From assembly GCA_032622095.1 (NCBI GenBank), contig CP136065.1, positions 154,695,577 through 154,759,576 on the forward strand: 64,000 nt of DNA. Reading direction: 5' to 3'. Position numbers and translations under genes: made by a program. Position 1 is the stretch's first letter. Every line of letters begins with the position of its first letter. Positions 1 to 64,000 of this stretch are shown here, piece by piece. The notes beneath the pieces are model-generated. The model did not search any database and had not been told where the DNA came from. It saw only the letters and a list, made by a program, of their open reading frames with translations. The stretch is from Siphonodentalium dalli (taxonomy: Eukaryota; Mollusca; Scaphopoda; Gadilida; Siphonodentaliidae).

Positions 1-256
1 AGGGTGAAGGGGTTTCCCTGGTCCACCTTCTCTGGCAACCTGAGAACAAGAGTTTACACTAGAATATACCTCCATGGGTGCGAATTTTAAACATGGACAG
101 GACAGAAATTGAATAAACAAAGAATACTCTAAAAGGGAAAATGTGAATATTACAAAAGCTTCTTTGAAATCTCTTGTGATGGAGAAACAACCATAACCAT
201 GGCTGAGATACTCAGATGAACAATTACATTGGATCATCTTTTGAAAGATTGTTTGG

Positions 257-771
257 CTTACAATGTCAATGTTAATATTTTTAGCAAATGTATTCTCTTC
301 ATATATATGAGGCTCCCATAGGGAGGGCCATATATACACAGAACGACACGATGTGTAAATGGGTTTGTCGATACGGCACTCGTGCTGTCGCGGAAGGATA
401 GAACGAGAGACGCTTGCGCCTTGAGTAGTGCCGTATCGACAAACCCATTTACACATCGTGTCATTCTGTGTTTATTACATGCTTCGCGTCCTAGAATCTG
501 TGCATTAAAAATACAGGCTTAAAAGATTTATTTAGGCACATAGAGGGCGTGTTTTGTCATGTGTTATGATGCTTTTATTTTATAGTTCCGGTTTCATGGT
601 TGAGGCGAACGTCATGGTCAACGAGATGCATATGGAACGTACGTTTCATACGTATTTGTAAATATGGAACAGCAATAACACTGTACTTCTGGGAACAAGC
701 GTGTAATATATAATAGAATGCATTGGCACAGGGTTTTCGCATTTCAGGAAGCTCCGTCATGGAAGGGTTAA
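257..771 (+). repeat. T1 MITE copy, split by a hairpin insertion
   Basis: Bases 257-336 match the second hairpin of the T1 family (ATTCTCTT, ATATATGAGGCTCCCATAGGGAG). The typical T1 right end, GGAAGCTCC...CATGGAAGGG followed by TTAA, is at 705-771. Between them lie about 370 bases that are not T1, including a long hairpin. I read this as one old T1 copy, without its left end, opened by an insertion. Confidence 0.6.
337..471. repeat. Long perfect-arm hairpin (foldback)
   Basis: The left arm, from CAGAACGACACGATGTG through TCGATACGGCACT, is the reverse complement of the right arm at about 426-471, with arms of about 44 bases and only one or two mismatches. The loop of about 45 bases is CpG-rich. 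It probably belongs to a foldback element inserted into the surrounding T1 copy. No coding sequence is seen. Confidence 0.8.
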
Positions 772-779
772 AACAAACT

Positions 780-955
780 TTCATTGAGATCCAGTAACCA
801 GTGTATGCCTGGACAGTCAGAAAACAATTATTTCCAGATATAAAACATGGTTAACTCTAGAATGGAAAAAGCAAAACAATTGGTCCCTCTGTTGAAAGTG
901 TTCGATGGCGAACCTTCATACCAAATTTTATTCAGATCTGATAACCTATGGCAGA
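780..955 (+). repeat. P-A core-repeat fragment
   Basis: The text 'ATTTCCAGATA...AACTCTAGAATGGAAAA...CATACCAAATTTTATTCAGATC' matches the tandem core units at 57.5-57.9 kb and 60.8-61.4 kb. Only one diverged unit is present, ending where an M MITE is inserted. Confidence 0.6.
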
Positions 956-959
956 GATA

Positions 960-1095
960 CAGTAATGCCCTAAGTAATTGACCCTTTAACCACAGAAGAA
1001 TTATCTTAAATTTTTCAGGATTTAGTCGACTAAATCCTGAAAAATTACCCATAGTTCTGCTGTGGTTAAGGAGTCGATTATTTAGGGAATTACTG
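960..1095. mobile_element. M palindromic MITE, centre deleted
   Basis: CAGTAATGCCCTAA at the left is mirrored by TTAGGGAATTACTG at the right, with TA on both sides. The two arms meet at a TTTAGTCGACTAAA centre, so the ATGGCTTGTTGCC part of the full element is missing. The ends and TA duplications are those of Tc1/mariner-type MITEs. No transposase is encoded. Confidence 0.85.
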
Positions 1096-1168
1096 TATGG
1101 ATGGATGTACATACAGACAGATGCCCAGACAGATGGTACACTAAGTAAATTTAGTATAATTATTTCCT

Positions 1169-1184
1169 CCCCCCCCCCCCCCCC
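1169..1184. repeat. Poly-C run, 16 bases
   Basis: This is an uninterrupted C run followed by ACCCCC. It is one of several such runs in the window. Confidence 0.9.
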
Positions 1185-1303
1185 ACCCCCAATTTTTCTT
1201 GGGATGATTAAATATGATCACAAGTGTGTCTCATGTCTTTTTCAGGAATAGCAATAGACATGTCGTCAAATCTAGTTTCATAAAAATTTCTGATGTTACT
1301 TAA

Positions 1304-1551
1304 TTAATCCTTTCATGATGGGAGTTGAGATGGTGCACCATAAAAGATCCTGTGCCAGTGCATTCTCTCATTTATGCGAGTCTCCCATAGGGAGCCTTGC
1401 ATATATAAGAGAATGCACTGGCATACAAGGTTAAGATAAATATTGTTAGGCCAATGTGTTCTCTTATATATGCAGAGCTCCCTATGAGAGACTCATAAAA
1501 AAAGAGAATGCATTGGAATACGGTTTTCGCAAAATTTCATGGACGGTTTAA
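1304..1551 (+). mobile_element. T1 TTAA-flanked two-hairpin MITE
   Basis: It begins TTAATCCTTTCATGATGGGAG and ends CATGGACGGTTTAA, with two internal hairpins that each carry ATTCTCTTATATATGCGAG-type arms around a CATAGGGAG loop. TTAA at both borders with C-rich inverted ends is typical of piggyBac-type elements. At about 250 bp it is far too short to code for a transposase. Confidence 0.8.
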
Positions 1552-1580
1552 AGGGTCATTTCAAAATAAATACCCCATCT

Positions 1581-1828
1581 TTAATCCGTCTTTACTAAAT
1601 ACTCATTGCTGAGTAGTTCCCTTAGGAAATGTCCAGATAATATGTACAACAAACAATAGACTATCTGGACATTTCATACCAATGAATATATATCATTCTG
1701 GACTTTTATTTTCTGCCCAGCTCTGTGTCACCTGCTCATACTTCCTGAGCATCCCTCCAGGTGAATAATGGTCCATTCCAATGTATATTTTTATAATTGA
1801 TGGGAGAATTTAGTAAAGAAAGGGTAAA
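1581..1828 (+). mobile_element. T2 TTAA-type MITE, diverged
   Basis: The left part, TTTACTAAATACTCATTGCTGAGTAG, and the right part, GGGAGAATTTAGTAAAGAAAGGGT, match the better-preserved copy at 21.74 kb. An internal palindrome around 1627-1672 (AAATGTCCAGATAAT mirrored by ATCTGGACATTT) is shared by the family. Confidence 0.65.
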
Positions 1829-2398
1829 TTATTATGGATTTTGAATGCCAGCATGTCTAATGTACCACCAGTTGATAAATAAAAATCATGCAACATGATA
1901 TGTTTATGCGATCATGACTTCAAAGGGATTGCAACGAAAATAGACCAAGTGCACATGGACCGAGGTTGTTATTGATTCTGGATCAATATTATGAGTTCTT
2001 GTGATTCAAGGCAACTGCATAAATAATAATCCAGTCTCTTCTTCGAACCGGAGAACAAATTCAACAAAATCACACCCTGTTTCCCTGGAGCTATTCGTTA
2101 TCTCAGTGAAGGCATGACATCTTTAGGGGTAAATTATCATAAATTTGCAATATTGAGGCCCGAAAGCGGAAAAAATTCATAAAGGGACCTAATATTAAAG
2201 GTGGTATTTACAAGCAATATCTGACAAATTTCCAAAGTAAAAAATGTGGTTTTGCTACTACAAACTTTTTCTATGGATTCAGGGGTATAACTTATACATG
2301 TATATCAATTTTGAGTTTAACGCTTTCGTGACCATGACACCAGTGTCATTTCTGGATGAACACAGTCAAGGATGCAAAAAATAAATGGTTGTGCTGTT
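1829..2398. other. Unique AT-rich DNA, nothing recognised
   Basis: There is no open frame of note, no splice-flanked coding segment and no match to the repeat families found elsewhere in the window. Confidence 0.5.
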
Positions 2399-2662
2399 TT
2401 AACCATTTCATGACTGGAGCTTCCTTAAATTTTGCGAAAACCCTGTGCCAATGCATTCTCTTATATATGTGAGTCTCCCATTTAATATATAAGAGAATAC
2501 ATTTGGCCTAACAATATTAACCTTGATCTTGTAAGCCAATGCATTCTATTATAAATGTGAGGCTTCCTATTGGAGACTCGCATATACATGTATATTAACA
2601 GAATGCACTGGTACATGATCTTTAATGCTGCACCAGCACAGCTTCTGTCATGAAAGGGTTAA
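2399..2662 (-). mobile_element. T1 MITE, reverse orientation
   Basis: It starts TTAACCATTTCATGACTGGAGCTTCC and ends GTCATGAAAGGGTTAA, the T1 ends in reverse order. Both hairpins are recognisable but decayed; the first has lost its loop. Confidence 0.8.
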
Positions 2663-4500
2663 TAGTCCTGGAGGCATTCCAATTTCCGAGTCTGGTCATC
2701 ATCTGGCTTGATACAGCTAGGTGTGAGTACAAACCCTTTTTTAATAAATATAAACGGCTGTGATTTTACTAAGGGTCAGGGGACTTTAACTGGTATCAAA
2801 CTGGAAAAAAGTCCATCTAAAATTTACAATTAATTGCACACCAGTTGACCTATCAGTAAAAGATGCAGAAAAAACATTGTAGATGGCAATTGTATAACAA
2901 AAGCAAGAAATTTACCTTGAAAAGTGCAAAGTGCAAAGTTTCACGATTCACTGTAAACATGTGCTAAGACTAAATTTTCAAATAATGATCAAATTTGCTA
3001 TTCTTCCACTAAAATTATTACCCATTCAGCAAATAAAAGTTATGATAAGGTAAGTGAATCCAAAAAAAAAAATTTGCTTCTAAAAATAATACATATTTTG
3101 CAGCAAATAATTTCAAGTTTAAATACCTATTCTCATCATAAATATGTGGTTCTGGTCATGTCAAGTGAGGTCCCCTGATCCTTAACCTGATATTAAAAGC
3201 CAGCTCAGCCTACATTTTTAGCCAATGTAGTCAAAAACCAAGTTTGGTGGTGACCAAGAAATCATACGTTACCTGGAGTTACCTCCCACATGCCAAAAAA
3301 TTGAAGAAAGGTCAATTTTGTAAATCAAAAAGCCCCATAACTCCAGATAACTCTGGTAAAAATCATCAGACCAAACCAGAATTTTAACTGAGCAGGTATT
3401 TTCTAAAGTGCAGAGTCAATTTCTTCCATTTTGATCATTCATGGAAGCTAAAGTTATCATCCAGAAACAAAGTGGCTGGACAGACAATGAACAGATTGAT
3501 GACGGACAGATAAAACATGTTCATATGGTAATACAACAGGCTTTTTTAACAGACATATAAAACAGCTTTATATTGAAAACATGTCATAAACATACAAGCA
3601 AATCTCCCAAATGCAAAGACTTCACTATTCGTTTATTTCATAATACTTAAAAATCCTAAATATTCAATTATTTTCAGCTACATCTACATGTTAAGACAGC
3701 CAGCCATCTTCACACTTCATAATACAATGTGCATAAAAACATAAATATTTAATTATCCCAGCAGAAATGTTTCTTTTATGTTTTGAACTTATTCCTATAA
3801 AGGAACTCTGTTTGAAGGTTAAAAATTCAAGGACTCAACTGAATCAATCAACCTACTGGCACATATACAGAATAGGTGAAGTGGATGCACAGGTTAGCAG
3901 ATTTCATTGTGTATGACCGACATCATTATTGACGATGGTATTAACCCTATTTTTGGAATCCTTCAATGAAAATTGAACTTCATCAATGTGCTGTTCAAAT
4001 GATAAGAGTGATAAGAATAGACTTAAGGTGTGACCGAGTTCGAAAAACTTCCTGTCTGATAGTGAACAAGAGTACAAACAACCTGATTATTCTTATGATG
4101 ATTTTATCGACCTTCGATAAAAACAGCTTGACGTAATGCGCATGTCGTTTGCCACAAATGTTGAAACACGGGTATTATATGCTAATCGATCCATAAGAAG
4201 TGCAATATCTGTAGTTATTTCATTGGTCATGAGAAATTTCGTGGCAATTGATCCAAGCTTTATGGTCTGGACATGTTTGGACATGAAATTCATCCGTTTC
4301 TCGTAACAAAGTTATTTCAACTGCACATAATTTGTAAATACTAAGCGAGGAAAATCAAATTTATTTACCATGACAATATGATTTTACATCAACCGTTAAC
4401 AGTCCATGATAAAAAATATCATGAATAAATTCCATTTTAAAATGTATATTGTCAAGTGAACTGAGTATTATTTTGATATACAGTGAGTATTTTTTGGATA
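2663..4500. other. Unique AT-rich DNA, nothing recognised
   Basis: The stretch contains a small A run (about 3062-3071) and a short piece near 3300-3480 in the style of the mollusc core repeats (CCCCATAACTCCAGATAACTC). The short minus-strand frame at 4093-4293 has no supporting splice or similarity signal. Confidence 0.4.
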
Positions 4501-4502
4501 TA

Positions 4503-4713
4503 CAGTAATGCCCTAAATAATCGACTCCTCAACCACAGCAGAATTACTGGTAATTTTTCAGGATTGTCGGAAATATGGCTTGTTGCCATTCATTGGAAAG
4601 CTCTCAGTGAGAGCTTTCCGATGAATGGCAACAAGCCATATTTCCGACTAAATCCTGAAAAATTACCAATAATTCTGCTGTGGTTAAGGAGTCGATTATT
4701 TAGGGCATTACTG
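4503..4713. mobile_element. M palindromic MITE, nearly full length
   Basis: The element is about 210 bp with ends CAGTAATGCCC and GGGCATTACTG, flanked by TA on both sides. Almost the whole element is one inverted repeat, with its centre at CTCTCAGTGAGAG. It is a good reference copy for the family. The open frame that runs through it is a by-product of the palindrome. Confidence 0.92.
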
Positions 4714-5048
4714 TACTCTGGGCTCCTGACTCTTTAATTAAAGTGATTTGAAACACTGTGTTGCGGCTCACAGCCAAATAAACTTGCTCAACACAGTTAT
4801 TTCAATGAATTTTGTATCAAAATTGCCAGCACACAATGCCATTCTTTCGTATAAATTAAATGAAGTGACTCTCGTGGGCAAACTCATTCTCGTTTCTTTA
4901 TCGGTGATTTGTTCGCGACGATTTATGATTAACCACCAAAATTAGACAATTCAATCAATATAAATAGAGAATACATACAGTTTCTGTTTGAATACCGAAA
5001 TATCTCGTGAGTGTCTGGACAAAAATATCAATTTTTCACAGGGCTATA
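4714..5048. other. Spacer with a possible TTAA-element end
   Basis: After the M copy comes TTAAAGTGATTTGAAACAC, which resembles the inverse of TGTTTCACATCACTTTAA at 37.36 kb and TTTCACATCACTTTAA at 20.26 kb. It may be one end of another TTAA family. No partner end was found nearby. Confidence 0.3.
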
Positions 5049-5270
5049 TTAAAGATATGTGCCAGTGCATTCTCTTATATATGCGAGTCTCCCATAGTGA
5101 GCCTCACATATATAAGAGAATGCACTGGCTTACAAAGTCATGGTAAATATTGTTAGGCCAATGTATTCTCTATATATTCGAGACTCCCTATGGGAGACTC
5201 GCGTATATAAGTTAATGCATTGGCACAGGGTTGTCTCAAAATTTCAGGAAGCTTCAGTCATGGAAGGGTT
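5049..5270 (+). mobile_element. T1 MITE, left end missing
   Basis: The copy begins at the internal TTAAAGAT position, keeps both hairpins (CATAGTGAG and CTATGGGAG loops) and ends CAGTCATGGAAGGGTTA. The short plus-strand frame across it comes from the repeat. Confidence 0.75.
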
Positions 5271-5404
5271 ACACTCACAAATTATATACAGAAGGCTGTC
5301 TTACAAATCACTGTACATTTATGATACATGCGATGACAGGAAGACAGTCATGCTTGCCAGATTGTGCCATAAACCACCCCCCCCCCAACAACATACAACC
5401 ATAA

Positions 5405-5505
5405 ATTAGATTTTTCAACTTATTATTATGTTATGTATATACATGTATTATCTGTGTATGTATTGGAAATAAACTTTCCTATCCTATCATATCCTATCCT
5501 AAACA
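5405..5505 (+). repeat. Possible retroelement 3' tail
   Basis: 'GGAAATAAACTTTCC' is followed by TATCCTATCATATCCTATCCTA, a short tandem TATCC-type tail after an AATAAA-like sequence. This layout is common at LINE and SINE 3' ends. No reverse transcriptase frame is present upstream, so the call is tentative. Confidence 0.3.
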
Positions 5506-5702
5506 ATAATGTTAAAAAATCTGAACAGGAACACTATGAGTGCCTTTAATATGGGTTCAATGAAATAATTAATGTGCCCTCTCTAATTACTATGTTTGCC
5601 AATAGATTGAAAATTTCCTCTTCTGTTTTCCAATCTCAAGTGCACAAAGAGATTAAAAATTAAAGACGAATCTGAGAACCCGAATATGAGTCTATAGATA
5701 AC

Positions 5703-6143
5703 CAAGCCTGTAAATAGTGTCTGTCATTTGCAGAATGAGGTCCCCAGAGGGTGAATTTAGTGACACTATCCTCACATTGGGCTAGCATCACCAAATTCAC
5801 CCTCTGGGGACCTCATTCTGCTTAGGCCTAATCTTCTGGGAAGAATCTATAGTTTCAAATTAACATTGTTTTTAGTTACTTTTCCCTTCTGGGAAGTTTC
5901 TATATCCCCTAATTTGCAGAATATAAAATGCACAATCGAGGTGATTAATGGGTGAACATCACCAACTTCAACAGGATAACTTCGATCTGATCCTAAGGTA
6001 TCCCATGGCAGTTGAAGTCTGAGCAGAATGATTCCCCAGAGGGTGAATTTAGTGATGCTAGCCCCCTATGCGGGATAGCGTCACTAAATTCTCCCTCTGG
6101 GTACCTCATTCTGCAAATGACAGGAACACTAAACTCAGGCTTG
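5703..6143. mobile_element. G palindromic-arm element
   Basis: The left end CAAGCCTG and right end CAGGCTTG are inverted. Each arm is itself a palindrome built from GCAGAATGAGGTCCCCAGAG and its complement around a GCTAGCATCACC centre. The 12-bp direct repeat TCTATAGATAAC flanks it at 5691-5702 and 6145-6156, with one extra base at the right. The interior codes for nothing. Confidence 0.8.
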
Positions 6144-6586
6144 ATCTATAGATAACCCAAAGTAGCTCTATTGATTAGCGAATAAAATGATCCGAGTTGC
6201 TTGGTTTATTTGCATAAATTTTCAGACATATCGATTTCGGGCCTGACCTAGAAACCAAGTTCAAACAATGACGTGCAGATTTGATCAGTCCGGTGCATTC
6301 CCGAGGGGTTATCTGGGTCATTGCACCGGCAAACTGTGTCAGCAACAACAAAACAATGTCACTGTTTCTCCAATATTTTCACTCTTTTATAGAAACTCGT
6401 CCAATGATTCCAAACATTACTACATTATAGGAGATTAGACCGGGTTCTCCTTCTGGGTCGTCGTAATGGGATAGCAATCGCTTTGATGCTGACATACACA
6501 AGATTAATATACCTAAATTAGGGCAAACAATTTTTTCTGTTACAACACTGTTAATCAAAACTTCTTTGCCATAAATGACTGTGATA

Positions 6587-6799
6587 CAGTAATGGCCTAT
6601 ATAATCGACTCCTTAACCACAGCAGAATTATGGGTAATTTTTCAGCATTTAGTCGGAAATATGGCTTGTTGCCATTAATCGGAAAGATCTCAGTGAGAGC
6701 TTTCCGATGAATGTCAACAAGCCATATTTCAGACTAAATCCTGAAAAATTACCCATAATTCTGCTGTGGTTTAGGAGTCAATTATTTAGGGCATTACTG
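6587..6799. mobile_element. M palindromic MITE, full length
   Basis: Ends CAGTAATGGCC and GGGCATTACTG, flanked by TA. The central palindrome GATCTCAGTGAGAGCTTTCC and both ATGGCTTGTTGCC arms are kept. Confidence 0.9.
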
Positions 6800-6842
6800 T
6801 AGTAGGATCTAACAAACTTAATATTTTTCGCTCATTATTAAT

Positions 6843-7012
6843 TTACCCTTCCAATACTGGATCTTCCTGAAATTTTGCAAAAACCATGTGCCAATGCATC
6901 CTCTTATATATGCGAGTTTCCCATAGGGAGCCTCGCATATATAAGAGAATACATTGACCTAACAATATTTGCCTTGACCTTGTAAGCCAGTGCATTCTCT
7001 AAGAGAGACTCA
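6843..7012 (-). mobile_element. T1 MITE fragment, reverse
   Basis: It starts TTTACCCTTCCAATACTGGATC and keeps the first hairpin (CGAGTTTCCCATAGGGAGCC). The second hairpin is cut short after CATTCTCTAAGAGAGACTC. Confidence 0.7.
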
Positions 7013-8190
7013 CATATATACAAGCCTTAAAATAATTTTTATTTGAATGTCTGACATTTTGTCAGGCACCAAACAGACATGGTCTGACCTTTCAAAACGA
7101 GGCCTGACTTGTCTTTTTCATCAGCCGAAATAATGCCAAGTGAAACTAATAATGATGTATTATCCCCCAATTATGTTCCTCTTCTCATTTGTCACTTTTT
7201 TTTCTATAAATAATGCAAATCTGCCCACCCTGGCCACAACATCAAACAAGCTTGCCAATTTCACACTCAGTTCTAAGGTTATAGAAATCTTCAATTTCTC
7301 TGATCCCAGCACTGTTACTAGTACCATGTTAAGGGTAGGCCTATCATTATGAAAATATGACTGTATGGAACGCAAGTCAGTAGTATGTAATAACTCAACC
7401 GGGAGGAAAAACTCATTCATAAATTTTCCAATTCCAATATTTTGTAGACATCCAAGTTCTGATAATCATACATCTGAAAAACCCAGATTTTGGCAAAACA
7501 AATAATTAACGAGAGGCCGATCACGATCGGCAGATGTTTAACCCATACCTTGGAGATAGTGATTAGCTATAACTGATAATTTGTCGAAGATATGATCACA
7601 GGAATCCATACTTGAAATCAAAAGCTCAAATAATTAGTCTTAAAAAGGGGTTAAAGTATTTGGGGTGGGGAGGAGTAGTTTTAAATCTCATAACTATAAT
7701 AATAATAATAATGTATAGAATTTTTAAAGCGCCTTACCCCATGAGGCCCAAAGCGCTCAATGATACAACAGATGACAGAGCTCCAGCATATTCAAACACA
7801 TATACGGATATACACACAAACAATAACTACAATGAAATAAATCAAACAATTCATATACAAATCAGGATGAAGGCTGGGTGTATTGTATAAAACAATGTAG
7901 AAAATATGTGCTTAGCTTTGGTATAACTATGTCCCTATTCACCCAAGAACCTCTCACTGTGAGATCAAAGGGTTTATTGATTTTGTAGGATATCAATAGG
8001 AGTTTAAGTTAACTCATTGGAATCAAAAGTGATAAACCCTTATCTCTGCCACTTTTGACTTGCCAGATATTCAAAATTCATTAACTTCTAAAGAGAAATT
8101 ATAATTTGTTGACAAGCCAGACTGTTTCAAACAACATACAAACAGGTATGGGATTCCATCTCATATCTAAATTGTACTTTAATAACACCA
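7013..8190. other. Mostly unique DNA with one small palindromic repeat
   Basis: GCCGATCACGATCGGC at 7516-7531 is followed by AGATGTTTAACCCATA. The same block recurs near 34.39 kb and 51.79 kb, so it is a small dispersed repeat. The open frames at 7140-7352 and 7612-7890 lack supporting signals; the second includes an (ATA)n run. Confidence 0.4.
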
Positions 8191-8207
8191 CCCCCCCCCC
8201 CCCCCCC
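8191..8207. repeat. Poly-C run, 17 bases
   Basis: This is an uninterrupted C run between ACACCA and ATTATCC. Confidence 0.9.
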
Positions 8208-9439
8208 ATTATCCCCAGTTGTTATTTGTTTATCAAACATGGACAGATAAGATCAGATCTGACCTGTGTATTAAATAAGGAATGCTATCTTGTCAGGTAC
8301 ATGCAAGATTAAGTGTTTCATAACAGGGGTGTATGGTTTTCAAAAATATATTTAGTTTATACAATACAATAGTGTTATCTATATAATGTTACACAGTCAT
8401 AATATTATGAGGATGCTGGTCCCTATGACCCCTAAATCGAAACAGATTACCATGTAGTTAATATAAAAGAAAGTAAGTAGCCCTCAATAAAATGGTTTCA
8501 CACATTACAATGTTATACAAGTAGCTTGAACATAAAATCCATAACCTTCAATGTTAATCTTCTAAGGTCTCTGTGGCCCCTTTAATTCAATCAACCATGA
8601 CAATATGAACAAAAGGGAAACTATTATAAGGTTCCTGGAAATATTAACATCTACCATCTTGATTTTCAAAACAAGGCATAACCTGCAATAGTCATGTAGA
8701 TTTATGTGCCTGTTACCCATTGCGTAGATAAATCATATTGGCTATCAGCCATTATTTTAATTTAAAATTTAAAGCATGTGTCTGAAGGGTTAATATATTT
8801 TTCCAAAATCAATCAGTCAATATCAAAATTGATAGAAGTGAATAGTGTGCAAAGATAACCATAGATAAGAGATATGAGGAAGTGTCCATGTACATTATAG
8901 CATGTGTCTATGGGAAGCTTGGAAATGGTTAATTATTTTCTAAGCAGATCAATGGAATATAGAAGACACTTATATAGGTGAGGGGTCCCTTATCACAACA
9001 TGTGATGAAATTTCAAGAATAGGAGAAACAAGAAACTCATGCTGCCATTAATCAAATTTGACAGATAAGATAAACAATTAGCCAGCCACAATTGTTGTTT
9101 ATCTTTGACTTAATCTAACCAAACCCCACAGCTGGGTACCATATGTCATCACTCAATTAATAACAAGATTTCACTTGGAATGACACCATTTATAAAATGT
9201 ACTCTCATTTTCTCTGGATATTGGATGTTCACATGGTAATTTATTGATATCATTATAATTACATGTAACTATTGCAATAAAATCTTCATATTTTCAAAAC
9301 AGGACATACCTAATTAATGGTATAAAACTGAACAAATGAAAGTGTCAATGACATTTTTTGTTTATTATTTAAAAAAATAAACATTTATTATAAAAGTAAA
9401 AAAAAAAAAATATATAATTTGTTTTTGTTAAATTAAGCA
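8208..9439. other. Unique AT-rich DNA, nothing recognised
   Basis: There is no coding segment or family repeat that I can support. An A-rich stretch lies at 9361-9420. Confidence 0.45.
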
Positions 9440-9712
9440 ATCTAAATCTAAAAAATTCCAATTTTTTTCTTCAAAAAAGGGCCATAACTCCTTTAAAATA
9501 ATTCGGATCAAACCCATATTCGAACTCGATCTATATTTTGAGCTAAGAATCTCACACCAAATTTGGTTGCGATCAGATAAAAAATGTTTCAGTTATCGCA
9601 TTATGCGTAAAGTGTCAATGGACGGACAGACAGATGGACGAATGAGTGGTCAAACAGGACGTCGACACTATGTGTATCATACTATGGTATGGGTACACAT
9701 AAAAACTACTCC
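9440..9712 (+). repeat. P-C pearl/Helentron-like element, 3' part
   Basis: One core unit (GGGCCATAACTCC, CCCATATTCGAACTCGATC, CCAAATTTGGTTGCGATC) is followed by a GGACGGACAGACAGATGGACG microsatellite-like stretch and a small hairpin, CATACTATGGTATG. The same order occurs at 52.68-52.94 kb. I know this layout from bivalve pearl elements, now regarded as non-autonomous Helentrons. Confidence 0.6.
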
Positions 9713-9904
9713 CCAATAGAATAAATTTCATTTAACAGCACACTATATCAATTTATTTTGCAAATTATCACATTGCCAGTGATAATGTTCTTAAAAATAC
9801 GTCAATATTTCAACCTGGCAATATGTCAGACAGTTTCAAAGCAGAGCCTGACAACCTATAAAAATTTGAATTTGGCGTCTGACGGTTGTCCATGTCAGAC
9901 CACT

Positions 9905-9990
9905 TATTTGGAGCCTTGCATATATAACAGAATGCACTGGCACAGGGTCTTTAATGCTGCACTCGTGCAGTTCCCATCATTAAAGGGTTA
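9905..9990 (-). mobile_element. T1 MITE fragment
   Basis: The sequence CATATATAACAGAATGCACTGG, then GGGTCTTTAATGCTGCAC and ATTAAAGGGTTA, is the left end of T1 in reverse. It abuts half of an M MITE directly. Confidence 0.65.
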
Positions 9991-10097
9991 CTGAGAGCTT
10001 TCCGATGAATGGCAACAAGCCATATTTCCTACTAAATCCTGAAACATTACCCATAAATCTGCTTTGGTTAAGGAGTCGATTATTTAGGGCACTACTG
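9991..10097. mobile_element. Half of an M MITE
   Basis: The sequence runs from the palindrome centre, CTGAGAGCTTTCCGATG, to the terminus GGGCACTACTG. The other arm is absent. Confidence 0.75.
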
Positions 10098-10179
10098 TGT
10101 AATTTCACCAGGAAATCACTCCACCGTACTTGATACAGAAATAATATTATCTTCCCTTTGCATGGATTGCTTTATATTA

Positions 10180-10275
10180 TTGGGAATCGAACCAGCCTCG
10201 CCATCACAGGATGGTTTATGTTGTCTTAAAACATGCCATGCACCTTTCCAACTGAGCCATAGTAATTTAATGAAG
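10180..10275 (-). tRNA. tRNA-like sequence (tRNA pseudogene or SINE head)
   Basis: Read on the minus strand, TGGCTCAGTTGG (10248-10259) fits a polymerase III A box and GGTTCGATTCC (10183-10193) is a near-perfect B box. Between them ATGTT and AACAT can pair around a 7-base loop TTAAGAC that would carry an AAG (Leu) anticodon, followed by a possible long variable arm. The T stem and the acceptor stem do not pair well. I therefore read it as a decayed tRNA or a tRNA-derived SINE head rather than a working gene. Confidence 0.45.
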
Positions 10276-10952
10276 GAGATGAATTCTCCCATGAGAACAT
10301 GTCAATATTTGCTCAGAAGACATGAAGATTGGTACCTGGAAATCCAACTAATTATCGGAAAATTCAAAGTGGGAATATACTTGGCCACATAGAAAGGTCT
10401 CCAGTTTCCTGTACATTTGATGATGGAAAATAGAAATAATTACTCGCCCATCCTGTCTAGACGAGAGATTGATCAGTCACAAAGCAGGGTCGGGCAGGAG
10501 GGTGACTTCCCTTTAATTAAGGCCTTGTCTGTAATATATAATTACATAACAGCCATCTTGTCTGATCCCTCCCAGACAGCTCTGGTCAATTGCATCAAGC
10601 GTGCCATTAGTACCATTTCCCCTGAGCGCATGTAGCCTCTTCAATTACCAATATGAAGTCATATTCGCGGCATTGATTGTGCACAAGCTGTGATTTGGAA
10701 ATAAGAAGCAACGAAGCAGATTATCTTGGCTAGAAACGTGGGTGATATCATATCAAATTCAGTCAACCAAAAGGACAAGAGCGTCCAAGTCACGGAGAGA
10801 AATATGAGAGAGTTTTGTCACACCCATTGTCAGTGGTTTGGTCACATACAAATAACAAGACAGTCAATGACTGTGGGGTCGATCACCTGACTGTAAAGAC
10901 TAAGAAGACCGGCACTCAGAAGACTACAACAGTCAGTAATTGTCAAATTCAC

Positions 10953-11352
10953 TTAACCCTTTACCCAACAAACCGGCCAAAACCGGCCAAATAAAGCTTC
11001 AACAGCCTAAAATATCTTCGGTCTGTCTCAATAGAACCATACAAATATGGATATCATTGGAACCGGCTCCTTGACCACATTGTGATAGTTACAGTTATGC
11101 CCTGTGCCAATGCATTCTCTTATATATGCGAGTCGACCATAGGTCGCCTCGCATATATAAGAGAATGCATTGGCCTAAAAAAAATCTTTTTTTAACACTT
11201 TTTACCATTTTTTCTTACATTCATTAACAATTTTATAATTTTTAATGTGTTAAGCCAATGCATTCTCTTATATATGCGAGGCGACCTATGGTCGACTCGC
11301 ATATATAAGAGAATGCATTGGCACAGGGCCCTTCTGTTGGGTAAAGGGTTAA
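10953..11352 (+). mobile_element. T1 MITE, GTCGAC-loop subfamily
   Basis: The borders are TTAA, and the terminal inverted repeat TTAACCCTTTACCCAACA is perfect at both ends. The two hairpins have the loops GTCGACCATAGGTCGCC and its exact reverse complement, GGCGACCTATGGTCGAC. The centre is a T-rich stretch. It is 400 bp with no coding potential. An empty version of the insertion site is present at 45.71 kb. Confidence 0.9.
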
Positions 11353-11766
11353 CACAAGTAATTCTAAACAGAGATATAGATGTAGTTTCTCAGATGAGCA
11401 GGACTCTTCACCATGAAATTTTGAATTGCACACCACTGACAAATATCCAAACCCTTGCCCTTTTTAAACAAGACAACCAGACCACAGTTCTAAGTTCACA
11501 AAATTCCTTTTGCACATCCTTCTTAGGTTGAAATTTTACAACTGGTACCGGTACTTTAAGCTCTCAAACTGGGAAATTTCCAATCTGACATCCACCATAA
11601 AGTTAAAATTTCGGTCCAACAACCCGAAGTAGGAAAATATGGACTGTTATTGGTTGGAAAATCAAATCTACAACTAATATTGTATCAGACATGAATTCCA
11701 ACTGTTTAAAATTTGATCAAAGTATGGGTTCAAAACTCCACCCCCATATACATTCACTCCCCATTG

Positions 11767-11778
11767 CCCCCCCCCCCC
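11767..11778. repeat. Poly-C run, 12 bases
   Basis: A short C run inside the dispersed repeat, absent from the 45.6 kb counterpart as far as I can see. Confidence 0.85.
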
Positions 11779-12151
11779 ACCCAGGCAGCTTAGAAATAAT
11801 TAGGAATCTATATATTATTATACCAGTGCCAAACAGAATAGATACAGGTAGGGTGGGTGGGGAAGAGTTATTAAAATCTCTTTATCTCTGCCCCAATTTG
11901 AACAAACGTGAATCCCCATCTATGAGATGCATTCATCTAGTAATTTCAAATGGTAGATTTCAACAGTTGAAGTGAATTGATTATCCTCAAAAGTTTCCTA
12001 AAAAATGACCCCAATTGAAAAATTGTTTCAAGAATGAGGGAAAGAGTTATGGTCCTGGCTTTGCACCTATTTGACCTGATGAACTTATTTGAACAAATCT
12101 GAATGAGAGTCACTGAGGGAACATCCACACCAAAATACAGTAATGCCCTAA

Positions 12152-14181
12152 GGGGTCATCTCAAAACTAAAATCGGTAAAATGGGCAAAAACACCGATTT
12201 TACCGATTGATAACGCTTTGTGGAAGTCATTTCTACCGATAAAATACCGATTACAACGTAGAAACGACGTTTTTGAACAACGCGTCGATCGGTGAAATCG
12301 GTACGGATTTTTCCGATTACGTCAATTTGTGACGGTCACAATCGGTACCCGAATCTACCGATCAGAACGTACGTTTCAAAATAACGTCGCTAATGATCGC
12401 AGCGCCTGAGTACTTCGGTATCGCCGTAGCCTATTGGTCTAGCAACACATGTTTTTTTATGTATATATTATCAAGTTAATAGGCCTACCGGTACCACGAA
12501 CGCCTGCGTTATATAGGCGACCATTCATTCATTGTCAAATCTTTCGACTGGTATTTGTGATGTAATTGGTATAAGTCATCACGAAATGACAGTCACATGC
12601 AATGCTATGCCAAATGTGCAGTTTCAATCAATCATAGCCTGATAATGAAGTATTTATATCAGCTAATTACGTATTAGGTAATTTTCGTGCGACAAAGACA
12701 CGCCTATTTTAAGTTTGATCGACAGCTGTTGTTTTAACTAATTGTCGTAGAGCCAACTCACTCACGTTTTAGTTGGGATAAAAAATAGATCCATGCACCG
12801 GTGATTTGTAAAGAAATCAAATAGAGAAAAGATATCCTTACCCAAACTAAAACATAATTAGTGATTCAAAAGAATAAAATGTTCAATTTAAGCGAGTCAC
12901 CGGAACATTTTTTAAGAAAATGACGGGGTTCTCCGAAAACGGATACCTACTCAGTGCGCGTGCCAGGTACCACGAATCTGTTTACGTTTTGACACAAACA
13001 CATGCTTTCGAGTGTCTGTATTACAAGATCCCGCACACGTACTCATGTGTACATTCTGTTCTGTTCTTGTAGTCCCTCCTTTGCACGAGGAGCACCCCAT
13101 ATATAATGGGTAAAAATATTGATCTCGTAAAAAAAGAGTCTACTCCAGTCTGGCCCGGTAGCATGGATGCATAGACTACCTTTGCCCCCCCCCCCCCCCC
13201 CCCCAACCTCGACGAGAGATCGCGATCATCTAGCAAAAACCAAATTAAGAACCCACCCCAGCCTGTCTGGAGACCCATTCGCATAGGAATAGAATGGCAA
13301 CTTGGATTCATATATGCGATTAATTTGGGGAGATTAAAATTAGATCTGTCGATACATGAAGATTATAGAAACGCGACACACACCAGGAAAACGTTTGAAT
13401 CTGCCAGGTAAACATGAGCGACATGCGATGGGCGGAGCTTTACGGGATTCAGCCAATCACGCAACGAATAGATAAACAGTGAAGAAAATATCACAATACA
13501 TTCTGATACATTGCAGATAAAATACGTTAATATGTTAAACAATTAGTAATAATTGAATGAGTATGCAGATTATGCTAAAATGGTAATTGATATGACAATC
13601 AATGATGATTAAAGTGTAATTTGATCAGATGAAAGTGGAGTGAAAATCATACAATTTATCAATTTATGTGCATATGTAAAGTACGGATTCGGAAACGAAA
13701 AAAATATTTCCGATGAGAATAATTGTTACCGGTACTGCCAATTAATCTAATAATACCTAATACATAAAAGAATGCAAATAAACCACTATCTGATTTTTTT
13801 TTCGATGGAAAATCCACGACCATCTGTGCCCTAGATCTATGTAGGCCTATAACAAAAATCGAACATAAAACGTCTCAATCGGTACCGATTTCACCGAGTG
13901 TTTTTGCAACTACGGCGTTAACTTTTTCATACATGTACAACAACAAATCGAACGTTAAAAGTTTCAATAAATCGGTACCGATTTCACCGATTGACTTACC
14001 GACTGCGACGTAATGCGTTCACTCATGGATATTGATCGGTAAAATCGGTACCGATTTTACCGTTAATGACGCTACTAACGTGATTACGCTGTCTGACTTT
14101 ACCGATTATTTTCCGATTCAAAAGGCTTGAATACAATCGGTAAATGGCAATCGGTACCGATTGGAGTTTTGAGATGACCCC
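12152..14181. mobile_element. Harbinger-like non-autonomous element, 2.03 kb
   Basis: The terminal inverted repeat GGGGTCATCTCAAAACT is matched by AGTTTTGAGATGACCCC. TAA is duplicated on both sides (12149-12151 and 14182-14184), inside a known target, the M MITE. A 3-bp TAA duplication with G-rich ends fits the PIF/Harbinger group. The subterminal zones (about 12165-12400 and 13860-14165) are filled with ATCGGTACCGAT and related words in both orientations. No transposase frame is visible; the minus-strand frame at 13021-13311 runs through a poly-C tract and is not convincing. Confidence 0.8.
13185..13204. repeat. Poly-C run, 20 bases
   Basis: This is an uninterrupted C run inside the Harbinger-like element. 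Confidence 0.9.
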
Positions 14182-14351
14182 TAAGTAATCGACCTCTTAA
14201 CCAAAGCAGAATTATGGGTAACTTTTCAGGATTTAGTCGGAAATATGGCTTGTTGCCATTCATCAGAAAGCTCTCGCCGAGGGCATTACTGTAAATATAT
14301 CCCTTTGGCCTTTAAGGGCAGTCTGACAGACAAACAAATTCAATCCAATCT

Positions 14352-14352
<1 letters not shown>

Positions 14353-14388
<36 letters not shown>
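14353..14388. repeat. Poly-C run, 36 bases
   Basis: This is the longest homopolymer in the window, 36 C in a row, just downstream of the nested M element. Confidence 0.92.
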
Positions 14389-14463
14389 ATTTTTCTTTGC
14401 AAAATCAGGGTGTAATGAGTTTACCTGGATAAGCAGTGGTAAAGAAAATAATATTCGAAAAGC

Positions 14464-14840
14464 CAATCCTTAATTTAGTGTGTCTGACATTTGCAGAATG
14501 AGGTCCCCAAAAGGTGAATTTAGTGACGCTATCCTGCAAGATGGGCTAGCATCACCAAATTTACCCTCTGGGGACATCATTCTGCTTTAGGCCTCAACTG
14601 CTATGGGAGATCAAGGAACAGACTAAAGTTCTCCAGTTGAAGTTGGTGATGTGCACCCATTGGACACCTCGATTATGCATTTTATCTTCTGTAAATTAGG
14701 TAAACAGAAAGATATATCAGACTCTATATACTTCCCAGAAGATGAGGCCTATTAAAGCTGAATGAGGTCCCCAGAGGGTGTACTTGGTGATACTAGCCTG
14801 CTGTATTCTGCAAATGTCAGACAATCTAAATTCAGGTTTG
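14464..14840. mobile_element. G element, diverged copy
   Basis: The left end CAATCCTTAATTTAG pairs with the right end CTAAATTCAGGTTTG. The left arm palindrome is complete, and the right arm has lost most of its second half. The interior lies in the opposite orientation to the 5.7 kb copy. I see no clear target duplication. Confidence 0.75.
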
Positions 14841-17213
14841 GGAACAACATACTGTATACACCTTTCAGTAAGCCCATCCTCGAAGATAAGCCCAGTCTGG
14901 GTTTTTTTTACCCTAAATAAAACATGGGGTGGTCCTTGTAGATAAGCCCACCCCTATTTTTGAACATTTGGAAGGTGATTACAATCATGTCTTTCTATCC
15001 TGTAGAATAGGAGAAGATACCCAAGCACATCTGTGCTTTTATTATTTTTTCCAGTTGTTTTCTTAAAAAATAAAGATGTATAATAGTATACACTTGTCTT
15101 GTGTTAGTATTGTTGTGAATTATAAACATCTTATTCTAGTTTTAGTTGTTGGATAAATCAAAGAGGTGTCAAATCAATAAAATCAAAGGATGTGTCACTT
15201 ATTATTCACACCTGTATCAGGGGAGTAATCACTTGGTCTTTTTGTAGGATCCTTTGATCATGCAGAAGGGTGATGGATGTTCATCTGCATCTCACTGTTT
15301 TGTTTTTATTAGAATTAGCTTGATTTATAAGCATTAGTGTAACTAAATTAACTTGTGAACTCATCATACAACCCTATGGTGTTTACAAATTAATCCCAAA
15401 ATTTACAACCTTTATTCAAATTGATCCCAAATGTATCTGTCTATCACTGTTTCTGGTTAATCCTAATTGCATATAGTCAACCAAAATCACAAGGAGGCAT
15501 GAGGGTGTTTTGTCCCACCCCTGCACTTGGCTTGATCACATACATATATGATGTACTCTAATGGAAAAAGTTTACATGAACTTCTCAGAGCTTTACTTGC
15601 TTTACAGAAGGGTTTACCTGAGCACAAGGCTTAAAATGTTATAAATTTGTGGGTGATGTCATATTTGCATCCATCAACCATAAGGGCACTATTAAAGGCA
15701 GCTGCATGAGGGGCTGACTCTTTTAACCTCCTTTGACCTGAACAAGCCATCCCAAAATATCTCAACCAGCCCCTTTTTGCACTGGAATATTATTAATGAT
15801 TGCACTATTAATCAAATCCTCCTCTTTAGCAGGAACTCTCTGACCATATTGTCCACACAGGGACCATGCTTCTATCTCTGTGTAAACAAAGCGAATCCAA
15901 ATCTGATAGACTTAGTCTCTTGGGTGGTGTTAATTCATTTTCACCAAAAATGTGATAGAATCATATGCCGTTCCATGTCCGAATGGGGATTATCTACATA
16001 TATGTTCAGAGCCATCAATTGGTCTAAGATTAATATATTAAAAGATGATATTTCAGCCGACATGAATTAAAGTTACTGTTACATTGTAAATAAATCATGA
16101 AGTTTCGTTACCTGAAAATATCGTGCATAAAAATGTCCAATTTTAAATTTCTTTTCACATACTGGATACGGTTTTATACTAACCGGGAATAATAATTTTA
16201 GATCCTAATTTGAAATATTATTTTATTTCAACATACGCACCCTAATCATTGGAGAATAATTACCTGGAAACCAAATAATAAATTATCTAAAAAAAAGAGT
16301 CTAAAACAAAACTTAGTCAGACATTATGGACTATTTAGAATCAGGACAATAGACATACAGGATTACCAGTTGCTTTGGAGGCATGTACGCCAGTCTGTCT
16401 GGTAATCAATGGTACTATTCATAAGTTCATGTTGAAAGCCAGTATATAATAAATGCTAGATTTTCATCCCTTTCAACCTGTTAAGATCAGCCTCAAAAAC
16501 TTTTATTACATAGTTATATTGTACATCTCCAAAATGTAGTTTTACGTTTGGTTCCATTATCTGTCATCTGGGCAAGGACGTGGGGCGAGGGGGGGGGGGG
16601 GGGGGGGTGGGGGTTTCTATTTCTAGATGTGTGAATCTACAGCAGTTGGAAATTTCCACACAAAAAATGGTTGATATTGTCCTCATATCTTAATATTTTT
16701 TATAATTTTCATTCTTTCATCTTCTCTAGGCCAATGACACCATGATTATGGATACGTATATACTAAGGTTTAAATCCAGAACGGGTCTTTAACATATCAT
16801 AAGCCAAGCTATGAGCCAGACTTGATTTCAATCACGAGTGAGAATAATGTACTGGCACACACCCCTGGAGGACACAGAGTACACCGCATCTCAGTGATAT
16901 TTTCCCCTGGTTGATAGTTTTGCGGATCCGACCCAATTATACTCCAATCTTGCGGCAAGCACTCGAAAGATTTCCCAAATGGTACACAGGTCTAGACAGT
17001 CATATCGGCTTTCTAGCCGTTGATGACAAATTATTTGGATAGATGATGATGTTCGATTGATTCAGTATCAAGTTAGCGAGCCATCTATTAGTTGGAATAC
17101 AGACTCATATATTTACTCGCGACTTGACAAAGTTGCTCATATCCTGTGTAGACTGGTAAGCAGACTCTTTGTGCAGGGATAATGAGTCCACATTTATATA
17201 AAGGAAATGATTT
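14841..17213. other. Mostly unique AT-rich DNA
   Basis: Nothing was recognised beyond a 19-base G run at 16589-16607. The plus-strand frame at 15777-16070 (97 codons) has no splice or similarity support. Confidence 0.45.
16589..16607. repeat. Poly-G run, 19 bases
   Basis: An uninterrupted G run, the complement of the C runs elsewhere. Confidence 0.9.
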
Positions 17214-17462
17214 TTACTGTATAACGGCCTTATAAATCTTTCCATCATGTGTCTCTATGATGTGTCCATTAGGAAATGTCACAGAGTCCATTATAAAAGC
17301 GTGGCTCGATCCTAAGGGAATATATCTGGAAAATCTTACTGTTTTAAAGAGACATATATTCAAGATTAAATTTAGGACTAGCGTCATCATCATCATCATG
17401 GAACACGTCTTTCGACTTTTCGTTCCAGTACTAATGAAAAACATAGTAATATATATTGTCAC
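17214..17462 (-). CDS. Uncertain open frame, possible terminal exon
   Basis: I do not recognise this frame. Its last 40 codons read like a normal soluble protein (GSSHAFIMDSVTFPNG, then HDGKIYKAVIQ and a stop). The upstream part is hydrophobic with a run of Met from an ATG-type microsatellite. Two possible splice acceptors, TTTAAAACAG and TTTTCCAG, lie just before the better part, so it could be a last exon. No polyadenylation signal is evident downstream and no partner exon was found. It may be chance. Confidence 0.2.
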   Translation of the reverse strand: MTIYITMFFISTGTKSRKTCSMMMMMTLVLNLILNICLFKTVRFSRYIPLGSSHAFIMDSVTFPNGHIIETHDGKIYKAVIQ

Positions 17463-17570
17463 AAATAAGAGTCATCCCGTGTTATGCGGAAATAGTTATA
17501 TCATATTAGCGTCGTTTGTTGGCTTTTTCTGCGTTCCTAGATTGAAATACATTGTGATATACAGAATATA

Positions 17571-17709
17571 CAGTAATGCACTAATTAATCGACTCCATAA
17601 CCACAGCAGAATTATGGGTAACTTTTCAGGATTTAGTCGGAAATATGGCTTGTTGCCATTTCCGATGAATGGCAACAAGCCATATTTCCTATTAATTAGG
17701 GCCTTACTG
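17571..17709. mobile_element. M MITE, centre deleted
   Basis: Ends CAGTAATGCACTAATTAATCG and GGGCCTTACTG, flanked by TA. The two ATGGCTTGTTGCC arms almost touch, and the right arm also lacks the part between CCATATTTCC and ATTAGGG. Confidence 0.85.
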
Positions 17710-17890
17710 TATATGAAATGGAAACTGGAAAGGCTGTGTATTGCCATAACAGACATAACTTATATTTAACCCAATAAGAGCACTAAAAAGTTTTGACTAG
17801 AGGATCCAAAGTGAATGTTTGTTATGTGACAATAAAATATTATGTAAGCAAAATCACAAACATTAAATAATTTATCGACCATCCACTCAT

Positions 17891-17896
<6 letters not shown>

Positions 17897-17922
<26 letters not shown>
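17897..17922. repeat. Poly-C run, 26 bases
   Basis: This is an uninterrupted C run directly before the degenerate array that starts near 18.0 kb. Confidence 0.9.
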
Positions 17923-18019
17923 GAATTTTGTCAGGATGGGTGGTACCAGAAATAACTTGAAAAAATTTCCAATATCCCCTATCTATATCTATATTTGCGA
18001 ATGTCTGTCAGTCTGTGTT

Positions 18020-19560
18020 CTATAGAAATTCACAGGGGACCATCTAGATGGCACCAAATGGGTCTACTAGGGGTAACTTTTTATGAGAAAGATAATGGTG
18101 GGGGTTAGGATTTTCTAAAGTGACGCTGTTGTCAGGAGCAGAAAAAGGGGAGGGTCAGAACAAATTTTTGTCGCCGATTGCCATGAAACTTATATATAAT
18201 CATCCCCGTGATATATATGTCAAAAGTGGCGTCGTTCGAGTCAGGGATGCACAGAAGGGGAGAGGGGCACCAAAATTTATAAACTATTAGTTTAGTGTTG
18301 AGGGACCATCTAGATGGCACCAAAATGGGTCTACTAGGGGTAACTTTTTACGAGAAAGATAATGGTGCGGGTTAGAATTTTCTAAAGTGACACTGTTGTC
18401 AGGGGCAGAAAAGTGGGAGGGGCAGAAAAAAAGTTTGTCGCCGATTGCCACGAAAATTATATATTATAATCATTCCCATGACATGAGGAATCTAATGGTT
18501 TTGTTTTGTCAATGGTGTCAAAAGGGCCCATTAGTGTCAAAAGTGGCCCCATTCGTGTCAGGGATGCACGGAAAGGGAGAGGGGCACCACAATTGATCAA
18601 ACTAATTTTAGCACCGATTTCCACCAAATTGATATATATTCTTCTCCATGATACAATGAATCTAATTGTGTGATTGAAAGACTCCAAATTGCTGTCGTTT
18701 GGATGAAAGATTGTGGGAGGGGCACTCAATTTTATAAAAATGGGTTTAGTCGCTGATTCCACCATACTTATACAATATCATCCCAGTGGTATGAGGAGAC
18801 TAATGGTGTGGCGTAAATCTGTCAAAAGTGGTGTCATTCGAGTCTGGGGTGAACTGAAAGGCAGAGGGGCACCAAAATTGATACGCAATAATTCAAGCAC
18901 ACATTTCCACCAAAGTGATACGCATTCTTATCCATAATGCGAGGAGTCTGGTCGTGTGATTTAAAGATGCCATGTTGGTGCTGTCTGGGTGAGAGATGGG
19001 GTGGGTGGGCACTAAATTTAATCAAAAATGGTTTAGTCGCTGATTAGTACCAAACTTATAAATAATCATCTCCATGATATCAGGAGTCTAATTGTGTCGT
19101 TTAAGGATGTTACAAGCTGTCACAAGTGGGACCATTCGAGTCAGGATGCATATAGAGGGTGAGAGGAACACACGAAAAAAGATGAAGAATATGTTTAGCG
19201 CCGATTTACACCAGATTGATACATATTCTTCTCCGTGATACGAGAAATCTAATCGTGTGGTTTAGATATGCCAAATTGGTGCCATTTGGTTGAGAGATAT
19301 GGGGACCCTAAATTTGATACGAATTTGTATACTCGCCAATTTTATATACATTTATATATTTCCATAATTAGTCTAAGTGTGCGGTTTAATGATGACAAAA
19401 GAGGCGCTGCCTCCATCTGAAATAGGGACGGGAGGGTGACCAAAACTGATAAAAATATGTTTAGTGCCAATAACCATCAAAATCATACACGTTCTTCTCA
19501 AATGATACGAGGAATCAAATCGTGCGTGTTAAAACGTATAATGAGCTAGCAAAACAGATA
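18020..19560 (+). repeat. Degenerate tandem array, about 165-175-bp units (P-F)
   Basis: Repeated words in fixed order are 'GTCGCCGATTGCCA', 'CATGATATGAGGAATCTAAT', 'GTCAAAAGTGGC' and 'CATTCGAGTCAGGGATGCA...GAGAGGGGCACC'. Units are recognisable from about 18.02 to 19.5 kb, with divergence rising to the right. The short open frames on both strands here repeat with the units and are not genes. Confidence 0.75.
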
Positions 19561-20454
19561 CATAGAAGAAAGCATTAAACGTATATTTCTCATTTTATTT
19601 AAGAGATACACATATTCTTGCAAACTGAGAGCCCTCGAACCGTCAGAGGATTGCATATTATAGAATGGATCATGTATATATTATAACACAATTGAGACTG
19701 TTACATTCAATATAGTTTCCACACAAAAAACATACAATAAACCACTCAATACCACACTCTGTGTTGGGCACTGTAGTTGATATACTTGCATAGCAACATT
19801 TCTTTTAAACTGAAACTATTTCGCCAATATATAGCGCCATGAACAGAGGAGCACCTGGACATTTCTTTAAAACATCTGTATCTTCATGGAGATATGATAG
19901 CCAGGTGTCCTCAAAATCTTAGTCTAACCAACTAGATTGATTGATACATCTCTATATATTTAAAGCACAATTGTCGTCTTTAAATATTGCTATACTAATG
20001 TGTTTATGATGTCATGGTTCATGTCATAACGTCTGACGTATATGCAGAAACTGTTGCAAATAAATACATACTTCTTTATTGGTGGAAAGGATTAATCGCG
20101 ATAAACAAAATGACAATCGACAAGGTGAGCCACTACTTATATTCCATGTGTAAGAATCATGTTTTGTGATGCTCTTTGAATATACAATTTATGAGAAGGA
20201 GTGTAACACTTTGAGCAAGAGTAATCTCTATTCCCACCCAATATCCACAGCATGAGGGTTTCACATCACTTTAACCTGGGCAATGCCTGGTAACCCTGCT
20301 AGTTAATAATAAAACAAGATCTTTCTCTAACTGGTAAACTGTACATGATATAATAATTTATCTAATTATAACTTTATCATCCATGTAGGACAAATCAAAT
20401 ATAGAAAGAAAACACATTTCCCTGGTCTATAACATCAGGGTTGACAGTGGTGCC
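19561..20454. other. Unique DNA, nothing recognised
   Basis: TTTCACATCACTTTAA at 20260-20275 resembles the right end of the TTAA insertion at 37.38 kb. Otherwise I see no feature. Confidence 0.4.
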
Positions 20455-20459
20455 AAACA

Positions 20460-21690
20460 GACTAAAGGTACGACCTGTAGTCCGTGCTAAAGGATTTAGT
20501 CATACAAAGAGTAAAATCCAAGATGGCTGCTGGTGGCCATGTTTTTTGGTCGAATGACATCAAAATGACTCGTTCCCATCTACATGTCATTGTTAACATC
20601 CATTTTATGATGATCAGACTAAAAGTACGACCTGTAGCCCGTGCTAAAGGATTTAGTCACACAAAGAGTAAAATCCAAGATGGCTGCTGCGGCCATGTTT
20701 TTTGGCTGAATGACCCCAAAATTAATTGTTCCCATCTACTTGTCAATATTAACATTCATGACAAATTTCATGATGATCAGACGAACAGTACGACCTGAAG
20801 CCCGTGCTAATGGATTGAATTTTTAAATCAAAGAATGACCCCAAAATGACTCGTTCCCATCTACATTCCAATTTCAACAGCCATGAAAAATTTCATGATG
20901 ATCAGACTCAAGGTACGACCTGTAGTCCGTGCTAAAGGATTTAGTCATACAAAGAGTAAAATCCAAGATGGCTGCTGGTGGCCATGTTTTTTGGCCGAAT
21001 GACCCCAAAATGACTCGTTCCCATCTACATTCCAATTTCAACAGCCATGAAAAATTTCATGATGATCAGACTCAAGGTACGACCTGTAGTCCGTGCTAAA
21101 GGATTTAGTCATACAAAGAGTAAAATCCAAGATGGCTGCTGACGGCCATGTGTTTTGGCCGAATGACCCCAAAATGACTCGTTCCCATCTACATGTCAAT
21201 ATTAATAGCCATGACAAATTTCATGATGATCAGACGAACAGTACGACCTGTGGCCCGTGCTAATGGATTAAATTTTGAAATCAAAGATGGCCACTGGCGG
21301 CCACGTTTTTTGTCCGAATGACCCCAAAATGACTCGTTCCCATCTACATTCCAATTTCAACAGCCATGAAAAATTTCATGATGATCAGACTCAAGGTACG
21401 ACCTGTAGTCCGTGCTAAAGGATTTAGTCATACAAAGAGTAAAATCCAAGATGGCTGCTGGTGGCCATGTTTTTTGGCCGAATGACCCCAAAATGACTTG
21501 TTCCCATCTACATTTCACTATTAACATTCTTGACAAATTTTATGATGATCAGACTAAAGGTACGACCTGTAGCCCGTGCTAAAGGAAATTGTTGACGAGT
21601 CACGCACACACACACGCATACACACACGGACGATGGATACCAAGCCATGGCAATAGCTCAAACTTTACAAATAAAGTTGAGCTAAAATCA
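20460..21690 (+). repeat. P-D tandem core-repeat element
   Basis: Eight starts of 'CGACCTGTAG...CCGTGCTAA' occur at 20471, 20628, 20791, 20916, 21080, 21244, 21399 and 21563, so most units are 155-164 bp. Each unit contains AAAATCCAAGATGGCTGCTG, CCAAAATGACTCGTTCCCATC and a CATGATGATCAGAC stretch. The array ends in CACACACG repeats, GGACGATGGATACCAAGCC and a GTTGAGCTAAAA terminus. It is probably a pearl/Helentron-like non-autonomous element. The frames inside are repeat-derived. Confidence 0.8.
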
Positions 21691-21743
21691 GTATGCTCAC
21701 TTATCAAATCAATGAAAATTAGATGACAGAACAGTGTACATTC

Positions 21744-21999
21744 TTAACCCTTTTTTATACTAAACACTCATTGATAAGTAGTTCCCATTGGAAATGTTCA
21801 AATAATAAATTTAACTAATGACCCTGTTTGTTGAACTTATTATCTGAACATTTACCTCAATAAATAAGACTCCTTCTGCACTTTTATTTATCTGTTGTCT
21901 GTTTTTATTACTGCAAATCCCTCAAAATCAATAACAGACCATTCCGATCAACACTTTTTTAAATGACTGGGAGAATTCATTTAGTATAGAAAGGGTTAA
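21744..21999 (+). mobile_element. T2 TTAA-flanked MITE, best copy
   Basis: It starts TTAACCCTTTTTTATACTAAA and ends TTTAGTATAGAAAGGGTTAA, a good terminal inverted repeat with TTAA borders. The left half holds an inner palindrome, GTTCAAATAATAAATTTAAC mirrored by TTGTTGAACTTATTATCTGAAC. The length is 256 bp, with no coding potential. It is piggyBac-like by its TTAA borders. Confidence 0.88.
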
Positions 22000-22228
22000 T
22001 CAAAAGATAATACTAAATTACTTCTTTGTGGTTTAAAAATAAGACACTGTTGGCGAATCGTCCAACTCTTTTTTCAGTTATTTTTGTTTGCGTTTATTTT
22101 TATTTTTGTTTCGGTTTTCTCAATGATCCCATATATTGGTTTTGAAATTGGGCGAAAGTTACCGAAAAATTACCAAAAAATTCCGAAATGGCCAAAAGAA
22201 TTTTCTGGCCAGTGTGAACCCTATACAT

Positions 22229-22440
22229 GCATTAATGCCCAAAGTATATGACCCTTTAACCACAGCAGAATTATGGTAAATTTTTCAGGATTTAGTCGGA
22301 GATATGGCTTGTTGCCATTCAACGGAAAGCTCTCACCGAGAGCTTTCCGATGAATGGCAGCAAGCCATATTTCCGACTAAATCCTGAAAAATTTACCATA
22401 ATTCTGCTGTGTTTAGGGGTCAATTATTTAGGACATTACA
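22229..22440. mobile_element. M MITE, ends diverged
   Basis: The copy is full length with the centre GCTCTCACCGAGAGC intact. The termini have drifted (ATTAATGCCC and GGACATTAC), so the TA duplications are lost. Confidence 0.85.
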
Positions 22441-23224
22441 CTCTCCAGGGGCAGGTTAGTGCTGGCGTGGGTTATGCAGTTCCCGGTTTATCATCTTATT
22501 CTGAGCTTGGTACAATTGAATTAGGGACACCAGACTACCAGCTGTGACCTGAAACAGCTATGGATATGTCAGTCATGGATCTAATCATAATGAACTCTTT
22601 TCTTTGGATGCCTAAGGAAACCGATAGAACAGGATTTCGCTGGCTTCATTAATGTTGAACTGTTTACTTGCCCTTCACCATTGTCAGGTCATAAGTTATC
22701 CAGGTGATTTGCCAAGGCATTCATAGTCCATGAACTGGCCTAGAGCTTTTTAGGGCAACGTGACTTCGACCTGTCACAAAGATAAGGCAAAGTCCTTCAT
22801 CTAGGGCAATGCATATGTTAGAAAATTTTGGCAAAGAGAAAAGCAGGTACTGTTGTTCCCAAACCAAACTTTGATTCATGTGATTGAGATCATTTGGCAT
22901 AAAGGCCCGGAATCAGACTCCATGCAGGATTTATCTCCCCTTAATGCCTCGATAAGAAATTAAGAATGCTGCCACTGACGATATTTTACCCACATTTTTT
23001 TGACTTCCACGATAGTCATATATACACAAAGCGAATAGTGCTACAAAATGCCCATAATCAACTCAAAATATCAAATAAAATATGACATATTACATGTATT
23101 TCATATCTTAATTTTGAACAAGAGGTGGCATCAGAGATGCTGTGTCTCGTTTTCTGTGGTTTACCGCCGGTAGCTACCGCCGGTGGCTATCGCCGGTGGC
23201 TACCGCCAATTGGTGCGGAAATAT
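22441..23224. other. Unique DNA, nothing firm
   Basis: Right after the M copy, CTCTCCAG is followed by an open stretch to a stop at 22546 that ends GTPDYQL. It is too short to support as an exon. A small tandem GGTAGCTACCGCCGGTGGC run lies at 23165-23210. Confidence 0.35.
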
Positions 23225-24245
23225 TCTTAACAAGTATCTATATTCTAAATTTTATCAAATCGGAGGACATTATCGCGCTAACGAGCTAAAAATTCACGAA
23301 AAATGACTAATTAAGGGCCATAACTCTATCAAATTTTATCGGGCCAGGCTGGTTTTCGAACTCGTCCAGGATATAATTGGAAGACACCTATATACCAAAT
23401 TTTAGTTGAATCGGAGGACGTTTGTTGAAGTTATCGCGCTAACAAGCTAAACATTCACGAAAAATGACTAATTAAGGGCCATAACTCTATCAAATTTTAT
23501 TGGGCCAGGCTGGTTTTCGAACTCGTCCAGGATATTATTGGAAGACACTTGTATACCAAATTTTAGTTGAATCGGATGACGTTTGTTGAAGTTATCGCGC
23601 TAACGAGCTCAAAATTCGTACAAAATGACTACTTAAAGGACCATAACTCTATCAAATTTTATCGGAACGGGCCGGTTTTCTAACTCGTCCGAGGTATTCT
23701 TGGGAGACACCTATATATCAAAATTTCAATCAAATAGGATGATGTTAGTTAAATTATCGCGCTAACGAGCTGAAAATTTGTGAAAAAATGACTAATTAAG
23801 GGCCATAACTCTTATCAAATTTTATCGGACCTGGCCGGTTTTTTTGAACTCGACCGAGATATTCTTGGGAGACACCTATATACCAAATTTCAATCAAATC
23901 GGATAACGTTTGTTGAAGTTATCGCGCTAACGAGCTGAAAATTCGTGAAAAATGACTATTTAAGGGCCATAACTCTATCAAATTTTATCGGACCAGGCCG
24001 GTTTTCGAACTCATCCGAGGTATTCTTGGGAGACACCTATATCCCAAATTTCAATCGAATCAGATAACGTTTGTTGAAGTTGTTGCGCTAACGAGCCTAA
24101 AATCAGTGAAAAATGGCAAAGGGCCATAACTCTGTAATAAATGTGCGGACGAACCCGATCTTTTTTGTCTGCAGCTTACGTGCATGGATATGTACTCACA
24201 TACCAATTTTTTTTTTAATCCGTCAATATACGGTTGAGTTATAAG
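23225..24245 (+). repeat. P-B' tandem core-repeat array, about 160-167-bp units
   Basis: Six units share TTATCGCGCTAACGAGCT, AAAATGACTAATTAAGGGCC, ATAACTCTATCAAATTTTATC and a GGTTTTCGAACTCGTCC stretch. Starts lie near 23270, 23430, 23594, 23754, 23921 and 24080. A related single stretch occurs at 48.15-48.35 kb. The array ends at CACGCTGCCTGCCCGCCC without a clear terminal hairpin. Confidence 0.8.
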
Positions 24246-24418
24246 CAAAACACGCTGCCTGCCCGCCCACCGTCCCTCATCAAACTTTGGAAAAAAACTC
24301 GACTAAAAACACAGATAGAATCAAAGCACTATTTGGCACAATGGTGTGAGCCAGTTTCCCCGTTAATTTGTAAACATAAACCCACATCAAACTTGCAAAA
24401 ATGTTCTATCTGTCATTA

Positions 24419-25875
24419 TTAACCCTTTCATGACAGGACCTGAACTAGTGCAGCATTAACTCTTTCAACCCGGCAGCCCGCTAAAAGAGGGCACGACGTA
24501 ATTTACATTAACCCCGACAGCCTGCTTTAGCGGGCAGAGTGCAATTGTCGGGAATAATGCAATATTTCCAGAGATATACAAATGATTTTATTGGTTAGCA
24601 ACTTGTATATCTTTTGGGTGATATTCGGTATCAATACTAATTTATTGGTGCGCACGAATACCTAACATGTACGCCATTAAGAGTATTTCCAGGCCTAAAT
24701 ATAGACAGCACCTGTATGATGTCACGATTACTATTTTGGGGTTTCCTAAAAATCGATGACGCAATACTGCCATATATATGGTATGGTGTTTTGAGTCACA
24801 TTTCGATTTTGGTTTATTGTTTATCACAAAAACATACCGATAACATTATTAGTATTACGTTTATGAAATAAAGATTATGTTGACCTTTCTAACAATGTTT
24901 TATTTGTGGTATCCGTCTAATGTCTCCTATTTTCGGCGCAACATCGACGGACATCAGCGTGCCGCACAACGGCGCGACTTTAATAATAATAGCGGCACGT
25001 GCATATTATAAACATCACATTGATATTCCTAATCATTTTGGGAATCCGATCAGGACATTGGGAGTTGTTTTATTTGGAATGTTACTCATAATTCTTCAAC
25101 TTACTGACAAGTAAATCCCTGTGGGGTATAAAATTGCTAAATGTGGGAGTATATGTCTGTTTCCGTCAAATTGTGTTTTGGGCATACTAGCTAGGTTAGT
25201 ACTGGTCTGCTCTTGCCTTTGATAAAGCAATTATGTTCAATGAACCAAGTGGTAAACATTTGAAACTACACAGAGGGTCATCACAACCACGTTTATACAC
25301 CACACTTGCAAAGAATGACACATATATATGTACATGTATGTATTTGTGGGAAAATATTGATATGCGAAGTTGATATCCCAGATACAGGTGATACATGGGA
25401 CTATAGCATATATTGGGGTTCAATGTCCCTTCTCTGTTCTCACCTGCACACACCTGATATATTATTTAGATGTGACGCCCCAACTGATATATAACACAAA
25501 GTGAAGGTCATTTGTTAACAATCATAAAACACGCAGTTTGCCATACCCGACATCACTCAAAAGGTAGTATTGCAGCAATACACCAGGGACACATAATTTT
25601 ACTTAGGCAAGCTGATAATCCAGGGTTCTGGGACATCTATATATGTATATTCAGGGATGAAAGAGTTAAAGATCCTGTGCATGCATTCTCTTATATATGC
25701 GAGTCTCCCATAGGGATCCTCGCATATATAAGAGAATGAATTGGTTTACATGGTCAAGGTAATTATTGTTAGGCCAATCTATTCTCTTATATATGTGAGT
25801 CTCCCTATTATAAGAGAATGCATTGGCACAGGGTTTCTGCAAAATTTCAGGAAGCTCCAGTAATGAAAGGGTTAA
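24419..25875 (+). mobile_element. T1 MITE opened by another TTAA element
   Basis: The outer left end TTAACCCTTTCATGACAGG...GTGCAGCATTAA is at 24419-24459. The rest of the T1 copy resumes at 25670 with AGATCCTGTGC, both hairpins, and CCAGTAATGAAAGGGTTAA ending at 25875. Joined without the insert it reads as a normal T1 element, so the insert used the internal TTAA of T1. Confidence 0.85.
24456..25669. mobile_element. T3 TTAA element nested in T1, about 1.2 kb
   Basis: The left end TTAACTCTTTCAACCCGG is matched by the inverse of the right end, GGGATGAAAGAGTTAA, and TTAA is present at both borders. An internal hairpin near the left end pairs AGCCCGCTAAAAG with the CTGCTTTAGCGGGC region. The plus-strand frame at 24920-25114 (64 codons, hydrophobic near its end) does not look like a piggyBac transposase, so I regard the element as non-autonomous. 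Confidence 0.75.
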
Positions 25876-25923
25876 ACAGGCGAAGTTTATCAATGGAGCC
25901 TTCTGATTTGCAATTCCGACCTA

Positions 25924-26141
25924 CAGTAATGCACTAAATAATCGACTCCTTAACCACAGCAGAATTATGGGTAATTTTTCAGGATTTAGTCGGAAATATG
26001 GCTTGTTGCCATTCATCGGAAAGCTCTCAGTGAGAGCTTTCCGATGAATGGCAACAAGCCATATTTCCGACTAAATCCTGAAAAGTTACCCATAATTCTG
26101 CTGTGGTTAAGGAATCGATTATTCAGGGTATTACTCTACTG
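25924..26141. mobile_element. M palindromic MITE, full length
   Basis: The copy starts CAGTAATGCACTAAATAATCG and has an intact CTCTCAGTGAGAG centre. The right terminus, GGGTATTACTCTACTG, has a few extra bases. TA lies on both sides. Confidence 0.9.
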
Positions 26142-27298
26142 TAAAGAGTATATGTCATGATAATTACCAAAACAGGCAAAAGATTCAAGTTTCAACAGTT
26201 TTTCAACAGTTTGTGAACTTGTGGTCTCAGCCATTGTTGTAGGGAAATCCCGCTCTAAATATAGAATGTGAAACTTTTCAATAAGCTGTACCAGCTGGTT
26301 ACAGAGTTAGAAAGGAAGTATGACTGGTGCACTCTGGTAGAGATTGGTTTCCACGGTTGCCCCTTGAATGGATGACTCATATTTGTCCAGGCAATTTAGA
26401 AATTTTGCCATGACTTCTTTGCCACGATACAGTTATTTACATGTGTGTACACATTGTTGCCCAAGAGACAGCCAATAGCATAGGCTCCTGATCCGACTGT
26501 GTGCCCAGCACAGTGTCATCCATGCATGGACATGATACTGTGAGAGGAGTGAAGGTATGAAAATTATCTAGTACATTTTTTTTATATGTCTGATAAATTA
26601 TTTTGCTTCAGAAATAATTTTAAGAGATTTCATTATGGGATTGATGTTTGATTCGTGATGATCATGGTACTAGGAGTGCAAATGTTGATACAAAATTTGA
26701 CCGATGCCATGACAACGGCGAGGATGTAGCTCAGAGGTCGCCAACTGAACAATTGAATTATCCGCTCCTAAACAGTGGAGAAAGTAGTGATTATGAAACA
26801 TGACTGTGGTATGATTCAGTATCTACAGTGAACAAACTGTTTATTGAACTTATAAACATACTACAATACATCCATATATTGTATCTCACGTGACTTTGTT
26901 ATTGAAATCAAGCTTTCCGATTGGTTGGCTACTCGACTCTATTAGTCGTAGTTGTATACTACGCCTTCAAGTCTCTCCCATCGTGCACTATGCATATGTA
27001 GTTTTGACTACTAAAAATAGTAACGAACACTACATCAAACTTTGTTCTGAAACTACTTGTTATTTCGCCGCTGATCCAAATTAAAACTTCAGTAAGGCGA
27101 ACATCAATTGTCTGAACTTTTAAGTTGAAAATAGTAGTTTCCTACTGCTAAATCAAAATTACAAAGGCAAAAAAAACAAACAAACAAACCTGAACAAAGA
27201 GGAATTTAAATTATTATTATTATTATTTTTTTTTTAAATGGTGTTTGCCCACTGGTTTGCCTTTAATTTCTGCATTTGTTCGATACAATATAATAATT
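26142..27298. other. Unique DNA, nothing recognised
   Basis: GATGTAGCTCAGAGG at 26725 resembles a tRNA A box but has no B box behind it. The frame at 26890-27084 lacks support. Confidence 0.4.
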
Positions 27299-27428
27299 AG
27301 AGCATGACTTGTCGTGAAATACGCCGATATAGTGCATAGTGCGGTTGTGTAGTTCACTCCGCTTCGCGTCGTGAACGACACAACCTCACTATGCACTATA
27401 TCGGCGTATTTCACTCCAAGCCATGCTC
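27299..27428. repeat. Long hairpin (foldback), CpG-rich loop
   Basis: The left arm GAAATACGCCGATATAGTGC...AGTGCGGTTGTGT is mirrored by ACACAACCTCACT...CACTATATCGGCGTATTTC. The arms are about 50 bases with few mismatches, and the loop GTTCACTCCGCTTCGCGTCG is CpG-rich. AGAGCATG and CATGCTCT extend the outer stem. It resembles the hairpins at 337 and 59886 in size and loop type. Confidence 0.82.
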
Positions 27429-27451
27429 TATTTATTAAATAGTACGTCCAG

Positions 27452-28300
27452 GCCTGAAAATATGGTGCTGGACATTTGCAGAATAAGGTCCCCAGAGGGT
27501 GAATTTAATGACTCTACCCTGCACAGTGGGCTAGCATAACTAAATTCACCATCTTGGGACCTCATTCTGCTTAGGTATCATCTTCTGTGCAAAGTATGTT
27601 TATTATCAAATTAACAAGTTTTTTTCAGAAACTTCTTCACAAAGATTCTATTTACAGTGTAGTTTAGATTCTCTATATCCCCAGATAGGCAGACGACAAA
27701 TTGCATAATCAATATGCCTAATGGGTGTACATCACAATATTCACCATCTGGGAGCTTAAATCTGAGTCTAGGTCTCCCTTAGCAGATGAGGCCATGCAGA
27801 ATGAGGTCTCCAGAAGAAAAATTGGTGATGCTAAATTCACCTTCTGGGGACCTCATTCTTAAAATGGCCACGACCATATTCTCAGGCAAGCCTGATTATA
27901 TTGAGTCTGTCATTTGCAGAATGAGGTCCTCAGAGGGTGAATTTAGTGATGGTATCCCGCATAGCGGGCTAGCATCACCAAATTCACCTCATTCTGCATG
28001 GCCTCATCCACTATTTATGCATTGGGAACCTCGTTTATGTATTGTGTCGTCAGGCAATTGGGGGATATAGAGAAACTAAACAAAAAAAGAGATAGAATCT
28101 ATGTGAAGAAGTTTCTATAGAAATTTGATTATAAAGAAACTTTCCAGAAAAGATGAGGCCTAAGCAGAATGAGGTCTCCAGAGGATGAATTTAGTGATTC
28201 CAGCTCCCTATGCGAGATAGCGTCACTAAATTCACCCTTTGGGGACCCCATTCTGCAAATGATAGGCACACTAAACTCAGGCTTGTTCTCAGGTCTGAGT
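27452..28300. mobile_element. G element invaded by a second G element
   Basis: The left end GGCCTGAAAATATGGT matches the inverse of ACCATATTCTCAGG, which is itself split by the nested copy at 27887-28285. The left arm palindrome is at 27477-27572. The internal part ends with CACCTTCTGGGGACCTCATTC at 27837-27858. Confidence 0.75.
27887..28285. mobile_element. Nested G element with 8-bp target duplication
   Basis: Ends CAAGCCTG and CAGGCTTG, 399 bp long. TTCTCAGG is duplicated at 27879-27886 and 28286-28293. The target is the right terminal repeat of another G copy. An 8-bp duplication with CA...TG ends fits the hAT group, although other groups also make 8-bp duplications. Confidence 0.82.
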
Positions 28301-28667
28301 ATGTATATTAGCTGAAATCCCTATTAAAAGGCTGATCATGCAGAGGTGGGGCTATAACATTGGAAGGAATGTCTGATAAGATGTTTGCGAGCCCCACTGA
28401 CTTCCAATGAGGACAATTCGTCAATTGTAGTCTTGTCCTGATTATAAATTTAAAAGAAACTGTCCGTACTGTCTAGCCTTTTAACAGGTCAAACACCCTT
28501 GAAATGTGATATTTTATATTGATTTTCCTTTACATTAACGAGGATTCTTTCAAAAAGAAATAACATTTGTATCTTCCAATAACCATACTTGAAACCAGAG
28601 TAATGTGAAGTAATGACACTAAAGAGCTACAATATTGCTTCTCGGCCAGCTTCTGTCTGGCATCCTA

Positions 28668-28828
28668 CTGTAATGCCCTAAATAATTGACTCCTTAACCA
28701 CAGCAGAATTATGGATAACTTTTCAGGATTTAGTCGGAAATATGGCTTGTTGCCATTCATCGGAAAGCTCTCACCGAGTTCCCATAATTCTGATGTGGTT
28801 AAGAAGTCGATTATTTAGGGCATTACTG
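28668..28828. mobile_element. M MITE, right arm shortened
   Basis: The left arm is whole up to GCTCTCACCGAG. The sequence then jumps to TTCCCATAATTCTGATGTGG and the normal right terminus GGGCATTACTG. Confidence 0.85.
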
Positions 28829-28937
28829 TATATGCCTGACTACTGTTTTGTTTCCAAATTACTTTTCTTGACTGACTCCATAAGAAGTCTAAATACATGT
28901 ATAAGCTATACAAGCAACATTGCATTGATACTAATAC

Positions 28938-29108
28938 CATGGTCTATTATTAATCTGGAGGGGGTTTCAGGAAAAATAAGCAGACGACAGATGATGAAGT
29001 GCAGAAGCAGTCCTATTTATTAGAGGGAAATGTTCAAGTAATAAGTTCAACAAACGAATGATATAAACTACTCATCAATAGGTATTTTAATAGCAATGAA
29101 AGGGTTAA
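28938..29108 (-). mobile_element. T2 MITE fragment
   Basis: GGTCTATTATTAATCTGG, AAAATAAGCAGACGACAGAT and AATAAGTTCAACAAACGAATG are in the order of a reversed T2 copy, ending in AATGAAAGGGTTAA. The other end is missing. Confidence 0.6.
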
Positions 29109-29146
29109 TGGCATGAGAATTTTAACATTAAATTCTGAGTAGTCTA

Positions 29147-29362
29147 CAGTAATGCCCTAAATAATCGACTCCTTAACCACAGTAGAATTATGGGTAACTT
29201 TTCAGGATTTAGTTGGAAATATGGCTTGTTGCCATTCATCGGAAAGCTCTCACTGAGAGCTTTCCGATGAATGGCAACAAGCCATATTTCCAACTAAATC
29301 CTGGAAAGTTACCCATAATTCTGCTGTGGTTATTAAGGAGTCAATTATTTAGGTCATTACTG
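29147..29362. mobile_element. M palindromic MITE, full length
   Basis: Ends CAGTAATGCCC and GGTCATTACTG with TA on both sides. Both arms share TTTAGTTGGAAATATGG, where most copies have AGTCGG, so the arms of this copy changed together. Confidence 0.92.
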
Positions 29363-29684
29363 TACTTTCTTCCTACAAAACTGGTCTTATTATAAAAGGT
29401 CGTTAAACCATATACCTGTTGACAGAAGTAAAATGTCATTATGGTACCCTCCAATAAATTATATTTTCCCCTGTTTACAGACATTTCATTCTAGTGTAAT
29501 CACCTGTCTTACACTTAAAGGTTACAGATATAAATAGACCTTTGTTGTCTTATATCTGTGCTAAGTGAATCAGTGACATACAAAAGGAAGAAATTGCATG
29601 AAATAATTCTCTAAGAATAACTTCAAATGTGTAGGGAGAAAAAAGTGTTATGAACTGAGCAAGGTTTTAGCAGAACTTTGGCCA

Positions 29685-29870
29685 TTAACCTTTCTATGAC
29701 TGGATCTTCCTGAAATTTTATGAAAACCCTGTGCCAATGCATTCTTTTTTATATATGCAAGTCTCCCATTGGGAGCCTCACATATATACATTATATATAC
29801 ATACAGAGAATACATTGGCCTAACAATATTTACCCTGAACTTTAAAGCCAGTGCGTTCTCTTCTATATGC
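29685..29870 (-). mobile_element. T1 MITE fragment, reverse
   Basis: The copy starts TTAACCTTTCTATGACTGG and contains the first hairpin with loop GTCTCCCATTGGGAGCC and a small ATATACAT expansion. It fades after GTGCGTTCTCTTCTATATGC. Confidence 0.7.
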
Positions 29871-30007
29871 CAGGTAAAAACATTGGTGAACAGCAGTTGG
29901 AAATGCGAAAGCGAACGTAGGTTGACTTTTCTGATAGCTTAATTTACAAATCAACATTTAGTGTAATCTATGTCGGTTTTTAGACCAATAGTCAAATAAT
30001 TTCCAAC

Positions 30008-30260
30008 TTAAGCATTCTATACTAAAGCACCATTGATGAGTAGTGATCCCATAGGAAATGTTCAGATAATAAGTTCAACAATAGGTCGTTTGTTGAACTT
30101 ATTATCTAAACATTTCCATCAATAAATACAGCTTCTTTTGCACTTTTATTTATCTGCCATCTGCTTTTATCACCTTAACATCCCTTCAAATCAATAATAT
30201 ACCATTCCTATGTACACTTTTTAACCGACTGGGAGAATCCATTTAGAATAGAAAGGGTTA
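30008..30260 (+). mobile_element. T2 TTAA-flanked MITE
   Basis: It runs from TTAAGCATTCTATACTAAAGC to TTTAGAATAGAAAGGGTTA. The inner palindrome AATAAGTTCAACAATAGG mirrored by TTTGTTGAACTTATTATC is intact. Confidence 0.82.
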
Positions 30261-31074
30261 GAGGGACCCAAGGCACTGGCAGTGGGTAAATGTGCAAAAT
30301 ATATAAAAGTGTGTAAAACATCACTAAGAAGAACATGGAGAAAATATTAACCACTTGGCTGCTAAATGACGTTATGACGTCATGTGCTGGGCTGTTGACG
30401 TTATTGCCATTTTCCAGTGGAAAAATATAACGGGTGGTATCACAAGAACCATAAAACTGACTCACTGACCATAAAACTGACTCAAATCAAATAAATTTGA
30501 AAAATGATCAAGGAAATATGGGTTGATACAAAAATCGAACTTGGCACTGAACGAGTTAATCTGATTGCATTAGTATCTACGGGCTGAGATACATGGTTGT
30601 GATGTTTATATTAGCTAATCATCTTTGATTGAGGTTCCCTTTCGATGAAGCAGCCCTTCTACAAATTTATTGTTCCGGAAACTGGTTTATTATCTGTTGA
30701 TAAATGATAGGCGAGAATTAAATTTAACTGGTTTCAGGTCAATATCACTGCAAGTATCAGCATCGCAATGAAAACGAGTCGTCGAAACATTAATCGTTCA
30801 AACAGTTATTTTTGTAACATAAGACTCAATCTGAAGAAACTGATAGTATTTGGCAACTTTTAAAAGAATTTGGCAAAAATTATTTTCATTTGGCAAAAGT
30901 AAATTTTGGGAGAGTGCAGACCCTACTTATATTGTAACATCACAATTATTTGACATGCGTTTAATTTCCTAACTTGTTTAAGCAACAGCAGAAAGAAGGT
31001 CTGTACTGGTCATGCAGTCTCTGCACAATAATGTTAAAATTCAATTAAAACTGTTCATATGTTGAAAAATAGAG
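30261..31074. other. Unique DNA, nothing recognised
   Basis: TTGGCAACTTTTAAAAG, AATTTGGCAAAAATTATT and ATTTGGCAAAAGTAAATTT around 30850-30905 form a short TTTGGC-rich patch in the style of the hAT-like element ends at 42.5 kb. I cannot define an element here. Confidence 0.3.
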
Positions 31075-31235
31075 ATTATCACTACAGTGAAGTGATCTGT
31101 GTCTCCATATCATGCCGAGTTGAGATGGTGAGATCCTGGATCAGATGAGCTGCCGCATGCTGAGAGTCTGATTTGTGATCTCACCTTCAACGAGATGTGA
31201 TGTGGAGACTCAGATCACTTCACTGTTGTAATAAT
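31075..31235. repeat. Imperfect long hairpin
   Basis: The left arm CAGTGAAGTGATCTGTGTCTCC...GTTGAGATGGTGAGATC is mirrored by GATCTCACCTTCAAC...GGAGACTCAGATCACTTCACTG. The loop is about 50 bases. It is probably a decayed foldback element. Confidence 0.7.
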
Positions 31236-31669
31236 ATGTTTATTATATGACCAATTGAACTTACAACCAACCTCTGAAATTTGTTAAGAAAAAGGTGATC
31301 AGTTGAATTCAAATTTAATGAACGAATCGTGACAAGTTAATCAATAAAAACAATTTCAAGAAGAAATTTCTCAATTAAAAATATTTTCGGAGCCTCGTTC
31401 TGATTCAGACACGCATGATATGGAATTGGATCATGATACTATCATGATCCGATTTATCAGAAAACCATCACCAAACGATAGTGGAATTTAGTAAAAATAA
31501 TGAGTCATATAATAATGAGGATTATCTTACAAATAAGCATCATCATCAAAATGTCAATAACTTAACTGGAATAATAACATGCAGGGAAAACTAGTGGATT
31601 TAAAAGTGGAGGAGAGGTTCTACGAAATTTCAATAAATATGAATGGAAAGTATAGTTATCTGTAACTTT

Positions 31670-32165
31670 TTTGGTTATAGGCGCTGACCTAGTAGGGTGA
31701 TCTCATGACTATTAACCAAATAATGACCTGCTGCAAATTTAATAAAAGGTCGCAGACCCCATGTCCCCCGAAATGAGGTGGCAGTCAAAAAAGGCATAAC
31801 TCTGTCGAAAATCATCGGACCATGACCATACATACTCAAACTTGGCCTGTGTCTTCTCAAATGTGAATCACGTACCAAATATGAAGAAATACTTTTGAAT
31901 ATTGCTGCAATTATCATTTCAATATGGCTCAAATTATCATCCGGACAACACATAAACTGAAATTTCTAATTTTAAAAATGGGCTTAAACCCCATCAAAAA
32001 TCATCGGACCGTGACCAAAATGGAACTTGATCTCAATAATGTGATGGCTATTCCTCATACTAAGTTTTGTTTCGATCGGATAATTTGAACTGGAGTTAAC
32101 AACCGGACAAGAAATGGGATGGAAACACGGACGTATGCATGCCCATACATTTGAGCCTTACGTGG
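31670..32165 (-). repeat. Core-repeat element fragment (GGCATAACTCTG type)
   Basis: AAAAATCATCGGACC appears twice about 180 bases apart, with CTCAAATTATCATCCGGAC and a GGAAACACGGACG stretch behind. This is the same general design as the other core-repeat elements but a separate family. The open frame inside is repeat-derived. Confidence 0.5.
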
Positions 32166-32923
32166 TCTTTCTTTGTTATTTTTGACAGTTTTGACCACTT
32201 AAAACAAAATAACAATGACCAAACTCATAGTCCTGTATAGAATAACAGGCATCAGGTGGTATTCTTTTGTCATCATGTCAAACTCTCTCTGTCTTATTCT
32301 TCACCCATTCATTAATATTCATTTCTATCCATACATCTAAAACATATGTTTATTCACTGGAATCCATATCTATATCTAAATACAATTTAAATATTAATTT
32401 AATCTGAAAATTATAGTGAAATATTTAACTTATTTATATAGCCATTATTGATTGTATTCTGTCAGTCAGGGGTGCCGGGTAGACGGCCGTTATAGACCAT
32501 GGCACTCCACACAATACGTATAAGAATTCACTTATATTTTAATATATTAATTGGTAAAAACTTGTGCCCCAATCCCTTTTGTATATTATGCAAATAAAAT
32601 ATGTTTCAAGTCATGTATTAATGTATAATGTATTGTGAAATAAAAAATATCCTACTCAATCCTTCATCCACCCTTGACCACCTAAGACTCAAATGTTTAA
32701 ACAGACGGACGTGGCTGATTACAGTAGTTCTCCGAAAATTTTGGGGGACAATAAAGGTGACCGCTTGCATTAAACATAAATAACAAAGTATCTAAATTTA
32801 AACAGGAAATTTAAGATTCTTATTTATCATGCAGAAGAAATTTAAAATCCTTTCGCTAAATTTGCATGGTATATTTCTATAAATTGTTTTATAAGCTGCT
32901 CAATAGTAGATAAATTGTTGTTC
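32166..32923. other. Unique AT-rich DNA
   Basis: CAAATAAAATATG and GAAATAAAAAATATCC near 32590-32650 are AATAAA-like words. I see no gene that they would end. Confidence 0.35.
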
Positions 32924-33411
32924 TTAAAGGTACTCAACCCGATAAAACTCCTCTCAATTACTATTTCAATGGCTTCGGGGGTCAAAAATATTTGATTCGA
33001 GTCGAGGAAGTCACCCATCAAAGCTCAGATTTGTTAGATATCGATTTTAGAAATCTATTATTTTTCATTATCGGGAATTCTTTCTGGCCCAGAAGATAGT
33101 CAAACATTCGTTATTATTACCCACTTGATTATAGAGTTATCCATCCTTGTCTGTTTGAATAGAATTTTGGCGTAAAATCTCGAGCAGGTTACCAAATTGA
33201 CGGCAGTTATTGGTACTCATCTCGAGAACATAAGAATTTTCAAAAATCAATATCTAATAACTCTGAGCTTTGTTTGATGGGTTCCTCGACTCGAATCAAA
33301 TATTTTTTACCCCCAACGCCAAAGAAATAGTAATATAGGACCCTCTGATCGGATTGTTGTTGTTGGAATCTGTTGAGATGGGGACCCTCTTTACGGGTTG
33401 AGTACCTTTAA
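32924..33411. mobile_element. T4 TTAA-flanked foldback element
   Basis: The left end TTAA + AGGTACTCAACCCG is mirrored by CGGGTTGAGTACCT + TTAA. Longer inner arms also pair: TTTGATTCGAGTCGAGGAAG with the CTCGACTCGAATCAAATATTTT region. The element is about 490 bp and non-coding. Confidence 0.78.
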
Positions 33412-34079
33412 TATACTGCGATGCTGCTTTAGTTTTATGAAAAGAATTATTTGTATCCAATGACATGAGAATCAAAATGCCAAGATTATTTTAAATCTGC
33501 CACAATATTCATATTCATCATTTAGGCTAAACATTACTGATAACAATCCAATTTGCATCAATGCCATAAGATGGGTTTAGTTTGTTTTGAGTAAATGATA
33601 GTTGTCACCAGAAAATATTTCAGGGGACTATAGAAATGAGCGGTGTATCCATCTGCATGTCAAGCCTTCTGTCTGCACGTCCTTCCAAAACGTTTGTTGT
33701 ACGGATGATAACTTGAATATTATTAAACAGAATTTTATGAAACTTGGTATGTTGCCTTCGTATGAGAAAGTCCATTCTAATTTAGTACTAGTATGTGGAT
33801 TAATCACATGAAAATACAGGTCAAGTTCGAATTTGGATTCGGTCCGACCATTTATGACATAGTTATGCTCCTTTTTACACTCATAATTTGCCAATTATTA
33901 TTCTGGTATCTAATCAAATTTGTTAACAACATAGAAGCAAAGTTTAATTCAATGATGTTCCCGGAATTACATTTTTCATTTCTTTAAAACCCACCGGTCA
34001 AATAAAAGACACCATATTCGGGAAACATGTGTCCTAGCTGCCTTTTATTGGGTAGGGAACAAGGTAGTAAGTCACTCAC
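33412..34079. other. Intergenic or intronic DNA below the last exon
   Basis: A GTACGGATGATAACTTGAATATT-like stretch at 33700-33860 is in core-repeat style (TTCGAATTTGGATTCGGTCCGACC). No further exon with AG/GT borders could be supported. Confidence 0.35.
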
Positions 34080-34169
34080 CATCGGATGGGTTGAGACCAT
34101 TATCTGTGGATGAGGGTTTTGATGAGGACAGTATGTAGTCTGTACTTTCTGGTGTCTGTGGTTGCATAT
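34080..34169 (-). CDS. Exon of the Tyr-motif gene (34.1 kb)
   Basis: A 90-bp exon, phase 1 at both ends. On the minus strand the acceptor reads TTCTCCAATTCAG and the donor GTGAGTG. It adds 29 whole codons, including PESTDYILSSSKPSSTDNG. The DYILS part is one copy of the [DE]YxLS motif seen in three other exons, and KPSST is shared with the 37.6 kb exon. The composition is Ser/Thr/Pro-rich and probably disordered. It is the most downstream exon found; the gene must continue, since no stop is reached, but I could not find the next exon before the window start. I do not recognise the protein. Confidence 0.72.
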
Positions 34170-34386
34170 CTGAATTGGAGAACATTTTGAGTAATAGCCT
34201 ATAATTACATCTTTTTGAATGATAAACTGTTTTCAAGCTTAGCAGCAAACCTCTACATGCATAACTCTGGAAATTTGACAAAGTGACAGCCCAATTCAGA
34301 GTAGACTGATGTTGATCATAACGATTATCTAATAGCAAGGTTTCGAACACAAATAGAATTGAAAGATGCACTGGTGCTCAAGAACA

Positions 34387-34640
34387 AACATCTGCCGATC
34401 ATGATCGGCAGATGTTTAACCCATAACCTCAGCAATAGTGATCAGCTATTTTCATCTTGGATGCTAAAATCAATAACATTCAATGTTAATCTTCCAAGAT
34501 TAGATTTTATTTTCGAAAAAGAGCCATAACTCCATTAAAAAAATTTGGATCAAACCCATACTCGAACTTGATCTGTATTTTGGGCTGAGAAACTCACATA
34601 CCAAATTTGGTTTAGATCCGGGCTTCAATCAGTGTTTCAC
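34387..34640 (+). repeat. Small palindromic repeat plus P-C core unit
   Basis: CTGCCGATCATGATCGGCAG and AGATGTTTAACCCATA match the blocks at 7.51 and 51.79 kb. From 34500, GAGCCATAACTCC and CCCATACTCGAACTTGATC match the P-C core unit at 9.5 and 52.7 kb. Confidence 0.5.
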
Positions 34641-34811
34641 TGGGGACTGATTGTTCTCTTAATACAGTGTGTTTCATGAAGATGGCCTCGGATTGGCTAC
34701 CTATGCAAATTGATACAATACAGTATGTTGGCCTTACTGTTACTCAACGATAAATAGGGAATGGTTAACATGTGTATTATTTATTGCGGGGATTACAGCT
34801 GGGGATAACCA

Positions 34812-35124
34812 TAACTTTATGTTAAAATAATGATTTAACATTATCTTTCTCACTCTTGGTGACTGCTGCTTACTTACCTGCATATGTAATAACAACCGGT
34901 GGTTTGTGTACCGAGATATGTATCGTTTGAACAACCGTATATATGACTGTATCATCAGTGCTGTATCACGGACGCATCAATACATCAATGTATCATTACA
35001 CCCCTATTCCAATCAGTGAGAGCTTTCCGATGAATGGCACAAGCCATATTTCCAGCTAAATCCTGAAAAGTTACCCATAATTCTGCTGTGGTTAAAGAGT
35101 CGATTATTTAGGGCATTACTGTAA
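34812..35124. repeat. 313-bp duplicated block, copy 1
   Basis: It is nearly identical to 44008-44319, from AACTTTATGTTAAAATAATG to the right end of a half M MITE (GGGCATTACTG). Both copies sit in introns of the same gene. Differences are single bases only, so the duplication is young. It carries a possible exon at 34878-34946. Confidence 0.88.
34878..34946 (-). CDS. Possible duplicated exon, copy 1
   Basis: On the minus strand a strong donor CAG|GTAAGT closes a 69-bp segment after GATGATACAG. Read in phase 1-1, the phase of all other exons here, it is open and gives IYTVVQTIHISVHKPPVV and ITYA. The acceptor has a poor pyrimidine tract, which lowers confidence. The copy at 44073-44141 differs by one base in this segment, a silent change (ATA to ATC) in this frame. 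Confidence 0.3.
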
Positions 35125-35146
35125 TCAATATGAAGTTATTACTTAC

Positions 35147-35230
35147 CACTATGAATTCCTCCATTCATTATCGGGGATTGGACTGACTGTGTGACATAAT
35201 CTGATGAGTCGAAAGAGTGTTGGCGTTTGG
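35147..35230 (-). CDS. Exon of the Tyr-motif gene (35.2 kb)
   Basis: An 84-bp exon, phase 1-1, with acceptor GCCATTTTAG and donor GTAAGTAAT. Its 27 whole codons read KRQHSFDSSDYVTQSVQS and PIMNGGIHS. RQHSF resembles a basophilic kinase site and SDYVTQS carries the acidic-Tyr feature of the sister exons, but not the LxLS part. The intron downstream is 977 bp and holds the duplicated block with a half M MITE. Confidence 0.75.
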
Positions 35231-35798
35231 CTAAAATGGCAAGATAAAAATCATGCATAAAACATAATAAATATTAAATTTCATGTTTTAAATAAAGTAA
35301 TTGGTAACAAAAAAGAATATATACCCCCATGGTGAAAATTGAAATATGGGCAGAAAAAAATGTGATGATCGAACAAATTGCTTGATTATATTAACAAACG
35401 ATGGAGGGAAATCCAACATTTTCAGATAAAGAAAAAGGGATAACTCTTGAATAGAAAATGTGAACAATGTCAATGAATGCTCTTTTGAAAGCCCTCCTGA
35501 TGTCAAACCTGCATACCAAATTTCATTAAGATCCGATAACTCATGGTCGAGATATAAGAGCGGATGGAAGGAAATCCAACATTTTCAGATAAACGAAGAG
35601 GGATAACTCTTGAACGGAAAATGTGAAAAACGTCAATGAACCCTCTTTTGAAAGCCGTCCTGATGCAAACCTGCATACCAAATTTTATTGAGATCCGATA
35701 ACACAGTTGAGATATATGAGCGTATGGACAGAAGTCACACATTTTCAGATAAACAAAGAGGAATAACTCTTGAACGGAAAATGTGAGCAATAACTTAC
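35231..35798 (+). repeat. Short intron made of tandem P-A core units
   Basis: Between two exons lie about three units of CCAACATTTTCAGATAAA, GGGATAACTCTTGAAC, CATACCAAATTTCATTAAGATC and GATATAAGAGCGGATGG, with a period of about 165 bp. The last unit runs up to within about 15 bases of the exon at 35799. The minus-strand open frames at 35288-35880 come from these units and not from the gene, except where they overlap the exon. Confidence 0.75.
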
Positions 35799-35891
35799 CA
35801 GTATTTACAGAAGCAGAGCGGGGTGGAGATGACGGTGGAGGTGGCGATTCATAGTTTTGTGAATCAGGTAACTGTTGCACAGATTCTTTGG
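35799..35891 (-). CDS. Exon of the Tyr-motif gene (35.8 kb), proline-rich
   Basis: A 93-bp exon, phase 1-1, with a strong acceptor (ATTTTTCAG) and donor GTAAGTTAT. Its 30 whole codons read KESVQQLPDSQNYESPPPPS and SPPRSASVNT. The run PPPPSSPPR could bind SH3 or WW domains. NYESP holds the tyrosine at the place where sister exons have [DE]Y. The borders and the reading frame are clear. Confidence 0.8.
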
Positions 35892-36028
35892 CTGAAAAAT
35901 ATCAATAAACATCAGAATATCAAAATAGTAAATGCAATCCCAATGTTTGAAAATGAAAAAGCCCAATTGGAATAAAATTGCTTTACTGAAATGGAAGTTA
36001 TAAGCAAGAAACAAATTAAACTTTTTGG

Positions 36029-36392
36029 ACCAAACCGCGATTTTCGCCGGACAACATATATTTGCGTCACCTTGATATACAATTTACCTTCCTTTTCCAA
36101 AATAGAGACATTTAATGAGCCTTTTTCTCGATCAGGCAAACGACCTGCAAAGTAATGCAGCCATTTTTCAGGTCTGTTCGATTGAGTTCGGAGCATATTT
36201 TCCCCTCGATACTGCGGGGTATGCCCGGAGCTTGATCGAACAGACCCGAAAAATGGCCGACATGCTTTGCGGGTCATTCACCTGATCGAGAAAAAGGTTC
36301 GTTAAAAGGTCTCTTTTTTAGAAAAGGAAGGCAAATGGTATGTCAAGGTGATGCATTAGTATATGTATTGTCGGGGAACATCGTGGTTTGGT
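36029..36392. repeat. Long intronic inverted repeat
   Basis: The left arm (ACCAAACCGCGATTTTCGCC, CACCTTGATATAC, CCTTCCTTTTCCAAAA, CTTTTTCTCGATCAGG, TTCAGGTCTGTTCGAT) is mirrored in order by the right arm up to GTGGTTTGGT. The arms are about 160 bases with moderate mismatch. It lies in the intron between the 35.8 and 37.6 kb exons, about 140 bases upstream of the former. The minus-strand open frames here are a by-product. Confidence 0.82.
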
Positions 36393-36582
36393 CATGTTTT
36401 GTGTTATATGTGTTATACTCTTCCTGTCCAGACTTGAAGTGACCTCTCTCATTACAGGCATCACGGAAATTTCAACAGGATATATTTATCCCGTAGATTT
36501 TCGACTAGTATGAAGCTGATTATATTTTTAAGTTTCCAGTTAAGTTGTCCAGTGTAATATCACTGAACTGTTAAAAACTTAC

Positions 36583-36606
36583 TTTGTAGTCTTGCATCCA
36601 ACACAT
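36583..36606 (-). pseudogene. 24-nt exon remnant A (possible microexon)
   Basis: On the minus strand, after AATATACAG, the 24 bases encode VLDARLQ in phase 1-1 and are followed by GTAAGTTT. They match the last codons (MVDARLQ) of the exon at 37576. The first two thirds of that exon are missing. An AG exists at the new border, so use as a microexon is possible but unproven. Confidence 0.4.
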
Positions 36607-36747
36607 CTGTATATTGTAAGCCCATCTTATGTTATCTAAAGATCTCTGCATGATATGCTGTTAAAGTTTCATATATGAAGCTGATTATATTTTAAAGTTT
36701 CCAGATACGTTGTCCATTGTAATATCATTTAATTGTTGAAAATTTAC

Positions 36748-36771
36748 TTTGTAACCTTGCATCCAACATCT
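36748..36771 (-). pseudogene. 24-nt exon remnant B (possible microexon)
   Basis: This is the same layout as remnant A: AATATACAG, then 24 bases encoding MLDARLQ in phase 1-1, then GTAAATTTT. The donor is weaker (GTAAAT). Derived from the exon at 37576 by tandem duplication. Confidence 0.35.
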
Positions 36772-36893
36772 CTGTATATTGTAACCCTATATTATGTTAT
36801 CTAAAGATCCCTGCATGTTATGTTGTTAATGTTTCATGTATGAAGCTGATTATATTTTTAAGTTTCCAGTTGCGTTGTCTAGTGTATGATCAT

Positions 36894-37560
36894 TTAAGCC
36901 TTTCACGACGGGAGCTGTGCTGGCGCAACATTAACAATCCTGTATCAATGTATTCTATTAGATACGCAAGGCGACAATTTTTGGATCATTTTTTTTAGTA
37001 AATGTTCTTACATTCTTTAAAGGTATATTATGCACTTGTTCGTGTGCGCGAAACTAATAAGTTAGTATTCAGGTGCTATGCCAACTGGAGGAATATAGTA
37101 TTCTGTTAAACATCGCCGAAAATCTCAAGCAAATCGACCGTACCACTCCATAGAAAACATCATCGGAACTATGCTCAATTGTAAATATTTACATCTCGAT
37201 TCGGGACGCAACTATTAGCGATATACTAACAAAAACCATTTCACTGCATGTAATTAATATATAAGAATGACGGTGTGAGTTGTCAATTTGATTATAATAT
37301 TTGTAAAAATAAATGCTTTGAGAAAGATTATTCTCCATTACTATTTTATCACCCTACCGGAGTGTTTCACATCACTTTAATAATTTTTTTTATTTTTTCT
37401 TATATTCTTTAACAATTATAAAAAAGAATATAAAATTTGTTAGGCCAATGTATTCTCTTATATATGCGAGGCAACCTATGGTTGACTCGCATATATAAGA
37501 GAATGCATTGGCACAGGATTTTTGCTAAATTTCAGGAAGCTCCCGTTATGAAAGAGTTAA
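36894..37560 (+). mobile_element. T1 MITE beside a splice donor, with inner insert
   Basis: It runs from TTAAGCCTTTCACGACGGGAGC to GCTCCCGTTATGAAAGAGTTAA. The first hairpin is cut after GATACGCAAGGCGAC; the second, with loop GCAACCTATGGTTGAC, is intact. It interrupts tandem unit C at its TTAA. The intact site is still seen in unit B at 36729-36732. Its right border lies 15 bases from the edge of the exon that ends at 37576. Confidence 0.85.
37017..37380. mobile_element. Probable TTAA insertion inside the T1 copy
   Basis: Both borders are TTAA (37017-37020 and 37377-37380), and both flanks resemble the T1 centre (TTCTTACATTCTTTAA on the left, TTTTTTCTTATATTC on the right). The right end TGTTTCACATCACTTTAA recurs at 20.26 kb. 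The inverted ends match poorly, so the family is uncertain. Confidence 0.45.
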
Positions 37561-37575
37561 CTGTTGAAAACTTAC

Positions 37576-37668
37576 TTTGTAGCCTTGCATCCACCATCTC
37601 TGTAGAAGACGGTTTACATTTGGACAGAAGATATTCTCTTGTTTCCGCTGAGGACCGCAGAAGATTCA
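37576..37668 (-). CDS. Exon of the Tyr-motif gene (37.6 kb)
   Basis: A 93-bp exon, phase 1-1, with a strong acceptor TTTGATTTCAG and donor GTAAGTTTT. Its 30 whole codons read NLLRSSAETREYLLSKCKPS and STEMVDARLQ. EYLLS is a copy of [DE]YxLS, and KPSSTE matches KPSSTD in the 34.1 kb exon; the STE..DARLQ tail resembles STSEDLKRRLE in the 44.7 kb exon. This makes exon duplication the likely origin of the series. Two partial tandem copies of its donor side lie at 36.58 and 36.75 kb. Confidence 0.8.
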
Positions 37669-37751
37669 CTGAAATCAAACAAACACCATTAGAACAGACA
37701 ATTAATTGACAAATGAGAATGTTCTAGTGGATAACTTCACAAGTCTACATT

Positions 37752-37990
37752 TAACATTTTTCACTAAATGAGCTCTCCCATTCAGTTATACAAATATACA
37801 TTGGAATGGTCCATTATTCATCTGGAGGGATGTTCAGTAAATATATAAGCAGTGCAGAAGGATTCCTATTCATTGGTGGGAAATGTTCAGATAATAAGTT
37901 CATCAATGTTCATTTGTTGAATTTATTAACTGAACATTTCCTAAGCAAATTTCTCATCAATATTACCAGTATTTAGTTAAGAAAGGGCTT
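37752..37990 (-). mobile_element. T2 MITE, reverse
   Basis: CACTAAATGAGCTCTCCC, CATTGGAATGGTCCATTATTC, AATGTTCAGATAATAAGTTC and the end AGTTAAGAAAGGGC follow the reversed T2 order. The borders have drifted from TTAA. Confidence 0.7.
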
Positions 37991-39513
37991 ATACATATTG
38001 CCTTTATATTGAAACGCACACATTTTTTTAATAAAATTAAATTTAGTTTCTTGACTGCCAACAGCGTATATACTTATTGTACTAATGTCCAAATTTGCCA
38101 AGTCTTATCATTATTTATAAATAATTCTTAAAGATGCAAGCAGCGTTCCCTGTGGGTATAGGTGTTAAAATAGTCACATCCACTAAAACCGCCATAAACA
38201 GGAAAAATATTATTTAAGAGACAGATGTTATTCTTATACCAATCACAAATATCGTGTACATTGCATGTTATTGTCACGTTTGTACCCTTGGTTATGTAAA
38301 CAGACATCAAAAATGCATTCAAATCACACCAAATTTTATTTTAATCGATCCATTCTACCCGCTGTCAGTTCAAAATCAAGCTAATCCATGTTACTTCATG
38401 ATTGGGAAATGATCAGACGGAAAACGTGTACATAATATAATTGTTTTTGCAAATAGATGAATATTTTTCAATCCAGTTAGTATTTTCTCCTGACCTATAT
38501 ATGGTAATACATACCAAATAACGAATATTATTATGAGTCCTATTGTGCGTTGTAAGTTGTTGGCACACCAAATTAGGGGTTTTACAACCGACGTATAAAG
38601 TGTGCGAATCTAAATAAGGAAATATCATGACTGCTTATAAACAATCCACTGCACTTTTTGCGAGAAACTAAACAATAGTCGACCAGTATTTTCACAAAGC
38701 GTGTTTTGGGAATAATATCGCATTCATATCATCATTATGCTGTACTATTAGGATACTGATTCTTGAGGAAATTATCATAATTTGATGTTATTTCTAAATT
38801 ATAACCTACAACGAAGGCCACCCGTCCCTTTAACCAACAATTAAAAAAACATTATTTTTAAAAGAAACTCCTGATGATGACACTTTGTATTATTATCACA
38901 AAAAATATGTGGGAAATATTTGCATGGCACACATATAATTGACCTTAACCCTTTAATGCTCCAATGGCATGTAAAACAGAAGCTAATAATACCCTACTCA
39001 TGTCTTTTTTCCAGATACGTTAGGGAATTGTGACAGCTACATGGCCGGGCATGCCTAAGTGTAAAGTAGCATTGAGATGACTGCGTTATGATGGTCCGTT
39101 GCAATGACATGATCCGTTGTCTGTTTCATGTTTACAATGTTATAAGGCAGAGCTTCCGATTAGTTAAATATTGGAATAAATGCAATATTGAAAATCAAAC
39201 TATCTGTTATCATGAATTCTAAATCTAAATCTTCATTCTCATATATACAAGTAAAATTTCTGTCACTTAGCAGACTAATCCGCCATCTTTAATCGATTAA
39301 ATACAAGAACCACTAAATGACATAATGATGCACATGCTACCATGCCATAAGGTATGTATTGGGGATTGTATTGCATTGAAAATAGAATCTCTCAGTTGGA
39401 TGAGTTAACGGAAAGGACACACAGCAGCTATCTAAATTCCTTGTGCCATTATCTGTATCCCAATTTCAATGAAGTGCACTAATGAACAATGGATCCAATG
39501 TAACAGATACGCC
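37991..39513. other. Intronic DNA, nothing recognised
   Basis: Part of the 4.1-kb intron between the 41.8 and 37.6 kb exons. The short minus-strand frames at 38128 and 38413 have no exon-like borders. Confidence 0.4.
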
Positions 39514-39776
39514 TTAAACCTTTCTATACGAAATGGATTCTCCCACTCAGTTGTAAAAGTATAGATTTGAATATTCTATTCTCGATGGGATTTTCGAGAA
39601 AAATAAGCAGACGGCAAATAATACAAGTACAGAAGGAGTCTTATAAATTGGAGGGAAATGTACAGATAATAAGTTCCAAACAGCCTATGGTCATTTGATG
39701 AACTTATAATCTGAAAATTTTCTAAGGGATAACTACATGAGTATTCAATGAGTATTGGGTTTAGAAAGAGTTTTAA
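39514..39776 (-). mobile_element. T2 TTAA-flanked MITE, reverse
   Basis: It runs from TTAAACCTTTCTATACGAAATGG to GGGTTTAGAAAGAGTTTTAA. The inner palindrome AATAAGTTCCAAACAG with TTTGATGAACTTATAATC is present. Confidence 0.75.
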
Positions 39777-40197
39777 CGAAGGCTATTAACCACCTAGCTA
39801 TGACAGGATCAGTGTTAATATGAGAGATTTTCCACTGACAGATCACACATGGAACACAACCTGGTAATGTTCGCATACTGATAACAGACAAAAATGAATA
39901 CTGCAAAAGGCTCTAATTTCGTTGGTATCAATTTTCATGTCATGGCTTAGCAATTTACGATGTTTTTATGGGTTAGTAAATTTGTGGGTCTGCCAATAAT
40001 AATTGTCACCTCCACTTCCTTAATAATGGCCATCAAACTCAAATATTACAAGAGCAGATGCATTGGTTGGTTAATGAGAATTATACAGGCGATTGCAGGC
40101 GTAATAAACATTGCAATATTGGGCATTTGTTGCTGACTATATCGTGGGGAAAGTAACATGATGTTATTATGCCTACATTTGCTGGATGAAAGTGCTC

Positions 40198-40683
40198 AAT
40201 AGGTCGCCTCGCATATATAAGAGAATGCATTGACCAAATTTTTTTTTTTTAATTTTTCTTACATTCTTTAACAATTTTGATCATTTTTGATCATTTTCTC
40301 TTATATTCTTTATTTTTGATAATTTTTTTTTACATCTATAGCAATTTTTATCATTTGTTCTTATATTCTTTAAAAAAAAAATGATAATTTTTGATAATTT
40401 TTTCTCATGTTCTTTATAAATTTTTATCATTACTTTCTTACATTCTTTAAAAAAAATTATCATAAAATTTGTTATCATTATTTTTTAATACATTCTTCAA
40501 AAAAAAATTATCGTTTTTTCTCTCCATTTTTTCTTACATTCTTTAACAATTATAAAAAATAATATAAAATTTGTTAGGCCAATGAATTCTCTTATATATG
40601 CGAGGCCACCTATGGTCGACTCACATATATAAGAGAATGCATTGGCGCAGGGTTTTCGCAAATTTCAGTCTTGGAATGGTTAA
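40198..40683 (+). mobile_element. T1 MITE, GTCGCC-loop type, with AT-rich expanded centre
   Basis: The left hairpin is halved (TAGGTCGCCTCGCATATATAAG); the right one (CGAGGCCACCTATGGTCGAC) is whole; the end is GTCTTGGAATGGTTAA. The centre at 40250-40560 is a degenerate tandem of TTCTTACATTCTTTAA and TTTTTATCATTT words with a step of roughly 30-60 bases. The minus-strand Lys/Ile-rich frame is a product of this tract. Confidence 0.78.
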
Positions 40684-41511
40684 ATGATACAATCAGAATG
40701 GAATATATTTATTGTATTCAAGCTGTTACCGTTATGTTTAAATTTGAACTAATATTTGCCCTTAAAGGCACGTGCGGCATTAATTGTCGAAAATATTCAT
40801 ATTTGTTCCAAACACCGTAAACAGAAAAATATTAAAACGCATACAGTTCCGTTCATATATACCATGACCATCGCGTAAACAGCATGTTATCATAAAGATC
40901 TACTATAATTTACCTAAGCAAGAGCCTGATTGTGTTACAGAAGACAGCACAGTGCTACTGGCTAATCACACACAAATGGCATAAACGCTCTTTATTAGTT
41001 CCATATCAGGTATTCAACAGCAAAGAACGCTCTTTATGTTTACCATCATAATATAAACAAACACCAGAAAAGTTACTTTTTATGCTTTTGTTTACATAAC
41101 AATGGTCAAACATATGACCATAACATACTGTTTATGCGATATTTATTATTTGTATACGGACAAAGTCTATCTACATTTGTATGTTCTTTCTGTTTGTGGC
41201 GGTTTTTGACGGGTGGATATATTTTCACAGGATACCCACCGCCAAGGCCAACCGTACCTTTAAGTTTGTTCAGTATTTTACTTAGAAGTTGACTATTCAT
41301 TGATATACTACCATATTGATAGTTATGGCCCCAGACCACCTGCATAATATTGTCCAATATGGCAACCACATGGAGTAGTTTTAAGTCAGCGATAATTTTG
41401 TTAACAAACATGAGCATATATCGAGAGGGATCTTCAATTCAAGGTTGATCACAACCACGGAAATTTGACGATGACGAAATAATGTCGTGCAAGCCCATAG
41501 TGGGACAATAG

Positions 41512-41779
41512 TTAACTCATTCATAATGAGAGCTGCGCTGGTGTGGCACTCAAGATCCTGTGCTAGTGCATTCTCTTATAAATGCGAGTCTCCCATAGGG
41601 AGCCTTGCATATATAACAGAATGCACTGGCTTATAAGACAAGTTCAAGTAATAATGTTAGGCCAATGTATTCTCTTATATAAATGTGAGGCTCCCATTGG
41701 GAGACATGCATATATAAGAGAATGCATTGACACACGGTTTTCTCAAAATTTCTGGAAGATCCAGTCATGGAAGGGTTAA
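41512..41779 (+). mobile_element. T1 MITE next to a splice donor
   Basis: It runs from TTAACTCATTCATAATGAGAGC to GATCCAGTCATGGAAGGGTTAA, with both hairpins present. Its right border is 21 bases from the edge of the exon that ends at 41800, so in the transcript it starts just inside the intron. Confidence 0.85.
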
Positions 41780-41799
41780 GGCTGACTGCAGAGACTTAC

Positions 41800-41883
41800 T
41801 TTGAATATTGTTTGGTTGTGGAGACAATCTGTACTCTGGGGACCTATAATCTCTCGACTCTATAGAAACTGGGGGTGGTTTGT
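41800..41883 (-). CDS. Exon of the Tyr-motif gene (41.8 kb)
   Basis: An 84-bp exon, phase 1-1, with acceptor AATTTCTTTCCAG and donor GTAAGTCTC. Its 27 whole codons read KPPPVSIESRDYRSPEYRLS and PQPNNIQ. It contains two tyrosines in acidic context, DYRSP and EYRLS; the second fits [DE]YxLS. PPP at the start adds another proline-rich patch. The acceptor has a good pyrimidine tract and the donor is close to consensus. Confidence 0.82.
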
Positions 41884-42463
41884 CTGGAAAGAAATTAAAT
41901 ATGTGGTCATAAACTCAACTTAGCTATCACCCTTCAAATGAATCAATGGGAATCAAGTAATTGCTCATCAAAGACACTTCAGTCATCAAAGGTTTAGTTA
42001 GCCCTTTGATAACTATTGATAGGTTGTTCAATGATTCCTGTTCGTTTGTTTGAATATTCAAATAAAAAAATTCTCAAACTGAACCGAGGGTTTTCCATTC
42101 AGGAGTGAATATCTTAATGTAATAAGGTTCAGAGACCAGGACTGCGGATACTTATGGAGTTTGTTTTCACAGCAGTTGCATCGTTCACGATCACAGAGAC
42201 ATAGAGATGCCACTGATCCTGTCAAGGCTGCAAATAGCCTGTCTGTCATTTGCAGAATGAGGTCCTTATAGTGATGCTATCCCGCACAGTGGGCTAGCAT
42301 CACCAAATTCACCCTCTGGAGAGCTCATTCTGCTTAGGCCTCATCTTGTGGGAAGTATCTAGTCTCAAATTAACATTGTTTTTAGATACGTTTTCCCTTC
42401 TGGGACATTTCTATATCCCCTAATTTGCAGAAGATAAAATTCATAATCGAGGTGCCCAATGGG

Positions 42464-43625
42464 CAGTGTTCGCGCTGTCGGTAGCCAAATTAGCCAATGG
42501 CTAATCTTTTTCGAATTTGGCTAATAAAAATTTCATTTGGCTAAACTTTTGGCTAAACTTTTTTTGAACCCAAATGGAGACTGAAAGCATGGAGCCAGAA
42601 AGCTAATTAATAAAAGCGCTCAATAGATCGACATTCAAGACGAAGTTAGGTGACGAATGTATTTCATTATTTTCGTACTTATGAAATATCGTACAAAGGG
42701 AACCCCGATCGACAACTCTATCAGCCAACCAAGCGATCACAAAGTGATATGCAATCATCTTTAGTTTTCACAAGACGGACATTCAAAGGTTGAATTATGA
42801 CAATGTGAAGAAAGCAATGTTTTGTAAAGTGCATTGACGCCGGTATATAAGCAATTTGTTCGTAACAGGCTGTTTTAATCTGGAGAAAGATTATGTCACC
42901 CTGCACGAAGCAGCAAAAGGTCATTATTAATTTTTACATTTAATCCCCTAATCCCCCATTCAGCCCATTGTCTGTCTGATCACTCACGGCGCGCCTGCAC
43001 AATGCATGTATATGATGACATTGTATTTATGACGGTCGAGGTTTATGAGCACCAAGTGTAAGACAATAGCTTAATCAGCCAAATGTGAATCACGACAGAT
43101 ATTTTGTGGCTATTTGTCGTCAATACCGATACAGTCAAAATAATATGCATGCTTTTATGACAGATTGTAATTTGATAATGGCGTAACAATATTAAGTTAT
43201 TAGTTTCCAGATGTCACTTAAATATTTATCCTTGGATAAATATTTAATGATTTTAAAAAAGATATTGATATAAAACAAAAAAATAATTACATTAAGAAGG
43301 ACAATCCCGGGTTACCCCCCCCCCCCCCCCCCCCCCAAATCACTCTTTCACATAAAGATTAATAAATTTGTAATAAATGATATATATAAAAATACTTCTA
43401 GTTCATCAAAATTGTTTCAATTATTGTGTATTTTACCTGTGTCTGTTAGATTTTACGTTTTAGTCATTAATTGTGAACCGACCAGAAAACGATGATTTAA
43501 TTTGGCCAAAGTTTTTTTTAATTTGGCCAAAAAACATTTGGCTAAAGTTTTTTTCATTTGGCTAATAAAATTTTCATTTGGCTAAACTTTTGGCTAAAGT
43601 TTTTTTCGGTACAGCGCGAACACTG
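42464..43625. mobile_element. hAT-like non-autonomous element, 1.16 kb
   Basis: Terminal inverted repeats CAGTGTTCGCGCTGT and ACAGCGCGAACACTG are flanked by the 8-bp duplication CCAATGGG (42456-42463 and 43626-43633). CAGTG-type ends with an 8-bp duplication are the hallmarks of hAT elements. Both subterminal regions hold repeated ATTTGGCTAAACTTTTGGCT words in inverted orientation. No transposase is encoded. A C22 run lies at 43315-43336. Confidence 0.9.
43315..43336. repeat. Poly-C run, 22 bases
   Basis: This is an uninterrupted C run inside the hAT-like element. Confidence 0.9.
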
Positions 43626-44007
43626 CCAATGGGTGAACGTACATCACCAACTTCAACTGGGGAACTTCAATCTGATCCTAGGTCTATAATGGCAGTTGAG
43701 GGCTTAAGCATAATGAGGTTCGCAGAGCGTGAATTTTGTGATACTAGCCAACTATGCAGGATAGCAATACTAAATTCACCATCTGGGGACCTCATTCTGC
43801 AAATGAGAGACACGCTATTTGCAGACTTGATCCTGTCAAGGCTGTTCGAGTAAACATTTTGGTGACTTCAAATTCACTTCTGATTGAAAAGATTTGTCAG
43901 TGCTCTACATTGTCGGAACATTTAAATAATTATAAATACAAACAAAACACGAGGTCCTAAGTATGATGTAAATCAGAAAATCTGAAATCGAAAATGACGT
44001 GATGCTA

Positions 44008-44319
44008 AACTTTATGTTAAAATAATGATTTAACATTATCTTTCTCACTCTTGGTGACTGCTGCTTACTTACCTGCATATGTAATAACAACCGGTGGTTT
44101 GTGTACCGAGATATGTATCGTTTGAACAACCGTATAGATGACTGTATCATCAGTGCTGTATCGCGGGCGCATCAATACATCGATGTATCATTACACCCCT
44201 ATTCCAATCAGTGAGAGCTTTCCGATGAATGGCACAAGCCATATTTCCAGCAAAATCCTGAAAAGTTACCCATAATTCTGCTGTGGTTAAGGGGTTGATT
44301 ACTTAGGGCATTACTGTAT
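44008..44319. repeat. 313-bp duplicated block, copy 2
   Basis: This copy matches 34812-35124 almost base for base, including the truncated M MITE. The flanks differ on both sides, so the break points are sharp. It carries the second copy of the possible exon (44073-44141). Confidence 0.88.
44073..44141 (-). CDS. Possible duplicated exon, copy 2
   Basis: This is the same 69-bp segment as at 34878-34946, with donor CAG|GTAAGT and an open phase 1-1 frame (IYTVVQTIHISVHK...). It lies between the 44.7 and 41.8 kb exons and could join them without a frameshift. Support is limited to the donor, the phase and the silent difference from copy 1. Confidence 0.3.
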
Positions 44320-44692
44320 ATACTTACTGAAGAAGGCCAGTGGCCAAAAGCTTCTTTGAAAGAGCGTTTTTTTCATCATTTGTCTCAGTAAACCTTGCTA
44401 ATTCTTTCATGAGTGAGGGTAACAGATTTACGTGGCGGTTGCACTGATTTTTTATAATTTACCCGAGGGCTCCCCTGACTTTTCATGGAGAATTCCTGGT
44501 TACCATAAATAATTACTAGTACATGTGGTAATTTTTAAATGCAATTTACACGATTAATTGACTCGTGTCACAGATCGATTAGGGAACATGATTCCCTAGT
44601 TATTTAGCATCAGGCAATACACCACTGTGGACACAGTATAGGTGGGAACAACGTCACCAGTTAGACATTCATTTAAAACAGTACATGCATAC

Positions 44693-44767
44693 CTTCTAGC
44701 CTTCGTTTCAGATCTTCTGAAGTTGATGGATGATTGTTCGACAAACTGTAATCCTTAGAATCGCCAC
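44693..44767 (-). CDS. Exon of the Tyr-motif gene (44.7 kb)
   Basis: A 75-bp exon, phase 1-1, with acceptor TATAATTGAAG (a weak pyrimidine tract) and donor GTATGCATG. Its 24 whole codons read GDSKDYSLSNNHPSTSEDLK and RRLE. DYSLS fits [DE]YxLS. The C-terminal EDLKRRLE is likely helical and parallels the end of the 37.6 kb exon. Confidence 0.7.
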
Positions 44768-45360
44768 CTTCAATTATAGAAGATTTAATTTGACTAATTT
44801 CCAAAAACTCCTATTTAAATGATCTCCATAACCATATTGTGCCCATAATGACTGCGTTGTTTTTTAATCAAAATGCAAAACTATTCTGCAATAAATGTGG
44901 GATGCACGGTGTGCTGATGAATTCAAATATGAAATCATAGCTGCTGACAGACATGTTGTTTTAACAAATTTCGGCAAAAATAGATGACTCACATCTAGTG
45001 GCAAGTTCAGGTAACCCCGAAGATCTATATGATGCTTGCTGATGGTCAGATGAGGGATGTGGCTTGTAGGGTGTGCTGAAGGAATTTGTTGATGGATATG
45101 AACATACGCGAACCATTGGCAATAGATCAAACTTGAGCTAATAAAGTGATTGTAATGCAAATAGCATCAGACAATGTGACTTAGTGGTCACCTGAAGAAG
45201 ATCAGATTTCTTATTCTTGCCATGTTACATGTATGTATTCCTGTAAGTACACATCCAAACTAATAACTGCAGTCAGAATGTTAATTTGTAAAGTAAACAG
45301 CCCTAGAATGTATTAAGAACAGCTAAACTCTAAATGGATATAGCTCTCATTTAGTGCTTA

Positions 45361-45450
45361 ACCCTTTCATGATGGGAGCTGCACTGGTGCAGCATTAAAG
45401 ATCCTGTGCCAGTGCATTCTATTATATATACGAGTCTCCCATAGGCAGCC
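45361..45450 (+). mobile_element. T1 MITE, left third only
   Basis: TTAACCCTTTCATGATGGGAGC and GATCCTGTGCCAGTGC, with the start of the first hairpin, are followed abruptly at CATAGGCAGCC by core-repeat DNA. The copy at 54.46 kb ends at the same CATAGGCAGCC word. Confidence 0.75.
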
Positions 45451-45459
45451 ATGTTTTTA

Positions 45460-47590
45460 ACAGAATTCAGAAAAAATCTAGAGGTCACCCCTAGGATCCA
45501 TATGAAGTTTGCTGATGATCGGATGAGGGATATGCTATGTAGGGTGTGCTAAAGGATTTCGTCATTCAAAGAGTAAATACCAAGATGCCTGCTAGCGGCC
45601 ATGGTTTCCATAAACAAGACAGTCAATGACTGTGGAGACACTCACCAGACTGTAAAGACTGAGAAGACTGGGACTCGGAAGACTATAAGAGTTAGTACTT
45701 GTCAAATTCACTTAAAAACAAGTAGTCCTAAAGAGGGACGTAGCCAAGATGGTCTCTGTTGAGCAGTGGGGTGTCCACCTTGAAATATGGTCCAGATTAC
45801 CCCACCCCACATAGTCCATAGTCTGCTCACTCCCAACTGAAGCAAGCACACTCCCAAGTTCGTAAAATTCCTTTGCACATGTTGCAATTTTACAACTGAT
45901 ACCTCAAGCTTTCCTAAATGTGGCAAAGTTACAACCTGACATGCCCCCATTTTTTAATGGTGGACCCCATATTAATTTTTTTTGATCCCAACTCTCCATA
46001 GGCAATATACACAAAATGCCAAATTTCTTGAGTGGTCGAACCCATTTTAACAAATCGTGTAACCCAGTCCAAAGTGACACAAGGACCTCCATACTAGTTA
46101 CTACATATAAGCCAAATAAGACTGATGGCTCTTGAGGAGCCATTTTAAGAATTACTATGGGGGAAGAGTTATGTCCCTGGTCGCACCCCTATTTGACCTG
46201 GTGAACCCATTTCAAAAGATCTGAATCCCAGTCACCCAAGGACTCTCTATACCAAAATGTATGCTAAATATGCCAAATGGTTCTTGAGAAGATGTTTTAA
46301 AAATAACTGAGGGAAAGAATTACGTCCGTGGCTCTGACCCTATTTGACCTAGTGATCCAATTCTGAATCAAATCTGAATCACCCATTCCAAATATAAGCT
46401 GAATAGGCCTGATGGTTCTTGATAGGAAGAAATTTAAGAATTACAATGGATGGACAAGTTATGTCCCTGGCTCCGCCCTTATTTGCCCAGGTGACCTCAT
46501 TTTAACACATCTGTATCCCTGTCACTCAAGGACCTTCCATACCAATTATAAGCTAAATAGCCCCGATGATTCTTGAGAAGATGTTTTAAGAATAACTATA
46601 AATGGAAAGAGTTAGGTCCCTAACTGTGCCACTTTTTTGACCATGTGACCCACATTTGAACAGAATTGAATCCCAACCACCTAGGGACCATTCACACAAT
46701 ATATGTCTCAATTCTTCATTTCAGGTAAGCTGAGAAAAATGCCTCCTTCTTTCTCATCCAGTTTCCCATATGTATTTGCCTGAGAAAACAGGTATTTAGT
46801 TTTAATGGCCTAACTGTCAGATTCATCATTCATTTTTTATCATAAGCTATGGGTCATTTATATACAAACTCTTTAACAGGCAGCGAATTTTAGGCTATTC
46901 ATCCGAGGAGCTGTCATTCCGATCAGATTTTGTTAACACTGCCATTTCATTTATTACTTTATAATCAATGTGACTTCTATATGGTGTTAAGTAAACATTC
47001 TGTGATTGCAGACAACTTCCTCATATCTCATAGAGCTCTGAGTATCTACTAGCTGTTTGAATGTTCTTGATTTTAGACTGATTTAAACCAAATTTGGTTG
47101 AGTCACCCTGGCGGATGTTATAATGGTGTTATTTATTTATTTTTTATTTTTTTTCAAATCTAATTTTTTTTTAGGTTTTTGTTGTTGTTGTTAAATATTT
47201 TAAGAGTTGTGTCCCTGGCTCTGCCCCTATTTGACCCAGTGACCCCATTTGAACAAATCTGAACCCCAGTCACCCAAGGACCCTCCATACCAAATATAAG
47301 CTAAATCGGCCCAATGGTTCTTGAGAAGTCATTCTAAGAATTACTATGGAGGAATAGAGTTATGGCCCTGCTTTCATAACTATTTGACCCAGTGATCTCA
47401 TTTGAACAAATCTGAATGTGAGTCACCTAGGGAACATCCACACCAAATATGAACCCATTCGGTCTTATGGTTCTGAAGAAGAAGAGGTTTAAAGAATTGT
47501 TGACGGATGGACGGATGGATGGATGGACGGACGACAGACGAGGAGTGATGACTATAGCTCCACCGGAGACTTCGTCTCAGGTGAGCTAAA
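45460..47590 (+). repeat. P-E core-repeat cluster with terminal hairpin
   Basis: Units of about 165 bp share TTTGACC...GTGA, CTGAATCCCAGTCACCC, CCATACCAAATATAAGCTAAAT and GGTTCTTGAGAAG. They fill 45.97-46.7 kb and 47.2-47.5 kb. The end at 47.51-47.59 kb is a GGATGGACGG microsatellite and a hairpin CACCGGAGACTTCGTCTCAGGTG, then AGCTAAAA. The stretch 45606-46250 is the counterpart of 10.85-12.13 kb. Confidence 0.72.
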
Positions 47591-48400
47591 AATCATACAA
47601 ATTCGATAGCTCCCATCAATAGGTGATCCTAAACAAGTAAAGTTTAGTAAAGTTTCAAATCAATTCTCCCAAAAATGTGGGCTACAGAGTGTGCTGATGG
47701 ATTCACATTTGAAATGCAAGATGGCTGCTGGGGGCCATGTTTTTTTTAACGAATTTTGGGAAAAAAGGAAGACTCCCATCTAGAGGTCACCCAATCCATA
47801 TGAAGTTTGGTGACGGTTGGATGAGAAATGTGACCTGTAAGGTGTGCTAGAGGATTCAGTCATACAAAGAGTAAAATCCAAGATGGCCAATGGCAGCCAT
47901 GTTTTTTTTATAAACAGAATTCATCCATCTAGAGGTCACCCTGAAAATCCATATGAAGTTTGGTGATGATCAGATGTGGGATATGCTCTGTAAGGTGTGC
48001 AAAACGATTTAGTTATGCAAAGAGTAAAACCCAATATGGCTGCCAGTGGCCATGTTTTTCATCGAAATTCGTACAAATTTTATAGCTCCCATCTGGAGGT
48101 GATCCTAGACCCATATACCTAATATCGTTGAAATCGGTCAATGTTTGTTTTATTTATCTCGCTAACGGTCGCGAATGATCAAAATAGCTAAAAATAGACA
48201 AACTAAGTCCTATAACTCTCGCATAAAAGATTGGACAAACCTGGTTTTCAAACTCGTTCGAGATATTGTTGCAACAGACCCATATACCAAATATGAATGA
48301 AGTCGGGTTGACATTTGTTTGAGTTATCGCGCTACTGGTTTCGCGCCTGTCCGGACGCCTGCCTGAAGACCTCGCCTAAGAAAAAACTCGACTAAACATA
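47591..48400 (+). repeat. Mixed core-repeat fragments (P-D and P-B' types)
   Basis: CAAGATGGCTGCTG and CAAGATGGCCAATGGCAGCC with GAGTAAAATCCA recall the 20.5 and 53 kb arrays. At 48.15-48.40 kb, TTATCTCGCTAACGG, ATAACTCTCGC and GGTTTTCAAACTCGTTC recall the 23.2-24.2 kb array. Unit lengths are again near 165 bases. Confidence 0.6.
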
Positions 48401-49182
48401 ACTAGAGGTATGACTGTCCCAATGGGACTAAGGATACCCCCCATGTTTTTAAAATACTAAGATGTTTCACATGTCAGTAAACATTTAGTTAAAATAATAA
48501 AATAACAGTTCCCATTGCAGGTGCACAAACCTAACCGTAATCTTAAACCTATTGACCGAAAAATGTAGGAATAAAAGCTCAGACAAAATTATGCATTTTG
48601 CAAAAATGTTCTAAGTCGAAAAAGGGGAATAACTCCACAAAAAGAGTCGGACAGACATCATAATCGCAGGTGCACAGGTTCTCATGGTACTAAATATCAG
48701 TGTCAAGATTAAAAAACATTGACCTAAAAATGTAGAAATAAAAGCTCGGACAAAATTAGGCATGTTGCAAAACAATGTCTAAGTCAAAAAAGGGAAATAA
48801 CTCCACCAAAAAATGCCGGACAGATGTCATAATCGCAGGTGCACAGGTTCCCATGGTATTATATGTCTGTGCCAAGTTAAAAAAAATTGACCTAGAAATG
48901 TAGGAATAAAAGCTCGGACAAAATTATACATGTTGCAAAAATTTTCTAAGTCGAAAAAGGGGGAATAACTCCAACAAAAAAAGTTCGACAGACGTCATAA
49001 TCGCAGGTGCACAGGTTCCCATGGTGGTTGATGCCTGTGCCAAATTTCACGGAAATTGATAAAAAAAACAGCTGAGAAAAACTCCGGACAAATTTGTGTC
49101 CACAGACGGACGGACGATGGACGGACGGACGGACAAGCTGACTCCAGTATACCCCCCCTAACTTCGTTGCGGGGGGTATAAA
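48397..49182 (+). mobile_element. P-B pearl/Helentron-like element, complete copy
   Basis: The 5' end reads ACTAGAGGTATGACTGTCCC, then the palindrome GTCCCAATGGGAC and ATACCCCCC. Core units of about 168-170 bp follow, sharing CATAATCGCAGGTGCACAGG, TGTAGGAATAAAAGCTCGG and GGGAATAACTCCA. Then come a GGACGGACGGACGG tract and the terminal hairpin ATACCCCCC...GTTGCGGGGGGTAT. A matching element lies at 56.17-57.48 kb. There is no protein-coding capacity. Confidence 0.78.
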
Positions 49183-50156
49183 AACATCTTACAGTAATGT
49201 AACTGACATTTCAGGAGCAAAGACCAGGAGCCTATATAATCCATCTTTATGGTAACTGTATCACAGGGTCATGCAAATCACTTTAATAAGATTTAAGCCA
49301 AATACAAACTCATGGCACATGTACAAGTTATACTGAGTGATACCTGATATGGTACACTTGAGTGCAGTACTAGATTATCATAAATAAGCATGTAGGAATC
49401 ATGTTTGAATCGTATCATAAATATGATTCTTAAAAAAAAAAGATGTACAATAAAAAAATGGTCAATGTATGCTTATATGTGACTGGCACGCACATTCCAG
49501 ATGACCACATGCATTATGAGTGTGGTCGTCTGACATCTGGCCTACTTTTGTACCACTAAAGGCAATATCTATGGTGTTATTGATTGAGATATACTGAACT
49601 CGTCAGCATCTAGTTAATTATCTCTTTAGTAGATGTCATGTGCCTGTCAGGTGAGATTTGGATATCCTGGGTACTCTAATCAACCTTTTGGAGTTCCTGG
49701 GTACCCAGTAAATATGGAAACATTGCCAATTCAGCATCAGTATTATGCATATAGAATAAATGTACCAGCTGCCACAGATGGGTTTTCCTTTTCAGACAAC
49801 AATTTTTTTTTTAAATCTTGTTTTTGACATATTTGTATCATAATAATTTTCTTGATTGAGATATATATTATTTTTTTTCTAATGTTTATTACCCAACGAG
49901 GAATGTATAATATGCATTGCAATAAACACAGCACAGAGTGAACGCGTTAATAAGTATTCATACCTGTCCAATCTCTTTTTATTTTGTGAAACACGCAGAG
50001 CCTCTCGAAAAAACATTTTATGCCATATAGTCAGCCATGCATGCCAGAACACAGATGTGTTGGCCAGAGAGGCGTTAAATCGAATGGTAGCTGTGCAAAT
50101 ATGCAAACTTTCGCAATATCGACTACAAAAAGTTTATTCTGACTAGAAAATCTCAC
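49183..50156. other. Intronic DNA, nothing firm
   Basis: Part of the 5.4-kb intron. The plus-strand frame at 49633-49827 contains a short internal repeat (YPGY...VPGYP) from a duplicated CCTGGGTAC word. It has no confirmed exon border. Confidence 0.35.
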
Positions 50157-50252
50157 CTAATCTGTATGCTGGTGGGTGATGATCTGGCATTGAGTGCTTC
50201 AAGGATTGTATAAGTAGATCCCTCATCTCAGCCTGTGATTGAACAAATTTAG
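50157..50252 (-). CDS. Exon of the Tyr-motif gene (50.2 kb), with PPxY
   Basis: A 96-bp exon, phase 1-1, with a very good acceptor (CTTTTCTTTTTCAG) and donor GTGAGATTT. Its 31 whole codons read KFVQSQAEMRDLLIQSLKHS and MPDHHPPAYRL. PPAY fits the PPxY ligand motif of WW domains, and the first half (AEMRDLLIQSLK) is probably an amphipathic helix. The splice sites and frame are the best of the series. Confidence 0.85.
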
Positions 50253-50439
50253 CTGAAAAAGAAAAGAAAATTTAAAATATAGAAAAGATATATTCATGAT
50301 TCTGAGCACATTTTGCACCTTTGAACTGCATAAACTACTGTTAGGCACTTCTACGATGTTACATTATCAGTGGAAGTGCCTACTAATGTGACATTACAAA
50401 CAAGAAGACACCTCGGGTACTAGCATACTCCCAAGTTGC

Positions 50440-50641
50440 CAAATTGAGACATGGGCAGGATGGAAACCAAATTTAAAAATATGCAAAGAAGGATAACTCT
50501 AGAACAGAGAATGCAAACATTGTCATTTACTCCACTTTTAAAAGCAGTCATAATAGTGAACATACATTCCAAATTTCATCCAGATAAAATAACCCAATGT
50601 ATTCTCTTATATATGCGAGGCTTTATTCATGGAAGGGTTAA
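50440..50641 (+). repeat. P-A core unit joined to a T1 end
   Basis: GGATAACTCTAGAACAGAG, then GTGAACATACATTCC and AATTTCATCCAGAT, is a P-A unit. From 50595, TGTATTCTCTTATATATGCG and CATGGAAGGGTTAA are the two ends of a T1 right half with the hairpin deleted. Confidence 0.6.
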
Positions 50642-51393
50642 CCTGAGATATAGTAAATACATGTAAACTATGAAGTGACAACCTGAAGTCAGCAGTCTAT
50701 TGATGATTGTTGTCACTTAACTTTAGTTCGATTTCATGTCAGCGATACCCTTTTTATGGAAATATCATATTTATTATTAAAGCAAATTTGTTTTAAATTA
50801 CCTAACTTCACCAGACCATAACATTTCCCCAAGTTCAAGTCGGTATATGCAGTGCCCAAAATATGGAAATGTGCCCAAAATGAACATGACAATGTATTTT
50901 TTGCCATTAATAATAATAATTGAAGCATTTATATTGTGCATTCCACAGAAATAGTTTCAGTGCGCTCCACCTTAAATTTTGTAAAATAATCACTTCAATG
51001 AAATAGAGTACACCTAACTACATGATATATGCAGAAATTGGAAGACATATGATATCAATCAAAATAAAATTCAGAGCACTATCGTATTGGCCACAGGTAT
51101 TGGTCACATGTAGTGAGCCATGATGTGAGCAATTGCGCCACTACATTGTATAGCTATGTTTATATATTAGAGAAAACTCAAATGATTCCATATTGATATC
51201 GATTAATATAATCCCGTAATCGATCATTGTCAGAATTTTAGTGCTAGGATTTAAAGTTTTTTGGTCGAAACTTCGAAATTTTATCATCCTTCCGGGTTGA
51301 AGTATGGTTTGCCTGATTTGCCCAAATTACACTAATCTAAGGGCCTGATCTTCACAACTAAATAATCAACAATTATCATCTGTGCACTGTATA

Positions 51394-51433
51394 CAGTAAT
51401 GCCCGAAGTATATGATTATTTAGGACATTACTG
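51394..51433. mobile_element. M MITE reduced to its two ends (40 bp)
   Basis: CAGTAATGCCCGAAGTATATG is joined directly to ATTATTTAGGACATTACTG, with TA on both sides. It is the smallest M copy, lacking everything between the terminal 20 bases. Confidence 0.85.
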
Positions 51434-51785
51434 TAGTTGGTGGTCCTTAAATCTTCATGAACAATTAAGAGCCATATTAACTGCATGCATGCCATCGGAT
51501 AAATAACTTTTACATAAATATTTTTGTCAGTTATGAATTCCCACATCAGGGTATGTGAATTCAAAGTTTGTGAATTTAAAACGGAGCTAAAATAGTACTG
51601 CGCAAATTTAAATTTAAGTATAAGTCCATCTGAACATTATCTCCAAATGACTAAATTGATTGAGGATGGTTACTGAACTTATTATCTAAACATTGCTCCA
51701 AATGACTGTATTGCACTTGTACATGTATTGTCACAACACTGATCCAAATGAATAATAGACAAATCCATGTACCTATTTCACTCAG

Positions 51786-51850
51786 CAACGAGAGGCCGAT
51801 CACGATCGGCAGATGTTAACCCATCCCTTGGCGATAGTAAATTACTATGA
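51786..51850 (+). repeat. Small palindromic repeat, third copy
   Basis: GAGAGGCCGATCACGATCGGC and AGATGTTAACCCATCCC, then GCGATAGT, match the blocks at 7.51 and 34.39 kb. Confidence 0.6.
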
Positions 51851-51949
51851 TCGGAATCATAAATGAGAGTTTTTATGTTGAATTATAGAGTATACTGTTA
51901 TGTACTATTATAGACAAATGTACATAACACAAATTATTGGAATTTATGG

Positions 51950-52016
51950 GTCACTCGCATGTATATAAGAGAATGCACTGGTACAGGATATGTAATGCTG
52001 CACCACCACAGCCTTG
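51950..52016 (-). mobile_element. T1 MITE fragment
   Basis: CGCATGTATATAAGAGAATGC, then GATATGTAATGCTGCACC, is the left-end side of a reversed T1 copy. Confidence 0.55.
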
Positions 52017-52429
52017 GGTTAAATGTGAAAAAGGTGAGCTGGACATGGAATGCTTGGGTTAAGAGAGTCAAATTTAAGTTTACAAGGATAGTGTATCAAA
52101 TTATACCAACACCCATCAAGATAAAGACACCTCACTGCTGACCCAGTAATATCAATTATATAGCAGAGCTGTCAACAAATCACAGACATTGTTTATATTG
52201 ATGACGGCATCATCTCTATTAAACCAACAACATTTATAATGACTTCAGGCCATCTGTCGAGTGATATACTCAGTGATATACATAGCTTTCTTTATTTGCA
52301 CATTGGCATAAGAGACATTCAGAAAATAAAATCGCCTTAACAATAGCTAAGTAGTCCAAAGGCATGGGATGGAATTGATGAATTGGGTTTAAAGTCGCTC
52401 CAAACAAATTTACCAGTACATAACACAAG

Positions 52430-52945
52430 ATTATGGACCGATTTAGACCAAATTTGGTGTGGTGACTCGGGGTACCCTTGGCAGAGTTATAATGGTGTTA
52501 GTTTTTCAAATTTGGTTACCTTTAAATTTTTTATTTTTTTTTAATTATTTAAACAAAAATGTTTATTATATATTTTTGTAATTTATTTATTCATATTTTT
52601 TTTTTTTTTTTTTTTTTAAATTAGCAAGGAATTCAATCTTCTTCTTTTTTTTGAGTGAATCTATTTTTTCGAAAATGGGCCATAACTCAGTTAAATATAG
52701 TCGGCTCAAACCCATATTCGAACTCGATCTGTATTTTGGGCTGAAAAACCCATATACAAAATTTGGTTTTGATTAGATAGAAAATGTTTGAGTTATCGCA
52801 TTACATGTAAAGTGTCTACGGACGGACCGACGGGCGGATGGACATATGCACGGACGGACGGACGGACAAACGACGAGTGGTTAATCCGGACAACGACACT
52901 ATGTTTTAATACCATACTATGGTATGGGTAAACATAATGAAAGTG
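52430..52945 (+). repeat. P-C pearl/Helentron-like element
   Basis: A leader (TTTAGACCAAATTTGGTG), T-rich tracts, one core unit (GGGCCATAACTCAG, CCCATATTCGAACTCGATC), a GGACGGACGGACGGAC tract and the hairpin ACCATACTATGGTATGGGTA are present in order. It matches 9.44-9.71 kb. Confidence 0.68.
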
Positions 52946-53034
52946 TCAATGACACTGTAGCTCAACTTAGGTCGGTAAATAATTTAATGGTTGACAGTAA
53001 ATGGAGGAATAGGAAAGGTGCTAATTGAAATGTC

Positions 53035-54250
53035 TAACCTGTGCCAAAGGATTTAGTCATGCAAAGAGTAAAATCCAAGATGGCTGCTGGTGGCCATGTT
53101 TTTTTGACCAATTGACCCCAAAAGGACTCGTTCCCATCTACGTGTCATTGTTAACATCCATGACAAATTTCATGAAGAACTGACCAAAGCTACGACCTGT
53201 AGCCCGCGCCAAAGGATATAGTCATGCAAAGAGTAAAATCCAAGATGGCTGCTGGCAGACATGTTTTTCAGCCGAATGACCCGAAAATGACTCGTTCCCA
53301 TCTACATGTCATTGTTAACATCCATGATAATCTCATGAAGTTCCGACCAAAGCTACGACCTGTAGCCCGTGCCAAAGGATTTAGTCATGCAAGAGTAAAA
53401 TCCAAGATGGCTGCTGGCGACCATGTATTTTGGCCGAACGACCCCAAAATCACTCGTTCCCATCTACATGTCAATATGAACATCCATGACAAATTTCATG
53501 ATGATTAGACGAACAGTACGACCTGTAGCCCGCGCCAATGGATTGAATTTTGAAATCCAAGATGGCCGCCAGCAGCCATGTTTTTTTGCCGAATGACCCC
53601 AAAATGACTCGTTCCCATCTACATGTCAATGGCAACATTCATGACAAATTTCATAAACATCGGACCAAAGGTACGACCTGTAGCTCGCGCCAAAGGATTT
53701 AGTCATGCAAAGAGTAAAATCCAAGATGGCTGCTGGCAGCCATGTTTTTCGGCCGAACGACACCAAAATGACTCGTTCCCATCTACATGTCATTATTAAC
53801 ATCCATGACAAATTTCATGAAGTTCTGACCAAAGCTACAACCTGTAGCCCGCGCCAAAGGATTTAGTCATGCAAAGAGTAAAATCCAAGATGGCTGCTGG
53901 CAGCCATGTTTTTTGGCCGAACGACCCCAAAATGACTCGTTCCCATCTACATGTCAATATTAACATCCATGACAAATTTCATGATGATCAGACAAACAGT
54001 ACGACCTGTAGCCCGCGGCAATGGATTGAATTTTGAAATGTTTTTTGGCCGAATGACACCAAAATGACTCGTTCCCATCTAGATGTCAATGTCAACATTC
54101 ATGACAAATCTCATAAAGATCAGACCAAAGGTACGTCCTGTAGCCCGCGCCAAAGGAAATTGTTGACGGACACACGGATACACGCGCACACGGATGACGG
54201 ACGCCAAACCATGGCAATAGCTCAAACTTACAAAGTAAGTTGAGCTAATA
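53035..54250 (+). repeat. P-D tandem core-repeat element, second copy
   Basis: Seven or so units start with CGACCTGTAGCCCGCGCC near 53190, 53352, 53518, 53674, 53836, 54000 and 54132, a period of about 160 bp. They share AAAATCCAAGATGGCTGCTG and ATGACTCGTTCCCATCTAC with the 20.5 kb array. The end is again a CACACGGA tract, ACGCCAAACCATGGCAATAG and GTTGAGCTAA. It lies inside the 4.6-kb intron between the 54.8 and 50.2 kb exons. Confidence 0.82.
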
Positions 54251-54279
54251 AAAAGGTTAGTTGCACTATAGTCACATAT

Positions 54280-54560
54280 ATATATGCTCCATATGAAGTT
54301 TAGTGATCACTGGATGAGGGATGTGGCCTGTAGGGTGTGCCAAATGACATTGTTGATGGATGTATGGACAGATGGACCATGCCAACGCATGGCAATAACT
54401 CAACTTTGACTTTATCAAGTTCAAGCTAAAAACAGATTGACTTTGTTCTTATTTTCATTATTAACCCTTTCATGACGGGAGCTGCGCTGGTGCAGCAATA
54501 AAGACCCTGTGCCAGTGCATTCTCTTATATATGCAAGTATCATAGGCAGCCAGTTGAATT
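54280..54560 (+). repeat. Core-repeat 3' end followed by a truncated T1
   Basis: Bases 54290-54430 (GATGAGGGATGTGGCCTG...AATAACTCAACTTTGAC...AAGCTAAAA) are a typical element end. A T1 left third follows at 54463-54560 (TTAACCCTTTCATGACGGG to CATAGGCAGCC), cut at the same word as the copy at 45.45 kb. Confidence 0.6.
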
Positions 54561-54815
54561 ACTGATAAAAGTCCTATTAGAACATTAAGGTACCAAAGTT
54601 AAATCAAAATTTGATGGTAAACATAGGAAAAAATAAAAGTATTTTTCAGACTAAAATATTTGAACTTAGTACATGTTTAGCAATGTTTGTTGACAAATTA
54701 CTGTAACATTTTTGTTTACTTAACAATTTCTCAGAAATTTTATTGCCATGCTAAAACTACTTTCCAATGAAAAAAGTTCCTAAAATACTGAAATTGTTAT
54801 GGAAGACTGCTTTAC

Positions 54816-54863
54816 CTCGATTAATGAGAGAACCAGTAGACCCTGTTGACAAGTCAACCCAGG
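54816..54863 (-). CDS. Exon of the Tyr-motif gene (54.8 kb)
   Basis: A 48-bp exon, phase 1-1, with acceptor CTTAATATTAAAACAG and donor GTAAAGCAG. Its 15 whole codons read WVDLSTGSTGSLINR. It is the most upstream exon I can support and lacks a tyrosine motif. Phase and borders fit the series, but the short length and the less ideal donor leave doubt. The start of the gene was not found. Confidence 0.5.
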
Positions 54864-55310
54864 CTGTTTTAATATTAAGATTATGACATAAAAATTAAAC
54901 TGTTCGGTTGAATACTTCCTATAAATTTCTATTGTGATGGATCATTAAATACTTTAATTTCTTCAAATTTTTGTTGAATCAAACATGTTAACACCTGTCA
55001 ATAGTTTGTCGTTATAATCATGGAAGTGTATCCACACTCAGAAATAGGTCAATATTAAAGCTCTCTGTCTGTATTAAAGTAATTCATAAGTGTTTATGTG
55101 CTATTTGTTTTTCTATGAGCTCACTTGAAACAAATTTCACATATACTGTAATTACCTTCGCACTGTATTAAGTGCATGCTGTTGACATATTTGAACTGCT
55201 TATCAGTTTGTTCAGGTCACAAAAGAATTGATATTATATCAGTAGATCAATCAATATTTGGAGCTCAGTTTTCAATTATCATTAAGTTTGTTTGATCAGT
55301 GCGTATTTGT
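54864..55310. other. Unique DNA upstream of the 54.8 kb exon
   Basis: A donor-like GAAG|GTAATTAC at about 55154 (minus strand) follows an open stretch reading FKYVNSMHLIQCE, but no convincing acceptor precedes it. Otherwise I see nothing. Confidence 0.3.
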
Positions 55311-55959
55311 CATATGAGGGGGGGGGAACGGGTATTTTCGGGACCCTGGGATCGACCTTTTTTTTCTTCGGGAATTGGGATCGTCAGATTTAATTTTCCA
55401 GGAATCGGGAACAGAATTCCACCGGGACCCGGGAAAGGTTGAAATTATTTTTCCAGGACCCGGGAAATTATCCCCAATTAATCGGGATTTCCATTTTTAA
55501 TAGTTCAAATGTTTATTGAGTTATATGTTTATTAAACCGTTATGTCAAATTAAAAATATATAATTTATTTAACTCTTTTTAATGTAAGTTCTCTGTAGGG
55601 AGTATTCAGCTGTTGTCGATACCGTGCATCTGTAACAACTACCAACAAAGTCTGCTGGTATCCAATAAATTTTAAAATCATTTATTTACACGAGTTTTAC
55701 CACTTGGTCAATCTAAGCTATTGTATCTGGTGACTTCTGTACATCCGTGTTGTCTCCTATTTCTCAGTTGGTTTGTGACTTGGTTTTTCATACTAACATT
55801 CCAGTTATGGGGCACAATCTCAAATCACAAACCGTCTTAGATATATTTAGACCACATGAATTTGCATACATCACCTGGACATTTAGGGAATACCTGATTT
55901 GCGGTGGTGTAGATCAGTGTAAAGAGTGATCTGTTGATTCTGTTCAATGGATTTGCATA

Positions 55960-56020
55960 TACTGAGAGCTTTCCGATTAATGGCAACAAGCCATATTTCC
56001 GACTAAATCCTGAAAAGGGG
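55960..56020. mobile_element. M MITE fragment
   Basis: CTGAGAGCTTTCCGATTAATGG to CTAAATCCTGAAAAG is the first part of a right arm. The terminus is missing. Confidence 0.65.
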
Positions 56021-56171
56021 TTCGCATTTTATGTCATGTAAAACAAGAGATGGACTGTCGTCCGGTGCATACCCCCTCGTGGCATATCTATAACTTATGA
56101 GGGCTATACTCAGACAGATGGACCCAAACACCAGCATTTTCATATGAACAAAGATGAGTAACTATAGAACA

Positions 56172-57478
56172 ATAAAAACTAGAGGTGTGACTGTCCCAAT
56201 GGGACTACGGATACCCCCCTGTTTTTTAAATACTAGGATGTTTCACATGTCAGTAAATATTTAGTTAAAATAATAAAATAACAATTCCCATTGCAGGTGT
56301 ATAACCATAACCCTAATCTTAAACCTATTGACTGACAAATTTAGGAATAAAAGCTTGGACAAAATTATGTATGTTGGGAAAAAATTTCTAAGTCGAAAAA
56401 GAGGAATACCTCCACACAAAAAAAGTCGGACAGATGTCATAATCGCAGGTGCACAGGTTCCCATGGTACTAAATATCAGTGCCAAGATTAAAAAACATTG
56501 ACCGAAAAATGTAGGAATAAAAGCTCGGACAAAATTATGCATGTTGCAAAAAAAGTTTCTAAGTCGAAAAAGGGGGATAACTCCACCAAAAAATGTCGGA
56601 CAGACGTCATAATCGCAGGTGCACAAGTTCCCATGGCAATAAATATCTGTGCCACGTTTTAAAAAAATTGACTGAAAAATGTAGGAATAATAGCTCGGAC
56701 AAAAGTATATATGTTGCGAAAATTTTCTAAGTCGAAAAAGGAGGGATAACTCCACCAAAAAAAGTCCGACAGACATCATAATCGCAGGTGCACAGGTTCC
56801 CATGGTGGTTGATGTCTGTGCCAAGTTTCACGGAAATTGATAAAAAAAACGACTGAGAAAAACTCCGGACAAATTTGTGTCAACGGACGGACCCACATTT
56901 TGCCCCTTATGTGTCTACAAACTTAAGTGGCTAGAAAAAATGGTGTGACCTATGTGACTACTTGTTTTTACGTGGCTTCAAAAGGGGTTCTCACGAAATG
57001 CTACTTGCGAGGCTGCAAATCAAGTGTCAATGTATTCTGTGACTTAAGGTTGGCGCATGTGAAGTAGTCAGCAGATTGTATTTTTTCAACCCTTCATTCA
57101 CAATTTAGAGAGTTCATTAAAGAAATAAAGCGTGATTAAGAAAAATATTGTATATTTGTAAATAAGGTTGCTAATGTTGCTAGCCACTTAAGCCGTCCGT
57201 CCGTGTCCATAGAACACTGGTTGGACATCCATATTGATGGACAAATTGCTTCAATTTATTAAAGGACAATTTTTTCAAGTGACTTTCTCAGGCCACTTAC
57301 ATGTAGATCACATTTCAGCTGTCAAATGAGGTTGCTTATGTGACTAGCCACATAAGCAATCATTTGAGTCCAAATGGTATTTGAATGGCTTTGAAGACAC
57401 ATAAGTGGCATTTTGTGGGAACGGACGGACAAGCTGACTCCAGTATACCCCCCCCTAACTTCGTTGCGGGGGGTATAA
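56172..57478 (+). mobile_element. P-B element nested in P-A
   Basis: The 5' end ACTAGAGGTGTGACTGTCCC, about three core units of 170 bp (CATAATCGCAGGTGCAC at 56437, 56607 and 56778) and the terminal hairpin ATACCCCCCCCTAAC...GTTGCGGGGGGTAT are all present. Its ACGGACGG tract is opened by a small MITE at 56891-57420. The long minus-strand frame at 56261-56824 is created by the repeated unit and is not a gene. Confidence 0.8.
56891..57420. mobile_element. Small MITE inside the ACGG tract
   Basis: The left end CCCACATTTTGCCCC...TATGTGTCT is mirrored by AGACACATAAGTGGCATTTTGTGGG. GTGGCTAG and CTAGCCAC(A/T)TAAGC words recur in the interior in both orientations. The flanks ACGGACGGA on both sides could be an 8- or 9-bp duplication, but the target is itself an ACGG repeat. 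It is probably hAT-like. Confidence 0.7.
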
Positions 57479-58061
57479 CAAAACAAACATTTGAATGTGC
57501 CATTAAATGTCCTTATAGTGGTGAACATCCATAAAAAATTTCATTGAGATCCAAGCATTACTGTTCAAGTTATGAGCTGAACAGACATTGGATGGACCAA
57601 ACAAACAACATTTCCAGATAAACAAAGATGAATAACTCTAGAATGGAAAAGCAGAACAGAACAATGGAACCCTCTATTTAATGTCCTCATAGTAGTGAAC
57701 ATCCATACCAAATTTAATTGAGATCCCAGCACAACTGTTGAAGTTATGACATGAACAGACACCAGACGGACCAAAAAGCCAACATTTCCAGATAAACAAA
57801 GATGAATAACTCCAGAATGGAAAATCCGAACAAAACGATGGAACCCTCTTTTTAATGTCCTCATAGTAGTGAACATCCATACCAAATTTCATTGAGATCC
57901 CAGCACAACTATAATATTTTAATTCCTGGGAACTGGCTTCTTTTTTTTTTACTGGAAACTGGGATTTGCTTTTAATTCCTGGGAAATGGCATATTTTTTT
58001 CCTGGGAACTGGGATTTGCTGATTTATTTCCTGGGAATCTGGGATTGGACCCCCCTGCCCC

Positions 58062-58093
<32 letters not shown>

Positions 58094-58469
58094 CATATGA
58101 AAACACAAACTTAATTTTTTATTTTTTTTTACTAGTAACTTATATTCACCAGTTGGGTTTATTATATAGTTCAGGTGGTTTATATCGGGCAATGTTCAAG
58201 GCGATTGTATCTGTGGTCATCGATCGGATATAAATTCCCATGGCATAGGATTAACCAATCAAGAGTATTTGACGGCGCTCATAGATTGATAACCATTGTT
58301 GCTTGCCGGCCACAGTATGTGTTGTTAACAGCTATAAAGGTACCTACATGTAGTGAATTCAGCCACTTCCAAATAAACTACCCAGTTTTTAAAATAAACC
58401 CAGTTGGTGAATACGAGGCCTGGCGTCTATCATTTTTTTTCTTTAGGGGAACTCTCATATAAAAATACC

Positions 58470-58689
58470 TCAACCCATCCATGACTGGGGCTTCATGTGA
58501 GTCTCCCATAGGGAACCACGCATATATAAGAGAATGCATTGGCCTAACAATATTTACCTTGGCCTTGTAAACCAGTACATTCTCTTATATATGTGAAGCT
58601 CCCTATGGGAGACTCACATATATAAAGAGAATGCACTGGCACAGGATCTTTAATGCTGCAACAACGCAACTCCCATAATGAAAGGGTTA
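58470..58689 (-). mobile_element. T1 MITE, reverse
   Basis: It runs from CCCATCCATGACTGGGGCTTC to CCCATAATGAAAGGGTTAA. The first hairpin has lost its left arm; the second, with loop CTCCCTATGGGAG, is whole. Confidence 0.75.
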
Positions 58690-58799
58690 AATAAGTTGTT
58701 AGGAAATTTATAATGTAGTATGTGTTGACTGGATCTAGTGCATAGATATATTCAGGGTTTCAGTTATATTAAATATTTTTTTATTATATAATTAATTTT

Positions 58800-59322
58800 T
58801 ATTCCTGAACGCAATCTTATTATTCACCCACTGACACATCAGCTACATAGGCAGGTGATATGCTGTGTAATAATCAGTATTAATGCATTATATCTGAACG
58901 CAGACTTAATAATCACCCACTGACACATCAGTTACATAGGCAGGTGATATGCTGTGTAATAATCAGTATTAATGCATTATATCTGAATGCAGACTTACTA
59001 ACACCCACTGACACATCAATTACATAGACAGGTGATATGCTGTGTAATAATCAGTATTAATGCACTATATCTGAACGCAGACTTACTAATCGCCCACTGA
59101 CACATCAGTTACATAGGCAGGTGATATGCTGTGTAATAATCAGTATTAATGCATTATATCTGAACGCAGCCTAACTAATCACCCACTGACACATCAGTTA
59201 CATAGACAGGTGATATGCTGTGTAATAATCAGTTTTAATGCATTATATCTGAACGCAGCCTTAGTTCACCCACTGACACATCAACTACATAGGCAGTGAT
59301 ATGCTGTGTAGTAATCAGTAAT
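58800..59322. repeat. 89-bp satellite, six tandem units
   Basis: CACTGACACATCAG...TACATAGGCAGGTGATATGC, TGTGTAATAATCAGTATTAA and TGCATTATATCTGAACGCAG repeat with starts near 58831, 58920, 59008, 59097, 59186 and 59272. Neighbouring units are highly alike. Single diverged units also occur at 59596-59680 and 60018-60110, separated by unrelated DNA. Confidence 0.92.
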
Positions 59323-59885
59323 TAAAGACACGGAATGGTCTTCATGGTGGGATAGTATGTTATTGTCAAGTTTAAATGCTGTGTTAAATAAACACAAGCC
59401 AAAAATGTTTGATACATAACACATGAACTTTTCAATAAGATACTATTTACATAATATTTATGATAGTTATAAATAAGAAGAAAAAATATCTGTATCTGTA
59501 TTGTAATATTATTTCTGTTTATTGCAGTTTTAACGGGTGTGACTATTTTAATTTTAAAAGCAGGTGATGTGATGCGTAATAATCTATATAGTGCATTATA
59601 TCTGAATGCAGCCTTTGTATTCACCCACTAATATATCAGCTACATAGGCAGGTGATACGTTGTGTAATAATAATCATTATTTATTACATATCTATCAACG
59701 TAATTCGCATGATCGCACGAGTTTCCAGGCATGTGATAATTCTCAGAATCGTACTAGTGCAATCTGTTGACGGAACTATTTCATTCAGTGTTAAAACTCA
59801 ATTAAATTCACATTTTCTGTACCGGAGATGTACGACTATGAGTCAACTTACTATGATACAGAGATATGTAATAAAAATAGAATCG
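59323..59885. other. DNA separating satellite units
   Basis: AT-rich sequence with no recognised gene, containing one isolated satellite unit at 59596-59680. It looks like insertions into a once longer array. Confidence 0.45.
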
Positions 59886-60000
59886 CATGAGTGTCTGGAT
59901 TTTGACGAATTATCGCACTCGATTTGTTGGCGGAATGCGATACCTCTCGCTCCGTCAACAAATCTCGTGCGATAATTTCGTCAAAATCCAGACACTCATG
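59886..60000. repeat. Near-perfect hairpin inside the satellite
   Basis: The left arm CATGAGTGTCTGGATTTTGACG...GTTGGCGGA is mirrored by TCCGTCAAC...CGTCAAAATCCAGACACTCATG. The arms are about 50 bases with few mismatches around a 16-base loop. Satellite sequence resumes at about 60018. Confidence 0.88.
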
Positions 60001-60110
60001 GGGTTCTATCTATTAATGGCATTATATCTGAATGCAGCCTTAGTAATCACCCACTGACACACCAGCTACATAGACAGGTGATATGCTGTGTAATAATCAG
60101 TATTAATTGC

Positions 60111-60666
60111 TTTATAAGTTGTCAGACACGATCAGGCTGAGTGAGAATTGAGAATCTCATGCAAAAAAGTACACATTGCACTTATCATTGGTGCATGAGG
60201 CCTAGACTACTGACGATTAACACACATTTCCTTCTCCGTCTATTAAGGTCCATTCAATTGACATACAACTAGTAAGAAAGCTAGGTTTAATTAATGTGAT
60301 TTTACTAGGTGCATGTGAACCGAAAATAAACTGATTTATATACCATCACACCTATTTGTAGTGTACGAGTGTACCAGTATAAACTAGTTTTGGTCACCTC
60401 TACTTTTTCGTCTTTTTGTCGAAAGAATCTGGTATACAATAAACCAAAAAAAAATATTTGTGGAAGCTAAACAAGATTTTTTTTAATTTACAGTCACAGT
60501 AATTGGTTTTGTATTGATCAAACATCCCTGCTAGCGTCAATGGATAGGTTTTTGTCCATCACCTTTTTTTCTTCCCTCTCTCTCAACTGTCATCCTACCT
60601 ACGCACAAAGCTTGATCTTCAACAATGTACCAACACAGAGAGCATGCATTCTTTTAAGTGGTTCTT
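60111..60666. other. Unique DNA, nothing recognised
   Basis: There are A- and T-rich patches but no exon-like segment. Confidence 0.4.
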
Positions 60667-61522
60667 TTAACCATTTCTTTACTAAATGAATTCTCCAATT
60701 CAGTTATAATAGTATACATTGGAAGGGTCTATTATTCATTGTAGGGCCAACAAGAGATGGACTGTCATCCAGTGCATACCCCTTTGTGGCATAACGCCTA
60801 GTGTGGGCATATCTATAACTTTCTACCCAGTTGAACAAAGATGAATAACTCTAGAATGGAAAATCCAAACAAAACAATGGAACCCTCTATTGAATGTCCT
60901 CATAGTAGTGAACATCCATACCAAATTTCATTGAAATCCCAGCACAACTGTTGAAGTTACATCATGAACAGACACCAGTCGGACCAAAAAGCCAACATTT
61001 CCAGATAAACAAAGATGTATAACTATAGAATGAAAAATCCGAACAAAACGATGGAACCCTCTATTTAATGTCCTCATAGTAATGAACATCCATACCAAAT
61101 TTCATTGAGATCCCAGCACAACTGTTGAAGTTATGACATGAACAGACACCAGGCAGACCAAACAGCCAACATTTCCAGATAAACAAAGATGAATAACTCT
61201 AGAATGGAAAATCCGAACAAAACGATGGAACCCTCTATTTAATGTCCTCATAGTAGTGAACATCCATACCTAATTTCATTGAGGTCCGAGCACTACTGTT
61301 CAAGTTATGACATGAACAGACATCGGACGTCCGGACGTCTACACGGACGGACGGACAGACAGGTGCAAACCGGTATACCCTCCTTTTAAAAAAAAAGGGG
61401 GTATAATAAGGAATTATGAGCAAATGGCAGACAATAGAAAGTGCAGAAATAATCCTATTCATTAGTGGGAAATGTTGAGATAATAAGTTCAATAAATGAT
61501 GTCTTAGTAAAGAAAGGTTTAA
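60667..61522 (-). mobile_element. T2 MITE split by a P-A element
   Basis: The left part TTAACCATTTCTTTACTAAATG...CTATTATTCATTG (60667-60745) and the right part AAATGGCAGACAATAG...AGTAAAGAAAGGTTTAA (61420-61522) are consecutive pieces of a reversed T2 copy. The interruption is the P-A element. Confidence 0.78.
60750..61410 (+). mobile_element. P-A pearl/Helentron-like element, complete copy
   Basis: The 5' end is ACAAGAGATGGACTGTCATCC...CATACCCCTTTGTGGC. Three core units of about 165 bp follow, with GAATAACTCTAGAATGG, GAACATCCATACC and TTCATTGAGATCCCAGC. Then come GGACGGACGGACAGACAGG and the terminal hairpin GTATACCCTCCTTTT...AAAAGGGGGTATA. It is a good reference copy for the family. Confidence 0.78.
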
Positions 61523-61760
61523 CAGATTTATAGCAGAATTTTTAGCATTAAAACAACTTTTCTTTGGACAATACATGGGTTTTGGTCCACTCGCTTTTTT
61601 ATACTTCTATATCATCTACACAGTAAATGAACCAAAACGCATTACTTGTAGTGGAAATTAGGCATTTTATTAATATTCATACCATATTCATACCAAGCTT
61701 CATTTTTTGCACTTAGATTCTGTATACCTAACTTGTATTACAGTTCTATGGTATTAGGTA

Positions 61761-62794
61761 TTAACCCTTTCATGATGGGAGCTGCGCTGGTGTAGCATTA
61801 AAGACCCTGTGCCAGTGCATTCTCTTTATATGCGAGTCTCCCATATATAAGAGAATGCACTGGCTTACAAGGTCAAGGTAAATATTGTTAAGTCAATGTA
61901 TTCTCTTATATAAGGTCAATGTCTGGCGAAAAATGGCCGATCCAAAATATGCAAAATCATCTTCCATTTTCTATTAGATGAAGTTTTTAATTTAATTCAA
62001 TGAGTCATTAGCCTAATTAGTTGTGAAAATTATGCTAAAAAAATACACCAAACAGGAGTCAATGGGCAACATATATCGAAAAACGTGCATTAACATCGCT
62101 AAATTAACGGACTACCTAGAAAATAGGGAACATTAAACAAGTATAAAATGAAGTCTTTTAGGCATATGGTCCATGTTTGAGCCCATATGCATTTATTGAC
62201 TCAATTTGATATGTGAAGGGGTGTTGGTTAATACAATTTAAATGAGTTTGTACATATTTGTATATCATATATGACAAGTGATTGTTTCATTCTATATTCT
62301 GTAGTTAAATTTGAGTGATAGGTAGGCATTAAAAGGTGTAACACTAGTATGGATTCAAACATTGAGCTTTTGTAAGAACTGTGGTCGGTTGAGGATATTT
62401 TTTAGCAGGTTGAATATTGTTCACATATAGGGAATTAATGCTTTAATACAGTATACTATTATAGGATAGCCACGGCAAGGGAGTGAACTCTAAATAGTCA
62501 CTTACCATACCACCAAAGGTATGAATGATATTTGACACTAAATTGTCCTGTGATTACATAAATAATAAACGTCCATTGACTGTTGATTATTTGTAAATAG
62601 TAAAGAATTCGGAGACAGTAAGCCACATGTCCTGTCATTGTGAAAATTTCACAGGCACCATTCTGAAATGACCAGCTCCATCCATTTGGTAAAATGACAG
62701 GCAGTAAAAAAAAAAAAAATTGAGCCTTGTAGAGAATGCATTGGCACAGTTTTTTTCCCCATAATTTCAGGAAGCTCCAGTCATGGAAGGGTCA
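61761..62794 (+). mobile_element. T1 MITE split by about 810 bp of other DNA
   Basis: The left part TTAACCCTTTCATGATGGG...GTATTCTCTTATATA ends at 61915. The right part, GAGAATGCATTGG...CAGTCATGGAAGGGTCAA, starts at about 62728. The insert ends in an A14 run followed by TTGAGCC, which may hint at a retro-insertion. Confidence 0.7.
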
Positions 62795-62935
62795 AAGATG
62801 TAATGTATCTCTTCCCTGAATTTCTGTATAGATTCATGGCTGTAAAACAATAATTTTGAGCCAGAGATACCCAGTAAACAGCAGCCTTTGTCACTAGGAT
62901 ATCATATTTTTCCAATATGGTTTTCCCTGAAACAA

Positions 62936-62978
62936 GACAGAGAATGTGGCTATTCTAAAAACAGCCACATTCTCTGTC
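62936..62978. repeat. Short hairpin with 16-bp stem
   Basis: GACAGAGAATGTGGCT and AGCCACATTCTCTGTC are perfect complements around an 11-base loop. There is no T run behind it that would suggest a polymerase III stop. Confidence 0.7.
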
Positions 62979-63689
62979 CCGGTTCAAGGAAAAACATTTT
63001 GGGAACAAATGTAATACTTGCACAACCTTAATCAAACGACCTTTCCAAGCTCTCTTATGAAATAGGAGTTCCGATCGACTGACCAATAAAAGAAGAAATC
63101 CCATTAGTCGGTTCTGCTCATAATCAATTCTTTCAGTGTGATAATATGCATTATGCAAAATTGGGTTAAAAAGTAATGCAAGAATGTGTGCACTTGAAAT
63201 AAAAATTGATTTCGGCTCGGATACATGCATTGGGTTTGATGGAAGTGATGGAAATTGTCTGATGCAATTGATCTCGAGATCAATAGACCCACGAGGAAGG
63301 ACCCGATAACAATTGATCATAGTGCACTACGGTAATAGACCCATAAAAGGGATCAATATAGTTTTGTTTGTTGTGAGACGATTTTCATTCAAAATTTAAC
63401 AGAATGTTACTATATTTGATATTTCGAGACAACTGTTTTGTATGGATGGCTGGTGACAGTCAATAACTGTTGAGATGCCTTCCTCTACACCCCTTCCCCA
63501 TTGCCATCACCTACCCCATAACAGCTTTGAAATCAAGAATTAATGGTCTATATAGACATACCTGTAAGATTATCAAAACCTTACTGATAAAATATCAAAA
63601 TTATTATATGTAACATTGGAATTTATATATTATTATACTAGTACCAATCTTAAATTGAACAGCATATACAGCACTGCTCAAATTAAGCG

Positions 63690-63920
63690 ACCTGTTTTAA
63701 CGAGGTGTACATGCGTTCATACCGCGGTGCACTACCGCTACATACCGCCGATTCGCGGTTGCATTACCACGCGCATACCGCGGTGGTGACGTTCATGGTA
63801 CCACCGCACTACCAGCGGTAACGAATGTTGGTAGCGCGGTGGTACGCGGTAATGCACCGCACAAACGCGGTGACATTACCGCTACGCGGTAGCATTTTTG
63901 TAACGAGGTTAATGACGGGA
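63690..63920. repeat. ACCGCGGT-rich block, probably an element end
   Basis: CATACCGCGGTG, TACCGCTACATACCGCC, CACCGCACTACC and CGCGGTAATGCACCGC are packed in both orientations. The density of a short self-complementary word matches the subterminal zones of the elements at 12.15 kb and 55.3 kb. The other end would lie outside the window. Confidence 0.45.
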
Positions 63921-64000
63921 TTCGATGGCTGACCGTCAATCTTCCAAAATAGGACGGCCGTTCTCACGATCTCCGTCCATGATTGTGTACCGTGAAGTGT

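Follow-up and report, generated by a model that had tools for sequence, protein, structure and literature searches.

What kind of gene would carry a row of very small exons that repeat variants of one short tyrosine-centered motif, and what could such a row do? We addressed this question in a window of 64,000 nucleotides (C5:154695577-154759576), the whole stretch of DNA analyzed here, taken from a 2.23-Gb assembly in 9 contigs. The inspection also took in 80 kb of sequence upstream of the window and about 66 kb on its downstream side.

Small symmetric exons on the minus strand

Eight minus-strand segments between positions 34080 and 54863, each bordered by AG/GT, a multiple of 3 in length, and open in a phase 1-1 frame, were located exactly as the first-pass annotation had described them. 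The motifs that it had listed were likewise all present, namely, DYILS, EYLLS, EYRLS, and DYSLS, the extensions KPSSTE and KPSSTD, and NYESP, DYVTQS, and PPAY. The segments, listed from 5' to 3' on their strand with splice site scores in bits, are as follows:

54816..54863, minus strand, E1 (doubtful), 48 bp, phase 1-1, WVDLSTGSLINR; acceptor 2.4, donor 7.1; an alternative form of 27 bp starts from an internal acceptor scoring 4.9
50157..50252, minus strand, E2, 96 bp, phase 1-1, KFVQSQAEMRDLLIQSLKHSMPDHHPPAYRL; acceptor 15.2 (top of the set), donor 9.3
44693..44767, minus strand, module E3, 75 bp, phase 1-1, GDSKDYSLSNNHPSTSEDLKRRLE; acceptor 3.4, donor 8.2
41800..41883, minus strand, E4, 84 bp, phase 1-1, KPPPVSIESRDYRSPEYRLSPQPNNIQ; acceptor 10.8, donor 8.0
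37576..37668, minus strand, module E5, 93 bp, phase 1-1, NLLRSSAETREYLLSKCKPSSTEMVDARLQ; acceptor 6.9, donor 8.0
35799..35891, minus strand, E6, 93 bp, phase 1-1, KESVQQLPDSQNYESPPPPSSPPRSASVNT, rich in proline and serine; acceptor 9.2, donor 10.8
35147..35230, minus strand, module E7, 84 bp, phase 1-1, KRQHSFDSSDYVTQSVQSPIMNGGIHS; acceptor 7.2, donor 9.8
34080..34169, minus strand, module E8, 90 bp, phase 1-1, MQPQTPESTDYILSSSKPSSTDNGLNPSD; acceptor 3.6, donor 10.3

Seven of the eight segments were convincing as exons, and the 48-bp segment at 54816-54863 was weak. The donors were good throughout (7.1 to 10.8 bits), as were five of the eight acceptors; those at 34080 and 44693 were weak, and that of E1 was poor. 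In pairwise peptide comparison, E1 showed no similarity to the modules. An exon-like stretch at 45646-45682 (SSESQSSQ) was left out because a length of 37 bp would interrupt the chain of phases. Upstream of the window, an unproven candidate 5' exon in phase 1-1 lies at 77623-77718 (NGVSQSESPAIFLPGTSMPKDLLSEKLPAEA).

Two fragments of E5 were found just downstream of that exon, both within a 165-bp tandem repeat:

36564..36611, minus strand, partial duplicate of the E5 3' end with its donor, 83% identical to the 48-nucleotide family reference copy at 36729-36776
36729..36776, minus strand, second partial duplicate of the E5 3' end and donor region, 92% identical to 37557-37604

Pieces of exons have thus been duplicating at the locus.

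A nuclear receptor gene downstream of the array

Further along the same strand, beyond the left edge of the window, we found exons of a second kind, whose phases chain without conflict. Their coordinates are given in window numbering, in which negative values lie to the left of the window:

-3988..-3894, minus strand, first zinc finger (zf1), phase 1 to 0; genome scan hit at C5:154691585
-7318..-7168, minus strand, second zinc finger (zf2), phase 0 to 1; genome scan hit at C5:154688262
-14355..-13118, minus strand, hinge exon, 1.24 kb, about 412 residues, phase 1 to 0
-22574..-22419, minus strand, ligand-binding exon, phase 0 to 0
-25826..-25607, minus strand, ligand-binding exon, phase 0 to 1
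-36668..-36571, minus strand, ligand-binding exon, phase 1 to 0

When joined, these exons matched Pfam zf-C4 (PF00105) with an E value of 5.4e-27 over positions 2 to 70 of 70 and Hormone_recep (PF00104) with an E value of 4.7e-13 over positions 16 to 174 of 213. By its predicted DNA-binding and ligand-binding domains, the downstream gene is thus a member of the nuclear receptor superfamily. A search of 29 kb downstream did not turn up the last ligand-binding exon (helices 10 to 12 and AF-2), and neither the start codon nor most of the 5' exons of the receptor were found in the DNA inspected. Measured from E2 to the most distal exon identified, the gene would span at least 87 kb.

The closest relatives of the two domains differ. 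Among PDB sequences, the DNA-binding domain was most similar to ROR-gamma (1.5e-28), followed by NR1D1 (5e-26) and RAR (7e-25), and the ligand-binding domain was most similar to Rev-erb-beta (NR1D2; 2.7e-27), followed by PPAR-gamma (2.7e-21); the two domains thereby point to different NR1 groups. The P-box CEGCKG is present, in the context ACEGCKGFF, and together with the closest similarity to ROR, Rev-erb, and PPAR it places the protein in NR1 groups C to F. The same genome carries other receptor genes, which we take to be HR3-like (L034), E78-like (L037), E75/PPAR-like (L044 and L042), RAR-like (L036), TR-like (L033), and EcR-like (L050). Given these separate HR3-like, E78-like, and other genes, the gene described here would be an additional NR1 receptor of the C-to-F cluster; on similarity, it is NR1-like and distinct from the HR3- and E78-like genes of this genome.

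E8 is the last module ahead of the zinc-finger exon, from which 38 kb of DNA separate it. The two exons share a strand, and the phase in which E8 ends, phase 1, is the phase in which zf1 begins. Within this gap, the top score for a first coding exon was 9.7 and that for a terminal exon was 12.8, and no internal phase-1 exon scored above 14.8 except the zinc-finger exon itself. With no high-scoring first or terminal exon there, a gene boundary in the gap has little support. By splice sites and composition, E8 scored about equal to the best candidates in the gap and was distinguished from them by its homology to E5. The array exons thus lie ahead of the DNA-binding exons, with which they agree in strand and phase, and no gene boundary is evident between the two groups. 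On this arrangement, the array most likely encodes an N-terminal A/B region, and we consider it probably to be part of the sequence that codes for the A/B (AF-1) region of an NR1-type receptor with a single gene copy, with E8 predicted to splice to zf1. This placement bears on two earlier suggestions. The first-pass annotation had taken the exons for a tail, which their position upstream of the DNA- and ligand-binding exons does not support, and it had matched the array to no known family, a view that gave way once the zf-C4 and Hormone_recep exons downstream pointed to an NR1-type nuclear receptor.

Several observations count in the other direction, among them the missing start codon, 5' exons, and last ligand-binding exon, and the fact that secure homology is limited to three array exons (see below). 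The intron between E8 and zf1 would be 38 kb long, which counts against a junction of array and receptor. The synonymous codon usage of the array, compared with a small reference set of receptor genes from this genome, was not coding-like, unlike that of the receptor exons, and this counts against a coding array in the receptor; codon-usage scoring discriminated poorly, and the receptor exons, coding-like by it, were partly in its training set.

Relatedness of the modules and alternative readings

Homology among the exons is firm for a core of E3, E5, and E8, which share the peptide unit [DE]YxLS-x3-PS[ST][ST][ED]. The E5 and E8 peptides are homologous (BLOSUM score of 50, P of 0.0005), as are those of E5 and E3 (P of 0.0005), so that E3 is related to both E5 and E8 with P values of 0.001 or less. 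At the DNA level, E5 and E8 are still related (P of 0.001), and E3 is related to these two in protein only. For E5 and E8, the NG86 method gave a dN of 0.26 and a dS of 1.03 over 13 codons, a very small sample. Because the three exons are alike in protein more than in DNA, we conclude that they are coding and arose by exon duplication; as far as alignments of this length can tell, such similarity is the picture of constrained coding sequence. Outside the core, resemblance to the unit is weak or absent in E2, E4, E6, and E7, with weak similarity between E7 and E8 (P of 0.008) and between E2 and E5 (P of 0.002) and no significant similarity of E6 to other modules in pairwise peptide comparison. 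Leave-one-out profiles recovered the exons at 34080 and 37576, and that at 44693 marginally; E2, E4, and E7 were not recovered, and E6 was left out of the profile. Among the seven exons, homology is therefore secure for three. When 200 kb were searched with a module profile, no additional module came up. The rest of the genome yielded no array paralogue, and no contiguous retrocopy was found in which the array is joined to the zinc-finger exons.

A serious possibility, somewhat on the improbable side, is that the exons do belong to the receptor but are constitutive and encode a fixed disordered linker, in which the motif is a functionless relic of an old exon duplication. In four of the seven exons, resemblance to the core unit is no longer clear, which would fit such a linker, as would the composition, which is disordered and of a low-constraint type: the array is rich in serine and proline, its FoldIndex is -0.09 compared with +0.19 in the ligand-binding part, and the encoded stretch is probably disordered. 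However, E3, E5, and E8 hold the motif in protein despite divergence of their DNA, and all of the exons are still symmetric, as skipping or copying requires.

The first-pass annotation had instead proposed a modular phospho-tyrosine scaffold. In that case, the array would belong to a separate gene whose end falls in the 38-kb gap and which encodes a cytoplasmic phospho-tyrosine adaptor or scaffold, and the receptor would be a mere downstream neighbor. We consider this unlikely. Tyrosine in an acidic context ([DEN]Y) is indeed enriched in the array, with 7 occurrences compared with 1.4 in shuffles, and so is Yxx[SP] (6 compared with 2.3, P of 0.008). The SH2-type motif YxxP, however, occurs 2 times compared with 0.9 expected (P of 0.22) and so is not enriched, and Pfam searches with the array peptides and the joined receptor exons found no partner domain of the SH3, PTB, or membrane-anchoring type. 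The array peptides by themselves had no meaningful match in Pfam or PDB, adaptor domains included. Against a separate gene also stand the lack in the gap of any convincing exon of the first or terminal type, the strong donor of E8, and the compatible phase of E8 and zf1. CK2-like and SP/TP sites, suggestive at first, were not enriched in the array. The substrate domains of p130Cas-type proteins do share with the array a repeated, tyrosine-centered short motif in a disordered stretch rich in serine and proline. They differ in that their repeats are YxxP docking sites, that SH3 and focal-adhesion domains are missing here, and that the domains downstream of the array belong to a nuclear transcription factor.

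Chance controls drew on every nonoverlapping phase 1-1 candidate of the window; the minus strand has 32 and the plus strand 18. The six top peptide pairs by shuffle z-score among the 32 minus-strand candidates all fell between the eight segments of the array, and the 18 plus-strand candidates gave a single weak pair. Added over all pairs, the BLOSUM62 similarity of the seven longer exons was 549, compared with 372 +/- 18 for shuffled peptides. By itself, [DE]YxLS was not accepted as evidence, since random occurrences were seen on either strand elsewhere in the 174 kb; its concentration inside the array exons is nonrandom (4 occurrences, compared with 0.01 expected in shuffles). The segments could also be open frames that have AG/GT borders by chance, in intronic or intergenic DNA. 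The weak acceptors at 34080, 44693, and 54816 and the absent synonymous codon bias would fit this view, but it is very improbable in view of where the best pairs fell and how far the summed similarity exceeds that of shuffles. The claim that the segments are genuine exons, symmetric in phase, sharing a repeated motif, and skippable in frame in principle, is borne out by the frames, phases, and peptide similarity.

Proposed workings and comparison with known receptors

In nuclear receptors, the N-terminal region changes rapidly in evolution and is still poorly understood, and their AF-1 regions serve activation and coregulator binding, which is the basis for the role proposed here. Under the preferred reading, an A/B region of an NR1-type receptor, exon duplication would have multiplied a unit [E/D]-S-x-[D/E]-Y-x-L-S-x3-P-S-[ST] within a probably disordered stretch rich in serine and proline; the negative FoldIndex of the array and its enrichment in [DEN]Y also speak for this reading. 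With phase 1-1 exons, copies could be gained, lost, or skipped while the frame into the phase-1 zinc-finger exon is kept. The acidic-aromatic-leucine units, by analogy, may contact coregulators, several copies together setting the strength of AF-1, and copy number could change by duplication or by alternative splicing with the DNA-binding domain untouched. In its fullest form, this would be a combinatorial AF-1 with a variable number of [DE]YxLS modules by tissue or stage, stepwise tuning of transactivation, and tandem duplication still adding exon fragments, a tentative proposal that we regard as doubtful. Isoforms of E75 (NR1D) are formed by alternative 5' exons (PMC4499807), and they provide a precedent within the receptor group for N-terminal variation by exon choice.

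The receptor itself is of a known kind, and what looks unusual is an N-terminal region of several duplicated, skippable exons. If AF-1 is built from duplicated symmetric exons, the locus would offer a natural series of module numbers in which motif dose could be related to transcriptional output. The finding falls in a mollusc-type NR1 receptor whose affiliation is not settled.

With Rev-erb/E75 (NR1D) and ROR/HR3 (NR1F), the receptor shares a DNA-binding domain that is most ROR-gamma-like and then NR1D1-like and a ligand-binding domain that is most NR1D2-like. It differs from both in extra residues in the loop after GFFRRALQ and in its hinge exon of about 412 residues, and from ROR/HR3 also in that the genome carries a separate HR3-like gene. 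We know of no duplicated-exon A/B region with [DE]YxLS units in either Rev-erb/E75 or ROR/HR3. The molluscan receptors CgNR1CDEF-alpha/beta and MgNR1DEF are nested among NR1C to NR1F with no firm placement, as described in part of the study by Vogeler et al. 2014 (PMC4070562), and in the passages concerned we found nothing on their N-terminal exon structure. The receptor of the present study fits the description of this NR1CDEF/NR1DEF group, with which it was compared by description: like these proteins, it is an NR1 receptor with ties to NR1C, NR1D, NR1E, and NR1F alike and no clear one-to-one assignment, and, like them, it occurs beside HR3- and E78-like genes.

Repeats within and beside the exon array

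A short sequence resembling TGCATTCTCTTATATATGCGAG is dispersed through the window, where 32 copies were counted on both strands at three or fewer mismatches (17 plus, 15 minus). Copies facing each other are frequent, and such pairs resemble the layout of a palindromic miniature transposable element, to which this arrangement may be likened. A tandem repeat lies beside E5, one of the small minus-strand exons carrying the [DE]YxLS module.

37449, 40583, 45413, 50598 and 54516, plus strand: example TGCATTCTCTTATATATGCGAG-like copies (three or fewer mismatches)
36509-36838: 165-bp tandem repeat containing pieces of the E5 3' end and the E5 donor site

A candidate further 5' exon

Upstream of the window, a candidate additional 5' exon of phase 1-1 has good splice scores.

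77623-77718 (window coordinates), minus strand: candidate 96-bp exon, NGVSQSESPAIFLPGTSMPKDLLSEKLPAEA

Finger and hinge exons of nuclear receptors

The genome scan yielded two nuclear-receptor finger exons on contig C9, in opposite orientation and separated by 0.67 Mb. Both score the same, and their displayed peptides do not differ; either the exon was duplicated recently or the assembly contains it twice.

C9:44537556, minus strand: finger exon
C9:45208693, plus strand: finger exon

The hinge of the NR1-type receptor downstream of the array is a single, unusually long exon (-14355..-13118; about 412 residues) that contains PLNLS and SLDLRK, stretches reminiscent of CtBP-binding motifs. Compared with ROR, Rev-erb and RAR, the second-finger exon of this receptor (-7318..-7168) has two to three additional residues, in the loop after GFFRRALQ.
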